Shown piece by piece: positions 1-64,000 of a DNA stretch of 64,000 nucleotides. The notes under the pieces are model-generated. The model had not been told where the DNA came from. It saw only the letters and a program-made list of their open reading frames with translations, and did no database searches. Origin of the DNA: Hymenobacter radiodurans. GTDB lineage: Bacteria; Bacteroidota; Bacteroidia; Cytophagales; Hymenobacteraceae. Where the stretch lies: positions 3,566,001 through 3,630,000 of the forward strand of contig NZ_CP037922.1 in NCBI RefSeq assembly GCF_004355185.1. The letters are read 5' to 3'. The translations under genes and the position numbers were made by a program. Each line of letters opens with the position of its first letter. Positions within the stretch are counted from its first letter, which is position 1.

Positions 1-594
1 CGACCGCACGCGCAGGCGCTCTTCCGTGGGCAGTTGGGTCCGCACTTCCTCGTAGCGCGCATTGAGGCGGGCCAGCACCGCGGAGGCCTCGCTCCATTCG
101 GCGGCCGTCCAGCGGCGGCGCTGGTCGCGGGTATTTTCCAGCAGACGAGCATACAAATCAGGCAATTCAGTAGCGCGGGCCCGGTTGATATCTACTTTTT
201 CGCCCAGCAGTCGGCTTTGCGTATCTGCTACGGTAGCGGGCTCGTTGGCGGCGCTATCGAGGCGTTGCTGCTCGGCGGCCCACACTTTGTAGCGGGCTTT
301 TTGGGTAGCATACTCGCGGCGCGACTGTACCGACAGGCTATCGGTGGCCCGGTCGAGGCGAGCGCTTTGACGGTCATAGTCGGCCATTACGCTGGGCCAC
401 TCGCGGCGGGCACCATCTTCCGCCTTGGTAACTTTCTCACTTACCCAATCGCTGAAGCGGCGCAGGTCGCGCTCCACGGCAGAAACTGGTTTGGTAGAAG
501 TAGAAGACTGTTGCGTCTGTTGGGCGGTGGCCGCCAACGGAGCGAGTACTAAGCTAGCGGCTCCGAAGACCGTTGAAAGCAAAATATTTTTCAT
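1..594 (-). CDS. Secreted helical protein of unknown function, partial
   Basis: A reading frame starts at the ATG at 594 and stays open for 198 codons to the left edge of the window, so the C terminus is missing. The N terminus looks like a signal peptide: Lys at position 2-3, a hydrophobic stretch to about residue 20, then Ala-Ala-Thr-Ala before Gln-Gln. The mature part is rich in Arg, Glu, Gln and Ala with almost no Gly or Pro, so it is probably long helices or coiled coil in the periplasm. I recognise no family. It is divergent from the acetyltransferase gene at 733, with about 140 bp of shared upstream DNA that contains two copies of the GCCCCCC motif. Function unknown; the gene itself is well supported by the uninterrupted frame and codon use. 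Confidence 0.75.
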   Translation of the reverse strand, partial: MKNILLSTVFGAASLVLAPLAATAQQTQQSSTSTKPVSAVERDLRRFSDWVSEKVTKAEDGARREWPSVMADYDRQSARLDRATDSLSVQSRREYATQKARYKVWAAEQQRLDSAANEPATVADTQSRLLGEKVDINRARATELPDLYARLLENTRDQRRRWTAAEWSEASAVLARLNARYEEVRTQLPTEERLRVRS

Positions 595-732
595 GGTGAT
601 TAGGGAAAGAGTAGCGTGAAAACGCCCCCCAGGGGGCAATTTATTGCTGGCACAATACAATTTCCGTCCCAAAATGCCCCCCAGACCGAAGAATGCACGT
701 TTGTTATCTTAAAATTTGCGTTTTTGCAGCCT

Positions 733-1254
733 ATGCCCGCCACCGATACCGCTTCCGTCAGCATTCAGCCGGCCACCTTGGCTGATATCCCGACTATTAT
801 TCAGTTGGCCGAAGCCACCTGGGAGCCCACTTACCGCTTCATTATTTCGAAGGAACAGATTGATTACATGTACCGCGTCATTTATACGCCGGCCTCGCTG
901 GAACGCCAAATGACTACCGAAGGGCATGTATTTTTGCTGTTGCGCACCGATGGACAGCCAGCCGGCTACGCCTCCTTTTCTCGTTTGTCGGTGCCCACTG
1001 AAACCGTTTTTAAGCTGCACAAGATTTACGTTCTGCCTTCCCATCAGGGGCAGCAGTTGGGGCAGCAGCTGGTACTGGCGGTGGAGAAAGCAGCCCGGGC
1101 CGCCGGTGGCCAAGCCTTAGAACTGAACGTAAATCGGTATAACCCAGCCATCAGCTTCTACGAGCGGCAAGGCTTCCAGCAGCACCGCGAGGAGGACGTT
1201 CCCATTGGGCCCTACTGGATGAACGACTACGTGATGCGCAAGGAGCTGAAGTAA
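733..1254 (+). CDS. GNAT family N-acetyltransferase
   Basis: A 173-residue GCN5-related acetyltransferase, which transfers acetyl from acetyl-CoA to an amine of an unidentified substrate. The acetyl-CoA site (motif A) is visible as KIYVLPSHQGQQLGQQL, with the Q-x-x-G-x-G/A-like loop. It is followed by the family's C-terminal NRYNPAISFYERQGF segment (motif B), in which Asn and Tyr are typical. The frame extends upstream to 616, but that extension runs through a TTTTGCCCCCCAG-type repeat and does not look like GNAT. The ATG at 733 begins just before the first strand (VSIQPATLADIPTI) and gives the usual family length. The gene stands alone, divergent from the partial secreted-protein gene. Confidence 0.85.
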   Translation: MPATDTASVSIQPATLADIPTIIQLAEATWEPTYRFIISKEQIDYMYRVIYTPASLERQMTTEGHVFLLLRTDGQPAGYASFSRLSVPTETVFKLHKIYVLPSHQGQQLGQQLVLAVEKAARAAGGQALELNVNRYNPAISFYERQGFQQHREEDVPIGPYWMNDYVMRKELK

Positions 1255-1361
1255 GCTTTTCCGTTTTCAGTATTCAATCGTATAGGGTATGGCTTAACGC
1301 GCCACCAATCTTTATGGGCTCATTGCTCTTCACCAGATAAAACTTATCAACCAACCAAAAC

Positions 1362-1583
1362 ATGGCTACTAAACTCACTGTGCTCAGCAACGGCTCTCTC
1401 CGCGTGGAGGGCGATATCGAACTCGTTGACGCCCAAGGCAATGCCTACGGCCTCGGCGGCCGCGAACGAATCAGCATTTGCCGCTGCGGACTTTCCAGCA
1501 ACAAACCTTTCTGCGACGGCTCGCACAAAGGCCATTTTGAGCACGATGCTACGGCCTTCGATTTGCCTGCCCCAAAAGTGTAG
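1362..1583 (+). CDS. CDGSH iron-sulfur domain protein
   Basis: A 73-residue protein made of one CDGSH zinc-finger-like domain that binds a redox-active 2Fe-2S cluster through three Cys and one His. The signature is complete: CRCGLSSNKPFCDGSH fits C-x-C-x2-S-x3-P-x-C-D-G-S-H, followed by KGH. There is no signal peptide, so it is cytoplasmic. The N-terminal part (residues 1-40) has the beta-strand 'NGPLRVEGDIELVD' look of short bacterial CDGSH proteins, here reading NGSLRVEGDIELVDAQGN. It is monocistronic and followed 18 bp later by a strong terminator. Role inferred only at family level (Fe-S or electron transfer, stress). Confidence 0.9.
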   Translation: MATKLTVLSNGSLRVEGDIELVDAQGNAYGLGGRERISICRCGLSSNKPFCDGSHKGHFEHDATAFDLPAPKV

Positions 1584-1601
1584 GCTCTAATTTTTCGGCA
1601 C

Positions 1602-1636
1602 AAAAAAGCCCCCAGAAAGTATCTGGGGGCTTTTTT
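1602..1636. terminator. Bidirectional intrinsic terminator
   Basis: A6-GCCCCCAGA, a short loop, then TCTGGGGGC-T6. It ends the CDGSH gene and also faces the convergent acyl-CoA-binding protein gene. It is one of the family of terminators built on the GCCCCC core. Confidence 0.9.
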
Positions 1637-1667
1637 GGTGTCTGAGAATAAATGGTTGACAGCTGAT

Positions 1668-1925
1668 TTATGCGTCAGCCAGAAACTTTACCAGATCCAC
1701 ATACTCCTGGCGGGCCGCGTCCTGCGACTTACCGCTGATGCCAGCCCAAGCGTCATATTTGGCAATAGCCTTAAAGTCGAAGCCGCCGGGCCGGTCGCCG
1801 GATACGTCGCCTTCGGTTGCTTGCTTATAGAGGGCGTAAAGCTGGAGCAATACTAAGTTGGAGGGCTTGGTGGGCAGCTGTTGGGCGCGCTGCGCGGCAG
1901 CTTCAAACTCTTCGGTAGTGGCCAT
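1668..1925 (-). CDS. Acyl-CoA-binding protein (ACBP)
   Basis: An 85-residue cytosolic four-helix protein that binds long-chain acyl-CoA esters and keeps a soluble pool of them. Family landmarks are visible: LVLLQLYALYKQATEGDV (the Y-x-x-Y-K-Q-A-T-x-G-D block whose Tyr and Lys contact the CoA), then KAIAKYDAWAGISGKS (the K-x-x-A-W motif) and a C-terminal helix ending VDLVKFLADA. The length matches the family (about 85-90). It is convergent with the CDGSH gene across a shared terminator and divergent from the amidohydrolase gene. ACBP genes occur in some Bacteroidota, and nothing in base composition suggests recent transfer. Confidence 0.93.
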   Translation of the reverse strand: MATTEEFEAAAQRAQQLPTKPSNLVLLQLYALYKQATEGDVSGDRPGGFDFKAIAKYDAWAGISGKSQDAARQEYVDLVKFLADA

Positions 1926-2075
1926 GAAGGTCAGGTTTTGAGGTAGGAATTACAGGTTATCTACTAGGAGTTGCGAGTTACGAGTTTTCTGCTGCACCTT
2001 GCAAATAATGCGGCAGCCCGATATACGTCGAGACAGTCCGCTTCAGCCCACTCCCAACCACCAAACCCCTACCCC

Positions 2076-3359
2076 ATGCGTCTTTTTACTGCGCTCTTGG
2101 GGGGCTTTTTACTAAGCCTCTCGTCTGCTTACGCTCAAAAAACCTACGTGCAGTGCGGTCGTCTGCTCGATGTGCGCACCGGCCGCATTCAGCCCGAAAT
2201 GACTATCGTAGTCGAGAAAGGGCGCGTGGCCGCCGTGCAGAACGGCTACGCTACCGGCAGCGGCACCAACAAGGTGATTGACCTGAAGAATAAAACCGTG
2301 ATGCCGGGCCTGCTGGATATGCATGTGCACCTGGAACACCAAACCAGCAAAACCAACCAGCTCGACGAGTTCATCAAGAACCCCGCTGATGTAGCCTTTG
2401 AATCACTCGAATACGCTCGTAAAACTCTCATGGCCGGCTTTACCACCGTCCGCGACCTAGGCGGCTCAGGCGTGAATGTGGCATTGCGTAACTCCATCAA
2501 CCGTGGCCAGGTGGCTGGTCCGCGCATCTTCACGGCCGCAAAGTCGCTCTCCGGCACCGGCGGCCACGCCGACCCCACCAACGGCTACCGCCAGGATTTG
2601 ATGGGCAATCCAGGCCCCAGCGACGGCGTCGTGAATAGTCCTGACGAAGGTCGTCAAGCCGTGCGCCAGCAGTATAAAAACGGCGCCGACCTGATTAAAA
2701 TAACTGCCACCGGTGGCGTACTCAGCGTAGCCAAAGACGGCAGCAGCGCCCAGATGACGGAAGCCGAAATCCGGGCAATTGTAGAAACGGCCCGCGACCT
2801 AGGTTTGAAAGTAGCCTGCCACGCCCACGGCGCCGAAGGTATGAAGCGCGCCATCCGGGCTGGCGTCACCAGCATCGAGCACGGCACCCTCATGGACGAC
2901 GAAACCATGAAGCTGATGAAGAAAAACGGCACTTGGTACGTTCCCACCATCACGGCCGGCAAGTCGGTGGCCGACTCTGCCAAAATCACGGGATATTATC
3001 CGGCTCTGGTAACACCAAAAGCTCAGAGCATCGGGCCGAAGCTGCAAGCCACGTTCGGGCGGGCATATAAGGCCGGCGTTAAGATTGCCTTTGGCACTGA
3101 TGCCGGCGTATTTCGCCACGGGGCCAACGGGCTGGAGTTTGCGTACATGGTGGAGGCCGGCATGCCGCCCATCGAAGCATTGCGCGCGGCTACCGTTTAT
3201 GCCGCCGACCTGCTCGGCCAGAGCGACCAGCTTGGCACTCTTGAAACTGGTAAGCTCGCCGATATCGTAGCCGTAGATGGCGACCCGCTACAGGACATTA
3301 CCGCTATGCAGCGTGTACGTTTCGTCATGAAGCAGGGTATGGTATTTAAGCAGGAATAG
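2076..3359 (+). CDS. Secreted metal-dependent amidohydrolase
   Basis: A 427-residue amidohydrolase-superfamily enzyme (imidazolonepropionase/Xaa-Pro dipeptidase-like branch) that probably hydrolyses an amide or imide bond of a small peptide or heterocycle in the periplasm. Residues 1-20 are a signal peptide ending SAYA before QKT. Metal-site motifs run in order: MPGLLDMHVHLE (HxH at about 83-85), GGVLS after KITAT (the candidate carboxylated Lys strand), VACHAHGAEGMKRAI, SIEHGTLMDDE and FGTDAGVF (the catalytic Asp). The C-terminal LGTLETGKLADIVAVDGDPL is the usual composite beta-sandwich closing segment. The ATG at 2076 is chosen because it puts the signal peptide at the N terminus; the 35 upstream in-frame codons do not look like protein. 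Confidence 0.9.
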   Translation: MRLFTALLGGFLLSLSSAYAQKTYVQCGRLLDVRTGRIQPEMTIVVEKGRVAAVQNGYATGSGTNKVIDLKNKTVMPGLLDMHVHLEHQTSKTNQLDEFIKNPADVAFESLEYARKTLMAGFTTVRDLGGSGVNVALRNSINRGQVAGPRIFTAAKSLSGTGGHADPTNGYRQDLMGNPGPSDGVVNSPDEGRQAVRQQYKNGADLIKITATGGVLSVAKDGSSAQMTEAEIRAIVETARDLGLKVACHAHGAEGMKRAIRAGVTSIEHGTLMDDETMKLMKKNGTWYVPTITAGKSVADSAKITGYYPALVTPKAQSIGPKLQATFGRAYKAGVKIAFGTDAGVFRHGANGLEFAYMVEAGMPPIEALRAATVYAADLLGQSDQLGTLETGKLADIVAVDGDPLQDITAMQRVRFVMKQGMVFKQE

Positions 3360-3392
3360 GCATGAAGCTTGCCTAACCGAATTAGGCACTGA

Positions 3393-3459
3393 AAACCGAG
3401 GACGAATCGGCCATTACGAGCTACTGGAGCACGTATTACAGCCCATTCATCCTCGGTTT
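3393..3459 (+). terminator. Long-loop stem, possible terminator
   Basis: AAACCGAGGACGAA at 3393 can pair with TTCATCCTCGGTTT ending at 3459 (one mismatch), with a loop of about 40 nt. Only a short T stretch (TTTCTTTT) follows. A small perfect hairpin (GCCTAA, loop, TTAGGC) sits just before it at 3371-3387. It lies between the amidohydrolase stop and the next gene. Confidence 0.4.
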
Positions 3460-3496
3460 CTTTTGCACTAAATCTATCTTCTACCTCTTTTATCGC

Positions 3497-4177
3497 ATGA
3501 AAATTTTTACTACCGTAGCTACGCTATTGGCCTTGTCTGCCGGGGTACCTGCCTTGGCTCAAACTCAGTTGAATACCCAGCCGCCGGCGCAGCCATCTTC
3601 GCCCATGGCCCCTGCCACTCGGTCTACCATCTATGCCGGGCAGCAAGTGCCCGCTGCTGGTCCCAGCGTTAGCCTTTACCGTACTTCCTCCCTAGGCATC
3701 GACTTGGGCTGGGGCGGACCATACGGAGGTATCGGCTTTTACTACGCGCACATGATTGGTGAGGGCACGGATGTGAATGCGGGCCTTGGCTTGGGCGTGG
3801 GGGGCAAAATTGGGGTTGGCGTGCGGCATTTCTTCAGCCCGGCTAGAGCTGTTTCTCCTTATATCGGTGCCAACTTATCTCGTTCGGGAAAAATAAATGA
3901 TGTGCGCATTGCCCTGAATGAAGGCACACCTTCCGAGGAGGAAGCGTATTATAACTTGTCATCGAGCGGCGTTCTCAACCTGCGCACTGGCTTTCGTTGG
4001 CAGCCAGGCCGCGTGGGGCTTATTGGCACCCTAGGCTACGGTGTACGCTTCACCGGCGACCCCGTGACGTACACAAACGGTTATCGCCCCTCTCAGGAAA
4101 TGCGCGATGTAGTTAACGCAGTTAGCCCCGGCGGTTTAGAAATTTCCTTGGGTATGAGCATTGGCTTTGGGCAATAA
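3497..4177 (+). CDS. Secreted hypothetical protein, probable small beta-barrel
   Basis: A 226-residue exported protein of unknown function. Residues 1-21 form a signal peptide (MKIFTTVATLLALSAGVPALA, then Q). About 40 residues of Pro/Gln/Ala/Ser-rich linker follow. The rest alternates short glycine- and aromatic-rich strands (GIDLGWGGPYGGIGFYYAHM, GVGGKIGVGVRHFF, LNLRTGFRWQPGRVGLIGTLGYGVRF) and ends in a strand with terminal Phe-Gly-Gln. This pattern is typical of small outer-membrane beta-barrels of Bacteroidota. No catalytic motif is seen. It is monocistronic and ends at a bidirectional terminator shared with the convergent gene. Confidence 0.75.
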   Translation: MKIFTTVATLLALSAGVPALAQTQLNTQPPAQPSSPMAPATRSTIYAGQQVPAAGPSVSLYRTSSLGIDLGWGGPYGGIGFYYAHMIGEGTDVNAGLGLGVGGKIGVGVRHFFSPARAVSPYIGANLSRSGKINDVRIALNEGTPSEEEAYYNLSSSGVLNLRTGFRWQPGRVGLIGTLGYGVRFTGDPVTYTNGYRPSQEMRDVVNAVSPGGLEISLGMSIGFGQ

Positions 4178-4190
4178 ATATTTACCAGCT

Positions 4191-4238
4191 TCCCATAAAA
4201 AAAGCCCCCAAAACGTTTCTGGGGGCTTTTTTATGGGA
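4191..4238. terminator. Strong bidirectional terminator
   Basis: TCCCATAAAAAAAGCCCCC and GGGGGCTTTTTTATGGGA form a near-perfect 18-19 bp stem around an 11-nt loop. It lies between convergent genes and serves both. Confidence 0.92.
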
Positions 4239-4241
4239 AAT

Positions 4242-5276
4242 TTATTCCGGCCGTGGGCGGCCCAGCATGAGCCGCAAATTCAGCCGCACGATGTCGCCCA
4301 TGGTGCGGCATCGGTTGAATTGGGTAGTGTGGTGGTGCTGATTCAACTCTTGTTGCAAAATCGTCGTCTTTTCGGGCGTTGATAGCTCGTCGGGGCGCAT
4401 GCAGTCCATTAAGTCCTTGAGACGGTAGCGCTCGGCGCGGGCCCGGCGCGCCATGAGCGTGCGCTCTTCGGTTTGGTACTGCCGGATGCTTTCGCCCGTG
4501 AGCAGCTTGCTGCACAGTTGTACCACGGCCCGATTGTCCTTGAAAAACTGAGGCAGATACATGGTCTTTTTGCCCTCGTAGCTCTGCTGATCGAAGTCGA
4601 TGGCTCGGACGCGGTACTGCTCATCCTCAAAGTCGGGCGTCACATCAATCACGTAGTTGTAGGCGCGCATATCGCCCAGTAGGCGAGCAAAGCAGCGTTC
4701 ATTAAACTTAACAAACTCCTTTGCAATCCGCACCTGGTTGAGGTGGGGCCGCTGTAAATGGTCGCGAATAAAATCGTCGCCTGGAATACCGGCAATATGC
4801 TCTTCAATCAGCGAGTCGCCGCAGACGAGGTAGTTAATGCTGTTCGGCGACAAAATATGCTCCAACTCCAGCCCATATACCCGCGAAGCGTCGGCCCGCT
4901 TCACGTAGAAATAGTCATAGTTGTCGTTAAACTGATTAACGATGCGCACCCGAAATGGATTGGAGTTCCCAAACCGGCAATAGTCAATTCTATCCGTGAG
5001 CAGATGCTCGCTGAAGGAAAGGTCGCCGTCGGTTTTCAGCAGCGCATATACCTCCGTGAGCCCCGCCGCTAGCTCCTGCAACGTTGAGGGCTCGTAATAA
5101 ACCGTTTCCCAGAGCGTATCACGGCCGTTGCGGTCCAGCAGCGGATAGGCACCACTTATGCGCGTAAGGTCTTGGTAGGTGACGGGCAAGCGGGTTTCGC
5201 GGTCATATTCGTGCAAATACTTCCGTAGCGGCTCACCAATGGGATAGTATATTTTCTTCTTGGAGATATTGGTCAT
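4242..5276 (-). CDS. Atypical protein-kinase-like fold protein, unknown substrate
   Basis: A 344-residue cytoplasmic protein that I cannot place in a named family. Kinase-like landmarks can be read in order: a strand with YFYVKRAD (candidate ATP-binding Lys126), a following helix GLELEHIL (candidate Glu137/139), the loop GDMRAYNYVIDV (Asp202 and Asn207 with D-x4-N spacing, as in aminoglycoside and protein kinases), and RAIDFDQQ (Asp227 in a DFD instead of DFG). The C-terminal third is Arg-rich and helical. The start at 5276 (MTNISKKK) is preferred over an upstream ATG at 5309 because the upstream 11 codons are Pro-rich and untypical. It is divergent from the S1/P1 enzyme gene. The kinase-like reading is inference from motifs only. 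Confidence 0.7.
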   Translation of the reverse strand: MTNISKKKIYYPIGEPLRKYLHEYDRETRLPVTYQDLTRISGAYPLLDRNGRDTLWETVYYEPSTLQELAAGLTEVYALLKTDGDLSFSEHLLTDRIDYCRFGNSNPFRVRIVNQFNDNYDYFYVKRADASRVYGLELEHILSPNSINYLVCGDSLIEEHIAGIPGDDFIRDHLQRPHLNQVRIAKEFVKFNERCFARLLGDMRAYNYVIDVTPDFEDEQYRVRAIDFDQQSYEGKKTMYLPQFFKDNRAVVQLCSKLLTGESIRQYQTEERTLMARRARAERYRLKDLMDCMRPDELSTPEKTTILQQELNQHHHTTQFNRCRTMGDIVRLNLRLMLGRPRPE

Positions 5277-5410
5277 GGGCGGGTGCGGCGGAATGAGGTA
5301 AGTTACCAAAAGGCGAAAGACGTTCTTTTTTACCTAGCCGTTTTTCATCTACCTACTCCGAAAAATACCGAACTTCGCGGCATCCTTCTATTTGGCTTTC
5401 TACCGCCGTT

Positions 5411-6609
5411 ATGAAAAAACTCTTTATCACACTTACGTTGGTGCTGGTGTTGCCGGTGCTATCCAATGGCTGGGGTTCTTTGCCCACAAAACCATTGCCC
5501 AGGTAGCCGTGTATGCTCTGCCCAACTCTATGCAGGCCTTTTACTTTCGCCATCTGAATGAGATTGTGAAGTTGTCGATTGCACCCGATGAGCGCCGTGA
5601 AGCCGACCCTGCCGAGGCGCCGCGCCACTTCATCGACATGGACCACTTCGGCGACGACCCGTTTGGCGACATGCCCAAGGGTTGGGATGACGCGGCGGCC
5701 AAATACACTGCCGACACCCTGCGCAAATACGGCACCGTGCCGTGGACGGTATTGGAAGTCAAGGAGAAGCTAACCGAGGCATTCCGCCAGCGCGATACCA
5801 CCGCAATCATCGCCCTCTCCGCCGACCTGTGCCACTACATTGCAGATGCGCACGTGCCCCTGCATACCACTATGAACTACGATGGCCAGCTTAGCGGTCA
5901 GGCCGGTATGCACAGCTTATGGGAATCGAAGCTACCGGAGCGCCACATTGCGAAGTATAAGCTGGACAGCAAGCCGGCGAAGTACATCAAAGATCCGCAG
6001 GCTGCTATTTGGGCGGTGGTGCAGGAGTCGTACGGTTTTCTGGGCGCTACTTTCGATTTGGAAGAGGCTGTAACCCGCAACTTCACGCCCGAAACCAAAT
6101 ACACTTTCTCGCACCGTTACGGCAAAACGCGCCGCTCCTACTCCGATGCTTTTGCCGATGCTTACCACGATAAAGTAGGCGGCATGGTGGCCTACCGGCT
6201 TAAGCAAGCACCTACAGCTGTAGCTTCTATGTGGCTCACTGCCTGGCAGGATGCTGGCAAGCCCGACCTTAATGCTCTTATGACCCGCAAGCCTGGCAAG
6301 GAAGAGAAAGCTAAGCTTGCCGCCGAGCTAAAGCTTTGGGACAAGAACGAGCTAGTGCCGCAGAATATGCTGCTGGCCATGCAAAAGGAGAAAGTAGTAG
6401 AAAAGGCCGACGAGATTAACTCAGCCGATCAAGCACCCGCAGCGCCCGCCGAGGCTACTCCAGCACCAGCCGCTGCACCGGCCATCGTGCCGGCGCCTGA
6501 GCCAGCATCGGCACCAGCCGCTCCCGAAAAAGTAAAAACCAAAGTCAAAACGGAAGCCGGCAACGTGAAGCAAAAGGCCAAAGCCAAAAAAGCCGACGAC
6601 GGCTGGTAA
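5411..6609 (+). CDS. S1/P1-type zinc nuclease/phospholipase C-like protein, frameshift in signal peptide
   Basis: A secreted trinuclear-zinc enzyme of the S1/P1 nuclease-phospholipase C superfamily. The ATG at 5411 encodes a clear signal peptide (MKKLFITLTLVLVLPVLSNG), but the frame then runs into a stop. Adding one G to the G4 at 5472-5475 joins it to the long downstream frame as GWGFFAHKTIAQ, restoring the mature N-terminal Trp that ligates zinc in this family. Other ligands: HFIDMDH, then HYIADAHVPLH (H-x3-D-x-H) and HSLWES (H-x2-W). The restored length is 399 residues. The tail after about residue 330 is Ala/Pro-rich and then Lys-rich (KVKTKVKTEAGNVKQKAKAKK), unusual for the family. The substrate is not determinable from sequence. 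Confidence 0.8.
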
Positions 6610-6935
6610 AATTGCCCCCAGCGCCGCGTTTTGCAGCCCTTTTAACGGTCCCCCAATAGTCCACGCCGCTGGATTGTTGGGGGACGTTTTTTTGACTTAA
6701 GTACGTAAGCCATAATAATTTCTACGCTCATCCGTAGCCGAGATTATAGGCGCGAAACGGTTATAATCAGTTAGTTAACGCTCAGCGGTTTATTATTATA
6801 TAGTTGAGCTTCAATTATTTAACCCGAACTCAAGAACAACTGGTCCGTAAGGTTACTAGAGACTTTGTCGGGCTAAGGTCTGGGCGAGGTAAGCTATTCT
6901 TTCATTTCACTCCACACCCTTACCAAACTACCGCT
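6610..6935. other. Gene-free spacer with terminator
   Basis: 326 bp between the S1/P1-like gene and the manganese catalase. It holds an imperfect motif copy right after the stop codon (ATTGCCCCCAG), a terminator at 6648-6693, and then an AT-rich stretch of about 150 bp that is probably the catalase promoter region. An open frame from 6804 is simply the catalase frame read upstream of its real start; I see no gene in it. Confidence 0.6.
6648..6693 (+). terminator. Intrinsic terminator
   Basis: GTCCCCCAAT pairs with ATTGTTGGGGGAC (inner pairing AGTCC/GGATT-like), followed by G-T7. It ends the S1/P1-like gene. Confidence 0.85.
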
Positions 6936-7840
6936 ATGATCTTACGCTATGATCGGCTAGCCATTGAGCTGCCCAAACCAAAAAATCCATCAGCTAACGA
7001 TGCAGCCGCCATTCAGGAGCTACTGGGGGCAAATTTGGGGAGATGTCGACGTTGATGAACTACACGTTCCAGTCGTTTAACTTCCGGGGCCGCGACCGGC
7101 TTCGTCCCTTCTACGACCTGACCTGCTCTATTGCCGCGGAGGAGTACAGCCACATTGAGGCCCTATCCTACGCTATTAACCTGCTGCTCACCGGCACCAG
7201 TGAGCGTAATCCGGACCCGTCCTCGGCCCCTCTTAAGGACGCTACCGATGCCCGCAACACCTACCACTACATTGCCAGCGGCCAAGCAGCTTTACCCGTC
7301 GATTCGATGGGCAATCCTTGGACTGGCCAGAACGTGTTTAGCAGTGGCAACCTAAAGCTGGATCTGCTGCACAACTTCTTCCTAGAGTGCGGTGCCCGCG
7401 CCAACAAAATGCGCGTGTACTCAATGGTATCGGACCCCTGCGCCCGCACGGCCATCGGCTATTTGCTGGTGCGCGGTGGCCTGCACGTAGTGGCCTACGC
7501 CAAAGCCCTCGAAAAGCTGACTGGCGTGGAAGTAACCAAACTGATTCCAGTACCCGATCTGAGCAACGATGCCTACCCCGAGGCCAAAAAGCTTCAGGAC
7601 CAGCAAAAGCTACACCTCAAGCTCTACACCTTCAGCCCTGATGACTACAAGCAGGCCGGTATTATCTGGAATGGCAATCACCCGGAAGACGGCCAGCCGC
7701 TAGAGCTGATTCAGGGTGGTTTCATGGGCGTACCGTATCCAAAGCTGGAAGAAGAGCCCCAGCTTAACTCGCCCGGCGCTGAAGACTACGACCCTGAGAT
7801 GTTCAAGGATGTCGCTAAGAAAATGGGCATAAAGCTGTAG
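6936..7840 (+). pseudogene. Manganese catalase, single-base frameshift
   Basis: A dimanganese catalase (2 H2O2 to 2 H2O + O2), cytosolic, normally about 300 residues. It starts at the ATG at 6936 (MILRYDRLAIELPKPKNPSA). The frame breaks after codon 30 at the G5 tract 7025-7029. Inserting one G gives ELLGGKFGEMSTLMNYTFQS and a continuous 301-residue protein. Mn-ligand regions are present: the Glu in IQELLGGKFGE, AAEEYSHIE (Glu and His), FFLECGARA (Glu) and RGGLHVVAYAKAL (His). The broken tract lies inside a TGGGGGGCAAATTT motif copy that has five Gs instead of six. Everything downstream is intact, so this is a very recent mutation, a slippage state or a sequence error rather than a decayed gene. 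Confidence 0.85.
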
Positions 7841-7872
7841 CCGCATAGTTTTGGCTTTAGCTACTTAGATTT

Positions 7873-7910
7873 GGGTGCTGCCTTCGTAAGAAGGGCAGCA
7901 CCCTTTTTTT
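7873..7910 (+). terminator. Intrinsic terminator
   Basis: GGGTGCTGCCTT pairs with AAGGGCAGCACCC, followed by T7. It ends the manganese catalase gene. Confidence 0.92.
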
Positions 7911-7964
7911 GGCTTCACCAACGGGCGGCGAGTAGGTGCTGGCTCGTGCAGCTGCACTGACCGT

Positions 7965-8752
7965 ATGCATTTCTTCTCCGCTGCATCTCAAATTTGCCCC
8001 CCACATTTGCGCGCAATGCTGGTAGCGTTGGGACTAGCTCTCGGATTTCTATCGGCTTGTAACCAGTATCAGCCCCCCGCCGAAACCGCTGAGCCCGAGG
8101 CCTCCACCACGCCCAACCTTCCCGGCCCCAACCTTATTGCCCTATCCGACAGCAACGTAGCTGCCCTCCTGACGCCTTACCTTCAGCAATACCCCGCCGA
8201 TGAGGTAATTATCCGCACCCGCCATGGCAATATGCGCGTACGCCTCTATGATGATACGCCGGTTCATAAAGCCAACTTTCTGCTACTGGCGCGCCGGGGG
8301 TGTTTGATGAAACCGTTTTTAACCGAGTTGTGAAAGGCTTTGCCATTCAGGGCGGACGGGGCGAAAATCGCACCATCCGGATTGCCCGCTACCGCCTGCC
8401 CCCGGAGTTTCGGCCCCAGCGTTTTCACAAGCGCGGCGCCCTCGGCATGGCCCGCTACGATGACGACCAAAATCCCGACCGCCGCTCCTCCTCCACCGAC
8501 TTCTACTTCGTGCAGGGAGAAAAACTCACCCCCGACCAGTCGCGCCAAATGGCGGGGCGCGCCCTCACTCCCGAGCAGGTCCGCACCTACGCTAGTGTAG
8601 GCGGCGTGCCTGCTCTGGATGGGAAATACACGGTATTTGGGGAGGTAGTTGAAGGCTTAGACGTAATTGACAAAATAGCCGCCGAGCCAGTCGACCCTTA
8701 CAAATGGCCGCTGAAAGACGTGCCGATAAAAATTGAGGTAGTAGAGAAGTAG
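7965..8752 (+). pseudogene. Lipoprotein peptidyl-prolyl isomerase (cyclophilin), single-base frameshift
   Basis: A cyclophilin-type PPIase that catalyses proline cis-trans isomerisation, here as a lipoprotein: a hydrophobic stretch and lipobox LSAC precede an Ala/Pro/Glu-rich linker. The cyclophilin domain begins at VIIRTRHGNMRVRLYDDTPVH and breaks at the G5 run 8296-8300. Adding one G gives LARRGVFDETVFNRVVKGFAIQGG, the conserved F-x-R-V-x-x-x-F-x-I-Q-G-G core, and a continuous 262-residue product ending in PLKDVPIKIEVVEK. Further family marks are PPEFRPQRFHKRGALGMAR, SSSTDFYFV and YTVFGEVVEGLDVIDKI. An alternative start at 8016 would remove 17 residues that include a GCCCCCC motif copy. The loss is probably recent or a sequence error. 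Confidence 0.85.
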
Positions 8753-8766
8753 AGTGTTTCTTGTGC

Positions 8767-9162
8767 TTATTCGCGGCGAATAGTTGTCAGCAGAATCTTA
8801 TAAGCATCGCCGGGCTGCGCTTGAGTAAACTCTCGCAGTTCCTGGCGCGAGAAGCTTTTAATATCATCGGGATTGAATAAGTTAGGCTCCTTCTCCAGGC
8901 TTAGATCGGCCGTAGTCACCTCACGGCGGGCCGGATGAAAGAAAGCGCTGTCGGCAGTGAACCGGACGAGCTGATAGTAAAAATAGCTGGGCTTGGTACT
9001 GCCTGCGGGCTGGTAGCTGACCACATACACATCGCCGGCCTTCGGATCGGTCAGATGATCTTGCAGCTTTTCTTCTGGACTCTGACAGCTTGCCAGCAGC
9101 CCAAGCAAGAAAAAGATACTGGGCAAAAAATACCGTAGTCGCGTTATTGATTGGCTTTTCAT
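8767..9162 (-). CDS. Small lipoprotein of unknown function
   Basis: About 131 residues with an N-terminal lipoprotein signal peptide (FFLLGLLASCQSP; lipobox L-A-S-C). The mature protein has short strands (GDVYVVSYQ, SYFYYQLVRF) and charged C-terminal helices, but I do not recognise a family. The ATG at 9162 is chosen because the 10 upstream in-frame codons run through an exact TGGGGGGCAAA motif copy and would spoil the signal peptide. It lies downstream of the M13 peptidase gene in the same orientation, separated by a strong terminator. Convergent with the cyclophilin gene. It probably sits in the inner leaflet of the outer membrane. Confidence 0.75.
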   Translation of the reverse strand: MKSQSITRLRYFLPSIFFLLGLLASCQSPEEKLQDHLTDPKAGDVYVVSYQPAGSTKPSYFYYQLVRFTADSAFFHPARREVTTADLSLEKEPNLFNPDDIKSFSRQELREFTQAQPGDAYKILLTTIRRE

Positions 9163-9243
9163 AAGCTTCTGGGGGGCAAAATGGATGGGCAAGAAGTAGC
9201 TTGTGTAAGCTCAAACGTGACTTGCCAGAACTTAGGTACAAAT

Positions 9244-9288
9244 ACACAAAAAAGGCGGTTCGCTGTATGCGGACCGCCTTTTTTGTGT
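9244..9288. terminator. Bidirectional intrinsic terminator
   Basis: ACACAAAAAAGGCGGT and ACCGCCTTTTTTGTGT (one unpaired base) form a long stem. It lies just beyond the stop of the M13 peptidase gene on the minus strand. Confidence 0.9.
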
Positions 9289-9307
9289 ATTTCAAAAGCG
9301 AATTGCT

Positions 9308-11404
9308 TTACCAGATAACAGCACGTCTGGTTTCAGCACGAACCATTTTTGCGTCATCCTTGCAGCCAAAAGCCTCATAGAACTGGGGCATATTCTGGAG
9401 CGGACCAATGGTGCGGAACTGGCCCGGGGAGTGCGGATCAGTTAAGACCAACTGACGCAAATACTCCGGCCGAGAGTTGCTACGCCATATCTGGGCCCAA
9501 GCCAAGAAGAAGCGCTGCTCTGGGGTCAAGCCATCGACTTTGGTTTTGGGCTTGCCTTCTAGCTGCTTCTGCAAAGCAGTGTAGGCAATGCTGAGGCCAC
9601 CGAGGTCAGCTAGGTTTTCACCCATGGTCAGCTTACCATTTACGTGCACCGAGTCGAGAGGCGTGAAAGCATCGAACTGAGCGCCTACGATAGCCGCGCG
9701 GGCTTCAAACTTCTCCGCATCTTCCTTGGTCCACCAGTCGCGCAGGTTGCCTTCGGCGTCGTATTGGCGGCCTTGGTCGTCGAAGCCGTGCGTGATTTCG
9801 TGCCCGATGACGGCGCCCATACCACCGTAGTTGACGGCGTCGTCAGCGTTCGGATCGAAGAACGGCGGCTGCAGGATACCGGCCGGGAACACAATCTCAT
9901 TCATCGACGGATTATAATAAGCATTTACCGTCGGCGGGGTCATGCCCCACTCCTTGCGGTCGATGGGCTTACCAAACTTGCTTACGTTATCATTGAAGGC
10001 CCAGATACGGGTATTAATGAGGTTCTGAGCGTAGGAGTCGCGACTGATATTCAAAGCCGAATAGTCCTTCCACTGATCAGGGTAGCCGATTTTTACCGTG
10101 AAGGCATCCAGCTTTTTCTGGGCTTCGGCTTTGGTGGCGGCGCTCATCCAGGTGTTTTTCTGAATATGCTCCGACATAGCGGCACGGAGGTTTTTCACCA
10201 TCTCCATAGCCTTTGCCTTAGCTTCAGGCGAGAAGGCCTTATCCACGTAGAGCTGGCCAAATGCTTCGCCTAGGGCGCCGTCGGTGGCGCGTAACATGCG
10301 CTTCCAGCGGGGCTGCTGCTGCTTGGCACCGCTGAGCACCTGGTTAAAGCGGAACGACTCATCCACAAATGACTTCGGCAAAGCCTGCGTCATGGAGGTC
10401 ACGAAGTGCCAGCGCATGTAGGTTTTCAGGTCCGCTAGGGGCGTGTCCTTCATGAGGCTGCTGGCTTCCTTAAAGAATGCAGGCTGTCCTACGATTACTT
10501 CTTTGGCGGCACCCAACTTATTATTAGCGAGCAGAGTAGACAAACCCAGATTTGGGAATTGCTTATTCGCTTCAGCCACGGTCATTTTGTTGTAGTTGGC
10601 GTACGGGTCGCGCAACTCCACACGGGCTTTGCTGGCTTTGGCAAGGCGAGTCTCAATGCGCATCACCGTGGCCGCGTTTTTCGCAGCCGTGGCTTCGTTG
10701 TCGCCAGCCAGCTTAAACGTGTTGGTCAAATACGTTTGGTAAGCCGTGCGAATGGCTTTTGACCGCGCGTCGTCCTTGAGGTAGTAGTCGCGGTCGGGCA
10801 GGCTCAGGCCACCTTGGTATAGATTGACAGCATATTGAGTGCTAATCTTGTCATCCTGCCCCACATAAGCCCCGAAGAAGGCACCGGTGCGCAGCATTTG
10901 ATGGCGAGCCACCAATGTTTGTAGTCCTTTCAAATCCTTCACAGCAGCCAAGCGGTCTAGCTCCGGCTTCAAAGGCGTCATGCCCGCTTTTTCGATGGCC
11001 ATCGAATCCATGGCCGTGAAGTAGTAGTCGCCTACTTTCTGGGCGTTAGAACCCTTGGCAGCGCTGGTATTAGCAGCAGCCTCGTCCAGAATCTGCCGCA
11101 TTACGGTGTTGTTCTTATCAAACAACTCATTGAAGCTGCCCCACGACGACTCGGCCGCTGGTACGGGGTTATTCTTCAGCCAATTACCGCTGGCATACTG
11201 ATAGAAATCCTGGCAAGGATCAGCCGTTTTATCCAGGTTGGCTACATCCAGCCCTACCCCTTTTACCATGGCTTCTTCGGCCGGGGCGGGAGTAGTAGTG
11301 GCAGCCGTGTCGGGGGTGGCGGGCGGAGTGCTGGTGGCGCAGCTCGTCAGGGCCAGCCCGGCCGCGGCTACCATAGCCAGGGTCAGGCTTTTCTGTTTTT
11401 TCAT
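9308..11404 (-). CDS. M13 family zinc metallopeptidase, lipoprotein (copy 1)
   Basis: A neprilysin/PepO-type zinc endopeptidase of 698 residues that cleaves oligopeptides outside the cytoplasm. The N terminus is a lipoprotein signal with lipobox LTSC, then a Thr/Pro/Ala linker. The peptidase N domain starts at LDKTADPCQDFYQYASGNW. Catalytic motifs: substrate-binding NAYYNP, zinc site GAVIGHEITHGFDDQGRQYD (HExxH) and third ligand MGENLADLGG (ENxAD). The C terminus ends in ETRRAVIW, the usual C-x-x-x W end-like segment. A box TATCTTTC (minus strand, 11454-11461) lies about 50 bp upstream, and the paralogue has the same box. The start at 11404 is chosen for the signal peptide. It is a tandem paralogue of the next gene. 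Confidence 0.95.
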   Translation of the reverse strand: MKKQKSLTLAMVAAAGLALTSCATSTPPATPDTAATTTPAPAEEAMVKGVGLDVANLDKTADPCQDFYQYASGNWLKNNPVPAAESSWGSFNELFDKNNTVMRQILDEAAANTSAAKGSNAQKVGDYYFTAMDSMAIEKAGMTPLKPELDRLAAVKDLKGLQTLVARHQMLRTGAFFGAYVGQDDKISTQYAVNLYQGGLSLPDRDYYLKDDARSKAIRTAYQTYLTNTFKLAGDNEATAAKNAATVMRIETRLAKASKARVELRDPYANYNKMTVAEANKQFPNLGLSTLLANNKLGAAKEVIVGQPAFFKEASSLMKDTPLADLKTYMRWHFVTSMTQALPKSFVDESFRFNQVLSGAKQQQPRWKRMLRATDGALGEAFGQLYVDKAFSPEAKAKAMEMVKNLRAAMSEHIQKNTWMSAATKAEAQKKLDAFTVKIGYPDQWKDYSALNISRDSYAQNLINTRIWAFNDNVSKFGKPIDRKEWGMTPPTVNAYYNPSMNEIVFPAGILQPPFFDPNADDAVNYGGMGAVIGHEITHGFDDQGRQYDAEGNLRDWWTKEDAEKFEARAAIVGAQFDAFTPLDSVHVNGKLTMGENLADLGGLSIAYTALQKQLEGKPKTKVDGLTPEQRFFLAWAQIWRSNSRPEYLRQLVLTDPHSPGQFRTIGPLQNMPQFYEAFGCKDDAKMVRAETRRAVIW

Positions 11405-11507
11405 AAGTGGGTGGAAATGCGAAAAAAGAGGGGGAAATAGATAATTCGGTGAAGAAAGATAAAGAAAAGCTGCAACGCAATAATGGCGCGAGTAATAGCA
11501 AGTCACA

Positions 11508-11541
11508 AAAAAGCCCCCAGAGGTTTCTGGGGGCTTTTTTA
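11508..11541. terminator. Bidirectional intrinsic terminator
   Basis: A6-GCCCCCAGA, loop, TCTGGGGGC-T6, between the two tandem M13 genes. They are therefore probably transcribed separately. Confidence 0.9.
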
Positions 11542-11566
11542 CGCTTAAAATAAGATAAGCAAGTGC

Positions 11567-13681
11567 TTACCAGATACGGGCGCGCTGGTTCTGAGCGCGT
11601 ACCATTTTGGCATTTTCCTTACAGCCAAATGCCTCATAGAATTGGGGCATGTTCATGAGCGGACCGTTGGTGCGGTACTGCGCGGGCGAGTGCGAATCAG
11701 TCAGAACTTGCTGACGCAGGTACTCAGGCCGGGCGTTAGTACGCCAAATCTGAGCCCACGACAGGAAGAAGCGCTGCTCTGGCGTAAAGCCGTCGTACTT
11801 AGGCACGTCGCCGTTCGGATACTTCTTCTTCAGTTGCTTCTGGAGAGCAGTAAAAGCAACGTTCAGGCCGCCGAAGTCAGCGAGGTTTTCGCCCATGGTC
11901 AGCTTACCATTCACAAACACCGAGTCGAGAGGCGAGAAGGCGCTGTATTGCGCGCCCACCATGTCGGCGCGCTGCGTAAACTTCTCCGCATCTTCCTTGG
12001 TCCACCAATCGCGCAGGTTGCCCTCGGCATCAGACTGGCGGCCGCGGTCGTCGAAGCCGTGCGTGATTTCGTGGCCGATCACGGCACCCATACCACCGTA
12101 GTTCACAGCGTCATCGGCCTTCGGATCGAAGAACGGCGGCTGCATGATACCGGCAGGGAATACAATCTCATTTAGCGACGAGTTGTAGTAGGCATTTACC
12201 GTGGGCGGCGTCATGCCCCACTCACCCCGATCAATCGGCTTGCCGAACTTGTTCACGTTGTACTTATAATCCCACATGCGAGCGTTCAGCACGTTTTGCA
12301 CATACGAATCGCGTGAGATGTCGAGCGCGGAATAATCTTTCCACTTATCGGGGTAGCCAATTTTCACTACGAACGCATCCAGTTTTTTCTGGGCTTCAGC
12401 TTTGGTAGCGGCGCTCATCCATTCCAACTGGCTGATGTGCTCAGACATTGCCTCGCGGATGTTGTTGACCATTTCCATGGCCTTCTCCTTGGTCTCGGGC
12501 GTGAAAGCCTTATCCACGTAGAGCTGACCAAAAGCCTCGCCCAGAGCGCCGTCGGTGGCGCGCAACATACGCTTCCAGCGGGGCTGCTGCTCTTTAGCAC
12601 CCGTCAATACCTGCGTGAAGCGGAACGACTCATCGTTGAATGACTTTGGCAGCGCATCGGCCACCGACGAAACCACGTGCCAGCGCAGATAGGTTTTCCA
12701 ATCGGCCAAAGGCTCCGTTTTTAGGGCTGTACTGGCTTCTTTCAAGAATTCAGGCTGCCCAACAATTACTTCCTTCGCCGAACCTACACCAAGCTGCTGC
12801 AACATGCCGGGCACGTTCATATTCGGAAATTGCTTATTGGCCTCCGCCACCGTCATCTTGTTGTAGTTGGCATACGGGTCGCGCATCGCTACGCGGTCCT
12901 TCGATGCCTTTGCCAACCGCGTCTCCAAGCGCATTACTGTATTTGCGTTCTTGGCGGCGGTAGCTTCATTATCGCCGAGTAGCTTAAACATATTGGTCAA
13001 ATATGTCATGTAAGCCGTGCGGATGGTTTTGGAGCGGCCGTCCTCTTTCAGGTAGTAGTCGCGGTCGGGCAAAGTCAGGCCCCCCTGCGACAGATATACC
13101 GCATATTGGGTGCTGATTTTGCGGTCCTGGGCCACGCCAGCACCGAATACGGAGCGAGTCCGCAGCATCTGCTGACGCGCCAACGAAGCCTGCAGGCCTT
13201 TCAGATCTTTGATGGCCGCAATGCGGTTTAATTCAGGCTGAATGGGCTTCAGACCGGCGGCATCAATAGCAGCCGAGTCCATGGCAGAGGCGTAGAAGTC
13301 GCCTACTTTCTGGGCGTTGCTGCCTTTCGTGGCGCTGGTATTGGCGGCGGCTTCCTGCAGAATCTGGCGCATCACGGCCTCATTCTGGTTGATGAGCCCG
13401 TTCCAAGAGCTCCAGCGCGATTCGGCGGCCGGGATGGGGTTGTTCTTAAGCCAAGTGCCTGAAGCATACTGAAAAAAGTCGTCGCAGGGGTCTACCGACG
13501 TATCGATATTGGCTGGGTCTAGGCCCACGCCCTTCACAACGGGCGCCGCAGTGGTGGTAGTCGCGGTGGTAGTAGTCGAAGCGGTATCCGAGGTGGTCGG
13601 CGTCTTCGACGAGCTACATCCGGCCCAGGCAAGACCTGCCGCGGCCACGGCGGCCAACGTCAGACTGTTTAGGTTTTTCAT
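11567..13681 (-). CDS. M13 family zinc metallopeptidase, lipoprotein (copy 2)
   Basis: A 704-residue paralogue of the neighbouring M13 gene, alignable over its whole length. It has a lipoprotein signal (LAWAGCSSSK; lipobox A-G-C) and a Thr-rich linker, then IDTSVDPCDDFFQYASGTW. The catalytic motifs are intact: NAYYNS, GAVIGHEITHGFDDRGRQ (HExxH) and MGENLADFGG. It differs from copy 1 in surface loops, for example an added KKYPNGDVPKYDG segment near residue 630. The same TATCTTTC box occurs upstream (minus strand, 13717-13724). The duplication looks old: motifs are shared, but many third-position and loop differences exist. It is divergent from xseA. Confidence 0.95.
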   Translation of the reverse strand: MKNLNSLTLAAVAAAGLAWAGCSSSKTPTTSDTASTTTTATTTTAAPVVKGVGLDPANIDTSVDPCDDFFQYASGTWLKNNPIPAAESRWSSWNGLINQNEAVMRQILQEAAANTSATKGSNAQKVGDFYASAMDSAAIDAAGLKPIQPELNRIAAIKDLKGLQASLARQQMLRTRSVFGAGVAQDRKISTQYAVYLSQGGLTLPDRDYYLKEDGRSKTIRTAYMTYLTNMFKLLGDNEATAAKNANTVMRLETRLAKASKDRVAMRDPYANYNKMTVAEANKQFPNMNVPGMLQQLGVGSAKEVIVGQPEFLKEASTALKTEPLADWKTYLRWHVVSSVADALPKSFNDESFRFTQVLTGAKEQQPRWKRMLRATDGALGEAFGQLYVDKAFTPETKEKAMEMVNNIREAMSEHISQLEWMSAATKAEAQKKLDAFVVKIGYPDKWKDYSALDISRDSYVQNVLNARMWDYKYNVNKFGKPIDRGEWGMTPPTVNAYYNSSLNEIVFPAGIMQPPFFDPKADDAVNYGGMGAVIGHEITHGFDDRGRQSDAEGNLRDWWTKEDAEKFTQRADMVGAQYSAFSPLDSVFVNGKLTMGENLADFGGLNVAFTALQKQLKKKYPNGDVPKYDGFTPEQRFFLSWAQIWRTNARPEYLRQQVLTDSHSPAQYRTNGPLMNMPQFYEAFGCKENAKMVRAQNQRARIW

Positions 13682-13824
13682 ATGAACTTGGATGAGTGAA
13701 AGTGAGGTTGAGGCAAGAAAGATAAGTGAAACCGTGCAAATGGATGGAGGCTTAATTCTATTCTTCTGACTTGAAAAGCTTTACACTACGCGGCTTTTCC
13801 TTGTTCCCGCTGCCCCCATTTGCG

Positions 13825-13831
13825 TACTTTG
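13825..13831 (+). promoter_or_regulatory. Putative -7 box of xseA, almost leaderless
   Basis: TACTTTG lies only 6 bp before the chosen xseA ATG. A TTG at 13801-13803 sits 21 bp upstream in the -33 position. The pair resembles the Bacteroidota TTTG/TAnnTTTG promoter with one base missing in the -7 box. Transcription would start at or next to the start codon. Confidence 0.4.
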
Positions 13832-13837
13832 CTATCT

Positions 13838-15250
13838 ATGCCGCCGCTCTTTAATCGTCGCCCCGAGCCGAATTTGCCCCCTAGCCGACCGCCGCTGGCT
13901 TTGCCGTTGGCTGAGCTGCTGTTGCGCGTAAAGCAAACGCTCACCGACCGCTTTGCCGAATCTTATTGGGTTATTGCCGAAATCGCGGAGTTGACCCCGC
14001 CCCGCCACGACGGCGCTCACTGCTACCTTACCCTCACCGACCAGCATAGAACCGGCCGCGGAGCCGAGCTAAAGGCCCAAGCCCGCGCCACTATTTGGAG
14101 TCAGCGCTTTCAGTCACTAGCCCCAACTTTTTATGAGGCTACCGGTCAGGAATTGCAGCCGGGCCTAAAAGTTATGCTGCGGGTACAGATCAAGTTTCAC
14201 GAGCAGTATGGTCTGAGCTTGGACGTGCTGGCTATTGATCCCACGTATACCGTCGGCGACTTGGCTCGCCAGCGCCTCGACACTGTGCGTAAGCTCACAG
14301 CAAAGGGGCTGCTCGAAAAGCAGAAGCGCCTGCCGCTGGCTATTGGCCCCCAACGCTTGGCTGTTATTTCTTCGCCTACAGCCGCTGGCTTTCAGGATTT
14401 CATGCAACAGCTCAGCGAATCGGTATTTGATTTCTCCGTAACGCTGGTGCCGGCTTTGATGCAGGGCACGGAGGCACCGGCCAGCATTCGGGCGGCCTTG
14501 GACCATATTCGGCCCCGCCGGCGCTACTTCGATGCGGTGGTCATTATCCGGGGCGGCGGGGGCAAAACGGATTTGCTGGCTTTCGACGATTATGGATTGG
14601 CGGCCGCAGTGGGTGCTTTCCCGTTACCTGTAATTACCGGTATTGGCCACGAGCGCGACGAGGCAGTAGTCGACCTCACGGCGCATACGGCCCTGAAAAC
14701 GCCTACGGCCGTTGCTATATTCTTCTTGGACCGCTTGGCTCGCCTCGATGCTGCTTTCGACGGCTATGCGGCGCGTATACAGGAGTTGGCTTTCGAGCAA
14801 TTACAAACCGCTGACGACCAACTCCGACGCCTCGCCCGGCACACACAGCAAGCAGCCCAAACGCAGTTTACCGAGCAGCGCACCTTGCTGCATCAGCGCA
14901 TCCGACAGGCAGCCACGGCACCGCGGGCACAGCTGCGGCAGCAGCATCGCCTTCTGAATCGGACGCGTCATTCAGCGCAGCGAGCGGCCCAGCAGGCGCT
15001 GGCTGGTCAGCAACGACAATTGCGCACCTTTGGCCGGGCGTTGGCCCAACGGTTTCGGCGCCACCAACAGCGCCGCCAACTACAACTGCTACGTAAGCGC
15101 TACCAGTTGCAGCTGGCCGCTGAGCGCCTGTTGCATCGCGCTGAGCTACGGCTGACACAATTGCGGCCCACAACTCAGCTTGAAGCACTGGGGGGCTTTT
15201 TGGCTAATTCCGCAGTTGCGCTTCCACCGCAGGGTTCTGCTTTTGGCTAA
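13838..15250 (+). CDS. xseA: Exodeoxyribonuclease VII large subunit
   Basis: The large, catalytic subunit of exonuclease VII, which degrades single-stranded DNA into acid-soluble oligonucleotides together with the small subunit encoded next door. About 470 residues. Order: N-terminal OB-fold (FAESYWVIAEIAELTPPRHDGAHCYLTL), linker, catalytic core (LAVISSPTAAGFQDFM; VIIRGGGGKTDLLAFDD; ITGIGHERDEAVVDLTAH with the conserved G-H-E-x-D and the following LKTPTAVA). Then comes a long Gln/Arg/Leu-rich coiled coil of about 150 residues that binds XseB. The start at 13838 drops six codons of a longer frame and fits the family. It is followed by xseB after 143 bp, a spacer that includes a single A6-GCCCCCC half-site. 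Confidence 0.93.
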   Translation: MPPLFNRRPEPNLPPSRPPLALPLAELLLRVKQTLTDRFAESYWVIAEIAELTPPRHDGAHCYLTLTDQHRTGRGAELKAQARATIWSQRFQSLAPTFYEATGQELQPGLKVMLRVQIKFHEQYGLSLDVLAIDPTYTVGDLARQRLDTVRKLTAKGLLEKQKRLPLAIGPQRLAVISSPTAAGFQDFMQQLSESVFDFSVTLVPALMQGTEAPASIRAALDHIRPRRRYFDAVVIIRGGGGKTDLLAFDDYGLAAAVGAFPLPVITGIGHERDEAVVDLTAHTALKTPTAVAIFFLDRLARLDAAFDGYAARIQELAFEQLQTADDQLRRLARHTQQAAQTQFTEQRTLLHQRIRQAATAPRAQLRQQHRLLNRTRHSAQRAAQQALAGQQRQLRTFGRALAQRFRRHQQRRQLQLLRKRYQLQLAAERLLHRAELRLTQLRPTTQLEALGGFLANSAVALPPQGSAFG

Positions 15251-15393
15251 ATTTCTACTTGTAGGCTAGCTTGTTGATGCAGTTAGCCCATACGGTTATT
15301 GCCATTTGCCCTTAAAAAAGCCCCCCAACTTTACATTTATCTCTGTTCCCGCGCGGCTAGCTTATTTGGGTTAACGCCGCTCTACACATTCCC

Positions 15394-15723
15394 ATGACAA
15401 ACGACCTAACCTACCGCCAAGCTATCGAAGAGTTGGAAACCATTTTGCGCGCCCTCGAAACCGATACAGTGGATGTAGACGACCTTACAGCCCGAGTACA
15501 ACGCTCCGCTGAGCTGATTCGACTGTGCAAGCAAAAGCTCCGCAATGCGGAGTCGGCTATTGACCGGGTGTTTGAGAACCTAGATGAAGAAGACGAGTTG
15601 GATGAGGATGTACCAGCTGACGACGACGACGAGCCCGCACCTCGTGTTGTGCCTAGCGGTAAGAGTCCGCGCGTGCGTCCTACGGCCCCACCTCCCCAGT
15701 TACCCGGCGAGCTACCTTTTTGA
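15394..15723 (+). CDS. xseB: Exodeoxyribonuclease VII small subunit
   Basis: A 109-residue small subunit of exonuclease VII that wraps the coiled coil of XseA. The family domain is residues 1-65: LTYRQAIEELETILRALETDTVDVDDLTARVQRSAELIRLCKQKL, with the typical E-E-L-E-x-I and L-x-x-x-V-x-x-x-x-E-L pattern. The remaining 44 residues are an unusual tail, first strongly acidic (EEDELDEDVPADDDDE), then Pro/Arg-rich. The usual family length is about 70-85, so the tail is an extension. It is co-directional with xseA and probably co-transcribed. Confidence 0.92.
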   Translation: MTNDLTYRQAIEELETILRALETDTVDVDDLTARVQRSAELIRLCKQKLRNAESAIDRVFENLDEEDELDEDVPADDDDEPAPRVVPSGKSPRVRPTAPPPQLPGELPF

Positions 15724-15922
15724 TACGACTACCAGCACTATTCGATAAAGCTAGCTTGCGCCCAGCCTGAGAAGCGCGGGGGTATGCTCGTCTTTATTTT
15801 GGTGATTAGAGAAGCCGTGGGTTTCAAACCAATAGCCTGTCGCTATATTTGAATTCGCTACTACGCCCAATTTCTACTTGGGCAATTTTCTCTCTTACCC
15901 ACATCTATTTTCTTCAATTCTA

Positions 15923-16282
15923 ATGGAAGTTTTAAAAGATCCCTTCGACCCCAAAGCCGGGAAAAAAATCAAGTCCAAAGAAGCGGCACGCTGGACCAAG
16001 AATTATCGAACCAACCCTGGCAAGCAGGAAGAAACGCTGACCTTGGCCCACTACTTTGGCAAAGAGTTTCTACTGAGTATTTTAAACGAAGATGCTTGCG
16101 CTGGCTTACGCATCTACCAAGCCATCGATGATGAGGGCGCAAGCCGCTTGTTGGTAGTCGGCGTTGATGCCAAAGGCAAGGATCTGATTAGCCCCATTGA
16201 TGACGACGGGGACGGCGCCGTGGGCGATACCCCTATGATGTGCCCTATTAATTGCGACCCGAATAGTCCGCTGATGCAGTAG
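15923..16282 (+). CDS. Hypothetical protein
   Basis: A 119-residue cytoplasmic protein of unknown family. The start at 15923 is preferred because the 15 codons upstream look like leader DNA. It begins with a basic segment (AGKKIKSKEAARWTKNYRTNPGK), then a helix-strand domain with LAHYFGKEFLLSILNEDACAGLRIYQAIDDEGASRLLVVGVDAKGKDL. It ends with a Cys-containing tail (MMCPINCDPNSPLM). The acidic DDDGDG stretch could bind a metal ion. It lies 32 bp upstream of a 7-TM protein gene in the same orientation and may be co-transcribed with it and the downstream two-component genes. Confidence 0.7.
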   Translation: MEVLKDPFDPKAGKKIKSKEAARWTKNYRTNPGKQEETLTLAHYFGKEFLLSILNEDACAGLRIYQAIDDEGASRLLVVGVDAKGKDLISPIDDDGDGAVGDTPMMCPINCDPNSPLMQ

Positions 16283-16314
16283 CACTACCGTTATTTACGA
16301 CCAATCAAATTACT

Positions 16315-17106
16315 ATGGACTCTTGGGCGCGGCTTCATCTCGTTAATCGGGTTTTAGAGGCCGCGCCTTTGTTGCCGTTTGCGGCGGCTTTTCTAAGACG
16401 GCGCAATATTCCGTATAAGCTCAAGCCAGTCTACTACTACATTGGCGCCGAAGCATTTTTCTTTTTTTTAGATAGAATAAGTCGACTTACAATTCGTAAC
16501 AATATCTATATCTATCACTTAGGCACGCTTCTGCTCGTCTTTTTCGTAGCTCAGACATACCGCCGCCTGCTACCTCCTAGTCGCGTTCGAGCAGCTATTC
16601 CGATAAGCTTAATTCTCTTTTCAGCAGTCGCCTTCCTAGATGCCGCTTTTTTGAGTGGCTTCTTCACTCTTCTTAATGCTAATTCGCATTCTTTCGGCTG
16701 CACTATCCTTATTATTTTGGCATTAGTTCATATTTCCCATTTAATCAACTCATCCCCTTATACTGCGCTGGAAAAACAACCAGACTTTTTTTTAAGTGTG
16801 GCGGTGCTGCTGTACAGCTCATGCTCCATTATTTCTTTTATAGCTGTCAAAACAATCTATTCTTCTGACTATGACAGACTTACAAAGCGGTATCTGGACA
16901 GGCTTTTTACTACGCCAGATGTTCTGCTGTTTGCCATTGCTATGGCCTTATTAGCGTGGATGTTCACTTTCTATCCACTCAGCACGCCTCCGCGCCGCGC
17001 CCTACCTAAATGGCTGCATTACAGTAGTTGGCGACCGCGCCCCTTCCGCTTGCTATACCAACCACTTATGGAGCAGTTACAGAAGGAGGAACTGCAAAAG
17101 TATTGA
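16315..17106 (+). CDS. Seven-helix membrane protein of unknown function
   Basis: A 263-residue integral membrane protein with about seven hydrophobic segments (around residues 15-27, 38-55, 65-80, 93-120, 126-145, 158-180 and 199-218) and a basic cytoplasmic tail. I see no catalytic motif. The base composition is noticeably more AT-rich than its neighbours. It stands directly before a histidine kinase that has just one membrane helix and no sensor domain, so it may supply the sensing part of that system. That role is inference from gene order only. Such unnamed 7-TM proteins beside kinases are common in Cytophagales. Confidence 0.7.
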   Translation: MDSWARLHLVNRVLEAAPLLPFAAAFLRRRNIPYKLKPVYYYIGAEAFFFFLDRISRLTIRNNIYIYHLGTLLLVFFVAQTYRRLLPPSRVRAAIPISLILFSAVAFLDAAFLSGFFTLLNANSHSFGCTILIILALVHISHLINSSPYTALEKQPDFFLSVAVLLYSSCSIISFIAVKTIYSSDYDRLTKRYLDRLFTTPDVLLFAIAMALLAWMFTFYPLSTPPRRALPKWLHYSSWRPRPFRLLYQPLMEQLQKEELQKY

Positions 17107-17251
17107 GCATTTAACCTCCACTCTTACTTACCTTTATGCCTACTATGGGGGCTTTTCTCTGTATCCTTGGCTGTTGTTTTAATCTAATATCTCCCCTCCC
17201 GCTAAGTACGTATCCATTAGTAGATGGTGAGACCTAGTGAAGCTGTCCATT

Positions 17252-18070
17252 ATGTCGAAGGAGCTTATTGCCCTCCTGCTTATCACACCCATTCTGCTGC
17301 TGCTAGCGGGCGGCATTGTGACGTTTGTGATTCGGGATCAGCGGCGACGCCTGCGACAGCAGCTGGAGTTGCAGCGGATGCGCGAAGATGGTCAGCAGCA
17401 AGCCCTTGAAGCAGCACTTCTCGCCCAAGAAGAAGAGCGTCAGCGCATTGCCGCCGATCTACATGATGGGGTGGGCACCACGCTGGCCATTGCCAAAATG
17501 CATCTGCACTCGCTCGGCGACCCCAATCGCACCAAAGAAGCTACCGACCTGCTCGACCAAGTAATTACGGAGGTGCGTCGTATTTCTCGTAACCTGCTGC
17601 CAGCGGCTCTACAGAAGTTTGGCCTACCCTTCGCGCTTGATGCGCTGGCTCGCACCGTACCGCCTGATGCGCGAACGAAAGTATTTATCGAACAAGATGG
17701 CACCCCGCGGCGCCTTGATCCTGGGCTGGAATTGATTGTGTACCGTATTGCACAGGAGTTGCTGGGTAATGGTCTCAAACACGCGCAAGCTGATACGTTG
17801 CGCATTGCCGTTAACTTTCAGCAGCAGCAGCTCAGTTTGCACTATAGTGATGACGGAATAGGATTTAACCCAATTATGAATGAAGCCATGCCCTCGCCTG
17901 GCACTCGTACTGGGCTGGGACTTACCAACTTACGAAGCCGGGTAGCCGTGCTGCGCGGCACCCTCCACCATGAGTCGGCGCCGGGCGATGGCACTCGTGT
18001 TTGGATTACACTTCCGATTCCCTATCTTGTTACCGACCAGGCAAATATCAATGCATCTCTCCATGAATAG
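17252..18070 (+). CDS. Sensor histidine kinase, NarL/DegS type
   Basis: A membrane-anchored histidine kinase of about 272 residues. One N-terminal transmembrane helix (ELIALLLITPILLLLAGGIV) and a short coiled coil lead to the HisKA_3 dimerisation domain with the phospho-acceptor box EEERQRIAADLHDGVGTTL. The ATP-binding domain shows the N box (AQELLGNGLKHA), G1 box (DDGIGF) and G2 box (GLGLTNLRSRV). There is no periplasmic sensor domain. A GTG at 17237 in the same frame is an alternative start. Its stop overlaps the response regulator start by 8 bp, indicating translational coupling. Confidence 0.9.
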   Translation: MSKELIALLLITPILLLLAGGIVTFVIRDQRRRLRQQLELQRMREDGQQQALEAALLAQEEERQRIAADLHDGVGTTLAIAKMHLHSLGDPNRTKEATDLLDQVITEVRRISRNLLPAALQKFGLPFALDALARTVPPDARTKVFIEQDGTPRRLDPGLELIVYRIAQELLGNGLKHAQADTLRIAVNFQQQQLSLHYSDDGIGFNPIMNEAMPSPGTRTGLGLTNLRSRVAVLRGTLHHESAPGDGTRVWITLPIPYLVTDQANINASLHE

Positions 18071-18476
18071 TAATATTATTCGCGTCGCGGTTGTCGATGA
18101 CCATTTGTTATTTCGCAAAGGTTTACGGGCACTGGTAAGCGGGTTTGCCGGTATGGAAGTTCTCTTCGAAGCCGGCGACGGGCAGGAGCTTCTGGAGCGA
18201 TTAGATTTTGGAGTAGTGCCCGACGTGATTCTGATGGATCTGCAGATGCCCGTGCTCGACGGTCTGCAAACAGTTCGTCTGCTGCGAGTTCAATATCCGT
18301 ATGTGCGCGTCATTATCATTTCTATGCATGACGAGCCGGAGCTGATTGAAAATTTGCGGGCGGAAGGCGCACACGGCTACCTGCTCAAAAACGCGAATCC
18401 GGAAGAGGTTCGTAAAGCTATTGAAATGGTTATCCGTCAGAAGACATCTCGCCCTACTTCTTTGGTTAAGCATTGA
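18063..18476 (+). CDS. Response regulator, receiver domain only
   Basis: A 137-residue CheY-like receiver that takes the phosphoryl group from the overlapping kinase. Visible: the acidic pair in VAVVDDHLLFRKGL, phospho-acceptor Asp in VILMDLQMPVLDG, the conserved Ser in IIISMHDE and Lys in GYLLKNANPEEV. The sequence is that of the NarL/LuxR class, but the usual C-terminal helix-turn-helix (about 65 residues) is absent. The stop comes just after the last receiver helix and a terminator follows 30 bp later. No other frame of the short spacer encodes an HTH. Output must go through protein contacts or another regulator. Confidence 0.88.
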   Translation: MNSNIIRVAVVDDHLLFRKGLRALVSGFAGMEVLFEAGDGQELLERLDFGVVPDVILMDLQMPVLDGLQTVRLLRVQYPYVRVIIISMHDEPELIENLRAEGAHGYLLKNANPEEVRKAIEMVIRQKTSRPTSLVKH

Positions 18477-18505
18477 TTCCAGACAAGATATAGCATTGCT
18501 TCAGC

Positions 18506-18539
18506 AAAAAGCCCCCAGATACTTTCCGGGGGCTTTTTT
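18506..18539. terminator. Bidirectional intrinsic terminator
   Basis: A5-GCCCCCAGA, loop, TCCGGGGGC-T6. It ends the two-component operon and faces the convergent alkyltransferase-like gene. Confidence 0.88.
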
Positions 18540-18561
18540 GTTCTCCTATTATGAAGCATGA

Positions 18562-18924
18562 CTAAAGCAGTTCCTGAGCCGGGTCCCAGAAGAGCTTTTT
18601 GAAGTTCTGCACCTGGTCGTCTGCTACCTGCACTCCTTCGGCCTCCAGTGCTTCCTGCATAGCAGTAGGTGTAGCAAAATGGTGGCGCCCCGTAAGCAAC
18701 CCATTCCGATTGACGACGCGCTGAGCCGGTACCTGCTCTAGTCCGCGGGCTGGTACGGCAGCAATGAGAGCATATCCCACCATTCGCGCCCCATGGCGGG
18801 CGCCCAGGTAGTGCGCAATAGCGCCATACGTACTCACCCGACCGGGCGGAATCAGACGCACGACCTCATGTACATCCTGAAAAAAATTACGCTGGGTGTC
18901 CGCCGGTTCTTTAGGTGTTTTCAT
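18562..18924 (-). CDS. Alkyltransferase-like (ATL) DNA repair protein
   Basis: A 120-residue homologue of the O6-methylguanine-DNA methyltransferase C-terminal domain (RNFFQDVHEVVRLIPPGRVSTYGAIAHYLG, then the ARMVGYAL recognition-helix region). The active-site motif PCHR is replaced by PAQR (VPAQRVVNRNG), so the alkyl-accepting Cys is missing. This is the hallmark of ATL proteins, which bind alkylated guanine and hand the lesion to nucleotide excision repair instead of repairing it. The length fits ATL rather than full MGMT. A TACTTTG box lies 4 bp upstream of the start codon. It is convergent with the two-component operon. Confidence 0.92.
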   Translation of the reverse strand: MKTPKEPADTQRNFFQDVHEVVRLIPPGRVSTYGAIAHYLGARHGARMVGYALIAAVPARGLEQVPAQRVVNRNGLLTGRHHFATPTAMQEALEAEGVQVADDQVQNFKKLFWDPAQELL

Positions 18925-18928
18925 AGAG

Positions 18929-18935
18929 CAAAGTA
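18929..18935 (-). promoter_or_regulatory. Putative -7 box of the ATL gene, almost leaderless
   Basis: On the minus strand TACTTTG is followed by CTCT and the ATG, almost the same layout as before xseA (TACTTTG-N6-ATG). No convincing -33 TTG was found at the usual distance. Confidence 0.3.
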
Positions 18936-19095
18936 AATGGAAAACTTTATCCTAATCGATCCTCAAAACAAGCTCAGCAGTAGTAAAAACCCGCTTTTTA
19001 TACTAACCCGACCTCCCTTCTGGTCGTACCATAGAAAGTGAGGTTACTCACAACCTCGCTTTCTATCTCCAACCCATCCAACCTAACAAACTGCT

Positions 19096-19590
19096 ATGTT
19101 CGACAAACTAAAAAGCCTCGACGATTTATTAGAAATGCAACTCAAAGACCTTTACAGCGCCGAAAATCAGTTGGTAAAGGCATTGCCCAAAATGGCTGCC
19201 GAAGCCAAAGATGGCCGGTTGCGCCAAGGATTCGAAAAGCATCTCCAGGAAACGCAGAACCAGGTAGCCCGATTGGAGCAAATTGGTAAGGCCATGGACC
19301 TGAAACTAAGCGGCCATACCTGTAAAGCAATGGAAGGCTTGATTGCAGAAGGCAAGGAAACGATGTCGGAAAACGCAACCGATGAAGTAATGGACGCTGC
19401 TCTGATTGCGGCTTCCCAGCGCATCGAGCACTACGAAATCGCTGGCTATGGCACCGCTGCTCACTACGCCGAGCGACTTGGTCATAGCGAAGCTGCTTCT
19501 TTGCTCCGCCAGTCGTTGCAGGAAGAGCAGATGACCGACACTAAGCTCAACGACTTAGCAAAGAACTACCTGAACCAGAAGGCGATGTAA
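19096..19590 (+). CDS. DUF892 (YciE-like) ferritin-like protein
   Basis: A 164-residue four-helix ferritin-like protein of the DUF892/YciE family, cytoplasmic, linked in other bacteria to stress responses. Family hallmarks: LDDLLEMQLKDLYSAENQLVKALPKMA at the N terminus (metal-type Glu in YSAENQ), GHTCKAMEGLIAEG in the middle, and ASQRIEHYEIAGYGTAAHYAERLGH (E-H-Y-E-I-A-x-Y-G) with a second Glu/His set near LQEEQMTD. Di-metal binding is plausible but not proven for the family. It is monocistronic and followed by a terminator. Confidence 0.93.
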   Translation: MFDKLKSLDDLLEMQLKDLYSAENQLVKALPKMAAEAKDGRLRQGFEKHLQETQNQVARLEQIGKAMDLKLSGHTCKAMEGLIAEGKETMSENATDEVMDAALIAASQRIEHYEIAGYGTAAHYAERLGHSEAASLLRQSLQEEQMTDTKLNDLAKNYLNQKAM

Positions 19591-19609
19591 GCTTTCCAGA
19601 TATTTTTAC

Positions 19610-19639
19610 AAAAAAGCCTGCAACCTGCAGGCTTTTTTT
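19610..19639 (+). terminator. Intrinsic terminator
   Basis: AAAAAGCCTGCA, a 3-nt loop, then TGCAGGCTTTTTTT. It ends the DUF892 gene. Confidence 0.92.
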
Positions 19640-19851
19640 GTGTCATAAGTGGCTAAGCGAACCGTTCTTAAAATGGCATTAAGAGCCTTGGGGGGCAAAA
19701 TAACGTTACAGACAGTGTGTTTGAAACACCTATTTACTCTTTTACAGCGGCCGCGACTAAACTTACTAAGGGGCCACGGCGTTCATATACATCGCTGCCC
19801 CAAAAGGTCTTTATACCACTGATACTGAGTTGGGAATAGCTCCCTCACCAC

Positions 19852-21018
19852 ATGCAAACTAAGGAGAAAGAAGTACTTGTGCCCGAAGTAGAAGAGTCGC
19901 GCCCCGGGCGCAGAATACTCTGGATTGTATTGACCATAGCGCTCATAGCGGCTGCGGTGTTTGTTAAGATGCGCTATTTCCCTTCTCCCACAGCAGGGGG
20001 CAAAGGAGGTCCGGGGGGCAAAAGTGGCCCAGGTGGCGGAGGCGGTGGTGGTGGTCGCGGAGGTGCCGGTGGCGGCGCGGGCGCTAAAGCTCCCGTGCAG
20101 GTATACGTGGTGCAAGCCACTAACTTATCCGATCAGGTAGCGGCCACAGGCTCCGTCCTTCCCGACGAATCGGTGGTGATCAAAAGCGAGCTATCGGGCA
20201 AAATCACTAGCCTGAATATTAAGGAAGGCCAGCCGGTGAAGAAAGGCCAACTGCTTTTCAGTATCAATGCCGATGAAGCGCAGGCCGCTATTCGCAAGCA
20301 GGAATACAACATTAAGCTTTACCGCGACCAGGAGCGGCGCCAGCGCACGCTGCTGGAGAAAGAGTATATCAGTGCCCAGGAATATGAGCAGGCGAATAAT
20401 CAATACCTCACGGCTCAATCGGACCTGCAAGCGTTGCGCGCTACTCTCGACCGCGCTTTCGTGCGCGCGCCCTTCGATGGTGTGCTAGGCCTGACCACGG
20501 CCACAGTAGGTACTTATGTGAGCCCCGGTTTTGAAATCACTACCCTTTCCCGCGTGCGGCCCGTCAAGATTGACTTCGCCGTGCCCGGCCGCTTTGCCAA
20601 TAATGTTCGCGTGGGCGACGTAGTAAGCGTAACCGACGAAAGCACCAATAAGCAGTACGATGCTAAGGTGTACGCCATTGACCCCCAAATTGACCCCGTT
20701 AGCCGCACCCAGCCTGTGCGGGCCCGCTACTCCAACACCAAGGATGAGCTTCGCCCCGGCGCTTTCGTAAAAGTAAACCTGAAGCTCGGCGAATCGACGG
20801 ATGCGTTGCAAGTACCAACTGAGGCTGTTATTCCAGAAGCGAGCGGCTACAGCGTGTACACCGTGAAGAACGGAAAAATGGTCCCCAAGAAGGTGAAAAT
20901 CGGTATTCGCTCGGATAAGGTGATTCAGATAACCGACGGCCTGGCCGTGGGCGATACTGTTATTCGGACTGGTATTCTGCAAGTGAAGCCCGGCGACGCC
21001 GTGCGCGTGATTAAGTAA
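19852..21018 (+). CDS. RND efflux periplasmic adaptor (MFP) subunit
   Basis: A 388-residue membrane-fusion protein that links the inner-membrane RND pump to the outer-membrane channel. It has one N-terminal membrane anchor (ILWIVLTIALIAAAVFV). Next comes an unusual glycine-rich linker of about 30 residues (residues 50-82), whose DNA contains two motif copies (GGGGGCAAA and GGGGGGCAAA). The lipoyl and hairpin parts follow (VVIKSELSGKITSLNIKEGQ, VKKGQLLFSINADEAQ), then the beta-barrel domain (VRPVKIDFAVPGRFANNV) and membrane-proximal domain (LQVPTEAVIPEA). It is the first gene of a three-gene efflux operon with the RND pump and TolC-like genes. Confidence 0.93.
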   Translation: MQTKEKEVLVPEVEESRPGRRILWIVLTIALIAAAVFVKMRYFPSPTAGGKGGPGGKSGPGGGGGGGGRGGAGGGAGAKAPVQVYVVQATNLSDQVAATGSVLPDESVVIKSELSGKITSLNIKEGQPVKKGQLLFSINADEAQAAIRKQEYNIKLYRDQERRQRTLLEKEYISAQEYEQANNQYLTAQSDLQALRATLDRAFVRAPFDGVLGLTTATVGTYVSPGFEITTLSRVRPVKIDFAVPGRFANNVRVGDVVSVTDESTNKQYDAKVYAIDPQIDPVSRTQPVRARYSNTKDELRPGAFVKVNLKLGESTDALQVPTEAVIPEASGYSVYTVKNGKMVPKKVKIGIRSDKVIQITDGLAVGDTVIRTGILQVKPGDAVRVIK

Positions 21019-21055
21019 GCCTACTTCTGCTTTTTAGAAGCGGGGGGCTTTTTTT
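21017..21055 (+). terminator. Terminator-like hairpin inside the efflux operon
   Basis: AAGCC and GGCTT form the outer arms, CTTCT and AGAAG the inner arms, followed by a run of T. It lies in the 52-bp gap between the adaptor and pump genes, so it may be an attenuator that lowers pump expression relative to the adaptor rather than a full terminator. Confidence 0.4.
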
Positions 21056-21070
21056 ACTCTTATCATCCTT

Positions 21071-24000
21071 ATGAGCTTATCCTCAACCAGCATAACCCGC
21101 CCCGTTCTCGCCATCGTGATGAGCCTTGTTATCGTGATATTTGGCGTAATCGGGTTTCGGTATTTAAGTATCCGGGAATATCCTAGTGTCGACCCGCCCA
21201 TTATTACGGTGTCGGCCAGTTACACCGGTGCCTCGGCCGACGTAATGCAGGGTCAGGTGACGGAGCCATTGGAGGAAGCCCTGAATGGCATTGCCGGTAT
21301 CAAGAACCTGACGTCTAACTCTCGCGATGGTCGCACCCAGATTACGGTAGAATTTGACTTGGATGCTGACCTCGAAACCGCTGCCAACGACGTGCGCGAC
21401 AAGGTTTCGGGTGCCCAAGGCCGCTTGCCCCGCGACATCGATCCGCCCGTTGTAAGCAAGGCCAACGCCGACTCCCAGCCCATCGTGATGACCTACCTCA
21501 GCAGCAGCAAGCGCACCTTGCTGGAGCTGACTGACTACGCTAACAATACCCTTAAGGAGCGTCTGCAAACCATTCCGGGCGTATCCGAAATTCGGGTGTA
21601 TGGCGAGCGTAAATACTCCATGCGTCTCTGGCTCGACCCGGTTAAGCTGTCGGCCCTGAGCGTATCGCCGGTAGATGTGCAAGCGGCACTTACGCGTGAA
21701 AACGTGGAGCTACCCAGTGGCGCTGTGCAGGGCGAAAACACCCAGCTTACTCTGCGTACCATGGGCCGCCTAACATCGGTTGAGGACTTCAATAACCTGA
21801 TCATCCGCAAAGACGCTTCCTCCTTGGTGCGGCTTTCCGACATCGGCTACGCTGAGCTGTACCCCGAAAACGACCAGACTATTTTCAAAGTGAATGGCGT
21901 GCCGATGGTCGGCTTGGCTATTATTCCGCAGCCGGGCTCCAACCAGATTGATATTGCCGACGAGTTTAACAAGCGCATTGAGCTGTACGGCAAAGACCTG
22001 CCCGCCGACTTAGTGCTGAAGCCGGGCTTCGACAACTCGGTTTTTATTCGTCAGTCTATCACGGAAGTAGAGCATACTATCATCGAGGCCTTCGTGCTCG
22101 TGGTAATTATCATCTTCCTGTTCTTGCGCGACTGGCGCTCTACGCTGATTCCGGTAGTTGCTATTCCGGTGTCGTTGATTGGTATCTTCTTCGTGATGTA
22201 CCTCCTCGATTTCTCCATCAACGTGCTCACGCTGCTGGCTATCGTACTCGCTATCGGTCTGGTAGTAGACGATGCCATTGTGGTACTGGAGAATATCTAC
22301 TCACGTATCGAGGATGGCGAAGACCCAAAAACGGCCGCTATCAAAGGGTCTGAGGAAATTCTGGTGGCTGTAATCAGTACAACCATCGTGCTTGCCGCGG
22401 TATTCCTACCGGTAGTTTTCCTGACTGGTATTACCGGACGCTTGTTCCGCGAGTTTGGTATTGTGGTAGCCGGATCGGTATTGATTTCGGCGTTTGTCTC
22501 GCTTACGCTCACTCCCATGATGTGCTCGGTGCTGCTGAAGCGCGAGGAAAAGCACAATTGGTTTTACCGTAAGACGGAGCCGTTTTTTGAAAACCTGATT
22601 AGTGGTTATAAAAGTAGCCTCGAAACATTTCTGCGCAACCGCTGGCTGGCTTGGCTGGTGGTAGCTGGTACGGGCGTTGGTATCTGGTTTTTCATGGGCG
22701 TCATTCCTTCCGAGTTGTCTCCTGTGGAAGACCGCAGCCGGATTAATATCAATGCAACCGGTCCGGAAGGTGCTTCTTTTGAGTTCATGGATCAGTACAT
22801 GACCGACCTCACCAGAGTAGCCGTTGACTCGACGGGCGCGGAAAACCTAAGCAGTGTATTTGTCGTGACTTCACCAGGTTTTGGTGGTGGCTCCAACTCT
22901 GGTATTGCTCGCGTGCTGTTGGTTGATGCCGACAAACGTATAGAAAGCCAGGATAAGATTGCAGCTAAACTGACAGCCGGCGTTAAGAGCCTTACAGCGG
23001 CCCGCACTTCCGTTTCTCAAGATCAGAGTATCGGTGGCGGCGGTGGTGGCGGCGGGGGATTACCGGTACAATTTGTTATTCAAACCCAGGATTTCGATAA
23101 GCTTCGCACAGCCGTACCTAAGTTTCTGGATGCTGCCCGCCAAGACCCTACATTTCAGTTTGTCGATGTCAATCTGAAGTTTAATAAGCCCGAGTTGCGT
23201 ATTACTATCGACCGCGAAAAGGCGCAGAGCTTAGGAGTATCGGTGCAGAGCATCAGCCAAACGCTACAGGCAGGCTTGAGTGGGCAGCGCTACGGCTACT
23301 TCATCCGCGAAAGCAAGCAGTACCAAATAATCGGTCAGGTGGCCCGCGAAGACCGCAACCAGCCGCTGGATGTGCGTTTGCTTTCGGTTAAAAGTGCCGA
23401 TGGAAAGCTTGTACAGCTCGACAACGTCATTCGCTTGGAGGAAAGCAGCACGCCGCCCCAGTTGTACCGCTTCAATCGCTATAACTCGGCTACGTTCTCG
23501 GCTTCCCTGTCTCCTGGCCAAACACTGGGCGACGGAATTGCCGCCATGCAGGCTATTGCTGATAAGCAACTCGACGACACCTTCACTACTGAGCTTTCGG
23601 GTGCTTCCCGCGACTTCCAGGAAAGCTCTTCTTCCCTCCTCTTTGCCTTCGGCTTGGCGCTGGTGCTGATTTATCTAGTACTAGCCGCGCAGTTTGAAAG
23701 CTTCCGCGACCCGATCATCATCATGGTGACGGTGCCGCTGGCGTTGTCGGGGGCGCTGCTGAGCTTGTGGTATTTCAATCAAACGCTGAACCTGTTCTCG
23801 CAAATCGGAATCATCATGCTCATCGGTTTGGTGACTAAGAACGGTATCCTGATTGTGGAGTTTGCCAACCAACGCGTAGAGCAAGGAGCCGATTATATGA
23901 CTGGCCTCATAGAAGGTGCTACCGCCCGTTTGCGCCCTATCCTGATGACCAGCTTATGCGCCATTCTGGGTATTCTGCCGATTGCCATAGCCACTGGCGC

Positions 24001-24163
24001 GGGCGCGCTTAGCCGCCGAGCCATGGGTATTGGCGTGGTTGGCGGTCTGTTTTTTGCTACTGGCCTCACGCTGTACGTAGTGCCCGTGATGTATTCGTAT
24101 TTCGCCACGGCTAAGAAGCACACCAAAAAGCAGGAAGAGGCCGAGAAAGCCTTAGCCGCCTGA
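21071..24163 (+). CDS. RND multidrug efflux permease (HAE1 type)
   Basis: A 1030-residue proton-driven inner-membrane pump of the AcrB/MexB type. It has twelve transmembrane segments in the usual 1+6 and 1+6 arrangement and two large periplasmic loops. The N terminus is SITRPVLAIVMSLVIVIFGVIGF. The proton-relay Asp pair is present in TM4 (IGLVVDDAIVVLENI), and the second-half signature in LVTKNGILIVEFANQ. A glycine tract (SIGGGGGGGGGLP, about residue 655) in the second porter loop is not typical. Drug rather than metal specificity is inferred from the HAE1-type DD pair. It is co-directional with the adaptor (52 bp upstream) and the OMF (91 bp downstream). Confidence 0.95.
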   Translation: MSLSSTSITRPVLAIVMSLVIVIFGVIGFRYLSIREYPSVDPPIITVSASYTGASADVMQGQVTEPLEEALNGIAGIKNLTSNSRDGRTQITVEFDLDADLETAANDVRDKVSGAQGRLPRDIDPPVVSKANADSQPIVMTYLSSSKRTLLELTDYANNTLKERLQTIPGVSEIRVYGERKYSMRLWLDPVKLSALSVSPVDVQAALTRENVELPSGAVQGENTQLTLRTMGRLTSVEDFNNLIIRKDASSLVRLSDIGYAELYPENDQTIFKVNGVPMVGLAIIPQPGSNQIDIADEFNKRIELYGKDLPADLVLKPGFDNSVFIRQSITEVEHTIIEAFVLVVIIIFLFLRDWRSTLIPVVAIPVSLIGIFFVMYLLDFSINVLTLLAIVLAIGLVVDDAIVVLENIYSRIEDGEDPKTAAIKGSEEILVAVISTTIVLAAVFLPVVFLTGITGRLFREFGIVVAGSVLISAFVSLTLTPMMCSVLLKREEKHNWFYRKTEPFFENLISGYKSSLETFLRNRWLAWLVVAGTGVGIWFFMGVIPSELSPVEDRSRININATGPEGASFEFMDQYMTDLTRVAVDSTGAENLSSVFVVTSPGFGGGSNSGIARVLLVDADKRIESQDKIAAKLTAGVKSLTAARTSVSQDQSIGGGGGGGGGLPVQFVIQTQDFDKLRTAVPKFLDAARQDPTFQFVDVNLKFNKPELRITIDREKAQSLGVSVQSISQTLQAGLSGQRYGYFIRESKQYQIIGQVAREDRNQPLDVRLLSVKSADGKLVQLDNVIRLEESSTPPQLYRFNRYNSATFSASLSPGQTLGDGIAAMQAIADKQLDDTFTTELSGASRDFQESSSSLLFAFGLALVLIYLVLAAQFESFRDPIIIMVTVPLALSGALLSLWYFNQTLNLFSQIGIIMLIGLVTKNGILIVEFANQRVEQGADYMTGLIEGATARLRPILMTSLCAILGILPIAIATGAGALSRRAMGIGVVGGLFFATGLTLYVVPVMYSYFATAKKHTKKQEEAEKALAA

Positions 24164-24254
24164 TATTTGCCCCCAGAATGCTCAGCCGAGGTTTCGGTTG
24201 CTGCATATGTCTGATGGCCCACCTTTTTTAGTAGTCTGCCTTTTTGTGGTAAGA

Positions 24255-25643
24255 ATGTCCTTGTTTTCTCGTTCGCTGTTTTTCTCTTTTCTGCTGTTCA
24301 GTATTTCGCCGCTGGCGTGGGGGCAACAAGACCAAACGGCGAAGCCCCAAACCGTAGCACCCGCCCCGCCGCTCACCTTGCAGCAGGCTATCCAGATTGG
24401 GTTGGAAAACAACTACGGCATTCGCTTGGCTCGCACCGACGAGCAGATTGTCAGCAACAACGTGACTCGGGGTAATGCAGGCCAGCTGCCTTCGGTTAAT
24501 GGCAACTTCACGCGCAACTTTACCCGCAACAACGTTCGGCAACAGCTCGGCGACCAGGACCCGCGCATTGCCAACGGGGCTGAATCGAACCAGCTCAACG
24601 CCAACGTAGCGCTTAACTGGACTGTGTTCGACGGCTTGGGTATGTTCATCGCCTACGACCGTTTGAAGGCGCTAGAAAAGCAGCAGCAGCAAATAACCCG
24701 CGCCACGATTGAGGAAAGTATTGCCAACATCACTGATGCCTACTATAATGTGGTGCGAGAATCGGGCAAAATTCGCTCTCTGGAAGAAGCGCTCAACATT
24801 GGGCAGCAGCGCATCGACCTTACCCAAGGGCGCGTAGATGTAGGTGTGAGCGCCAAGGTAGAAGTACTGACGGCGCGCGTTGATTACAACGCTGACCGCT
24901 CGCTGCTTTTACAACAGCAAGAATTACTGTCAGCCGCTAAAATCAACCTCAACAATCTCTTAGGCCGCACTACGGTTATTGATTTCCAACCTGTCGACTC
25001 TATTGTCGTTACGACCGGACTGAGGGCTGAGGAGATTGTGCAGGGCGTACTCGATAAGAATCCACGGTTGCAGCAGGCGCGTTTAGGTGTCGATGTAGCC
25101 CGCTATGAGCGCCGCCTTATTCGGGCTGACCGCTGGCCTCAGGTAAGCCTGACGAGTGGCTACGGCCTGACGCGCAACATCAACGGTGCGGCCTTCTTTG
25201 GTACTCAGCTCGCCACCAACGTTAGCCGCAACCAAGGACTGAATTATGGTGTGGTAGCCACCATTCCTATTTTCAACGGCTTCAACCAGCGACGCCTTGA
25301 GCAGAACGCCCGCGTGGTAGAAGAGCAGAGCCGTTTGCTCCTAGACCAGACCCGCCTCAACCTTGACGCCGAAACCGAGCAAGCGCTGGCCCGCTACCAG
25401 AATCGTCTGCAACTACTGGAGCTGGAAGAGGAAAACATTCTGCTGGCCCGCGAAAACGTTAATATTGCCCTCGCACGCTACCGTCTGGGCCTACTCACGC
25501 CACTGGATTTGCGCGTGGCCCAGCGCAGCCAGCTCGACGCCGAAGTACGACTGTTGGATATTCGCTACCAAGCTAAGCAGGCCGAAACAACTCTGCGTCG
25601 CCTCAGCGGATATCTGGTGCAGGAAGGCGCACCCCGTCCCTAG
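24255..25643 (+). CDS. TolC-family outer-membrane efflux protein
   Basis: A 462-residue outer-membrane channel that completes the tripartite RND system. The signal peptide covers residues 1-22 (FFSFLLFSISPLAWG before QQD). Two OEP repeats of long helices follow: LTLQQAIQIGLENNYGIRLA opens the first and EIVQGVLDKNPRLQQARLGV the second. The typical strand segments are GLNYGVVATIPIFNGFNQRRL and LNWTVFDGLGMFIAYDRL. The end, RYRLGLLTPLDLRVAQRSQLDAEVRLLDIRYQAKQAETTLRRLSG, is characteristic of TolC relatives. The ATG at 24255 is chosen for the signal peptide; an in-frame ATG at 24198 would add 19 hydrophilic residues. Confidence 0.92.
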   Translation: MSLFSRSLFFSFLLFSISPLAWGQQDQTAKPQTVAPAPPLTLQQAIQIGLENNYGIRLARTDEQIVSNNVTRGNAGQLPSVNGNFTRNFTRNNVRQQLGDQDPRIANGAESNQLNANVALNWTVFDGLGMFIAYDRLKALEKQQQQITRATIEESIANITDAYYNVVRESGKIRSLEEALNIGQQRIDLTQGRVDVGVSAKVEVLTARVDYNADRSLLLQQQELLSAAKINLNNLLGRTTVIDFQPVDSIVVTTGLRAEEIVQGVLDKNPRLQQARLGVDVARYERRLIRADRWPQVSLTSGYGLTRNINGAAFFGTQLATNVSRNQGLNYGVVATIPIFNGFNQRRLEQNARVVEEQSRLLLDQTRLNLDAETEQALARYQNRLQLLELEEENILLARENVNIALARYRLGLLTPLDLRVAQRSQLDAEVRLLDIRYQAKQAETTLRRLSGYLVQEGAPRP

Positions 25644-25657
25644 GGTTCAGCCACGAG

Positions 25658-25691
25658 CAAAAAAAGCCCCCTAGTGCTGAGTTTTGGGCTT
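25658..25691 (-). terminator. Weak terminator between convergent genes
   Basis: Read on the minus strand, AAGCCC pairs with GGGCTT ahead of a T7 run. It suits the phospholipase C-like gene that ends at 25704. It is weaker than the other terminators here. Confidence 0.45.
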
Positions 25692-25703
25692 CAGTATTAC
25701 GGG

Positions 25704-26981
25704 CTAAGGCTTGGCTTCTGTACCAACTGGTGCTTGTATGTTTCGCAGTTCTTGCAGCGCTGCACGGGTTTTTTCAAGGTTCTTGGCTTCCTTTTCCTCC
25801 TCATCCACGGGCAGCTTCGACATATCACCGAAGAAAGCCAAGATGTTTTGCCGCTGCGGAGACGAGATGCTTTCAAACTTCTTGTCGGCGAGTTTGCGCA
25901 CCCACTCTCCGTACGTTTCATCGGCGAGAGCATACTCCCCTGCCTGCGTGGGCTTCCCCGTGTCGAAGTCGGCATTGGGTAGAGGCGGTGATTTGGCAGT
26001 TTGCTCCTGCTGAGCCAGGCTGCAATACTCCTTCATCACGACCCGAACGCTTTTCTTAAACAACTCCTGAGCTTCGGGTGTTGGGAGTTTGAAAGCGAAG
26101 GGCTTCAATGGTCCTATTTTGGGCAATACCCGCACCACTTTAGATAGCACGCGAGCCCCAAATCCGGGCTTCTGGTAGTCAGCCCCGTACTGCCGGCGAT
26201 ACTCCCGCTCGCTTTGCCGGTACGTATAGTCGCGGCGGCGGGCTCCAGGGCTGAGCTTTCTGATTTCATCACGTTCAGCGTGCCACGCGGCCCGGGCAGC
26301 AATCGGAATCAGCTCGCGCACAGCAAACCGGTAGCTGCCAATGGCCAGGTCTACATTAGGCAGCACCTGACCCAATTCCAGTCCGTAAGTTTGAAGAAAT
26401 GCCCTTTCCAGCACCGGCTTGCTCACCTGAAAGCCAATAAAGCTCTGATAAGCAGCGGAGCGGTAGCGGCCCGTCGCTAATTGTACTACATCGAAAGCGA
26501 ACTCCAGCTGGGTGTGCTGTACGGGCGCTTCGTGGTAGGTAATGGCTGTCCCGAATTTAGCCTTAAGCTCGGGGTACACGGAGGCCATCGCTAAGTTGGT
26601 GCCTTGGGGATGGCCCTTGATATCGGCGACGTAATGCGCCAGCGCACCGAGTGCGAAGGCATATTCATTGCGGTCGTGGGCCTGATTGAGCAGGTTGCGC
26701 ACGAAGTCGCCGCTACGTACGTAGTGGGTAAGATTGGTAAAGAGCTTAGAGCCAAAGGGATAGAAGCCCATATCCTGAATAATTGCCCCCCCGTAGGCAA
26801 AAGACTTAGCCTCTATCCACTCCTCGCGGGTAGCAGTGCCAAATCGGCTTTTTATAAGCGGAACCAAACACACATCAAACGTTGAGTCTATATTGGCCTG
26901 ATGGGTTAGTACAGAGTAAGCAGAGGCTGATGGCACGCAGAACAACAGAGCCGCCAGAGCGGAGAAAAGCCATTTCAGCAT
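25704..26981 (-). CDS. Zinc-dependent phospholipase C family protein
   Basis: A 425-residue exported protein. Signal peptide MLKWLFSALAALLFCVPSASA is followed by YSVLTHQANIDSTFD, in which the His lies near the mature N terminus as in zinc phospholipases C. Further zinc-ligand regions are IIQDMGFYPFGSKLFTNLTHYVRSGD (Asp, His), then YAFALGALAHYVADIKGHPQGTN (H-x3-D-x3-H). The C-terminal half is basic and helical with no known domain. The ATG at 26981 is preferred; six in-frame codons upstream add little. It is related in fold to the S1/P1-like gene at 5411. Catalytic activity is inferred, and many Bacteroidota members are uncharacterised. Confidence 0.85.
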   Translation of the reverse strand: MLKWLFSALAALLFCVPSASAYSVLTHQANIDSTFDVCLVPLIKSRFGTATREEWIEAKSFAYGGAIIQDMGFYPFGSKLFTNLTHYVRSGDFVRNLLNQAHDRNEYAFALGALAHYVADIKGHPQGTNLAMASVYPELKAKFGTAITYHEAPVQHTQLEFAFDVVQLATGRYRSAAYQSFIGFQVSKPVLERAFLQTYGLELGQVLPNVDLAIGSYRFAVRELIPIAARAAWHAERDEIRKLSPGARRRDYTYRQSEREYRRQYGADYQKPGFGARVLSKVVRVLPKIGPLKPFAFKLPTPEAQELFKKSVRVVMKEYCSLAQQEQTAKSPPLPNADFDTGKPTQAGEYALADETYGEWVRKLADKKFESISSPQRQNILAFFGDMSKLPVDEEEKEAKNLEKTRAALQELRNIQAPVGTEAKP

Positions 26982-27222
26982 AGTAGATGTGGAAAGCAAA
27001 AGGTGAAATGCTGAAAGTTGGATTTTTAGAATACTCCGTACGTGAAAGCTCGACCGGAGTTATGCTTGGTGGCAACAGACTTTATGTCTGGGTGACTAGT
27101 ACGCGGTACTGTCGGGGGGCTTTTTGCATGCCTTGAGCAAGAACATTACCACGAAGCTCACGAATCTGCGTTAGCGTGATGGCACTGCGCAGCGTTCGGG
27201 CATCCCAAACGCATTTACGCAG

Positions 27223-29373
27223 CTATTCCATCGTGTCGGTAAAAGCATCGGGTACACCAACGCTGCTCAGCAGGCCCTCAACCATTGCCATGCGCCACAC
27301 CCAAAATACAGAATGAGTCAGGTCGCGGCCAATCCCAACTTTTCCGGGCTCCAACGCTTGACCCGGACGGCGGGGATTATTTCCGCGCACAATCAGCTTG
27401 TTGGTTAATAAAGACTCTGCCCGAGTGAACATATTCTTTTTATCGGGGCCCCGGCTCCTTTTAATAAAGGACACTTTCAGATTTGAATAGCGCGTCCAGA
27501 CGGTACCGCGAGCACCCCGCCGATCAAATTGGAAGTTGCACTGGATATGCTCGACCTGCCCCCGTTCGAAGCGAATGCGGGCGCTTGGCTCGCTCACTGG
27601 ATTCAGAATAGCGAAAGGAGTCGGCCCAAACGAGCCCACCAAACTGTGGCGTCCCTGCGGATCGGCAAAATTGAATTTAAACACCCCTTGCATAAAGCAC
27701 TTTCCCTCCAACCAGCCCGAAACACGCCCAATGGATGGGCTGGCGCTCCGGTACGCGGGGCTATTTGTGAATGGGCTGATGCTTGCATGGAGGCGGGTGA
27801 TGGAGAAATTAACGGGAATTGTGCTGCCCTTGGCAATTTCGGAGCTTTGGAAGCTTAAGTTGATGATTTTTGCTGTGCCCAAGTGTAGCCGAAAAGGTAA
27901 CCGCCGAAGCTGCTCGGGCGATACTACCGACAAATCAGTTGGCTGCGGGTAATTCTCATTGCCGGTAATCTGTAGCCGCGGGTTGTGTAGCTCCAGCGCC
28001 TTGGCTACTAACTCGCCGTTGCGTGCCCAGGTGGCGCAATTCAGCCCTACCAGCCGCAACTGTGTCAGGCGAGCCGTCAGGCGGGTTGCGGAGAGGCGTT
28101 TGCGGCGGGCAAATTCGGCGGGGCCCATGGTGGGCGTCAGGGTCAAGCCATCGGCCTGAGCCAGGCTGGTGCGAGAATCCAGTTGAAACCTTTCACAGCG
28201 AGCCCGATAAAAAGGGGCATCCACTACAGCCGTAGCCGGGCCGGTGCGTACTTTCCAGGCTACGGCATAAAAAATCCGCGCCGGGTCGTGGGCGCCCAGC
28301 GAGTCTATTCGCACGTCGACAGCTTGCACACTAACGCCCCGAACGGTGGGTGCCCCCGCCAATTTAGGCAGCCGAAATTGCCCCCCAGACAAGCCTACAT
28401 ACCGCAACACGCAACGCTTCATCCAAGGTGGCAGTTGCTGATGCAGGAGGAGCGCCTTGGTTTTTGGAGTTGGAGAGCCTGCCAGAAATGTCGCCTCGGG
28501 AGACGTTAGAAGCAGGGAATCAGCCTGTAGCAACTGGCGGGTTAAGGGCAGAGCCTGAAGACCAGTGAGGCGCACTTGAGGTAGCGAGAGCGTGAGACGT
28601 GCCGTGGTTGCAGGGTCTTTGCTCTGCTGTATAGCCTGCACGCGCACAGTATTCAGCTCCAGCAGCTGGCGGTCGGAAGAAAATCGTAGCGCCTTCACGC
28701 TTGCTATATGGTTCTTCGCCACTACGCGAGCATCGGCTAGCTGAAAAGAGGTGCGGCGGGCGTAGCTCACGCGCTGCGAATCGGCGGCCCCAACCGGGCT
28801 GATGAGAATGTCATGTGCTTCTAAGTCGCCGCGGCCCAGGGTAAATACCGGCTGCTTATTGGGCGTATAATTGCCCCCCACATTTACCAGAAACAGATGA
28901 TTGAGGCGTATCCCTTTCACGTGCAGCGGCAGGCGCTCATACAGTGGTTTCGACGGCTTGGTAGTGCTGGGGGGCATTTTGCCTACCTCCAGACGTAAGG
29001 CTTCTACCATCACTTTATTGATCGGCACTACGCCTCTGCGCAGCAAGCTCAGCAGCCCTATACCCTGCACGCGAACTATGTTCACATCAGCGCGCACGGG
29101 CGGGAGTTGGCTGTTCGACGTCGGACCGGAGCGCAACTGCACTCCCCGTACTGTCAGGGAGCGGGCCCATAAGCTAGTGTGAAGCTCTCTGATTTGGAGG
29201 CTATAAAAGCCCCCCGACGCCTGACTTACCTGCTGCTCCAGGGCTTGGTGCAGCCAAGCATCAAGTCGGCCCAGCGCGACCGTTACAAGGCTGATAATCA
29301 CGGCGGATCCAAGCAGCCAAATCGGCCAGCGACGCTTCTTTTTCTCAGGTTGAACTTCAGTCAGGAGAGGCAT
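27223..29373 (-). CDS. Large AsmA-like membrane-anchored protein
   Basis: A 716-residue protein with a basic N terminus (EKKKRRW) and one membrane helix (PIWLLGSAVIISLVTVALG). It continues into a long periplasmic region of repeated beta-strand blocks of the AsmA/DUF748 sort, for example YSLQIRELHTSLWARSLTVRGVQLRSG near the start and RISFERGQ-like strands (SARIRFERGQVEHIQCNF) near the end. AsmA-like proteins are thought to act in lipid transfer or outer-membrane assembly; assignment here rests on architecture only. The gene carries at least four motif copies (around 28380, 28870, 28967 and 29205). The start at 29373 is chosen over 29424 because it leads directly into the basic segment and helix. 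Confidence 0.7.
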   Translation of the reverse strand: MPLLTEVQPEKKKRRWPIWLLGSAVIISLVTVALGRLDAWLHQALEQQVSQASGGFYSLQIRELHTSLWARSLTVRGVQLRSGPTSNSQLPPVRADVNIVRVQGIGLLSLLRRGVVPINKVMVEALRLEVGKMPPSTTKPSKPLYERLPLHVKGIRLNHLFLVNVGGNYTPNKQPVFTLGRGDLEAHDILISPVGAADSQRVSYARRTSFQLADARVVAKNHIASVKALRFSSDRQLLELNTVRVQAIQQSKDPATTARLTLSLPQVRLTGLQALPLTRQLLQADSLLLTSPEATFLAGSPTPKTKALLLHQQLPPWMKRCVLRYVGLSGGQFRLPKLAGAPTVRGVSVQAVDVRIDSLGAHDPARIFYAVAWKVRTGPATAVVDAPFYRARCERFQLDSRTSLAQADGLTLTPTMGPAEFARRKRLSATRLTARLTQLRLVGLNCATWARNGELVAKALELHNPRLQITGNENYPQPTDLSVVSPEQLRRLPFRLHLGTAKIINLSFQSSEIAKGSTIPVNFSITRLHASISPFTNSPAYRSASPSIGRVSGWLEGKCFMQGVFKFNFADPQGRHSLVGSFGPTPFAILNPVSEPSARIRFERGQVEHIQCNFQFDRRGARGTVWTRYSNLKVSFIKRSRGPDKKNMFTRAESLLTNKLIVRGNNPRRPGQALEPGKVGIGRDLTHSVFWVWRMAMVEGLLSSVGVPDAFTDTME

Positions 29374-29584
29374 AGAAGCAGCGCTATCAGGAACGTGATA
29401 CCTGGATCGGGCCCCTACTAGCACACGCCTCCGTAGTGGCTGTTATTCAACTGAGGATGTTGGTGTTATCCTGTCTATAATTTAGAAAAAGAAGGTGAGT
29501 TGAGAAAGAAAAAAGTAAACGTGCCACTTCTTTCATTTTCTTACGTCTTTCGTACCAAAGCCCCGCTGTCAACGTTAAGTGCCT

Positions 29585-30073
29585 ATGCTACTAGTAAGAA
29601 TACTTTTTGCCGGCATGCTATTGCTGTTTGCCGCGCCTAGTCAGGCGCAGCAGGTGGAAGTGGTGAAGTTTCCGGCCCTGCAAAAGCGCTTGAGCCAACC
29701 CAACGACACAACCTACGTGGTCAACTTCTGGGCAACGTGGTGTGGTCCCTGCGTTAAGGAGCTGCCTTATTTTGAGCAGGCCAACAAGACCTACGCCGGC
29801 CAGAAAGTAAAAGTATTGCTGGTGAGCCTCGACTACGCTTCTCAACTGGACAAGAAAGTAAAGCCCTTTGTGCAGAAGCGCGGGCTTAAGTCGGAAGTGC
29901 TCCTGCTTAACGAAACCGACCCTAATTCTTGGCTTGGAAAAGTAGATGACAAATGGTCGGGGGCTATTCCATTCACGCTGATGCTCAACAACAAAAAGCA
30001 GAAGCGCGTCGGCTTCGAGCAGGAGTTTACGCAAGCTGAGCTTACTACCCAACTCACCAAGTTTTTGCGCTAG
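29585..30073 (+). CDS. Secreted thioredoxin-like (TlpA) protein
   Basis: A 162-residue periplasmic thioredoxin-fold protein. The signal peptide ends PSQAQ. The redox centre is VVNFWATWCGPCVKELPYF (W-C-G-P-C), and the cis-Pro loop is in SGAIPFTLML. It probably reduces or exchanges disulfides of exported proteins. The ATG at 29585 is used; an in-frame GTG at 29579 is a weaker alternative. The next gene, another thioredoxin-fold protein, starts 48 bp downstream in the same direction, so the two form a likely operon. Confidence 0.92.
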   Translation: MLLVRILFAGMLLLFAAPSQAQQVEVVKFPALQKRLSQPNDTTYVVNFWATWCGPCVKELPYFEQANKTYAGQKVKVLLVSLDYASQLDKKVKPFVQKRGLKSEVLLLNETDPNSWLGKVDDKWSGAIPFTLMLNNKKQKRVGFEQEFTQAELTTQLTKFLR

Positions 30074-30121
30074 CCAGGTGGTTAGGCGCGTATTTCTCAC
30101 TCTTAACTTGTTTGCCTCCCG

Positions 30122-30739
30122 ATGAAAAAGCTAACCTCCTTCTTCGTCCTTTGCTTCGGCCTCGTGCTGCTGAGCGCTTTTGTCCGGCCTTCCGGCGGCT
30201 ACCAGGTAGGCGACACCGCCACCGATTTTAAGCTCAAAAACGTGGATGGCAAGCTCATGTCGCTGGCCGACAACAAGGCTGCCAAGGGCTTTATCGTGGT
30301 GTTTACCTGCAATACCTGCCCCTACGCGCAGGCCTACGAAAGCCGAATTATTGACCTGCACAAGAAATTTGCCCCCCAGGGCTATCCCGTAGTCGCCATC
30401 AACCCCAATGATCCGGCCGTAGCCCCCGGCGACTCATTCGATAAGATGCAGGCCCGCGCCGCCAGCAAGAAGTACCCTTTCCCTTATTTGCTGGATGAAA
30501 CGCAAAAAGTGGCGCAGACCTACGGTGCCACCCGCACACCCCACCTCTATGTGCTCACCCGCCAAGGCAATGCCCTAAAAGTGGCCTACATCGGGGCCAT
30601 CGATGATAACTCGGAAGAGCCTACTGCGGTGAAAACCAAGTACGTTGAGAATGCCATGACCGATATTATGGCTGGCAAACCCGCTGCTACCAACTCAACA
30701 AAAGCCATTGGATGCACTATTAAATGGAAGAAAGCCTAA
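30122..30739 (+). CDS. Secreted thioredoxin-fold (AhpC/TlpA-like) protein
   Basis: A 205-residue exported protein of the redoxin superfamily. The signal peptide MKKLTSFFVLCFGLVLLSAF precedes GYQVGDTATDFKLKNVDGK, the usual redoxin opening. The active site is VVFTCNTCPYAQAYESRI (C-x-x-C with Asn-Thr between), and TRTPHLYVLTRQG carries the cis-Pro. This Cys-Asn-Thr-Cys-Pro subgroup is frequent in Bacteroidota, and its physiological substrate is not known. An exact TTTGCCCCCCA motif copy (30368-30378) is read in frame as FAPQ. Probably co-transcribed with the TlpA-like gene upstream. Confidence 0.92.
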   Translation: MKKLTSFFVLCFGLVLLSAFVRPSGGYQVGDTATDFKLKNVDGKLMSLADNKAAKGFIVVFTCNTCPYAQAYESRIIDLHKKFAPQGYPVVAINPNDPAVAPGDSFDKMQARAASKKYPFPYLLDETQKVAQTYGATRTPHLYVLTRQGNALKVAYIGAIDDNSEEPTAVKTKYVENAMTDIMAGKPAATNSTKAIGCTIKWKKA

Positions 30740-30787
30740 AAAAGCCCCCAGTGGTCTTTTATACCTTCTTCATTTTAATTTCTATAC

Positions 30788-30826
30788 AAAAGCCCCGCTT
30801 GCCTATTCAGGAAGCGGGGCTTTTTT
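30788..30826. terminator. Bidirectional intrinsic terminator
   Basis: AAAAGCCCCGCTT, loop, GAAGCGGGGCTTTTTT. It lies between the convergent thioredoxin-fold and aminotransferase genes. An unpaired A6-GCCCCCAG half-site sits about 45 bp before it, at the stop codon. Confidence 0.9.
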
Positions 30827-30869
30827 GTGCTTTAAGCCGAATATGTAATGCCTGCCTTGCGAGACAGCC

Positions 30870-31733
30870 TCAGCTTACCGCTGCTGCCGTTTGCCACTGC
30901 TGTTCTTCCACTTGAAGTAGCGCCTGGAGCAAGGCTAGGGTTACCGGTCCCGGCTTGCCGGCACCTAGTACCATGTCGTCAATTTGCACTACCGGCAGCA
31001 CGCGCTTGGTAGTGCTGGTCAGAAATGCTTCTTTGGCCTGATACAGATCCTCGAGGGTTATCGTGCCGACTGACACGGGATAGGGCGACTCAGGCAGCGC
31101 CAGAATATTGCGGCGCGTAATGCCCGCCAGCACATCGGTAGCGGGGGTAATTACCGTATTATCCTGCTTTACCAGGAAAAAATTGGCGCGCGGAAACTCC
31201 GTTACCACGCCCTGATGATGATAGAGCACATCGTCGGCACCGCGGGCTTTGATCTGCTTGATTAGGCGGATACCCATGGAGTAGTTGATGGTTTTAGCCG
31301 GCGGTATTTCGCGCAGGTAGTCGTGCGTTATCACCTTGATGCCCGTCGTTACTTGCTCAGCGGTAGGCAGCACCAACGGCTGCTCGGTAATAAGCAAGTT
31401 GGGCTCGCTTGGGTCGTAGCCGTTGGCTGAGTAGCCGCCGGTCAGAATCATCTTGACACCGGACAGCGGCAGGTCGTTGTGTCGAATAAGGTCTTGAATG
31501 ACTGCCAGCAACGCCGGACGCGCCAACGGCACGGCAAGTTCCATGAGTTGGGCCGATTGGTAGAAGCGGTCGAGGTAGTAGTCGAGAAATAGAGGCTGGC
31601 CCGCATGCACTTTGAAGAAATCGAACACGCCGTAGCCGCGCTGAATAGCCAAGTCGCTGATATGCAGAAAAGCTTGATCTAGGGGCGTAATCTGGCCGTG
31701 GATGTACGCGTACAGAGGCGAGTTAGCGGGCAT
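30870..31733 (-). CDS. Class IV aminotransferase (fold-type IV PLP enzyme)
   Basis: A 287-residue PLP enzyme related to branched-chain and D-amino acid aminotransferases and aminodeoxychorismate lyase. It begins with YAYIHGQITPLDQAFLHISDLAIQRGYGVFDFFKV, the standard fold IV opening. The PLP-Lys region is AKTINYSMGIRLIKQIKARGADDVLY, and the phosphate-binding VVTEFPRANFFLV and DVLAGITRRNIL complete the site. Substrate choice between L-branched, D-amino or chorismate-derived acids cannot be settled from sequence. The start overlaps the stop of the P1 peptidase gene by 11 bp, so the two are translationally coupled. Confidence 0.9.
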   Translation of the reverse strand: MPANSPLYAYIHGQITPLDQAFLHISDLAIQRGYGVFDFFKVHAGQPLFLDYYLDRFYQSAQLMELAVPLARPALLAVIQDLIRHNDLPLSGVKMILTGGYSANGYDPSEPNLLITEQPLVLPTAEQVTTGIKVITHDYLREIPPAKTINYSMGIRLIKQIKARGADDVLYHHQGVVTEFPRANFFLVKQDNTVITPATDVLAGITRRNILALPESPYPVSVGTITLEDLYQAKEAFLTSTTKRVLPVVQIDDMVLGAGKPGPVTLALLQALLQVEEQQWQTAAAVS

Positions 31734-32853
31734 GGTGTTGCTTTAAAATCTTTAGAACTTTATCCAGCGGCAAGGCCTCAATGGGCTGTGGCTGCTTGCC
31801 CTGCAGGGTTTCGGCCTTGAAAAGCGAGTTGATAATGGCTTCTTCCGTAGCCTCGATAGCCGCCATAAACAGCGGCGACATGGCATCATTAGTAAGCGTG
31901 GTCGTGGTTTGGGTAGGAGCCGTAGGTGCGTACGGCACGCGCAGGCCCGGATGCGTGGAAAATGCGATGATGTAATCGCCGCTGCCATTGGCAGCAATGC
32001 CGCCCGTTTTGGCTAGGCCCAGAAAGGCCCGCTTGGCGAGTCGCTCCAGGTTGCGGGCATCAATGGGAGCATCGGTGGCAACTACAATCATGCAAGAGCC
32101 ATCGGCGCGGTCTTTCAGCTGCTGACTCAGGTAAAACTGCTCCAATTCCTGCCCAACCGGTGCTCCATTAATCTGAAGCACGCCACCAAAATTCGTCTGC
32201 ACCAGTACGCCCACGGTATAGCCGCCCTGCTTGGCGGGCAGCAGGCGCGAGGCCGTGCCGATACCACCCTTGAAGCCAAAGCATACCGTACCAGTGCCAG
32301 CGCCTACGTTGCCCTCGGCCACCTGACCAGTCCGGGCCTGCTCGATGGCGGCCAGCACATGCTGCTCCGTGACATGGCGGCCCCGGATGTCGTTGAGTGC
32401 CCCGTCGTTGGTCTCCCCTACCACGGCGTTTACCGACTGTACCGCTTCGTTGCCAGGCTGCCGCAGCACGTAGTCTACCACCGCGTTCAGGGCCGTGCCC
32501 ACACTGAGCGTATTAGTCAGGACGATGGGCGTTTCTAAGATGCCGAGTTCTTCTATCTGGGTGCTACCTGCCAGCTTGCCAAAACCATTGCCAACGTACA
32601 CTGCCGCTGGGACTTTCTGCTGAAATACGTTGCCCGCGTGCGGCACAATGGCCGTTACGCCGGTTCGTACTGCCTGGCCCTGCACCAAAGTGGTGTGCCC
32701 TACGCGCACGCCAGGAACATCAGTAATAGCGTTGAGCGCACCCGTGGGCAGTACGCCAATACGGATGCCGTACTCCCTTGCGCGTTTACGTTCCTGACTT
32801 CGAGCTTGTAAGGCGCAACCCAAGAGAAGCAGCACTAGTAGGGTCAATCTCAT
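31723..32853 (-). CDS. P1 family (DmpA-type) aminopeptidase, secreted
   Basis: A 376-residue N-terminal-nucleophile peptidase of the DmpA/BapA family, which releases N-terminal D- or L-amino acids or beta-amino acids. The signal peptide covers residues 1-19 (LLVLLLLGCALQARS). Family motifs: GALNAITDVPGVRVGHTTL, TGVTAIVP, NAVVGETNDGALNDIRG, GAGTGTVCFGFKGGIGTASR, and the autoprocessing nucleophile Ser in ADGSCMIVVATDAP. Self-cleavage at Gly-Ser would give alpha and beta subunits. The ATG at 32853 is used for the signal peptide. Coupling to an aminotransferase suggests linked use of released amino acids, which is inference. Confidence 0.92.
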   Translation of the reverse strand: MRLTLLVLLLLGCALQARSQERKRAREYGIRIGVLPTGALNAITDVPGVRVGHTTLVQGQAVRTGVTAIVPHAGNVFQQKVPAAVYVGNGFGKLAGSTQIEELGILETPIVLTNTLSVGTALNAVVDYVLRQPGNEAVQSVNAVVGETNDGALNDIRGRHVTEQHVLAAIEQARTGQVAEGNVGAGTGTVCFGFKGGIGTASRLLPAKQGGYTVGVLVQTNFGGVLQINGAPVGQELEQFYLSQQLKDRADGSCMIVVATDAPIDARNLERLAKRAFLGLAKTGGIAANGSGDYIIAFSTHPGLRVPYAPTAPTQTTTTLTNDAMSPLFMAAIEATEEAIINSLFKAETLQGKQPQPIEALPLDKVLKILKQHHAR

Positions 32854-33116
32854 GCGGGTACAGATAAGGTAAGTAAATGTATCAGGCTGAGCGTTAAATA
32901 CCAGTGGGCAGTTTTGAGCGAGTAACCCCAGATACAAGCTATAAAGGGTAAAAACAGGTAAGGACGAGCTACCAACTACGCGCTTTTTCCATTCATACTA
33001 ATCGGCTTAGATTCTAACCTGGTTATGGCTGATGTGATGACGACAAAACCTGTTGCTACCGGGCCTGAGAAAATCATTGGCCGTAGTATCAGCTTCAAAA
33101 AAGCCCCCCAGCTCAT

Positions 33117-35371
33117 TTACCGGTAGCCGAAGGGAATGCCAATATTGAAGTACGGCAGTACTTTTTTTGACACATCAGAGTACATTAGGCTAGCATCAAT
33201 AGGACCCAGAAAAGAGTTGATACCCAGCGTAAGTGAGCCGCCGTATATGACGTCGGAGGGCTGAATGTTGGTGTTATCATCGATGAATCCGTGATAGAGC
33301 GCGTTTGCTTTACCCGTAATAAATACGCGCGGCCCAATGGCATATTGGTAGCCCACTAGGCCAGCAACGGCACTGCTCACAAACAGTCCAGCTTCGGGCA
33401 GACCCGCAAAGACAATTTGATTGCGAATCACGTGACTGAGCCCACCCACCACGAAGTCATTGGCAACGGCCTGTTTGTACCCTTGATTGATACCAGCCTG
33501 GGCCTGCAAAAGTAGTGTGAAGCGCATGGTCAGGGGCACGTACTGTTCGGCCTGCAGTCGGTAGCGCGTGTAGGGCTTGAACGAAAAATCAGGCGAGTCC
33601 TCGGTGCCCACCACTACATCGCCATTCAATACCTTAAAGTCCGCGCGCTGGCTGTACACTACGCCCGCTTCCGCCTCTATTCGACGGCCCTTGGTGGGAT
33701 ACGCCACGGCATTAAGGGTATTTTCCTCATACATCAGATAGCTGTTTAGCAGGCGCAACCGCCCATCTATCTGCAGCCTTGAAGTGATTTCCGGATTGAA
33801 GCGGCCGTACTCGTAGCGCGTGCCAACACCGAGCCCGCGGTTGCGACCCAAGAGCTTAAATAGCTGCGCATTAGCCGTCACATAGCTCTGCGTATACAAG
33901 CCAGCCTTATCGAAGAGGTTGGTGTACGTAATAATGCTCACGCGCTCGCCCTGCGCAATAAAGCGCCCCACCACGTCTTTGCGCTTGGTTAGGTATTGGG
34001 TGTGCTTCAGCCGCAGCCGTGGGTTTTCGCCTATATTGATTGCTACTTGGCTAGTAGAAGACGGCAACAGCAAATCTTGGGCGGCGATGCTCCCAATTAG
34101 GCCGATGCCGGTAAAAGAGTTGTAATGTAACCCCAGGCCCACGCGCGTACGAGCGTTCCGTTCCACATCGAACACGACCCGGGCCGTAGAGTCGGAAATC
34201 GGTTGCAGCGAGTAGGTTATTTTGCGGAAGTAACGCGTTCCAAACGCATTGCGGATGGCCGACGATATCTGGGGCGCGGTGTAGAATCGATTGGCGCTAA
34301 ACTGCATCTGCTGCATCAGGGCCGGTACCAGGGCGGGCTCCACACCTTGCACGGCGTATTCTGCTATGAAAACGGAATCGGCCCGTGCAGCCGGTGTGGG
34401 GGGCAAATTTGGACCATACAGAGCGTTCAGCGAGTCGTTGAGGGCGCGTAGGCGCGAAAAAACGGCGCGTCCTTTTTGCAAGCCAAGCGTAGTGATGGGG
34501 CCGAAGCCGAGAAGCTGCCGCTGCTATAATCGCCCAGAGGATAATCGACGTACACCGTGCACAGGAGCTTCTGCATTTTGAAGTCGGCGTTGTCCTTAAA
34601 GGAAGAAATCTGCAGCAGCACATCCACGGGGCTTCGCAGGTTGGCATCGGTGTAGGCGCCCGCCGACACATTGCTGCCAATAATTACATCGGCCCCCATG
34701 GCCTTCACCTCCGAAACCGGAAAATTTCGCACAATGCCGCCGTCTACCAGGCGCCGGCCGTCGTATTGCACGGGCGTAAAAAAGGACGGAATAGCCATGC
34801 TGGCCCGTATTGCCGACACAATTTCGCCTTTCTGCAACACGGCTGGCTCCCCGGAAATTACATCCGTTGCGACGCACCGAAAGCCGCGCTCGAACTGGGA
34901 GAAGCTTTTCGTTTTGTAGTAGGGAAAAAATAGCTCACTAAGCTTGAGCCACAGTTCCTCCGACTCAATAACACCACTGGAAAACTGGAAAGCGCCATTC
35001 ACATACGGTAGCTCCACTAGGAAGCGCCCAAAATCGTCCTTTTCGGGTAGCGTTACCGTGCGCAGCTGCGCAGCGTTGGTCAGCAAAGCGTTCCAGTCAA
35101 GCTGATTTGCCACCTGTTCAATTTCGGCACCGGAATAGCCAGCGGCATACAATGAGCCAACAATGGCCCCCATGCTGGTACCCGTAACATAATCGACGTG
35201 TACCTGCGCCGAGTCGAGTGCTTTTAATAGCCCAATATGGGCCAGTCCGCGGGCGCCGCCGCCGCTCAATGTTAAGCCGATGCGGGGGCGCGATGTGGGC
35301 GTTTGGGCGTGTAGCACGCCCGCACAGCTTACCAGTAAGAATAACAAGTAGAGTTTTCTAGTCATGGCCAT
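33117..35371 (-). pseudogene. Patatin-BamA fusion (type V secretion-like phospholipase), single-base frameshift
   Basis: The N-terminal half is an exported patatin-like phospholipase: signal peptide ending GVLHAQ, oxyanion loop LTLSGGGARGLAHIG, nucleophile GTSMGAIVGS and catalytic Asp in VDGGIVRNFPV. The C-terminal half has a POTRA-like stretch (RKITYSLQPISDSTARVVFDVE) and a 16-strand-type BamA/Omp85 barrel ending YFNIGIPFGYR. The two halves lie in different frames. Restoring one base in the run near 34512 (one A on the plus strand) gives GSFLGFGPITTLGLQKGRAV and a continuous 751-residue protein. Patatin plus POTRA plus barrel resembles PlpD-type (type Vd) proteins. The rest is intact, so recent mutation or sequence error is likely. 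Confidence 0.85.
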
Positions 35372-35672
35372 ACCGACATAATGATTGCGCCCGCAGAAAA
35401 AGCTCTCAGGCAGCTATTTTACTGTTCAGGTAATATATAGCTGCAACTATAGTTCATTGTTTTGTAATTGCCTGTATTTCAGAGATATTATCAACCAACA
35501 CCTTCTCCGTCTCAGTAAAGCAGACCAGCATTTTGCCCCCTAAGGCCTCTAGATTCCTGAGTTTTCTGACGTAGGGTGCTATCGTTCCCGGCTAGCAGCC
35601 AAAGCTTGGGGTATTTGCTCATCCTGTTCGAGCAGGCCCCCGGAGATACAGTACGCCATAGCTCTGGGGGCT
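35372..35672. other. Gene-free spacer
   Basis: 301 bp between the patatin-BamA start and the adaptor stop, both minus-strand genes. It holds one degenerate motif copy (TTTTGCCCCCTAA near 35530), the presumptive patatin promoter region (AT-rich, 35400-35470), and the hairpin at 35636. No gene or RNA gene is seen. Confidence 0.6.
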
Positions 35673-35678
35673 TTATTC
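35636..35678 (+). terminator. Terminator-like hairpin
   Basis: GCCCCCGGAG pairs with CTCTGGGGGC (one mismatch) ahead of TTTATT. It is oriented on the plus strand and overlaps the last codons of the minus-strand adaptor gene, so its use is unclear. Confidence 0.35.
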
Positions 35679-36932
35679 CTGACCTTTTGTATACTCCGCC
35701 TCCAGGAAATAGGCGCCCCGCTGCACCAGTTGGGTACTATCGGGCAGAGAATCCAGGGGCGTAATGGCTACGTCCCCGTGTTGGACCGGACCGGCTTTTA
35801 CCTTATAGCGCCGGAATTGATACCCGTCGGGGGAAGCTCCTACCCTAGCGTATACATAGCTCACATCGCCGGCTTGAATCACGGCATCCTCGGGTAAGGT
35901 ACGCTGGCGAGCCCCCGCCGTCTGGATGCGGGCCGCCACATACTGGCCTGGCAATAGAGCCGCAGCGGTTTCGTCCTCCAGGTGAGCGTGCACCGTTACC
36001 GTATGCGCATCGTTGTCGAACGCCTTGCCGACGAGGTAAATGGAGGCGCGTTGCTGCTGATCGGTTGGGCTATTGGCCAGCTTGAAGAGCACCGTCTGGC
36101 CGGGGCGCACCTGGGCAATGTCCTTCTCAAACACTTTTAGCTCCAGATGCAGATGCGTGCGGTCCACTACTTCCACCAGCACATCCTGAGGATTAACAAA
36201 CTGGCCTGGATTGATATTCACCGCTTTCACGTACCCGCCGATGGGGCTGGTCAGCGTGACGCTGGGCGTGAGTGACGTAGCCCGAAGCCGCTCCGGTGTC
36301 AGCCCGATCAGGCGCAACTGGCCAGCCAGGGCGCGCTCGGTGGCTTGCTCAGTTTGGTAGTCGGCCTGGGCCTGCTGCAACCGGCGCTTGGAGCCGACAT
36401 CCTCTGCATCTAGTTCCTTCTGCCTATCCAGTTCCTGCTGCAGAAACTGCAGGCGCGCGCGCGCCTGCAAGTATTCCTGCTGCAATTTCAGATAATCGGG
36501 GTGGCGCAGAGTGGCCACCACAGCACCTTTAGCTACGAACTGACCCGGCAGCACCTTTACCTGCTGCACATAGCCCCCCATCACGGCACTTATGGAGGCA
36601 TAGCTCTGCGGAGGCACATCAATAAGCCCATTGGCTGCAATATCAGAGGTCATATTCTGATGCGTAAATCCGCCGGTGGTAATGCCGGCCCCTTGGTACT
36701 GCGTCGGACTGATAGACAGCACATTTTGCCCCCCGGCCGAAGCAGTCGAGTCTGGGGAAGCTGCTACCGGAGCCTGCGTGGTGGCAGGTTCACTCTTCGA
36801 CTGACAAGCCCCTAAGAGGGTTGCTGCGGCCAGCAGCAAGCCAATCAGTGCCAGGCCACGATACGACCAACGAACTAGGAACAGAGAAAAGGAAGACCGC
36901 CGAACAAGCATGATAAACAAGGAGAGATTCAT
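35673..36932 (-). CDS. CusB-type RND efflux adaptor, lipoprotein
   Basis: A membrane-fusion adaptor of about 419 residues for the heavy-metal RND pump encoded immediately upstream. It has a lipoprotein signal peptide with lipobox LLGAC, then a Ser/Pro/Ala linker. SYASISAVMGGYVQQVKVLPGQFVAKGAVVATL is the barrel-sandwich (lipoyl) entry, followed by a coiled-coil hairpin (LKLQQEYLQARARLQFLQQELDRQKEL) and VTLTSPIGGYVKAVNINPGQFV. A 22-bp perfect palindrome of alternating GC lies in the hairpin codons (36448-36469). The start is uncertain: in-frame ATGs at 36953, 36932 and 36911 all keep the lipobox. Only about 30 bp separate it from the pump gene. Confidence 0.9.
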   Translation of the reverse strand: MNLSLFIMLVRRSSFSLFLVRWSYRGLALIGLLLAAATLLGACQSKSEPATTQAPVAASPDSTASAGGQNVLSISPTQYQGAGITTGGFTHQNMTSDIAANGLIDVPPQSYASISAVMGGYVQQVKVLPGQFVAKGAVVATLRHPDYLKLQQEYLQARARLQFLQQELDRQKELDAEDVGSKRRLQQAQADYQTEQATERALAGQLRLIGLTPERLRATSLTPSVTLTSPIGGYVKAVNINPGQFVNPQDVLVEVVDRTHLHLELKVFEKDIAQVRPGQTVLFKLANSPTDQQQRASIYLVGKAFDNDAHTVTVHAHLEDETAAALLPGQYVAARIQTAGARQRTLPEDAVIQAGDVSYVYARVGASPDGYQFRRYKVKAGPVQHGDVAITPLDSLPDSTQLVQRGAYFLEAEYTKGQE

Positions 36933-36962
36933 AAAATAAGAGGGAGAAGCCACTGCGGGCAG

Positions 36963-39900
36963 CTATTGAACATCGGAGCCGGCCAGCGCCTGCAGCGCAA
37001 TAACAAGCTCATTATACTGGGTGGCCTGATCGAAATAGGCGGCTCGAATCTGCCACGCCGGCTCGGTATTCACCACGTAGGTCACGTAGTCGATGTCGCC
37101 GGCCCGCAGGCTTTTCTCGGCGGTGGTAAGGATAAGGCGGGCCTGGGGCAAGGCGGTCTGCTCGTAGTAGGTGATGGACGCGCGGGCGCGGGCAAGCTGC
37201 TGACGCAGCCCAGCCAACTGCCCCTGCAGCTGCACGGTGGCATAAGTCAGCTGAGTAGATGCCGTCTGTTCGGCAATGCGGGCGGCAGCGACTCTATTTT
37301 TCTGCACTCCACCGAGCAGCGGCAGCGATACGCCCACCTGCCCCACGTTAAAGCCGCCTTCTTGATTGATAGTCTGATTGAAGTAGCCAGCCCGCAGGTC
37401 GGGCAAGCGGCGTAGCTGCTCTACTTTGGTTTGCTGCTGACTCGCCACCATTTCCTGCCGTAGCAAGGCAAGTGTGGGGTTGGTATCAGCGCTCAGGCCA
37501 GCAGTGTCGGCGGCAGTCAGCGGAGCCAGCAGTTGGGTGGTTGTGTCGATGGTGGCCAGCATGCCGATCGTGCCCAGTAGCACACCCAACTGCTGGCGCT
37601 GCACCTGCACCTGAGTGCGCAGCGTAGCCAGACGATTACGCAGCTCCAGCGAGCGGGCCGCCGCCGACACCTGCTCGAGGCGGTTGGTTTCGCCGGTACG
37701 GTAGCGCACTTCGGCCGCGCGGGCAGCCCGGCTGTAGAGGCTATCCTGTTGGCGCAGCAGCGCGGTGCGGCGGTAATCGGTCAGTAATTGGTAATAGGCG
37801 CTGCGAATCTGCTGGGCAAGTTGGCGGCGCTGCACCCAACCACGCTGCTCGGCTGTTAGCACCTGGCTTTCCAAGAGGCGGCGTTGCGCGGTATACACCA
37901 TTGGCAGAGAGGTTTGCTGAATGATATTCACCGTTCGGTCGTTGAGCGGCCCCTGAATCTTGCCATACTGAATGTCGACCAGAGTGCGCGGAATGTCGTA
38001 GCCAGTGCGCGTTAACGCCCGTTGCCGACTCACCTCCAGCGTCGCTGATTCGATGAGCAGATTTTGCTGCAAACCGGTTTGCAGAGCCTGAGTCAACGTG
38101 AGCGGCGTGCCCGGCGGTGGCAGCACAGGCGGTGAAGTCGGCGCTGCCGACGAGGTTTGCGCGCTGACGGGCGTAGTCAAGCCCAAGATTCCTAGACTAA
38201 GGCCTACGAGCAGCACGACGCGGAAGGCGTGGCTGGCACCTGCCAAAGCTGGCTGCTCGGGTGCCTCGGTGGGGTCGTCGGATTCCGTCGGACTTGGCTC
38301 CCCATCTTTGGTGAACAGCGTATACAGAACTGGCAGCAACACCAGCGTGAGGAGAGTAGCCGAAATTAGCCCCCCAATAACTACCGTGGCCAAAGGCTTC
38401 TGCACCTCAGCGCCGGCCGCCTTCGAGAGGGCCATGGGCAGGAAACCCAGCGCCGCCACCGCCGCAGTCAGCAGTACTGGCCGGAAGCGCTCGGCGGTGG
38501 CTTTCAGCACGCGGGCGTGCACGCTTTTCACGCCCGCACCAGCAAATTCGTTGACGCTGGCCAGCAGCACAATACCATTGAGCACGGCCACACCAAAGAG
38601 AGCAATAAAGCCCACGCCAGCCGAGATACTAAAAGGCATACCCCGCACCCACAGCGCCAGGATGCCGCCAATAGCGGCCAGCGGGATGCCAGTGAAAATC
38701 AGCGCCGCCTGTTTCACGGAACGGAAAGACAGGTACAGCAGCAGAAAAATCAGGCCCAGCGCTACCGGCACGGCCACTTGCAGGCGGTCTTTGGCCTGCT
38801 GCAAGTTCTCAAATTGCCCCCCATACGCCAGCGAGTAGCCCGTGGGCAGTGGCAGGCCCTTCGTCAGGGTCTGCTGAATTTCTTCCACCAGGCTTTCCAC
38901 GTCGCGGTTGCGCACGTTCACCCCAATGTTGATGCGCCGCCGGGCATTATCACGCGACACTTGAGCCGGGGCGTTGCGAAAAGCCACCGTAGCCACCTCC
39001 GATAAAGGTATTTTTTGTCCGCTAGGCAAGTCTACGTACAGACTGTTCAAATCCTGCAAGCCCCGGCGGCTGGCCGAATCGAGGCGCACCACTAGGTCGT
39101 AGCGCCGCTCGCCCTCGTACACTTGCCCGGCCACGTCGCCGGCAAATGAGGCGCGCACCAGCACGTTCAGGTCGGCCACGTTCAGGCCGTAGCGGGCCAG
39201 CTTCTGGCGGTCGTAGAGTACGCGCAGCTGCGGCAGAGCCACAATCTGCTCCACTTTCAGGTCACCTACGCCGGCAAGTGGCCGAATCAGGGCGGCGGCC
39301 TGGTTGGCTTTGTCGTAGAGCACGTCTAGATCGTCGCCGTAGATTTTGATGCTGATATCGGACTTGGAACCCGAAATAAGTTCGTTGAAGCGCATCTGGA
39401 TGGGCTGCTGAAACTCCAGCGTGATGCCCGGAATGCCGGCTAGGGCCTCGTTCATCTTACTGGCCAACTCCTCGCGCGAGTCAGCCGAGGTCCACTGACT
39501 CTGATCTTTAAGTACTACAATCTGGTCCGAATCTTCCAAGGACATCGGGTCGGTGGGTATTTCCGAAGTCCCGATTTTGCCTACCACCTGCTCTATCTCC
39601 GGAAACTGGTTTAGCAGGATTTTCTGGACTTTGGTAGTAGTGGCAATGGTTTGGGAAAGCGAGCTGCCGGGCTTAATGCCCACATACACGGCGAAGTCGC
39701 CCTCATCGAGCTGGGGGACAAATTCGCCCCCCATACGCAGAAAAATGCCCCCCGCAACCAGCAGCAGTACCACAGCACCACCCACCACAGCGCGACGCAT
39801 GCGCAACGCGCCGTGGATAATGGGACGATAGCCGCGGTACAGGAATTTCATCAGGCGGTCGGCCAGCGTACCTTCCTCCTTGATGTCTTTGCGCAGCGCC

Positions 39901-41396
39901 CATGCGGCCACCGCCGGCACATAGGTCATGCACAGCAGCATGGCCCCAAGGATGGCAAAGCTCACCGTGAGAGCCATGGGCCGAAACATCTTACCTTCGA
40001 TGCCGGTCAGGGCCAGAATGGGAAAGTACACGATCAGGATGATGAGCTGCCCGAACAACGCCGAGCGCATCATGCGGGTAGCAGCCCCTTCGGCAATCTG
40101 GTCCATGGTTTCGTGCTGCGACTGAGCCCGGTGGTGTACCAACTGAAAAATCATGGCCTCCACAATAATCACCGCCCCATCGACAATCAGCCCGAAGTCT
40201 AGCGCCCCAAGCGACATCAGGTTGGCCGACACGCCGAAGGTGTGCATCAGTCCCAATGCAAAGAGCATACACAGCGGAATCATGCTGGCTACCACTAGCC
40301 CCGCGCGCAGGTTGCCCAGCACCAGCAGCAGCACCAGAATAACGATAATGCCCCCCTCAATCAGGTTTTTGCTTACCGTGTGAATGGCCTTATCAATGAG
40401 CTTGGTACGATCCAGAAACGGATCAATAGTCACGCCTTTGGGCAGCATTTTCTGGATTTCGACTACCTGCGCTTTTACGCCCTGGATAGTTTGTTCCGAC
40501 GAAGCACCTTTGAGCATGAGCACGATGCCGCCCACAGTTTCGCCCTTGCCGTCGCGCGTCATGGCTCCGTAGCGCATGGCGTGGCCGAAGCCCACCTCGG
40601 CCACATCGTGCACCAGCAGCGGCGTGGTCCCCGATTGCTTCACCACGATATTGCCGATGTCCTGCAGGGAAGTAACGCGGCCCTCACCGCGAATAAAGTA
40701 AGCGTTCGGACCGCGCTCTAGGTAGCTGCCGCCCGTGTTTGCGTTGTTGGCCTGCAGGGCCCGAAACAGCTCGGCCATGCTGACGCCCGCCGCGTTGAGG
40801 CGGTCGGGATTGACGCTTACCTCGTATTGACGCACGTAGCCGCCGAAGCTACTCACTTCTACCACGCCCAGTACGCTGGCCAGCTGCCGCTTCACTATCC
40901 AATCTTGGAGGTCGCGCAGATCAGATAGGGAGAACTTCTTCTCGTAGCCTGGCTCCACGCGTAGGGAGTACTGAAAAATTTCGCCCAAGCCCGTAGAAAT
41001 CGGCCCCATTTCGGGGCGGCCGGCGTCAGCGCCGAGGTTGCCTTCGGCTGATTTGAGCTTTTCGGCTACCAATTGGCGGTTGCGGTACGTATCGGCATCG
41101 TCGTCGAATACGACTGTGATGACCGAGAGGCCGAAACGCGAGTTAGAACGGATTTCCGTCACGCCCGGTACGGTCCGCAACTGCTGTTCCAGGGGCACCG
41201 TGAGCAATTGCTCCACTTCCTGCGCGGCCAGCGCCGGCGATTGCGTGATAACCTGAACCTGATTGTTTGTAATATCAGGAATGGCGTCTAGCGGCAGGCG
41301 CATGGCCGCATAACCACCCCAGGCAACGAGCCCCACGACCATCAGGAACACGAAAAGCTTGTTGCGGATGCTGGCCGCGATAATCTTAGAAAGCAT
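36963..41396 (-). CDS. CusA/CzcA heavy-metal RND pump fused to a TolC-like outer-membrane factor
   Basis: A 1477-residue fusion. Residues 1 to about 1040 are an HME-type RND permease: start MLSKIIAASIRNKLFVFLMVVGL, LPLDAIPDITNNQVQVIT, TM4 signature DFGLIVDGAVIIVEAM, second half FIALFGVAVLNGIVLLASVNEF. A charged linker follows, then a hydrophobic segment (about residues 1058-1076, VVLLVGLSLGILGLTTPVSA) with an A-x-A-like end before QTSS. Residues 1085-1477 are an OEP/TolC domain (LTLTQALQTGLQQNLLIES ... GFNVGQVGVSLPLLGG). The internal segment looks like a signal peptide, which would place the OMF domain outside the inner membrane. The start at 41396 discards 51 unconvincing upstream codons. 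Metal specificity unknown. Confidence 0.93.
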   Translation of the reverse strand: MLSKIIAASIRNKLFVFLMVVGLVAWGGYAAMRLPLDAIPDITNNQVQVITQSPALAAQEVEQLLTVPLEQQLRTVPGVTEIRSNSRFGLSVITVVFDDDADTYRNRQLVAEKLKSAEGNLGADAGRPEMGPISTGLGEIFQYSLRVEPGYEKKFSLSDLRDLQDWIVKRQLASVLGVVEVSSFGGYVRQYEVSVNPDRLNAAGVSMAELFRALQANNANTGGSYLERGPNAYFIRGEGRVTSLQDIGNIVVKQSGTTPLLVHDVAEVGFGHAMRYGAMTRDGKGETVGGIVLMLKGASSEQTIQGVKAQVVEIQKMLPKGVTIDPFLDRTKLIDKAIHTVSKNLIEGGIIVILVLLLVLGNLRAGLVVASMIPLCMLFALGLMHTFGVSANLMSLGALDFGLIVDGAVIIVEAMIFQLVHHRAQSQHETMDQIAEGAATRMMRSALFGQLIILIVYFPILALTGIEGKMFRPMALTVSFAILGAMLLCMTYVPAVAAWALRKDIKEEGTLADRLMKFLYRGYRPIIHGALRMRRAVVGGAVVLLLVAGGIFLRMGGEFVPQLDEGDFAVYVGIKPGSSLSQTIATTTKVQKILLNQFPEIEQVVGKIGTSEIPTDPMSLEDSDQIVVLKDQSQWTSADSREELASKMNEALAGIPGITLEFQQPIQMRFNELISGSKSDISIKIYGDDLDVLYDKANQAAALIRPLAGVGDLKVEQIVALPQLRVLYDRQKLARYGLNVADLNVLVRASFAGDVAGQVYEGERRYDLVVRLDSASRRGLQDLNSLYVDLPSGQKIPLSEVATVAFRNAPAQVSRDNARRRINIGVNVRNRDVESLVEEIQQTLTKGLPLPTGYSLAYGGQFENLQQAKDRLQVAVPVALGLIFLLLYLSFRSVKQAALIFTGIPLAAIGGILALWVRGMPFSISAGVGFIALFGVAVLNGIVLLASVNEFAGAGVKSVHARVLKATAERFRPVLLTAAVAALGFLPMALSKAAGAEVQKPLATVVIGGLISATLLTLVLLPVLYTLFTKDGEPSPTESDDPTEAPEQPALAGASHAFRVVLLVGLSLGILGLTTPVSAQTSSAAPTSPPVLPPPGTPLTLTQALQTGLQQNLLIESATLEVSRQRALTRTGYDIPRTLVDIQYGKIQGPLNDRTVNIIQQTSLPMVYTAQRRLLESQVLTAEQRGWVQRRQLAQQIRSAYYQLLTDYRRTALLRQQDSLYSRAARAAEVRYRTGETNRLEQVSAAARSLELRNRLATLRTQVQVQRQQLGVLLGTIGMLATIDTTTQLLAPLTAADTAGLSADTNPTLALLRQEMVASQQQTKVEQLRRLPDLRAGYFNQTINQEGGFNVGQVGVSLPLLGGVQKNRVAAARIAEQTASTQLTYATVQLQGQLAGLRQQLARARASITYYEQTALPQARLILTTAEKSLRAGDIDYVTYVVNTEPAWQIRAAYFDQATQYNELVIALQALAGSDVQ

Positions 41397-41645
41397 ACGA
41401 TGAGAGGTTGTGCTCAGAGGCTGCGCCACCAGGGTGCAGAGCCGAATGGTACGAACTGGCGCGGGGCTAGGGGGACAAAAAAGCCCCCCACCAGACTCGA
41501 ACCAGATAAGCATAGCGATGTTGCAGTCGCTAATAGCGAGTTGCTGCAACAGTGAGCAAGAGGTAAAAGCAAATAGGTCAGGACAGACCTGGGGCTTGGC
41601 CCCTTAATTCGGGCTGGGCAGATAACGCCCTTGATTACCTTAGAA

Positions 41646-42047
41646 CTAGGCTCGCGGTGGCTGCAAAAGCCCCCCGCAGTAAGCGTAGGTGTAAGAAACC
41701 GTAGCCACCGATTGATACGAGCAAGCTGGCCTACGCGGACCTGAGATAGCCACAATCAACTGCTGGGCAGGTACCACGTATTCCAGATTTGGGCAATGGT
41801 GCTGCCCATGGAGCGGTAGCTGATCGTGCTCAGGCGAGGGAGGACATTGATACATGGCCGTACTGCCCGCGCCGTAGTGCGTACCCAGAAATTGCCGAAA
41901 CGAGAGCTCCCCGCCTTGTGTGGATTGGTGGAATTTGTAGTGTTGCACCAGCTGCGGCAGCTTGCCCAGCTCTTCCACGTCGTTCTGCGGCATCAGGCCA
42001 CCAACGAGCATAATCAGGCTAAGAAATAGGGCTACAACTGGTTGCAT
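41646..42047 (-). CDS. Small His/Cys-containing protein before the metal pump
   Basis: A 133-residue exported or membrane-anchored protein: hydrophobic N terminus MQPVVALFLSLIMLVGGLMP, then LGKLPQLVQHYKFHQ and GELSFRQFLGTHYGAGS. A His-rich segment follows (PPSPEHDQLPLHGQHHCP), then a segment LEYVVPAQQ. Small proteins with the same order (leader, L-x-x-H-Y-x-x-H, then HYG, then a His-rich part) stand before CzcA-type genes in many Bacteroidota. The His and Cys residues suggest metal binding, but no function is established. It is co-directional with the pump fusion gene, about 250 bp upstream, with three GCCCCCC motif copies in the gap. Confidence 0.75.
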   Translation of the reverse strand: MQPVVALFLSLIMLVGGLMPQNDVEELGKLPQLVQHYKFHQSTQGGELSFRQFLGTHYGAGSTAMYQCPPSPEHDQLPLHGQHHCPNLEYVVPAQQLIVAISGPRRPACSYQSVATVSYTYAYCGGLLQPPRA

Positions 42048-42055
42048 ACTGGCCA

Positions 42056-42063
42056 CAAAGGTA
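42056..42063 (-). promoter_or_regulatory. Putative -7 box of the metal-efflux operon
   Basis: Minus-strand TACCTTTG matches the Bacteroidota TAnnTTTG box 8 bp before the start of the small His/Cys protein. A TTG at the proper -33 distance was not found. Confidence 0.35.
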
Positions 42064-42241
42064 AGATGACTCGCCAATAGTAGCCTCCAGCAGAGATAGA
42101 ATTATGAAAACGGACTGGCGCTGGCCGGCCAACATAGTGGGTACACTCCCTAACAGTGCGCAACACCTAGAACTCGAAGGCAGTAGATTTTATAGGTCGG
42201 GAGAACAGTGCACGCGCCCCTACGCATATTCTTAATAAAGC

Positions 42242-42277
42242 AAAAGCCCCATTTCTTATTCGGAAACGGGGCTTTTT
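42242..42277 (-). terminator. Terminator of the tRNA-Ser pair
   Basis: AAAAGCCCC and GGGGCTTTTT with further pairing (TTTC/GAAA) lie directly after the 3' end of the tRNA-Ser genes on the minus strand. Confidence 0.85.
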
Positions 42278-42279
42278 GT

Positions 42280-42363
42280 AGAGAGCGAGGGATTCGAACC
42301 CCCGGAGGTTTAACCCTCAACGGTTTTCAAGACCGCCGCAATCGACCACTCTGCCAGCTCTCT
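42280..42363 (-). tRNA. tRNA-Ser (UGA)
   Basis: Acceptor stem AGAGAGC/GCTCTCT, D arm with GGTCGATTGCGGC, anticodon loop CTTGAAA (anticodon TGA), a long variable arm (GTTGAGGGTTAAACCTC) typical of class II tRNAs, and T loop GGTTCGAATCC. No CCA is encoded in the gene. Confidence 0.95.
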
Positions 42364-42389
42364 AGGTCACGCGTAATTTTAATCAATGC

Positions 42390-42475
42390 AGAGAGGGGGG
42401 GATTCGAACCCCCGATACCGTTGCCGGTATAACGGATTTCGAATCCGTCGCATTCGACCACTCTGCCACCTCTCT
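42390..42475 (-). tRNA. tRNA-Ser (CGA)
   Basis: Acceptor stem AGAGAGG/CCTCTCT, anticodon loop TTCGAAA (anticodon CGA), long variable arm (TATACCGGCAACGGTATC) and T loop GGTTCGAATCC. It lies 26 bp upstream of tRNA-Ser(UGA) on the same strand, so both are probably made from one transcript. Confidence 0.95.
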
Positions 42476-42507
42476 AACGTTTCCCCAATCAGGCGGTTTG
42501 GGGACGG

Positions 42508-42537
42508 CAAAAGTAAGAGGCAAATGACAATTAGCAA
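42508..42537 (-). promoter_or_regulatory. Promoter of the tRNA-Ser pair
   Basis: On the minus strand TTG, 19 bp, then TACTTTTG. This matches the Bacteroidota housekeeping consensus (TTG/TTTG, 19-21 bp, TAnnTTTG) and ends about 33 bp before tRNA-Ser(CGA). Confidence 0.7.
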
Positions 42538-42583
42538 TAAGTACGGCGTAATTAATAGTTGAAATTTTACGCTCTGCTCAATT

Positions 42584-43579
42584 TCAGGTTTTCTCAACCG
42601 TGGCCAGACGCCGTCCACTGATAGCCACAGGTAGGTTTGCAATGGTCCGCAGACGCCCCGTAACGGCATCTATACTGACGTTCACCTCAAAGCCCAGAAT
42701 CAGGGTCATGCACACAAAATCCAGCCACACCATAAAGCCCACCAGCGTACCGATAGAGCCATAAAAGTGGTTGTAACTGTCGAAAATCTTGATGTAGAGA
42801 ATGAATAGAAAAGATACCAAAAAGATGAGCAGCGTAGCTACTACCGCGCCTGCCGAGAGGAAAGGCCATTTGTCGTGCACGGGCGGCACGTAGTAATAAA
42901 TGACACAAGTGATGAGCAGGAATAGCCCGGCAACTGATCCGTATTTGAGCAGGTTAATCAACTGATTAGTCAGTTCAGCGGGCACTATTTCGTAGAATAC
43001 CAGCGTATCGATGATATACGTGCCGAAGAAAATGCCCGCTATGGCGAACAAAAGCACGAACGATAGCACAATGGTCAGCAGGGTGGCAATGACACGCTTG
43101 CGCACGTAGGTTCGGCGCTTAAACGACGGATATTTCTTCTCAAACGCATCCAGCAGAGCCATGATACCATTGGAGGAAAGTACTAGCGCCGTCAGAAAAC
43201 CGAAGGACAGCAACCCGCCGTGCGGGATGTTGATGATGTCCTCAATAGTATCGGCCGTAGCCACATACATTTCGCGGGGCATGATATCGCGCAGAAACTG
43301 AAGGATATCAATGTTCAGCTGCGGAATAGGGATGTAGGGAATAAGCGTGAACAGGAATATGATAGTGGGGAAAATGGCGATAGTAAAGTTGAACGCCATG
43401 TAACTGGCCCGCTTGGTGATGCTGTCCAGCTTCAGCTCCTGAATCATGCGGTCGAGCACATCGTACACCGATGCTTGGCCGTGGTTGAAGCGCAGGCGCT
43501 TGAGCCACACGATGAACTTGCGGTATGAACGCCGGCGGCGCACCTCGGAGTAGTGGTAGCGGCGAACGGGGTTTCTCAT
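42584..43579 (-). CDS. YihY/BrkB family membrane protein
   Basis: A 331-residue inner-membrane protein of the YihY/virulence factor BrkB family with about six helices. Family features: MIQELKLDSITKRASYMAFNFTIAIFPTIIFLFTLIPYIP (helix 1), LLSFGFLTALVLSSNGIMALLDAFEKKY, IIDTLVFYEIVPAELTNQLINLLKYGSVAGLFLLITCVIYYYVPP (V-P-P after the helix is typical), and FYGSIGTLVGFMVWLDFVCMTLILGFEVN. The molecular function of the family is unproven despite its old name (RNase BN). The N terminus is strongly basic. Monocistronic or first after the thioesterase group. Confidence 0.92.
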   Translation of the reverse strand: MRNPVRRYHYSEVRRRRSYRKFIVWLKRLRFNHGQASVYDVLDRMIQELKLDSITKRASYMAFNFTIAIFPTIIFLFTLIPYIPIPQLNIDILQFLRDIMPREMYVATADTIEDIINIPHGGLLSFGFLTALVLSSNGIMALLDAFEKKYPSFKRRTYVRKRVIATLLTIVLSFVLLFAIAGIFFGTYIIDTLVFYEIVPAELTNQLINLLKYGSVAGLFLLITCVIYYYVPPVHDKWPFLSAGAVVATLLIFLVSFLFILYIKIFDSYNHFYGSIGTLVGFMVWLDFVCMTLILGFEVNVSIDAVTGRLRTIANLPVAISGRRLATVEKT

Positions 43580-43701
43580 AGATCAACGGTCAACGTACAA
43601 TCGGCATAACAATTTGCCCCCCAGAAGGTGTTCATCGTTTCCTGCTTTCCTTTCCAATCACATGAACTCAGTGACAGAAGGCTGCTTGCAATCAAGAACT
43701 G

Positions 43702-44205
43702 TTACTTATCCTTTTTAGGAGCAAAAGCCGCGGGTGCTGGAGCGTCGGGGGGCAATTTAGAAGACGTAGGCGTAAGCGGTCCAGCTGTTTCGTCCTCGGT
43801 AAAGTAGGGAGCGAGCTTATTTTGGATAGCGTCGGGAATCGGAACTGGCCGACCTGTAGCCGTACTTACAAACACCATCAGCGTATGGCCTTCGGTGAGT
43901 AGCTCTAAGCCTTCGTTGTAGATCTCGTATTCAAACATTACCCTCGACCCTTCCGCTGGCTGGCGCAGCAACAATCTCACGGTTAGCAAGTCGTCGTAGC
44001 GGGCGGGGCGGCGGAAGCGGGTGCGTATCTCCCCTACTGGCATGCCTACGCCATCGGCTTCCAAATCTTTGTACCGGATACCTAATTGCCGAAAAGCTTC
44101 CGTCCGGGCGACCTCGAAGTAGGCGGCATAGTTGCCGTGGTACACGTAGCCCATCTGGTCGGTTTCGGCATAGCGGACGCGGATTTGGATATCGGAAGTG
44201 TACAT
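43702..44205 (-). CDS. 4-hydroxybenzoyl-CoA thioesterase-type (YbgC-like) acyl-CoA thioesterase
   Basis: A 167-residue hotdog-fold thioesterase that hydrolyses acyl-CoA in the cytoplasm. The active-site block RVRYAETDQMGYVYHGNYAAYFEVAR carries the catalytic Asp16 and the conserved H-G-N-Y. The rest of the hotdog follows as IRTRFRRPARYDDLLTVRL and VMFEYEIYNEGLELLTEGHTLMVFV. A C-terminal extension of about 35 residues is Pro/Ala/Thr-rich and includes a GGGGGGCAATT motif copy in its codons. It begins 16 bp after the mltG stop, so it is likely in one operon with mltG. Confidence 0.92.
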   Translation of the reverse strand: MYTSDIQIRVRYAETDQMGYVYHGNYAAYFEVARTEAFRQLGIRYKDLEADGVGMPVGEIRTRFRRPARYDDLLTVRLLLRQPAEGSRVMFEYEIYNEGLELLTEGHTLMVFVSTATGRPVPIPDAIQNKLAPYFTEDETAGPLTPTSSKLPPDAPAPAAFAPKKDK

Positions 44206-44221
44206 AGACGGAAGGTAGGGG

Positions 44222-45298
44222 TTACTTCATAATGCCGCTCCGCGTGAGAGCAGCTTGGTAGCGGCGGGCATTCAGCAGATGGTCGCGCTTGTTGGTGGCG
44301 AAGGCGTGGTAGCCGCTGAAATCTTCCTTCGCGCAGAAATAGATGTACTGGTGTTTCTCGGGGTTCAATACGGCATCGATGCTGGCAATGCTGGGCAAGT
44401 TGATGGGCCCGGGGGGCAAGCCTTTGTATTTGTACGTGTTATAAGGCGAATCTTTCGCCAAGTGTACGTTCAATACGCGCTTGATGCCGAAGTCGCCGTT
44501 GGCATATACCACGGTCGGGTCGGCCTGGAGCAGCATGCCGCGCTCTAGGCGGTTGAGATACACGCCGGCCACGCGCGGACGCTCGTCGGCGTGCTGCTGC
44601 TGCTCGGCTTCCACAATACTGGCCAGCGTGCTTACCTGCGCCCGGGTCAAACCCAGTGCTTTGGCTTTGGCATCACGGGCTGGCGTCCAGAATTTCTCAT
44701 ACTCCTTCTTCATGCGCTGCATGAGGTTTTCGGCCGAAGTATTCCAGTACAGCTCGTAGGTATTCGGGATAAACATGCCCAGAATGCTCGTCGTATCGAA
44801 GCCTAGGGAGCGGGTGTAGCTGGGGCTGCTGAGCAGGCTATCGAACTCGTGCGGGCGGGCGTCGATGGTGGTGCTGAGCTTCTTCGCCAAGTCTTGGCGC
44901 AAGCGAATATTTTGGAAAGTGAGGCTAAGCGGCGACTGAATTCCGCGTCGTAAGTCGTTGACCATTTCGCGGTTGGTGTAGCCATCTTTCAGCTCGTAGC
45001 GGCCGGGCTTCACCAGTTCGTCATACTTCATCAGCTTGGCCACGAAGCGGAACGAAAGCCGATCAATGACGACATTCTTAGCGTCAATCGAGTCCATGAC
45101 GGCCTTGTAGCTCTGCCCCTGCCGGATAAGCAGGTAGGTTGGCTGGCCTTTGGTCTCGACGTTGGGCGTGTAGAAAACCTGGTAGAAATAATACGAGAAC
45201 GACACGAACAAGACGCCGAGTACCGCTACCACGGCGGCATACCGGTTGCGGCGCTTCTGGGCTTTGGCTTTGGATTCGGCGCGGGAAATTTGGGACAT
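44222..45298 (-). CDS. mltG: Endolytic murein transglycosylase MltG
   Basis: A 358-residue inner-membrane enzyme that cuts nascent peptidoglycan glycan strands and sets their length. It has a basic N terminus and one membrane helix (about 21-42), a LysM-like region (TYLLIRQGQSYKAVMDSI), then the YceG domain. The catalytic Glu230 is in LASIVEAEQQQHADERPRVAGVYLNRLERGMLLQADPTVVYA, matching the family E-x-x-x-x...NRL pattern. The C terminus holds GLPPGPINLPSIASIDAVLNP and YIYFCAKEDFSGYHAFATN, both characteristic. The promoter is probably at 45376 (minus-strand TACTTTTG). Confidence 0.95.
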   Translation of the reverse strand: MSQISRAESKAKAQKRRNRYAAVVAVLGVLFVSFSYYFYQVFYTPNVETKGQPTYLLIRQGQSYKAVMDSIDAKNVVIDRLSFRFVAKLMKYDELVKPGRYELKDGYTNREMVNDLRRGIQSPLSLTFQNIRLRQDLAKKLSTTIDARPHEFDSLLSSPSYTRSLGFDTTSILGMFIPNTYELYWNTSAENLMQRMKKEYEKFWTPARDAKAKALGLTRAQVSTLASIVEAEQQQHADERPRVAGVYLNRLERGMLLQADPTVVYANGDFGIKRVLNVHLAKDSPYNTYKYKGLPPGPINLPSIASIDAVLNPEKHQYIYFCAKEDFSGYHAFATNKRDHLLNARRYQAALTRSGIMK

Positions 45299-45375
45299 AA
45301 GCGAAGAGAGATACGGCTAACAAGAAGCAACCGGCGACGCGAAGCGCGCCTTTAGCCAGTTTCATTTTTCGGGGC

Positions 45376-45383
45376 CAAAAGTA
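45376..45383 (-). promoter_or_regulatory. Putative -7 box of mltG
   Basis: Minus-strand TACTTTTG, identical to the tRNA promoter box, lies 78 bp upstream of mltG. No clear -33 element. Confidence 0.4.
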
Positions 45384-45414
45384 CACGTTCTAGGCTTCCG
45401 GTTTTGCTAACGCG

Positions 45415-45460
45415 AAAAAAGCCCCCCAGTGTTCGATTACATTCGATTGGGGGCTTTTTT
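45415..45460. terminator. Terminator-like inverted repeat between divergent genes
   Basis: A6-GCCCCCCA and TTGGGGGC-T6 flank a loop that itself repeats CGATT/ATTCGATT. It lies between the divergent genes mltG and the Sua5-like gene, where no terminator is needed, and resembles the inverted pairs of the dispersed motif. Confidence 0.6.
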
Positions 45461-45596
45461 GGATTTAAGGAGCGTAAAGAGTAACCTTCAGTAAAAGAAT
45501 TGCGAACGAGTGACAGGTATTTAGCTCCCGCAGTATCTTGCCCGATTCCGGCCCGGCGCCGGTTTTCTTCGTTTTTCACCTTATATCCGCTCGCTC

Positions 45597-46226
45597 ATGT
45601 CTGCTACCCTGCTTCGCATCCACCCCGATAATCCGCCCCAAAACCGTTTGCTGCAAGCCGTGGAAGTATTGCGCAAAGGAGGAGTAATTATTTATCCCAC
45701 GGATACGATTTATGGCTTGGGTTGCGACATTCACAACGCGAAAGCCGTCGAAAAGCTCTGCCGCATCAAGGGCATTCATCCCGAAAAAGCGAATCTGTCG
45801 TTTATCTGCCACGACCTTTCCCACATCACTGACTATGCTCACGGCATCACTACGCCGGTGTACAAAGTGCTGAAAAAGGCGTTGCCCGGTCCGTTCACTT
45901 TCATTTTTGAGGCTAGTCCAAAGGCTCCGCGCTACGGTGGCGTAAAGCGCAAAACGGTAGGTATCCGCGTTCCGGATCACAATATCTGTCTGGGAATGGT
46001 GCGGGAGTTGGGCAATCCCATCGTCAGCACCTCTATTCACGACGAGGATACGTTGATTGAATACTCCACCGACCCAGACCTGATTTTCGAAAAGTACCGC
46101 CCGTTGGTGGATCTGGTTATTGACGGCGGCTTCGGCAACAACATCGCCAGCACCGTAGTCGACTGCACGAATGATGATTTCGACATTATCCGCCAGGGTG
46201 CCGGTGATATTGAGCAGTATTTATAA
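45597..46226 (+). CDS. Sua5/YciO/YrdC family protein
   Basis: A 209-residue protein of the YrdC-like fold, related to L-threonylcarbamoyladenylate synthase, which makes the precursor of the t6A base in tRNA from threonine, bicarbonate and ATP. Visible: VLRKGGVIIYPTDTIYGLGCDIHNAKAVEKLCRIKG (the K-G-G-x-x-x-Y-P-T-D-T-x-Y-G-L opening), LPGPFTFIF, and VGIRVPDHNICLGMVRELGNPIVSTSIH. The YciO subgroup is similar and its activity is less certain, so the exact role is open. Monocistronic, ended by a strong terminator. Confidence 0.92.
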   Translation: MSATLLRIHPDNPPQNRLLQAVEVLRKGGVIIYPTDTIYGLGCDIHNAKAVEKLCRIKGIHPEKANLSFICHDLSHITDYAHGITTPVYKVLKKALPGPFTFIFEASPKAPRYGGVKRKTVGIRVPDHNICLGMVRELGNPIVSTSIHDEDTLIEYSTDPDLIFEKYRPLVDLVIDGGFGNNIASTVVDCTNDDFDIIRQGAGDIEQYL

Positions 46227-46248
46227 GGCTTCGCCTGATAAATACTCT

Positions 46249-46289
46249 CATAAAAAAGCCCCCAAAGAGATCTTGGGGGCTTTTTTATG
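46249..46289. terminator. Strong bidirectional terminator
   Basis: CATAAAAAAGCCCCCAA and TTGGGGGCTTTTTTATG form a 17-bp perfect stem between convergent genes. Confidence 0.92.
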
Positions 46290-46331
46290 GGAAATATCAG
46301 TTTATATTATCTGCTCATTTCTCCTTCATTT

Positions 46332-47231
46332 TTAAGCGGAGCGTTTATGTTTCCAGCGGCGATGCGACCAGAGGTAGTCAGCCGGATCAGCTTGTATGTC
46401 AACCTCTAGCTGGCGGGCGAAGGCTTCCGTAATCTGGTGACCGTCTTTGGGCAAAGGAGTTTCGCCGTCGTAGAGCTCAACGAGGCGCATTTCATAGTAG
46501 CCACGCCGCAAGCGCCGGATGCTTACGTACACCACCGGGCACTGAAACTGAGCGGCCAGCTTATCAGCGCCTGTGTAGAAAGCGGTGTCTTGGTGAAGGA
46601 AATTCGTCCAGTATTGCTGGTCGGCGCGGCTGGGGCTTTGGTCGCTTAGCATACTCAGCACCCGGCCTTCGTTGCGGTGGCGCACCAAATGGCGGAGCGT
46701 ATCGCGCATGGGCACAAGTTTGGCGCCCGTTTGGGTGCGCAGCCGGTACACAAAATCTTCAAAAAACGGGTTGGTAAGCGGCTTGTACACCCCATCGGCC
46801 CGCGGACCTAACCACACAGCACCGGCCGTAATAATCCATTCCCAGTTGCCGGCATGCGAGCCGAGCGCCAACACTGGCTTTCCTTTGGCCAACAGGTTTT
46901 CCAGCACTTCGGGGTTGGGCATGAATACGCGGCGCTTCAACTCAGCCACAGAAATGCCCCCCAGCTTCAGAATTTCTATCAACAGCTCCGCAAAGTGCCG
47001 GTAAAAGTTCTTCGCCAGCTGCTCAATCTGTGCTTCAGTTTTGTCAGGGAATGAATTGCGCAAATTTTCCAGCACTACCCGCCGGCGGTAGCGCAAGCCA
47101 TACAACATCACCAGATAAAACCCATCGGCCACCACATATAGTACCGACAACGGCAAGTGAGCCAAACTGGTCAGAAACCATTCTAGCGGGCGATAATACC
47201 ACGGATATGTAGTGTGGGGGGCTTTTTTCAT
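46332..47231 (-). CDS. LpxL/HtrB-type lysophospholipid or lipid A acyltransferase
   Basis: A 299-residue inner-membrane acyltransferase that adds a secondary acyl chain in lipid A or a related lipid. The catalytic motif is LALGSHAGNWEW (H-x4-E). Other family parts are VVLENLRNSFPDKTEAQIEQLAKNFYRHFAELLIE at the N terminus, GVYKPLTNPFFEDFVYRLR, SMLSDQSPS and a C-terminal tail rich in Trp, Arg and Lys (PADYLWSHRRWKHK), which is very typical. The start overlaps the previous gene's stop as ATGA, giving translational coupling with the secreted protein gene upstream. Confidence 0.93.
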   Translation of the reverse strand: MKKAPHTTYPWYYRPLEWFLTSLAHLPLSVLYVVADGFYLVMLYGLRYRRRVVLENLRNSFPDKTEAQIEQLAKNFYRHFAELLIEILKLGGISVAELKRRVFMPNPEVLENLLAKGKPVLALGSHAGNWEWIITAGAVWLGPRADGVYKPLTNPFFEDFVYRLRTQTGAKLVPMRDTLRHLVRHRNEGRVLSMLSDQSPSRADQQYWTNFLHQDTAFYTGADKLAAQFQCPVVYVSIRRLRRGYYEMRLVELYDGETPLPKDGHQITEAFARQLEVDIQADPADYLWSHRRWKHKRSA

Positions 47232-48118
47232 TTAGGAAGAACAGCCGCAGCGGGCGCGTATTCGTCGGGGCGGCGCTGTAGGCGCGTGGTATGTGAGGTC
47301 AGGAGTTTGCCTTTGGCGTCGCGCACTTCTATGATTAAGTCGTAATCGCCGGCCATCAAATTGGCAATATTCATATCGCCCAGCACCAAATGCGGACCAC
47401 CAGCTACAGAACGGGCCAGGCCAGCGGAAGTAAGCACGTCAGCGCCGCCGGCTGCTGGCCGGATGCGGCAGCGTGTGGCCAGCACAATGGGCGCAGGAGC
47501 ATCATATAGTTCAGCGTACCATGCCAGACGGTCGGCCCCGCGGGCGTAGAGGCCGTTGGGCGTGCGGGCAAGGCTGTAGCCACCACGGGTAAAGTTGTCG
47601 CCCGGCACGGCAGATCGGCCCGCTGGTCGGGCCAGTAGCACAATGTCGCTCAAGCGCGTTTTGGGTTCATTAAAGTCCAACACCAGCGGTTGCTCGATGG
47701 TGGCAAGGTTCTTTTTGCTTGTTTGGTCCTGTACTTTAGCCCGCAGCGTGTACTGCCCATCAGGAAGTTCGATTCGTTTCTGAAAACTAATCGGGTTTTT
47801 CAGCGCTATGCTCGTGTCATTCAGTACAGGTGGTTTCAGGGTAATTGTCTCCTGATACGCCACTGAGCCATCGACCCGAACTGCTTCCAGCGTAACGACA
47901 GCTGCTGCCTGAAATATTTTGGGAGCCCGCTTGCGATAAATCAGGGCATTGCCCGGCACAGTAACGTACAGTTCTACCACGGCTCCCTTCGTAACGGCAT
48001 TCTCATTCCGAAAACGGGCTACGTCGAGTAATAAGCCGGTTTTTTGAGCTTGGGCTGCGAGGGCATTGCTGAACATGAGCAAGGCGGCAAGCAGCCGTAG
48101 GGCAAATGATTTTGTCAT
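47228..48118 (-). CDS. Secreted protein of unknown function, coupled to the acyltransferase gene
   Basis: A 296-residue exported protein. The signal peptide ends ALAAQAQ. The mature part opens with a GLLLDVARFRNENAVTKGAVVELYVTVPGNALIYRK strand pattern like that seen in Cytophagales outer-surface or GWxTD-type proteins. It continues as beta-rich segments (YTLRAKVQDQTSKKNLATIEQPLVLDF, LSDIVLLARPA). I see no catalytic motif. Its stop overlaps the acyltransferase start (ATGA), so the two are coupled and may share an envelope role. A minus-strand TACTTTTG box lies 22 bp upstream (48140-48147). Confidence 0.75.
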   Translation of the reverse strand: MTKSFALRLLAALLMFSNALAAQAQKTGLLLDVARFRNENAVTKGAVVELYVTVPGNALIYRKRAPKIFQAAAVVTLEAVRVDGSVAYQETITLKPPVLNDTSIALKNPISFQKRIELPDGQYTLRAKVQDQTSKKNLATIEQPLVLDFNEPKTRLSDIVLLARPAGRSAVPGDNFTRGGYSLARTPNGLYARGADRLAWYAELYDAPAPIVLATRCRIRPAAGGADVLTSAGLARSVAGGPHLVLGDMNIANLMAGDYDLIIEVRDAKGKLLTSHTTRLQRRPDEYAPAAAVLPK

Positions 48119-48139
48119 TTTGACTGATTAATGGCGAGG

Positions 48140-48147
48140 CAAAAGTA
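48140..48147 (-). promoter_or_regulatory. Putative -7 box for the secreted protein-acyltransferase operon
   Basis: Minus-strand TACTTTTG, the same as the tRNA promoter box, 22 bp before the start codon. The -33 position is not clear. Confidence 0.45.
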
Positions 48148-48205
48148 CTTCCGATCTGTTTACTATTGCAGCGTTTCCGCTTTTCGCGCCCGACTTGCCA
48201 GCATC

Positions 48206-48838
48206 ATGCCCGTTTTATTTGAATTGCTTTATAATCCACCTATTGCCTTTTTTGCCGAACTAGTAGGGGCTGATTCCTTGTTACTAGAAAGCCACGAAAA
48301 CTATCGCAAGCAAACCTATCGTAACCGGTGTCTTATCCTGACGGCCCAAGGCGTAAAGCCCCTAACGGTGCCTGTAGTAGACGGTAATCGAAGCGAGAAA
48401 GTCAAAACAGCAGATCTAGAGATAGATTATCGGCAAAACTGGGTGCACCAGCATTGGCGTACGCTGCAAACCGCTTATGGTGGCAGTCCGTATTTTGAAT
48501 ATTACGCCGACTATTTGCACGATATCTACGTACAAAAACCTCGACTGCTTTTTGACCTCAACCTCAACCTACTGCACTTCTATCTACGATGCCTCCGGCT
48601 GCGAATTCCGGTGGCATTTACCGCTGAATATCATCCCTCCTACCTCGACCCTACGGTGCGCGACCGGCGCGATTGGCTGACACCCAAAGTCCCCGCTCAT
48701 CCCGAACCTGACACTCCGTCCGAACACGGCTGGGTGCGGCCTTATTCGCAGACCTTTGGCCTGCAATTTGTTCCTCATTTAAGCATATTGGACCTGCTCT
48801 TTTCGCAGGGACCCAACGCCGGCAGCTATCTCGCGTAG
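48206..48838 (+). CDS. WbqC family protein
   Basis: A 210-residue cytoplasmic protein of the WbqC-like family. Marks: FELLYNPPIAFFAELVGADSLLLESHENYRKQTYRNRCLIL (the H-x-x-Y-x-K-x-T-x-R-N-R block), PVVDGNRSEKVKTADLEIDYRQNWVHQHWRTLQTAYGGSPYFEYY and the C-terminal HLSILDLLFSQGPNA. WbqC-like genes are often found near sugar or lipid surface-polymer genes, but the biochemical role is not settled. The ATG at 48206 is chosen; 25 in-frame codons upstream do not look like protein. Divergent from the secreted protein gene. Confidence 0.88.
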   Translation: MPVLFELLYNPPIAFFAELVGADSLLLESHENYRKQTYRNRCLILTAQGVKPLTVPVVDGNRSEKVKTADLEIDYRQNWVHQHWRTLQTAYGGSPYFEYYADYLHDIYVQKPRLLFDLNLNLLHFYLRCLRLRIPVAFTAEYHPSYLDPTVRDRRDWLTPKVPAHPEPDTPSEHGWVRPYSQTFGLQFVPHLSILDLLFSQGPNAGSYLA

Positions 48839-48950
48839 ATTTCCTTAGTGCTGCCCCCGAACCTTCGCCCGCCCTTTCCTGTTTTCAGGTTGATCCGGCC
48901 CAACCCGCTTTTTTAGCGGGGATCTATATTTTCTTCACTACCTTATCTGC

Positions 48951-51566
48951 ATGGAAGCTAAATTCTCAAATCGAGTCAAAGAGGTCATCTCTTTGAGCCG
49001 GGAAGAAGCCATCCGGCTCGGGCACGATTATATCGGCACCGAACATCTGCTGTTGGGCATGATCCGCGAAGGCGAAGGCACTGCCATCGGACTGCTCAAG
49101 AAATTGGGTGTTTCGGTGGAAGAGCTTAAGTACGCACTGGAACAAGCAACCCGCAACACGGCTACACAAGGCACGAGCATTACCGGCTCTATTCCGCTGA
49201 CCAAACAAACCGAGAAAGTACTCAAGATCACCTATCTAGAGGCTAAAATCTTCAAGAGCGAAATTATCGGCACCGAGCATCTCTTGCTGTCGATTCTGCG
49301 CGATGAAGACAATATTTCTTCGCAAATCCTCAGCAAATTCAACGTGAACTACGAATCCGTACGCGACTCGCTGGACTATCACGGCAACCCTGCCCCCACC
49401 GACCGCGCCCCTGACACCGACGACGACGACAACGACAAGCTCTTCGGCGGCTCTAGCCGCGGTAGCAGCTCCGGTAGCAGCTCGGCCGCTAAGAAGCCCG
49501 GCGAGAAATCACGCACCCCTGTGCTTGACAACTTCGGCCGCGACTTGACCAAGCTGGCTGAGGAAGACAAGCTTGACCCCATCGTAGGTCGTGAGAAAGA
49601 AATTGAGCGTGTTGCTCAGATTCTGTCGCGCCGTAAGAAAAACAACCCCATCCTTATCGGTGAGCCCGGTGTTGGTAAAACGGCTATTGCAGAAGGCTTG
49701 GCCCTGCGCATTATTCAGAAGAAAGTATCACGTGTGCTATTCGGCAAGCGCGTAGTGACACTGGATTTGGCTTCGCTGGTAGCTGGCACAAAGTACCGGG
49801 GGCAATTTGAGGAGCGCATGAAGGCCGTGATGAACGAGCTGGAAAAGTCGCCCGACGTTATCCTCTTCATTGACGAGTTGCATACGATTGTTGGTGCTGG
49901 TGGAGCTTCGGGCTCGCTAGATGCTTCTAACATGTTCAAGCCGGCTTTGGCCCGCGGTGAGATTCAATGCATTGGTGCTACGACGCTGGACGAGTATCGT
50001 CAGTACATTGAGAAAGACGGTGCCCTAGCTCGTCGTTTCCAGATGGTGATGGTAGACCCTACCACGCCTGAAGAGACGATCGAAATCCTGCACAACATCA
50101 AGGATAAGTATCAGGATCACCACCACGTTATCTATACCGACAAGGCCATCGAGTCGTGCGTGAAGCTTTCGGATCGTTATATGTCCGACCGTTTCCTGCC
50201 CGATAAAGCCATTGATATTCTGGACGAAGCTGGTGCCCGCGTGCACATCAACAACATCGTGGTTCCCGAAGATATTCTTAAGCTCGAGGAGCAGATTGAG
50301 AACATTAAAGTGGAGAAAAACCGCGTGGTGAAGTCGCAGAAATACGAAGAAGCCGCTCAGCTTCGCGACAAAGAGAAGAAGCTTCTGGAGCAACTCGACT
50401 CAGCTAAGAAAAGCTGGGAAGATGAGACCAAGAAGAAGCGCTACACTGTGAAAGAGGAAAACGTGGCCGAGGTAATCGCCATGATGACTGGTATTCCGGT
50501 AGTGCGTGTGGCCCAGAACGAAAGCCAGAAGCTGCTCAACATGGGTGAGGAGTTGCAAGGTAAAGTCATAGGCCAGGATAAAGCCATCAAGCAATTGGTG
50601 AAAGCTATCCAGCGTACACGGGTTGGCTTGAAAGATCCAAAAAAGCCAATCGGCTCGTTTGTGTTCCTTGGCCCAACGGGTGTAGGTAAGACAGAGCTTG
50701 CTAAAGTGCTGTCTACTTATCTGTTCGACAAAGAGGATTCACTCGTGCGCATTGACATGAGTGAGTACATGGAGAAATTCAGCGTATCGCGCCTGGTGGG
50801 CGCGCCTCCCGGCTACGTGGGCTACGAAGAAGGCGGTCAGTTGACGGAGAAAATTCGTCGCAAACCTTATTCGGTTATCCTGCTCGACGAGATTGAGAAG
50901 GCTCACCCCGACGTGTACAACCTGCTGCTGCAAGTACTCGACGACGGTATCTTGACCGATGGTCTGGGCCGCAAGGTGGACTTCCGCAACACGATTATCA
51001 TCATGACCTCTAACATCGGTGCCCGCGACTTGCAGGACTTCGGTGCAGGTATCGGCTTCGGCACTAAAGCCCGAGTTGATAACATGGATGATATCATGAA
51101 GGGCACGATCACCAATGCCCTGCGTAAGACGTTCTCACCAGAGTTTCTCAACCGTTTGGATGATGTGATTGTCTTTAATGCTCTTGAGAAAAAAGACATT
51201 CATAAGATTATCGACATCTCGCTGGCTAAGCTCCTGTCGCGTATCCAGACCTTGGGCTACAAAGTTGAACTGACGGAAGCCGCTAAGGACTTCGTGGCTG
51301 ATAAAGGCTATGATCCAAAGTATGGTGCGCGTCCGCTGAACCGGGCTATCCAGAAGTATATCGAAGATCCGATTGCAGAGGAGATCCTGAAAGCAGAGAT
51401 TGCGCAAGGTGATATCATCACCGCTGACTTCACAGAAGGAGCCGAAGAGCTTGTCTTTGCAGTAAGCAAGAGTGGTGAGAAGACTAATCTGGCCAGCGAT
51501 GAGCGGCCAGAGGAAGCTCCCGAGCCAGACGCCGATGACGTGACTGATAAGGGCAAGGGCAAGTAA
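48951..51566 (+). CDS. clpC: AAA+ unfoldase ClpC
   Basis: An 871-residue Hsp100 ATPase that unfolds proteins for the ClpP protease in the cytoplasm. Order: Clp N domain ([31 protein letters not shown], repeated as [23 protein letters not shown]), a Ser/Gly-rich linker (about 165-185), AAA-1 with Walker [10 protein letters not shown] and Walker [12 protein letters not shown], a UVR-type middle coiled coil ([18 protein letters not shown]) that marks ClpC rather than ClpA, AAA-2 with GPTGVGKTE and [14 protein letters not shown], and the ClpB D2-small domain. The acidic C-terminal tail is an extension. A small hairpin (CCCGC/GCGGG, 48904-48920) lies in the leader. Confidence 0.97.
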
Positions 51567-51579
51567 GTTTTAGATTACT

Positions 51580-51615
51580 AAAAGGGCCGACTTCTACACA
51601 GAAGCCGGCCCTTTT
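51580..51615 (+). terminator. Intrinsic terminator of clpC
   Basis: AAAAGGGCCGACTTC, loop, GAAGCCGGCCCTTTT with one mismatch. Confidence 0.85.
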
Positions 51616-51738
51616 ACTTTGTAAAGCATTTTATGCTCAACCACTAAAAAAGCCCCCCGATTAGAGTGCGTCATTTTTGCGCCCTTCGGTTACCTTTGGC
51701 TTCCTAACCTAAGTAGCTACATCAATTTCCACCCATAT

Positions 51739-53305
51739 ATGTCCGATCCTCACGCCGACGCCCAATTAAGCAAACTTGAAATTCTCGACCGCAAAAATGC
51801 CGAAGCACTACTTGGTGGGGGCAAATTCGCATCGACGCGCAGCACAAAAAAGGTAAGCTGACGGCTCGAGAACGGGTAGATTTATTGTTGGATGAAGGTT
51901 CGTTTGAGGAAATCGGCAAATTTGTGATGCACCGCTCCAAGGATTTCGGCTTGGATAAAGAGTATTATCTCGGCGATGGTGTAGTAACGGGTTATGGCAC
52001 CGTGAATGGGCGGTTGGTGTATGTTTTCTCCCAAGATTTTACGGTCTTCGGTGGCTCTTTGAGTGAGACGCACGCTGAGAAGATTGTGAAAATCATGGAT
52101 CTGGCGATGAAGAATGGAGCGCCAGTGATTGGTCTGAATGACTCGGGCGGGGCCCGGATTCAGGAAGGCGTTGTGAGTTTGGGCGGTTACGCTGATATTT
52201 TCTATAAAAACACCCTCGCCTCTGGAGTTATCCCGCAGCTATCGGCCATTATGGGACCATGCGCGGGTGGCGCTGTGTACTCGCCGGCCATCACCGACTT
52301 TATTTTGATGGTGGAAAACACGAGCTATATGTTCGTGACGGGACCAAACGTAGTAAAGACCGTAACCCACGAAAATGTAACCAGCGAAGAGTTAGGCGGC
52401 GCGAGTACGCACTCGGCTAAAAGCGGCGTAACGCATTTCTCTTGTGCTAATGAAGTAGCCTGCATTACCCACCTCAAGCATTTGCTGAGCTACATGCCAC
52501 AGAACTGCGAAGAAACAGCCCCCAATCTACCCTACGAGCCGCAGGGCGATGAAGCGCGGCCTGCGCTGAACAGTATCATCCCCGAGAACCCGAATCAGCC
52601 TTACGATATCCGCGAAGTAATTGAGGGATCATTGATGCTGACTCATTCTTGGAAGTCCACCAAAATTTCGCTGAGAATATTGTCGTGGGATTTGCCCGGC
52701 TAGGCGGTCGAAGCATCGGGATTGTGGGCAATCAGCCGGCGGTACTGGCTGGCGTACTCGACATCAATGCCAGTACTAAAGCTGCCCGTTTCGTACGTTT
52801 CTGCGACTCCTTCAATATCCCGTTGTTGGTGCTGGAAGATGTACCCGGTTTTTTGCCTGGCACTGATCAGGAATGGCGAGGCATTATCACGAACGGCGCG
52901 AAGTTGCTCTATGCTTTTTGCGAAGCTACGGTGCCGCGTATCACAGTTATTACCCGCAAAGCGTACGGCGGCGCTTACGACGTGATGAACTCCAAGCACA
53001 TCGGGGCTGATATGAACTATGCCTGGCCCACGGCTGAGATTGCGGTGATGGGTGCTAAAGGTGCAGCCGAAATTATTTTCAAGCGTGAAATAGCCACTGC
53101 AGAAGACCCTGAAGCTAAGCTGGCCGAAAAGGTAGATGAGTATCAGAAGAAGTTTGCGACTCCTTACCGAGCGGCGCACCGGGGCTTTGTGGATGAGGTT
53201 ATTCTGCCGGCTCAAACGCGCCAGAAATTAATCCGCGCGTTTAAGATGCTGGAAAATAAGGTAGATGTGCTGCCGCGCAAAAAACACGGAAATATTCCGC
53301 TTTAG
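51739..53305 (+). pseudogene. pccB: Acyl-CoA (propionyl-CoA) carboxylase beta subunit, two single-base frameshifts
   Basis: The carboxyltransferase subunit of a biotin-dependent acyl-CoA carboxylase, most like propionyl-CoA carboxylase. Crotonase-fold marks: [83 protein letters not shown], and the typical end [10 protein letters not shown]. The frame is broken twice. At the G5 tract 51817-51821 one extra G restores [24 protein letters not shown]; this is a motif copy with five Gs. At 52634 one extra G restores [20 protein letters not shown]. The corrected length is 522 residues, normal for the family. All catalytic regions are intact. Confidence 0.88.
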
Positions 53306-53461
53306 GGCTGCCATTTGCTGTAGCTCGCGGCTTTTAGCGCATTTACTTAGCCATCCTAAATGCACTGATTGCAACGTATTCACGACCGATTAGCGAGTAT
53401 TTGCTTCTTTCGGCTCCTTGATACTCTTTCCCGGATGGCAGCTTCTTAACCTGACCTACCC

Positions 53462-54532
53462 ATGCGTAACGAATCTTTCGATTTCCTCCAGAAATATCTA
53501 AACAACCCTTCACCAACCGGCTTTGAGAAGGAAGGGCAAAAGCTGTGGCTTGACTACGTAAAGCCCTACATCGACGAATATTTCGTGGATACCTACGGAA
53601 CGGTAGTTGGAGTTATTAACCCAGAAGCCAAGTATAAAGTAGTTATTGAAGCACACGCCGACGAGATTTCTTACTTTGTGAATTACATCACGAAAGAAGG
53701 CTACATCTATGTACGGCGCAATGGTGGCTCTGATGCGTTGGTAGCTCCGTCCAAGCGTGTAAATATTCACACGGACAAGGGAGTTGTGAAAGCCATTTTT
53801 GGGTGGCCGGCTATCCACGTGCGCAAGGTAGAGCAAGACAAGGCTCCAACGATTGAAACCATCTTCCTGGATTGTGGCGCCACGTCGAAGGAGGAGGTAG
53901 AGAAGATGGGCATTCACGTCGGCTCAGTTGTCACCTTCGAAGATGAGTTCATGGTGATGAACGAGCAGTTCTACGTGGGGCGAGCGCTGGATAATCGGAT
54001 TGGCGGTTTTATGATTGCGGAGGTGGCCCGGTTGCTGAAGGAAAACAAGCAGAAGCTGCCTTTTGGCCTCTATGTGGTGAATGCCGTGCAGGAAGAAATT
54101 GGCCTGCGGGGGGCAGAAATGATTGCCCACCGCATTCAGCCCGATGTGGCCATCATCACGGACGTGATTCATGACACCCAGGCGCCCATGTATGAGAAGA
54201 AAACCAGTGGGGACCTGCACTGCGGCAAAGGGCCGGTAGTTACCTATGGTCCGGCGGTGCAGAATAACCTGCGTGAGCTGATCATCGAAACAGCCAAAAC
54301 ATCTGACATTCCCTTTCAGCGCGCGTCCGCTACCCGCGCTACTGGCACCGATACCGATGCCTTTGCTTACTCTAATGCTGGTGTGGCGGCAGCACTTATC
54401 TCTCTACCACTCAAGTACATGCACACCACCGTGGAGACGGTACACCAGGATGATGTGGAGAACGTAATTCAGCTGATTTACCAAACGCTGCTGCGCATCG
54501 AGGACGGCCACGATTTTCGCTACTTCAGCTAA
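53462..54532 (+). CDS. M42 family aminopeptidase
   Basis: A 356-residue cytoplasmic dinuclear-metal aminopeptidase (glutamyl or deblocking type) forming large tetrahedral complexes in studied members. Metal and catalytic sites: VIEAHADEISYFVNYI (His-x-Asp), GRALDNRIGGFM (bridging Asp), VVNAVQEEIGLRGAEM (catalytic Glu pair), AIITDVIHDTQAP (Asp) and YMHTTVETVHQDD (His). The N terminus NNPSPTGFEKEGQKLW is the typical entry. A TTTG-N18-TACTCTTT promoter-like pair ends about 30 bp upstream (53400-53429). Ended by a very strong stem-loop. Confidence 0.95.
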   Translation: MRNESFDFLQKYLNNPSPTGFEKEGQKLWLDYVKPYIDEYFVDTYGTVVGVINPEAKYKVVIEAHADEISYFVNYITKEGYIYVRRNGGSDALVAPSKRVNIHTDKGVVKAIFGWPAIHVRKVEQDKAPTIETIFLDCGATSKEEVEKMGIHVGSVVTFEDEFMVMNEQFYVGRALDNRIGGFMIAEVARLLKENKQKLPFGLYVVNAVQEEIGLRGAEMIAHRIQPDVAIITDVIHDTQAPMYEKKTSGDLHCGKGPVVTYGPAVQNNLRELIIETAKTSDIPFQRASATRATGTDTDAFAYSNAGVAAALISLPLKYMHTTVETVHQDDVENVIQLIYQTLLRIEDGHDFRYFS

Positions 54533-54553
54533 TAGTGCTTATCTAGAATACGA

Positions 54554-54604
54554 AGCCACAACGCCGACCTGACACCATATTGTCAGGTCGGCGTTGTGGC
54601 TTTG
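54554..54604. terminator. Perfect 21-bp inverted repeat after the M42 peptidase gene
   Basis: AGCCACAACGCCGACCTGAC and its complement (21 bp with the next base) flank a 6-nt loop; only TTTG follows. It lies between co-directional genes, and is probably a terminator or a transcript-stabilising hairpin. Confidence 0.75.
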
Positions 54605-54634
54605 TAGAAAGCTTTATCGTGTTTTTGGCTTCGT

Positions 54635-55462
54635 ATGTCTCAGTTTCCTCCTCCCCCACCTGCTCTGCCTCTTACACTTACCGATCAGATGGGACGGCGC
54701 GTGGTGGTACCGTATCCGCCGCAACGAATTGTGTCGCTGGTGCCTTCGCAGACGGAGCTTTTGCACGATTTAGGTTTGGGGAAAAAGGTAGTTGGGGTAA
54801 CCAAATTCTGCCTTCATCCAGCCGACGCGCGGCAGCAGGCTACTGTAATCGGTGGCACCAAAAATTTTGATTTTGAGAAGCTTACCGCGCTAAAGCCTGA
54901 TCTTATTATCGGGAATAAGGAGGAAAATTATCAGGAAGGCATTGAGCAGTTGGCCGCGCTTTATCCGGTGTGGCTCAGCGACATTAGCACCCTTACCGAT
55001 GCCTTGCGCATGATTCGGCAGGTGGGCGTGCTGGTAGGTGCCAAGGCCAAGGCTGACCAAATGGCGGCAGCTATTGAGCATTCCTTTGCGCAGCTTTCGC
55101 CTCTTTCGGAGGCAGTGTCAGCCGCCTATTTCATTTGGCGCAAACCGTATATGGCGGCGGCGGCAGACACGTTTATAGATGATATGCTGACGCAGGCAGG
55201 TTTTACCAACGTATTTGCCCCCCAGCAGCGCTATCCAGAAATTTCAGCAGAGCAGTTGGCTGCGGCCGCGCCGCGTGTTGTCCTATTGTCGTCGGAGCCC
55301 TATCCATTTGCAGATAAGCACATTGCGGAGTTTCTGGCAATTTGTCCTTCAGCCCAAATCCGGATAGTGGACGGAGAATTATTCAGCTGGTATGGCAGCC
55401 GGCTGCAACACTCGGTGGCGTATTTTGCTGCGTTAAGAGCCACTGTGGTACCTAAAGTGTAA
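54635..55462 (+). CDS. BtuF/FecB-like helical-backbone metal receptor
   Basis: A 275-residue protein of the class III (type II) periplasmic binding fold, related to the cobalamin and siderophore receptors. It has the typical LTDQMGRRVVVPYPPQRIVSLVPSQTELLHDLGLGKKVVGV opening and the ISTLTDALRMIRQVGVLVGAKAKADQM helix. It has no signal peptide (starts MSQFPPPPP) and no ABC permease or ATPase neighbours, so it may act in the cytoplasm or with distant partners. An exact TTTGCCCCCCA copy is read as FAPQQ (55214-55224). Ligand unknown. Convergent with the shikimate operon. Confidence 0.88.
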   Translation: MSQFPPPPPALPLTLTDQMGRRVVVPYPPQRIVSLVPSQTELLHDLGLGKKVVGVTKFCLHPADARQQATVIGGTKNFDFEKLTALKPDLIIGNKEENYQEGIEQLAALYPVWLSDISTLTDALRMIRQVGVLVGAKAKADQMAAAIEHSFAQLSPLSEAVSAAYFIWRKPYMAAAADTFIDDMLTQAGFTNVFAPQQRYPEISAEQLAAAAPRVVLLSSEPYPFADKHIAEFLAICPSAQIRIVDGELFSWYGSRLQHSVAYFAALRATVVPKV

Positions 55463-55519
55463 GAGGCTGTCATGCTTCGCTGCTGCTTTGTATGACCGCC
55501 TTTTGAAACCGCTTCAGCC

Positions 55520-56752
55520 CTAAGCTTTGAAGCCTGCCTGTTTCAGCTCATTCCAGAAGCTGGGATACGACTTGCGAACTACCTGGGGGGCATTTATGGT
55601 TAGTGGGCCGCGCAGCGCTAGCGGAGCGAAGGCCATAGCCATGCGGTGGTCGTGGTAGGTGGCGATGGTTTGGCCATCTACTTTAAAACCAGTAGCCGCA
55701 ACGCGAAATACATCGGGTTGCACCTCAGTGAATGTAGCGCCGAATTTGGCTAGCTCGGTTTGGATGGCCAGAATACGATCCGTTTCCTTGATGCGCAGGC
55801 TTTCCAGGCCGGTCATTTCTACGTTTACGCCTTGAGCAGCGGCTATTACGGCTACGGTTTGAGCTAGGTCGGGGCAATCGGTGAAGTCTTGGGAGAAGCC
55901 ACCCGTTATGGGTTGCTGGGTGAGCTGTACGCCATCGGGTAGAAATTCGGTGGCTACGCCCAGCCTCTCCATTATGCCCACAATTGCCTGGTCGCCTTGC
56001 AGGGAGTGGCGGCGCAGCCCTGGCAGGTAAATTTGCCCCCCAGCCGGCGATAAAGCCACCATCGCATACCAATAGCTGGCCGCCGACCAGTCGGCCTCAA
56101 TAGCATAATCGGCGGGCTTATAGGCAGTGGGGCGCACCTCCAGCACAGAGCCCAAATCGCGGCAGTCGGCGCCAAAATGCTGCATAAGTGCCAGCGTCAT
56201 GCGGATGTAGGGCCGTGAACCGACTTTGCCCGTCAGGAATAACCGCAGCCCGCCGGGGAGTTGGGGCCCGATCATCAGTAGCGCCGAAATATATTGGCTG
56301 CTAATGTCGCCGCGCACGGTGAGTTCAGCCATATCTGTAGAAGGCAAATTTGCCCCCCAACCCTTGATATGAAGCGGTGGATATCCTTCCTTTTCTGCGT
56401 AGTCGATCTGCATTCCGAGCTGGCGCAGAGCATCAACGAGGACGCCGATGGGACGCTCCCGCATGCGAGCAGTACCAGTAAGCAGCACGCGCCGGTCGGT
56501 GACGGATAAGTAGGCCGTGAGGAAGCGCATGACAGTGCCGGCATCTTCCGCATCGAGCGTATCGGCGGCGGGGCTGGCCAACAGCCGACGCATGAGTTGG
56601 GTGTCGTTGGCGTCGGAGAGATTGGTGAGTGAGCCGTTACCAGCAAGGGCCTGAATGATAAGGGCGCGGTTGCTTTCACTCTTGGATGCTGGCAGTTGGG
56701 CGGTGCCCCGTAGGGGGTCGCCGGGCCAGGATAATGTTATGGAATCGGGCAT
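55520..56752 (-). CDS. aroA: 3-phosphoshikimate 1-carboxyvinyltransferase (EPSP synthase)
   Basis: A 410-residue enzyme that condenses shikimate 3-phosphate and PEP. Motifs: LPASKSESNRALIIQAL (the L-P-x-S-K-S-x-x-x-R-A PEP site), DAEDAGTVMRFLTAYLS (N/D-A-G-T), LTGTARMRERPIGVLVDALRQLG (the R-x-R-P-I motif), DISSQYISALLM, EADWSAASYW, CPDLAQTVAVIAA (catalytic Asp) and GLESLRIKETDRILAIQTEL. The C terminus ends GLTINAPQVVRKSYPSFWNEL-like. It contains several motif copies in its codons (55587, 56032, 56349). The start at 56752 is chosen over 56779. Third gene of an operon with DAHPS-CM and aroB. Confidence 0.96.
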   Translation of the reverse strand: MPDSITLSWPGDPLRGTAQLPASKSESNRALIIQALAGNGSLTNLSDANDTQLMRRLLASPAADTLDAEDAGTVMRFLTAYLSVTDRRVLLTGTARMRERPIGVLVDALRQLGMQIDYAEKEGYPPLHIKGWGANLPSTDMAELTVRGDISSQYISALLMIGPQLPGGLRLFLTGKVGSRPYIRMTLALMQHFGADCRDLGSVLEVRPTAYKPADYAIEADWSAASYWYAMVALSPAGGQIYLPGLRRHSLQGDQAIVGIMERLGVATEFLPDGVQLTQQPITGGFSQDFTDCPDLAQTVAVIAAAQGVNVEMTGLESLRIKETDRILAIQTELAKFGATFTEVQPDVFRVAATGFKVDGQTIATYHDHRMAMAFAPLALRGPLTINAPQVVRKSYPSFWNELKQAGFKA

Positions 56753-56798
56753 TCTGGGTATCAGAAAAGTAACGCGCAAGGCGTGGGAGACTTGTTTT

Positions 56799-57845
56799 TT
56801 AGCTCAAGAGGCGATGATAATAGCGCAGGGAACTGGCTATCTCCTCTACGCTTACAGGCTGGTCGTAAATGGCATTGCCAATACCTTCCAGCAAGGTACA
56901 ATTGATGGTAGAGCCAGCATTTTTCTTGTCCTGAAGAGCCAGTTCGGCAATGGCATCGGTTTCGAGCGTAACAAACTGCACCTTTTCGAATACCGAGAAT
57001 AGGAACGTCTCAATCTTGTCCAGCTCTTCTTCGCTCAGAAGGCCTTTCTGCACAGAGAGCCAGCTTTCGCAAATCATACCGGCGGCAACGGCTTCGCCGT
57101 GCAGAATCTCACGGCCGGGCTGGCTGAGCAGGTAGCTTTCGAGGGCGTGGCCCACGGTGTGGCCGAAATTAAGCACCTTACGCAAACCGCTCTCCAGCGG
57201 ATCGGCAGCTACAATGCGCTCTTTGGTCACGACTGACTCGTGAATAATAGGGCCCCACTCGTCCACAAAAAAGCCAGTGCGCCGATGGTGTTCAAACGCG
57301 GCAGCGTCCGCAATCAGCCAGTGCTTCACTACTTCCGCGTAGCCGGATTTGAGCTGGCGGGGGTCGAGTGTATTCAGAAACCGAGGCTCAATGAACACGG
57401 CCGCCGGGGTCTGAAATACCCCGAGCTGGTTCTTAAAATTTTGGAAATCGATGCCGGTTTTGCCCCCCACACTGGCATCTACCTGGGCCAGCAGCGTGGT
57501 AGGCACCTGCACGAAACGAATGCCGCGCTTATAAAGCGCCGCACAAAAGCCCCCCAGATCCGTAACCACGCCGCCACCAAGGTTTACGAGCACCGCAAAA
57601 CGGTCGGCGTGGGCTTGGGTAAGCGCTTCCCACACGGTTTCGCAGGTAGCCAGCACTTTATATTCTTCCCCGTCCGGAATCTCGATAGTTATGTGATTAT
57701 CAGGCAGGAATTCGCGCAGACGCGGGTAGCAGAGTCGAATGGTATTGGCGTCGGCTAACACAAAAACCTGACTCACGGCCGGCTGGCGCAGTAAGTCGGC
57801 AAGTTCGATCAACGCGTGGGGGCCAATGGCGGGAGTGTCTTGCAA
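56799..57845 (-). CDS. aroB: 3-dehydroquinate synthase
   Basis: A 348-residue NAD- and metal-dependent enzyme converting DAHP to 3-dehydroquinate. NAD-site marks: VLVNLGGGVVTDLGGFCAALYKRGI and VPTTLLAQVDASVGGKTGIDFQNFKNQLG. Metal ligands: KSGYAEVVKHWLI (Glu), LNFGHTVGHALES (His) and EILHGEAVAAGMI (His). The length is normal. Two GCCCCCC motif copies fall in its codons (57459-57469, 57543-57550). It lies between the DAHPS-CM gene and aroA on the same strand with gaps of about 50 bp each. Confidence 0.96.
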   Translation of the reverse strand: MQDTPAIGPHALIELADLLRQPAVSQVFVLADANTIRLCYPRLREFLPDNHITIEIPDGEEYKVLATCETVWEALTQAHADRFAVLVNLGGGVVTDLGGFCAALYKRGIRFVQVPTTLLAQVDASVGGKTGIDFQNFKNQLGVFQTPAAVFIEPRFLNTLDPRQLKSGYAEVVKHWLIADAAAFEHHRRTGFFVDEWGPIIHESVVTKERIVAADPLESGLRKVLNFGHTVGHALESYLLSQPGREILHGEAVAAGMICESWLSVQKGLLSEEELDKIETFLFSVFEKVQFVTLETDAIAELALQDKKNAGSTINCTLLEGIGNAIYDQPVSVEEIASSLRYYHRLLS

Positions 57846-57896
57846 GGGATGGATGGGTTAGCGGAGAACAATCGAAAGCACAGGTAGTAAAGACGG

Positions 57897-58994
57897 CTAT
57901 TCCGGGTTCTGGTTCATAATCTCAGTTTGCTTACGAATGCTTTCCAAGTGAATCAGCTCGTACAGTTTGGCCACAAACGGGTCATTCAGGCGCAATTTTG
58001 CCCCCCAGTCTCGCCGCGACGCGAATATTTCCTGCCAGCGGTCCATCTGCAAAATCTTTACGTTGTTCTCCTTCTTGTACTCGGCCAGCTGCTCTACCAA
58101 CGCCATACGCGCCGCTAGCGCCTCCATCAATTCCCGGTCGGCCGTGTCTATTTGCTGTCGGAGCTCCTCGGCTTTATTCAGGAAATCGGCATTGTTGGAG
58201 GAGCGGTAACGGTACTTCAGCTCTGACAAAATCTCGGCTAGCCGCGCTGGCGTTACCTGTTGCGCCGCGTCGGAAAGGGCATTATCGGGGTCAGGATGCG
58301 TTTCAATCATCAAGCCGTCATAATCCAGGTCGAGCGCCTTTTGCGAAACGGGCAGAATTAGGTCGCGGCGGCCGCTAATATGGCTGGGGTCGCAGATGAG
58401 AGGCACTTGGGGAAAGCGCGCTTTCAGCTCAAACGCCAGTTGCCACGTGGGGGCATTGCGGTAGCGGGATGGCGCAAACGTGCTAAAACCGCGGTGAATA
58501 GCGGCTAAATCGGTGATACCCACGCGCTCCAGCCGCTCCAAAGCACCCGCCCACAACGCCACATCTGGGTTCACCGGGTTTTTAACCATTACAGGCACAC
58601 CCGTACCAGCCAGCGCTTCGGCTAACTCCTGCACAGCAAAGGGATTAACGGTGGTGCGGGCCCCAATCCAGAGTACATCAATGCCGTGGCGCAGGGCGTC
58701 TTCTACGTGGCGCGGCGTGGCTACTTCTATAGTTACAGGCAAGCCTACCTCCTCCTGTACCCGCTGCAACCACGGTAGCGCGGTGGTGCCCATGCCCTCA
58801 AACCCACCAGGTTTGGTGCGAGGCTTCCAAACGCCCGAGCGGAACAGATCTACTTGACCTATTGCTTTCAGAGCGCGGGCGGTGGTAAGTACCTGATCTT
58901 CAGTTTCGGCGCTACAGGGGCCCGCAATGAGCAACGGCAGCCCTTTGTTGGCTAGCAAGTGGGTAAAAAAAGTGGCTTTGGCAGTAGTATCCAT
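57897..58994 (-). CDS. Bifunctional DAHP synthase/chorismate mutase
   Basis: A 365-residue fusion. The N-terminal part (about 1-255) is the AroA-beta/KDO8PS-type 3-deoxy-7-phosphoheptulonate synthase: LPLLIAGPCSAETEDQVL, FRSGVWKPRTKPGGFEGMG, IEVATPRHVEDALRHGIDVLWIGARTTVNPF, MVKNPVNPDVALWAGALERL, VPLICDPSHISGRRDLI. The C-terminal part is an AroQ-type chorismate mutase (LRQQIDTADRELMEALAARMALVEQLAEYKKEN). The same fusion is typical of Bacteroidota. It is the first gene of the operon with aroB and aroA. Alternative starts at 59000 or 59030 add only a few residues. Feedback control by the mutase domain is inferred from relatives. Confidence 0.95.
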   Translation of the reverse strand: MDTTAKATFFTHLLANKGLPLLIAGPCSAETEDQVLTTARALKAIGQVDLFRSGVWKPRTKPGGFEGMGTTALPWLQRVQEEVGLPVTIEVATPRHVEDALRHGIDVLWIGARTTVNPFAVQELAEALAGTGVPVMVKNPVNPDVALWAGALERLERVGITDLAAIHRGFSTFAPSRYRNAPTWQLAFELKARFPQVPLICDPSHISGRRDLILPVSQKALDLDYDGLMIETHPDPDNALSDAAQQVTPARLAEILSELKYRYRSSNNADFLNKAEELRQQIDTADRELMEALAARMALVEQLAEYKKENNVKILQMDRWQEIFASRRDWGAKLRLNDPFVAKLYELIHLESIRKQTEIMNQNPE

Positions 58995-59100
58995 GTACAT
59001 AAACGCGGGTTCGGGAGGGGGCAGCCCCAAAAAGCCCCCAGCTCCTCAAGTAAGGGGATTGGAAAAAGAGCGGGCTGCAAGGTAACTCTACCGGTCAAAA

Positions 59101-59149
59101 CGTTGTTTAAAACCTATCTTCGCCCACCCAAAAGCGTTGTTTAAAAACC
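59101..59149 (+). repeat. Direct repeat in the proline dehydrogenase promoter region
   Basis: CGTTGTTTAAAACC at 59101-59114 and CGTTGTTTAAAAACC at 59135-59149 are near-identical direct repeats spaced 34 bp apart (about three helical turns), just before the proline dehydrogenase start. TTTAAA is itself palindromic. A regulator-binding role is inference. Confidence 0.55.
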
Positions 59150-59158
59150 ACCCGCTCT

Positions 59159-60349
59159 ATGTTAGCCACCCACGCCCCGTCTCTGTCCTTCAACGATACC
59201 GCTGTTGCCTTTGCTTCTAAATCTGATGCCGAATTGCGCCAGATGTATGCGCTATTCGCGGCTATGAACAATAACACCCTGGTAAAAGCTGGGGGCGGCA
59301 TGATGAAAGCAGCGCTCAAATGGGGCCTGCCAGTGAAGTTTCTGATCAAGAAAACCATCTTTGAACAGTTCTGCGGCGGCGAGACCATTCAGGAGTGCCT
59401 GCCCGTAATCGAAGAGTTGGGCCGCTACAACATCGGCACTATCCTCGACTACTCGGTGGAGGGCGAAGGCAGCGACAAAAGCTATGATCACACGCGCGAC
59501 GAGATTTTGGCCACCATCGATTTGGCGCATCGTTCCACTCATATCCCCTTCTCCGTATTTAAAGTAACTGGCCTCGCCGACAGCGTTATTCTGGAGAAGG
59601 TGCAGGCCAAACAGACGCTCACTCAGGCTGAGCAAGCCAGCTTTGAGCGCTCTAAAGCCCGAGTGGATGCTATTTGCGCCCGCGCCCACCAGTATGGAGT
59701 GCGTGTGTTCGTGGATGCGGAAGAAAGCTGGTTTCAGGAAACCGTTGATAACATGGCGTATGAGATGATGGCCAAATACAACCGGGAGTCGGCTATCGTT
59801 TGGAACACCTACCAGCTCTACCGTCACGACCGTTTGGAAGCAATTGAGCAAGCGTACGAAACTGCCAAACGTGAAGGATATTACCTGGGGGGCAAATTGG
59901 TGCGGGGTGCGTACATGGAAAAGGAAAGCCGTACTGCCGCTCAGCGTGGCTACCAGAACCCCATCAACCCTACCAAAGAAGCCACCGATCAACTATATAA
60001 CGAGGCGCTTCGCTACTGCGTAACCCACGTCGACCGCATTAGCATTTGTGCCGGCACCCATAATGAGGCAAGCTCCTTATTGCTCACTGAACTGATGCAG
60101 GAGCACAACTTACGGCCGCAGGATACGCGCATCTGGTTTGCGCAACTCTATGGTATGAGCGACAATCTGAGCTATAACTTGGCAAATGCAGGCTATAACA
60201 CGGCTAAGTATGTACCCTATGGTCCGGTGGAGGCGGTCATGCCTTATCTATTGCGCCGCGCCGACGAGAATACTGCCATTGCAGGCCAAAGCAGCCGGGA
60301 GTTTTCGCTTATTCAAAGAGAAATGACGCGACGTAAGAGCAAAAAATAG
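59159..60349 (+). CDS. Proline dehydrogenase
   Basis: A 396-residue FAD enzyme oxidising proline to pyrroline-5-carboxylate. Marks: TIFEQFCGGETIQECLPVIEELGRYNIGTILDYSVEGEGSD (the entry to the barrel), IPFSVFKVTGL, VRVFVDAEESWFQ (conserved D-x-E), YYLGGKLVRGAYMEKE (the K-L-V-R-G-A-Y motif), CAGTHNEAS (H-N-x-x-S), and the C-terminal YGMSDNLSYNLANAGYNTAKYVPYGPVEAVMPYLLRRADENTA, which contains the R-R-x-x-E-N substrate site. Stand-alone, without the P5C dehydrogenase domain. An exact motif copy is read as GGK (59886-59896). Confidence 0.95.
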   Translation: MLATHAPSLSFNDTAVAFASKSDAELRQMYALFAAMNNNTLVKAGGGMMKAALKWGLPVKFLIKKTIFEQFCGGETIQECLPVIEELGRYNIGTILDYSVEGEGSDKSYDHTRDEILATIDLAHRSTHIPFSVFKVTGLADSVILEKVQAKQTLTQAEQASFERSKARVDAICARAHQYGVRVFVDAEESWFQETVDNMAYEMMAKYNRESAIVWNTYQLYRHDRLEAIEQAYETAKREGYYLGGKLVRGAYMEKESRTAAQRGYQNPINPTKEATDQLYNEALRYCVTHVDRISICAGTHNEASSLLLTELMQEHNLRPQDTRIWFAQLYGMSDNLSYNLANAGYNTAKYVPYGPVEAVMPYLLRRADENTAIAGQSSREFSLIQREMTRRKSKK

Positions 60350-60472
60350 GACGTACAATAGGAGACCTTACGTCGGCACAGTTTTGGTTTGCGATCATAG
60401 GACTGCTCAAATATGTTAGTTTTGAACAGTACATTGCTAATCCTTTCCCGCCCGACTACTCCCGTTGCTCCA

Positions 60473-60841
60473 ATGAATGCTCGTGTTCGCAGCCACCTAA
60501 TTCGATTTGCCCGCCACCAGGTAGGTACTACTAGCTACCTGAACCTAGTGCAAGAAGCCGAGTTAGGCCTCAACCTAGAGATTTCACACGAAAAATCACG
60601 GTTGAACGAGATTCTAAGTGAGATATCAGAGAAGGAATTCAATAATGGACGGCCTATTCTGAGTTGCTTGGTAAAAGTAGCGGGCTCAAAAGGCCAGGGT
60701 GATACCTTCTTCAAGCTGTGCGAACGGTTGGGATTGGGCGAGTGGCGCACCTTAAAGCAAGACCCAGAATTTTTAAAAAACCTACGCCAAGAGTGCCGCG
60801 ACTTTTGGCAGATTGATGCCAACTACGAGAAATTTGGCTGA
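60473..60841 (+). CDS. Hypothetical protein
   Basis: A 122-residue cytoplasmic protein I do not recognise. The start at 60473 (MNARVRSHLIRFARHQVGTTSY) is preferred to an in-frame ATG at 60413. Predicted mostly helical with YLNLVQEAELGLNLEISHEKSRLNEILSEISEKEFNNGRPILSCLVKV (G-R-P-I-L resembles small restriction- or stress-linked hypothetical proteins) and a C-terminal EECRDFW-like segment (RQECRDFWQIDANYEKF). No membrane segment. It stands alone between proline dehydrogenase and the glycine-zipper gene. Confidence 0.65.
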   Translation: MNARVRSHLIRFARHQVGTTSYLNLVQEAELGLNLEISHEKSRLNEILSEISEKEFNNGRPILSCLVKVAGSKGQGDTFFKLCERLGLGEWRTLKQDPEFLKNLRQECRDFWQIDANYEKFG

Positions 60842-61044
60842 TTCAGGCTGAGCAATTAGCTCATCTGTAGACTGCAATAGATCAGAATCTGAAGATAGAA
60901 TAGGAGCTATACAGAAATTTCTGTAACCCCCACACGAAGCGCGCCGTTTAGCTACTCAACTGGCTAGTGGGGCGCTTTTCTGTTTTAAAGCTTCCACAGC
61001 TAGCTAAACTCTCCCTTTACCACAATCTAATCTACCCTACCCAA

Positions 61045-61866
61045 ATGGAAACGAACAACAGCAACAACCCCACGAATACTGGTACAGGCTCAGGCGCTAA
61101 CTACGGAACTGGCTCAGCTGGTACGGGCATGAGCAACAGCACGACGGGTAATACAACATCAAGCGGCAATATGGGCAACTCCAGCACTGGTAGCTCAAAT
61201 GTAGAAGGCGACGATTTCAGCGCTACTGCTAAAGGTGCCGCTATCGCCGGTACTCCTGGTGCAGTAGTAGGCCGTGCCGTAGATGGTATTCAGAACACTG
61301 CCGACCATGCGGCACACGCCGTAACTGGCCAGCCTTATGACTCTAGCAAGAGCAGCGGCATGATGACTAGTTCGTTCCGTGACCGTGACAGCGCTGAGCG
61401 TGCTTATAACACCCTGTCCTCACGCGGCTACAGCAAAGACGACGTTAACCTATTGATGTCGGATGAAACCCGTAAGCGTCACTTCGGCGAAAATACTCCT
61501 GACACTGATCTAGGCGACAAAGCTATGGAAGGTGCTGGTGTAGGCTCGGCCATTGGTGGTACTGCTGGTGCTATTATCGGCGCTATCGCCGCTATCGGTA
61601 CTTCGGTTGCCCTTCCTGGCCTAGGACTTGTTATCGCTGGTCCTATTGCAGCAGCTTTGGCTGGTGCTGGTGCTGGTGGCTTAACTGGTGGCCTAGTAGG
61701 TGCACTAGTAGGTTCAGGTATTCCTGAGGAGCACGCTGCCGAGTACGAGCAGGACATTAAGCAAGGCGGTATCGTAATGGGTGTGAAGCCCCGCAACGAT
61801 GAAGACGCTAAGTACTTCGAAGAGGAGTTCCGTCGTCATAACGCCGACCGTGTTCGTCGCTACTAG
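61045..61866 (+). CDS. Glycine-zipper general-stress-type protein
   Basis: A 273-residue protein in three parts. Residues 1-55 are low-complexity Asn/Ser/Thr/Gly. Residues about 100-145 hold a domain like general stress protein 17M/YflT (SSFRDRDSAERAYNTLSSRGYSKDDVNLLMSDETRKR). Residues 150-230 are glycine-zipper repeats with strongly hydrophobic stretches (GAGVGSAIGGTAGAIIGAIAA, GLGLVIAGPIAAALAGAGAG). The C terminus (EEHAAEYEQDIKQGGIVMGVKP) also fits this family, which is stress-induced in several bacteria. Codons are strongly biased to GGT/GCT, suggesting high expression. The start at 61045 is clear. Confidence 0.85.
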   Translation: METNNSNNPTNTGTGSGANYGTGSAGTGMSNSTTGNTTSSGNMGNSSTGSSNVEGDDFSATAKGAAIAGTPGAVVGRAVDGIQNTADHAAHAVTGQPYDSSKSSGMMTSSFRDRDSAERAYNTLSSRGYSKDDVNLLMSDETRKRHFGENTPDTDLGDKAMEGAGVGSAIGGTAGAIIGAIAAIGTSVALPGLGLVIAGPIAAALAGAGAGGLTGGLVGALVGSGIPEEHAAEYEQDIKQGGIVMGVKPRNDEDAKYFEEEFRRHNADRVRRY

Positions 61867-62213
61867 TAGCTATCTATAGCTAACTAATCTTTGATAAAAA
61901 GCCCCCTCTAACATAGAGGGGGCTTTTTTGTTATATATAAGCAGGAGCGATAAGACAGTTGCCTTATTTTAGCTATTATGCTTTGGGTTTTTTATCCGAA
62001 TCATATCCTGTTGCGTATCTGTAGCTGATTGCAGAGTTTTACTGATGTGGTATAATGCAACCCTACTGGCAAAGCCGCTTCCTTTCCTGTGCTTGTGGGC
62101 ACTTATTTGCCAATAGCTAGCGTTTTGTGCTTATAGCCGGTCCCACGCTAGATAATTGATAAGCGGCTCGCGGTTTATTTCCTTTTGATTTTCTCCATTT
62201 CACGCTGATTTCC
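61867..62213. other. Gene-free spacer before the protease gene
   Basis: 347 bp holding the terminator at 61896-61929 and then AT-rich DNA that should contain the promoter of the tail-specific protease gene. No convincing TTG/TAnnTTTG pair, RNA gene or small gene was found. Confidence 0.55.
61896..61929. terminator. Strong intrinsic terminator
   Basis: AAAAAGCCCCCTCTA, 3-nt loop, TAGAGGGGGCTTTTTT; perfect stem after the glycine-zipper gene. Confidence 0.95.
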
Positions 62214-64000
62214 ATGTCTTCTCCCCGCTTGAAAATAGGGCTTTATGCCTCGCTGGTGATGGCCATCTTTGTGCTTGCTTCTTACAAGCTCTACCGGCGT
62301 ACCGATGCCCGGGCGCCGCAGAAAGATGAGGTCCTCATCAAAGCCATGCTTCAGGGCTTAACTGTAGCGCACTACCAGCCTGAAAAAGTAGATGATACTT
62401 TCTCAAAGCGGGTGTTTGATCTGACCCTAAAGCGCATTGATTACAATAAGAAGTTCTTGTTGCAGTCGGACGTAGCGCAGCTGCGCAAATACCAGACGGC
62501 CATCGACGATCAGGTGAAAGCGGGTACCCACGAGTTCCTCGACTTAGCCTCGCAGCTGATGGACCAGCGCATGAAAGATGTGCAGGTTATGTATCGCGAG
62601 ATTTTGGCCCAACCTTTCGACTTCACCAAGGAAGAGTCATTTGAGACTGAGTCGGATAAAATGACTTTTGCGGCCGATAAGGCTGCCCAGCGAGAAGAGT
62701 GGCGCAAATATTTGAAGTATCATACCCTCTCACGGGTTTCCGAGATGATGGATGAGCAGGCCAAGCGCAAGGAAAAAGCCTTGGCTCCTACTGCCTCTAT
62801 TGGCAAACCGGCCATCGTGGCGACTAATGAGCCTAACCGGACACCTGCCGAAATGGAAATTGAGGCACGCAAGCGGGTATTGAAGTACTTCGATAGCCAG
62901 TTTAACGATATGATGCAGACGGACGCAGCGGAGCGTCTTGCACTGTATGCCAATGCTATTGCTAACACCTACGATCCTCATACTGAGTATTTTGCCCCCC
63001 GCGATAAAGAAAGATTTGACGAAGGCATGACTGGCCAATTTGAAGGAATCGGTGCCTCGTTACAAGAAAAAGATGGTCAGATTAAGGTATCTGATTTGAT
63101 TCCGGGCAGTGCTTCGTATCGTCAAGGTGACTTGAAAGCTGGTGATATTATTCTGCGGGTAGCGCAGGGTACAGCTGAGCCGGTATCCGTTGAAGGCTTG
63201 CGTCTGGATAAAGCGGTAGCGCTGATCAAAGGCAAGAAAGGAACTGAGGTTCGCCTTACGGTAAAGAAAGCGGATGGCAGCACGCAGATAATTCCTATCA
63301 TCCGTGACGTGGTTATCATCGAAGAAACCTTCGCTAAGTCAGCTACTATCAACGAAGGCGGTAAAAAGGTAGGCTATATCCGCCTCCCAAGCTTTTATGC
63401 TGATTTCAGTGACAATGGTGGTCGCAGCAGCGCTACTGATGTTAAGAAAGAGTTGGAGAAGCTAACCAGCGAAAACGTACAGGGTGTAGTGCTCGACTTG
63501 CGCCAGAACGGTGGTGGTTCCTTGCAGGATGCCGTAGAGATGGCTGGTTTATTCGTTGAGAATGGCCCTATAGTACAGGTTCGCTCGAGCCAAGGTGCGC
63601 CAACCATCATGAACGACCGCGACCCTCGCGTGCAATACTCTGGGCCGCTGGTGGTGCTAGTAAATAAGTACAGTGCTTCGGCCTCCGAAATTTTGGCTGC
63701 TGCCATCCAAGACTATAAGCGTGGCGTCGTGATAGGTGCGGCCAGCACTTACGGTAAGGGTACGGTCCAGCGTGTCTTTGACTTGGATGACGCGATGCCC
63801 GCTGAATTCAACAACATCAAGCCTTTTGGTTCGCTGAAGCTGACGACGCAGAAGTTCTACCGCATCAACGGTGGCTCTACGCAGTTTAAAGGTGTAGTGC
63901 CGGACATTATCCTGCCAGACATGTATAGCTACCTCGACCAAGGTGAGAAGGAGTCGGATTATCCGTTGAAGTGGGATGAGATCAGCCCAGCTCGCTACCG
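62214..64000 (+). CDS. prc: Tail-specific carboxy-terminal protease (S41), partial
   Basis: A membrane-anchored periplasmic serine protease of the Tsp/Prc family, open at the right edge (about 595 codons present). One N-terminal signal-anchor (YASLVMAIFVLASYKL). Then a long helical N domain with KRVFDLTLKRIDYNKKFLLQSDVAQL and NTYDPHTEYFAPRDKERFDEGMTG, a PDZ domain (LIPGSASYRQGDLKAGDIILRV) and the S41 core: GYIRLPSFY, VVLDLRQNGGGSLQDAVEMAGLF, catalytic Ser in VNKYSASASEILAAA and Lys in STYGKGTVQRV. It removes or trims proteins from the C terminus. A motif copy is read as FAPRD near 62993. Downstream part not visible. Confidence 0.95.
   Translation, partial: MSSPRLKIGLYASLVMAIFVLASYKLYRRTDARAPQKDEVLIKAMLQGLTVAHYQPEKVDDTFSKRVFDLTLKRIDYNKKFLLQSDVAQLRKYQTAIDDQVKAGTHEFLDLASQLMDQRMKDVQVMYREILAQPFDFTKEESFETESDKMTFAADKAAQREEWRKYLKYHTLSRVSEMMDEQAKRKEKALAPTASIGKPAIVATNEPNRTPAEMEIEARKRVLKYFDSQFNDMMQTDAAERLALYANAIANTYDPHTEYFAPRDKERFDEGMTGQFEGIGASLQEKDGQIKVSDLIPGSASYRQGDLKAGDIILRVAQGTAEPVSVEGLRLDKAVALIKGKKGTEVRLTVKKADGSTQIIPIIRDVVIIEETFAKSATINEGGKKVGYIRLPSFYADFSDNGGRSSATDVKKELEKLTSENVQGVVLDLRQNGGGSLQDAVEMAGLFVENGPIVQVRSSQGAPTIMNDRDPRVQYSGPLVVLVNKYSASASEILAAAIQDYKRGVVIGAASTYGKGTVQRVFDLDDAMPAEFNNIKPFGSLKLTTQKFYRINGGSTQFKGVVPDIILPDMYSYLDQGEKESDYPLKWDEISPARY

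Follow-up and report, generated by a model that had tools for sequence, protein, structure and literature searches.

The 64-kb window analysed here, a stretch of the Hymenobacter radiodurans chromosome, raises the question of why one short word should recur in it so often, inside genes and between them. The motif consists of an A-tract of 5-6 bp, mostly of the form AnTm, followed by GCCCCCC and then A; the core word after the A/T tract is GCCCCCCA, and it is dispersed over the whole chromosome. In the window, TTTGCCCCCCA occurs 13 times against 0.06 expected from shuffles and 0.08 under an order-3 Markov model. An earlier note on this DNA had rightly put the expectation below one copy but had counted 12 copies, the additional one (3798..3808, minus strand) lying outside its range. 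GCCCCCCA is present 32 times (2.98 expected) and the relaxed form W4GCCCCC 69 times, in agreement with the several dozen relaxed copies of that note, although part of this set consists of the paired arms (AAAAAAGCCCCC...GGGGGCTTTTTT) of intergenic terminator-like hairpins, which it had not separated. The genome-wide count against third- to fifth-order Markov models that it had proposed as a check also upheld the excess: the whole genome (4.92 Mb) contains 835 copies of TTTGCCCCCCA, 428 and 407 on the two strands, and none of the reversed control, and a 464-kb sample contained 98 copies of TTGCCCCCCA, 105 of TTTGCCCCCC and 104 of AAAAAAGCCCCC, where an order-4 model predicted 4.5, 4.8 and 0.48, respectively. 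Chance or base composition is thus ruled out as the source by the shuffle and Markov expectations. No published account of the motif was found in the literature searched.

W4GCCCCC has a density of 0.98/kb on the chromosome (454 in 464 kb), and its dispersion is Poisson-like, with a variance/mean ratio of 0.99 over 92 bins of 5 kb. For the gaps between lone sites the coefficient of variation is 0.94, compared to 0.97 (sd 0.05) for random placing, and gaps below 150 bases are somewhat scarce (27 versus 36.7 by random placing, sd 5.2). Over-representation and dispersion of a word of ~9-12 bp are features of DNA uptake sequences (DUS) and uptake signal sequences (USS), and published uptake sequences have a density of the same order.

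Among 204 Hymenobacteraceae genomes, four contain hundreds of copies (706-864), namely that of the window, H. qilianensis, strain BT188 and a further genome, G073; the other 200 have at most nine each. None of 395 genomes drawn from the whole phylum exceeded 10 copies except that of the window. These counts rule out a motif general to Hymenobacter or to the Bacteroidota.

The exact copies in the window were located relative to gene calls made with our own simple hexamer caller, not a standard annotation. Those antisense to a called gene are at 3798..3808 (-; gene 3497-4177, +; unchanged in BT188 and H. qilianensis), at 56032..56042 (+) and 56349..56359 (+), both in aroA (called 55520-56752, -), at 57459..57469 (+) in aroB (56799-57845, -), at 57997..58007 (+) in a DAHP synthase/chorismate mutase gene (57897-59030, -) and at 59886..59896 (-) in a proline dehydrogenase-like gene (59159-60349, +). 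Sense copies are found at 30368..30378 (+) in a thioredoxin-like gene (30122-30739, +) and at 55214..55224 (+) in a periplasmic binding protein gene (54635-55462, +), both unchanged in the three other carriers, and at 34397..34407 (-) in an Omp85-like gene (33117-34481, -), without alignment in the other carriers. The copy at 7993..8003 (+) is just upstream of the called gene 8016-8333, whose alternative start at 7965 would include it, and that at 9170..9180 (-) is outside the called genes, within a longer ORF (8767-9192). The copies at 19689..19699 (-) and 43613..43623 (+; between 42584-43579 and 43702-44205) are intergenic; the second is unchanged in BT188 and differs by one core letter in H. 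qilianensis and in G073.

The 464-kb sample contains 418 sites, 242 of which are lone copies inside called genes, in both orientations. These lone genic W3GCCCCCM sites comprise 139 antisense and 103 sense copies, and the six classes of orientation and phase hold 81, 59, 38, 34, 24 and 6 of them, so that the use of both strands and all codon phases described in the earlier note is real, though uneven, and extends to both gene orientations. Conservation was assessed in alignments of the window with the three other carriers only. Genic motif columns are 96.4, 93.9 and 93.5% identical to these genomes, whereas the flanks are 86.0, 78.8 and 79.1% identical, below the aligned average (86.8, 85.2 and 83.5%). 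At third codon positions the identity is 91-98% in the motif (72/78, 74/81, 53/58) versus 54-69% in the flanks (196/284, 171/298, 121/223), and the whole word is unchanged at 18/22, 15/23 and 13/17 of the aligned genic sites. The sister-species comparison suggested earlier thus found the word kept above its flanks, as DUS and USS are between related genomes. Relative to non-carriers, the motif arises through both synonymous and non-synonymous differences. The aroB copy has GGG for the synonymous GGC in the VGGKT of the non-carriers shown, the copy at 56032..56042 in aroA gives GGQ at a place where GSE is the commonest form among non-carriers, and the copy at 57997..58007 gives WGAKL, compared to WAGKL, WASKL or other forms in non-carriers. 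The spread over orientations and phases, the conservation at third positions and the comparison with non-carriers rule out protein selection as the cause of the motif, in accordance with the earlier note.

The second contig, which we guess to be a plasmid, is about ninefold depleted, with 0.11 W4GCCCCC per kb in the 160 of its 190 kb examined compared to 0.98 on the chromosome, whereas bare GCCCCC is about equally dense (1.57 and 1.49, respectively). The low-GC stretch L096 has 0.35/kb (7 sites in 20 kb, among them 3 exact copies). Depletion does not extend to all variable DNA, however, because the segment at 30.75-42.26 kb, which has no syntenic alignment in the three other carriers, is at full density (0.96/kb). 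On scarcity in recently acquired DNA, a trait of DUS and USS, these densities point in both directions.

Inverted pairs of the motif form terminator-like hairpins at 1602..1636, 18505..18539 and 46252..46286, all between convergent genes, at 4198..4232, between 3497-4177 (+) and 4242-5309 (-), and at 11507..11540 and 61895..61929. In the genome of the window, 67 of 118 terminator-like hairpins have GGGGGC at the stem end, as do 30 of 63 in the other carriers (14/25, 13/23 and 3/15, the last being G073). GGGGGC was found in none of 132 hairpins in 40 spread Hymenobacter stretches from non-carriers, in none of 144 at 47 non-carrier loci and in 1 of 23 at 14 Pontibacter loci. The counts for the other carriers and for the 47 loci are not independent, because the former come from stretches orthologous to the window and the latter from one region in many species. 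Judged by sequence, the pairs appear to have been recruited as terminators, as in DUS and USS.

Other Hymenobacteraceae have other dense words, namely AGGTATAG, AAGTATAA, AACTATAR, CTACCCCC, ACCTAGGG and CCCTAGGG, and many have no visible word. According to whole-genome counts and samples, these words, or dialects, are clustered on a tree, which was built from one protein by a quick method with 73 rows and without G073. In the samples of the dialect groups the words are 20- to 48-fold above expectation, except for 15-fold in setariae; the loci of their discovery are part of these samples, and new stretches were counted separately as well. Codon-driven octamers also exceed the simple expectation, by about sixfold (CCTGCTCG, 32 versus 5.5 in UV11), and CTGCTCAA in G015 (13 versus 0.92 expected) was omitted as probably codon-driven.

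The reading that we favour, with a probability of roughly 0.55, is that the motif serves a single Hymenobacter clade as its DNA uptake sequence; it resembles the tags by which unrelated bacteria with type IV pili, the best-known cases, recognise their own DNA for uptake. A clade-specific DNA-binding component of competence, probably located on the cell surface and other than a type IV pilin, would bind the A-tract and the G/C tract. The cell would favour motif-bearing DNA for uptake and recombine it into its chromosome via a ComEC/DprA route, so that copies would accumulate and persist there, transmission bias and/or selection holding their density at about one per kb. Copies in pairs would have been recruited as transcription terminators, and other receptor specificities in related lineages would have given rise to the other words, which may serve the same purpose.

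The motif shares several traits with the DUS of the Neisseriaceae: about one copy per kb, a non-palindromic word dispersed on both strands, A/T letters preceding a G/C core, high conservation within more permissive flanks, clade-specific dialects and about half of the terminators formed by inverted pairs, here terminator-like by their sequence only. Genomes with uptake sequences generally contain 1,000 copies or more (PMC1852404). In Neisseria, DUS identity is reported to be 97%, within DNA that is slightly more permissive (PMC2397512), and about 55% of the terminators have a DUS, the initial A/T letters of the extended motif supplying the tails (PMC1852404). In contrast, the host is a member of the Bacteroidota, the words of its relatives diverge more from one another, and the uptake reading is drawn from DNA sequence. 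The USS of the Pasteurellaceae, at about 1/kb, likewise have an A-rich start and a G/C core and are co-opted in terminators, yet they differ from the Hymenobacter motif, whose profile is flat beyond about +8, without downstream A/T tracts, and in whose genomes no pilus ATPase was found. The proportion of terminators with a USS is given as 17-29% (PMC1852404).

ComEC and DprA, the inner-membrane channel and the recombination mediator that an uptake system would use, were each found in 9/9 genomes, but they are not diagnostic because non-carriers have them too. The T2SS/T4P ATPase (PF00437) was found in 0/9 genomes, with a control that matched in 14/14 known genomes; the machinery of the proven uptake cases is therefore not found here, and no ComP-like pilin is expected. 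Thus, of the genes that the earlier note had recommended looking for, comEC was found and the type IV pilus ATPase was not. In favour of the likeness to uptake sequences that it had raised are the density of the motif, its conservation, its co-option in terminators, the dialects and the depletion of the second contig; against it are the lack of a match for this ATPase, the full density of the segment at 30.75-42.26 kb, the 3/15 hairpins of G073 and the many relatives without a word. Around comEC of the genome of the window, no obvious uptake gene was noticed when the starts of the called proteins were read by eye. The literature searched showed no report of competence in Hymenobacter. Riemerella columbina, also in the Bacteroidota, is described as favouring DNA of its own kind when offered competing DNA (PMC7965970).

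Transformation of R. anatipestifer depends on a predicted surface protein with the domain DUF5689 (PMC8459023). This domain was considered as a receptor, but it had no match in the four carriers, which also counts against the uptake reading. It has a strong match (E under 1e-15) in 17 Hymenobacter genomes, 16 of them sampled by one stretch of at most 20 kb and G115 judged by its ACCTAGGG count only. With word calls made by reading, without a fixed threshold, a dialect-like word is present in G012, G023, G027, G029, G034, G080, G096 and G115, and weakly in G079; G017, G055, G059, G100, G116, G122 and G125 have no clear word, and G117 yielded 4 kb only. Of the 24 sampled genomes that lacked a strong match, G015 with its omitted octamer among them, words occur in G036, G037 and G065 and weakly in G028 and G038, G037 and G065 being repeats from the dialect group samples. 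At 2.4-3.7 kb, the 30 DUF5689 loci of those group samples did not have the length needed for judging words. Since words occur with and without a strong match, there is no firm link between DUF5689 and the words.

An unlikely alternative is a hotspot of the Chi class, in which the motif would regulate an intracellular helicase-nuclease of the RecBCD/AddAB type and protect self DNA, a change of specificity driving a new word through the genome. Like Chi, the motif is an abundant word tied to self DNA and G-rich on one strand (TGGGGGGC), and it is dense, lineage-specific, conserved and depleted on the second contig. At about 1/kb it is denser than known Chi, however, and the A-tract with its core is longer. 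Chi is described as polarised with replication in E. coli (PMC8022716), whereas the lone sites show no such polarity, with leading:lagging ratios of 167:185 or 179:173 for origins placed by GC skew or by dnaA only, and 204:148 at the most biased placement in an origin scan. Given this lack of co-orientation, which Chi and KOPS would show, a replication-polarised motif was rejected, and the polarised chromosome-maintenance motif suggested at the outset is not supported.

Of the same low order of probability is a word kept, like the cyanobacterial HIP1 (GCGATCGC), by DNA methylation and mismatch repair, a ratchet of repair or gene conversion with a clade methyltransferase recognising part of the motif. 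HIP1 is also very abundant and lineage-wide, and some strains have other words in its place; new HIP sequences are described in exceptional strains, and methylation-dependent mismatch repair is proposed to create HIP sites (PMC4390886). The diversity of the relatives' words and the palindromic word of H. polaris, CCCTAGGG, speak against the uptake reading and fit such a turnover between lineages as well. HIP1, however, is palindromic and overlaps methyltransferase sites, whereas the Hymenobacter motif is asymmetric, as are most of its relatives' words, and forms terminator-like pairs. A local ratchet predicts no matched changes in both arms of a terminator stem, nor, unless that contig is a recent arrival, the depletion of the second contig at equal GCCCCC density. 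The HIP1 likeness drawn originally keeps a low probability, its weak point being the non-palindromic profile.

Slightly less probable still is that an abundant protein of the nucleoid or of chromosome organisation binds the motif, recognising the shape of the A-tract together with the G/C tract. The uniform spread of the sites agrees with it, and shape readout is suggested by the AnTm form of 70 of the 104 genic W6 tracts before GCCCCCC compared to 346 of 1278 genic control tracts (121/162 when intergenic hairpin arms are counted too). By itself, such a protein predicts neither different words in sister lineages nor the rewriting of half of the terminator-like hairpins, and it gives no default reason for the second contig to be depleted. 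That the motif is only a terminator stem favoured by this clade is very improbable: it would account for the GGGGGC ends of 67/118 hairpins and for the 66 of 418 sites arranged as inverted +- pairs, of which 65 fall outside called genes (12 sites are in the opposite arrangement), but is refuted as a full account by the 242 lone genic sites in both orientations, and the third codon positions of genic copies are conserved.

Two families, both with type IV pili, are firmly known to take up DNA in a sequence-specific manner. If the uptake reading is correct, the motif would represent a third, independent case, in the Bacteroidota and without a pilus ATPase, and offer a route to a new DNA receptor. 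A wider version, somewhat short of even odds, is that the Hymenobacteraceae have a T4P-free, sequence-specific and self-recognising DNA uptake whose receptor specificity changed repeatedly, giving at least seven dialects at about 0.5-1.5 copies/kb across clades. About four types may be proposed: AnTm-GCCCCCCA; CTACCCCC; ACCTAGGG with CCCTAGGG; and AGGTATAG with AAGTATAA and AACTATAR. The close clades with different words could allow the joint change of uptake specificity and thousands of sites to be followed, and their comparison bears on the question of selection versus molecular drive. Even with another function, a shared mechanism would be needed to explain several words at about 1/kb in sister clades. 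Of 426 AGGTATAR sites aligned in Pontibacter, 92 read AAGTATAR in species of the other dialect versus 0.39 expected, but species pairs reuse the same sites and the expectation takes no account of inherited similarity; this is no more than suggestive of dialect switching at the same places. Where the other letters agreed, between four of the ten AGGTATAG species and three of the other dialect, the second letter was A in 36 cases, C in 12 and G in none.

The 64-kb window contains 13 exact copies of the word TTTGCCCCCCA, where 0.06 are expected; an earlier note had counted 12 with well under one expected, so the over-representation stands and the copy number is corrected by one. The enrichment extends beyond the window, as the genome-wide count proposed in that note confirmed: the whole genome contains 835 exact copies (428 and 407 by strand) and no copy of the same word read backwards, used as a control. 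The Markov comparison agreed. In a 464-kb chromosome sample (the window and 20 evenly spaced 20-kb stretches), TTGCCCCCCA was seen 98 times and AAAAAAGCCCCC 104 times, versus 4.5 and 0.48 expected from an order-4 model, and the relaxed form W4GCCCCC was found at 454 sites (0.98/kb). The profile of the genic sites is an A-tract followed by GCCCCCC and A. The tract was of the AnTm type (no TpA step) in 70 of 104 genic six-base tracts ahead of GCCCCCC, compared to 346 of 1278 genic control tracts ahead of G.

Among 204 Hymenobacteraceae genomes, four (G000, the own genome, and G071, G073 and G095) have 706 to 864 copies and the other 200 have 0 to 9 each; none of 395 Bacteroidota genomes exceeds 10 copies except the own genome. 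In the DAHP synthase gene, H. qilianensis and Hymenobacter sp. BT188 reach 94% as named relatives, and none of the remaining 78 loci kept exceeds 81%. In the DAHP tree, from which G073 is absent, the window and these two relatives cluster together with support 100, their common stem being long (branch 0.28), and the motif therefore probably spread along that stem.

The window was aligned with BT188, H. qilianensis and G073, with overall identities of 86.8, 85.2 and 83.5%, respectively, versus 96.4, 93.9 and 93.5% for the genic motif columns; the comparison of positions between sister species suggested earlier thus came out in favour of conservation. At third codon positions, 72/78, 74/81 and 53/58 motif bases were identical, compared with 196/284, 171/298 and 121/223 for flanks of 20 bases. 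Over its full length the motif was intact at 18/22, 15/23 and 13/17 aligned genic sites. Control words, at 0-6 aligned genic sites each, are too few for a strict comparison; the commonest, GCCAGC, was slightly elevated at third positions (16/19, 15/19 and 6/7), and the others showed no consistent excess. These sequence alignments indicate that the motif is maintained. In the aroA, aroB and DAHP synthase genes it differs from non-carriers partly by synonymous change, with GGG versus the GGC of the seven non-carriers shown (conserved GGKT and LGGF of aroB), and partly with an amino-acid difference, WGAKL versus WAGKL, WASKL and others. One of the seven sites examined in these genes is missing from both named carriers.

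Placement was analysed with our own gene caller, whose calls span 85% of the DNA. Of 418 W3GCCCCCM sites, 352 are lone (139 genic antisense, 103 genic sense, 110 outside called genes) and 66 lie in inverted +- pairs, 65 of them outside called genes; the opposite -+ arrangement accounts for 12 sites. Terminator-like hairpins, collected by one simple rule, were scored for a stem ending in GGGGGC. This end was found in 67/118 hairpins of the own genome (55/94 excluding the window) and in 30/63 from the other carriers (BT188 14/25, H. qilianensis 13/23, G073 only 3/15), in 0/144 from 47 non-carrier loci, 0/132 from 40 further non-carrier Hymenobacter stretches and 1/23 from 14 Pontibacter loci. 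The same +- geometry is known from uptake words, which according to Kingsford et al. 2007 (PMC1852404) are contained in ~55% of high-confidence terminators in Neisseria and in 17-29% of terminators in Pasteurellaceae, the A-rich start of extended words supplying the terminator tails in the +- arrangement.

Other dense words were detected in relatives by word counts in 80 named loci, mostly of 11 kb, and re-counted in new stretches alone: AGGTATAG in P. amylolyticus (38 in 40 kb), AAGTATAA in P. anaerobius (43 in 40 kb), AACTATAG in P. burrus (61 in 40 kb), CTACCCCC in strain UV11 (45 in 60 kb) and H. ginkgonis (38 in 40 kb), CCCTAGGG in H. polaris (28 in 60 kb) and ACCTAGGG in Solirubrum (16 in 22 kb) and H. 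setariae (13 in 25 kb). The reversed words occurred 0-4 times each in those stretches. H. norwichensis, sampled over 40 kb, contained three AGGTATAG and no other sister word. In whole genomes, AGGTATAG occurs 4748 and 4434 times in two Pontibacter, for which the controls gave 90 and 92, and 28-314 times per strand in the remaining 18 of 20 genomes; ACCTAGGG exceeds 90 copies in nine of 204 genomes (2643-3106 in five of them, 896-988 in another three and 337 in the ninth) and does not in the remaining 195. Single 20-kb samples gave the candidate words CTAGGCCA (L204 of genome G034) and GTAGGCCA/GTGGCCTA (L233 of G036), each at ~1/kb, and CCCTACCC (G027). No strong word was seen in many sampled Hymenobacter, nor in 11 full-length stretches of genera g2-g4. 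With rows lacking a word left out of the count on the DAHP tree, every word with at least two rows forms one group, except ACCTAGGG (two changes); with these rows included, the words need 9 changes. The uptake-word dialects of Neisseria likewise track the core-genome tree (PMC3630211). The loci with such dense clade-specific octamers lie in Pontibacter (loci L050-L056, L058-L064, L068), Hymenobacter (L025, L031, L032, L033, L047) and Solirubrum (L041); many of the octamers include CTA/TAG or TATA, unlike the window motif. In the aro region of L050, L058, L063 and L064, some Pontibacter sites keep place and strand across dialects with the dialect letter swapped. Rufibacter glacialis carries a tandem ACTCACTC repeat (L070, 6083-6134), not a dispersed word.

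Since most measurements fit published traits of uptake sequences, we read the motif as the putative DNA uptake sequence of its Hymenobacter clade, with a probability of about 0.55. The likeness, already drawn in the earlier note, holds for the conserved words in permissive DNA, the inverted terminator pairs and the dialects, and fails for the machinery in part: ComEC, which that note had proposed to look for, and DprA are present in 9/9 genomes, and the pilus ATPase (PF00437) was found in none of the same nine. According to PMC8459023, R. anatipestifer, also of the Bacteroidota, transforms via ComEC, DprA, ComF, RecA and a further four proteins that show no homology to any known machinery, and R. 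columbina favours its own DNA (PMC7965970), the words listed there being A/T-rich and in our judgement unconvincing. The phylum therefore has an uptake route that favours self DNA and includes unfamiliar components. DUF5689, a domain of one Riemerella transformation protein, had no match in the carriers. Among the matches listed from open-licence PubMed Central full text (bioRxiv not included), none reported the motif, its sister words or competence in Hymenobacter or Pontibacter. A true uptake sequence here would differ from known ones by its phylum, by the pilus ATPase not being found and by several word types within one family.

Lone sites are split without bias between the leading and the lagging strand (167:185 for an origin set by GC skew, 179:173 for one at dnaA; 204:148 for the most biased placement in a scan), and the supposed resemblance to polarised chromosome-maintenance motifs was not borne out. 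Motif counts per 5 kb are Poisson-like. A Chi-like function appears improbable, a HIP1-like nature equally so, and a nucleoid-protein site is slightly less probable still.

With respect to the uptake-sequence reading, such sequences are described in PMC2397512 as conserved in permissive DNA and scarce in acquired DNA. The 190-kb second contig contains W4GCCCCC at only 0.11/kb (160 of 190 kb) versus 0.98/kb on the chromosome, with bare GCCCCC near-equal (1.57 and 1.49/kb); the chromosome/second-contig ratio after W4 is 8.7x for the motif and 0.3-2.3x for six control words. All four exact copies listed for this contig sit within 24 kb (58017-82053), perhaps a piece of chromosomal origin. An 11.5-kb segment of the window (30752-42260), which did not align at the syntenic position in any of the three other carriers, has a normal motif density (0.96/kb), which speaks against a simple core-only picture. 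It carries an Omp85-like gene and a large gene for a CzcA-like RND transporter, to which BT188 has a relative at 83% in another place. Two adjacent tRNA-Ser genes (42278-42475; TGA and CGA anticodons) lie beside its edge and are a possible integration point. A chromosomal stretch of low GC content (0.446; 3700001-3720000), perhaps recently acquired, has the relaxed motif down to 0.35/kb, yet three exact copies.
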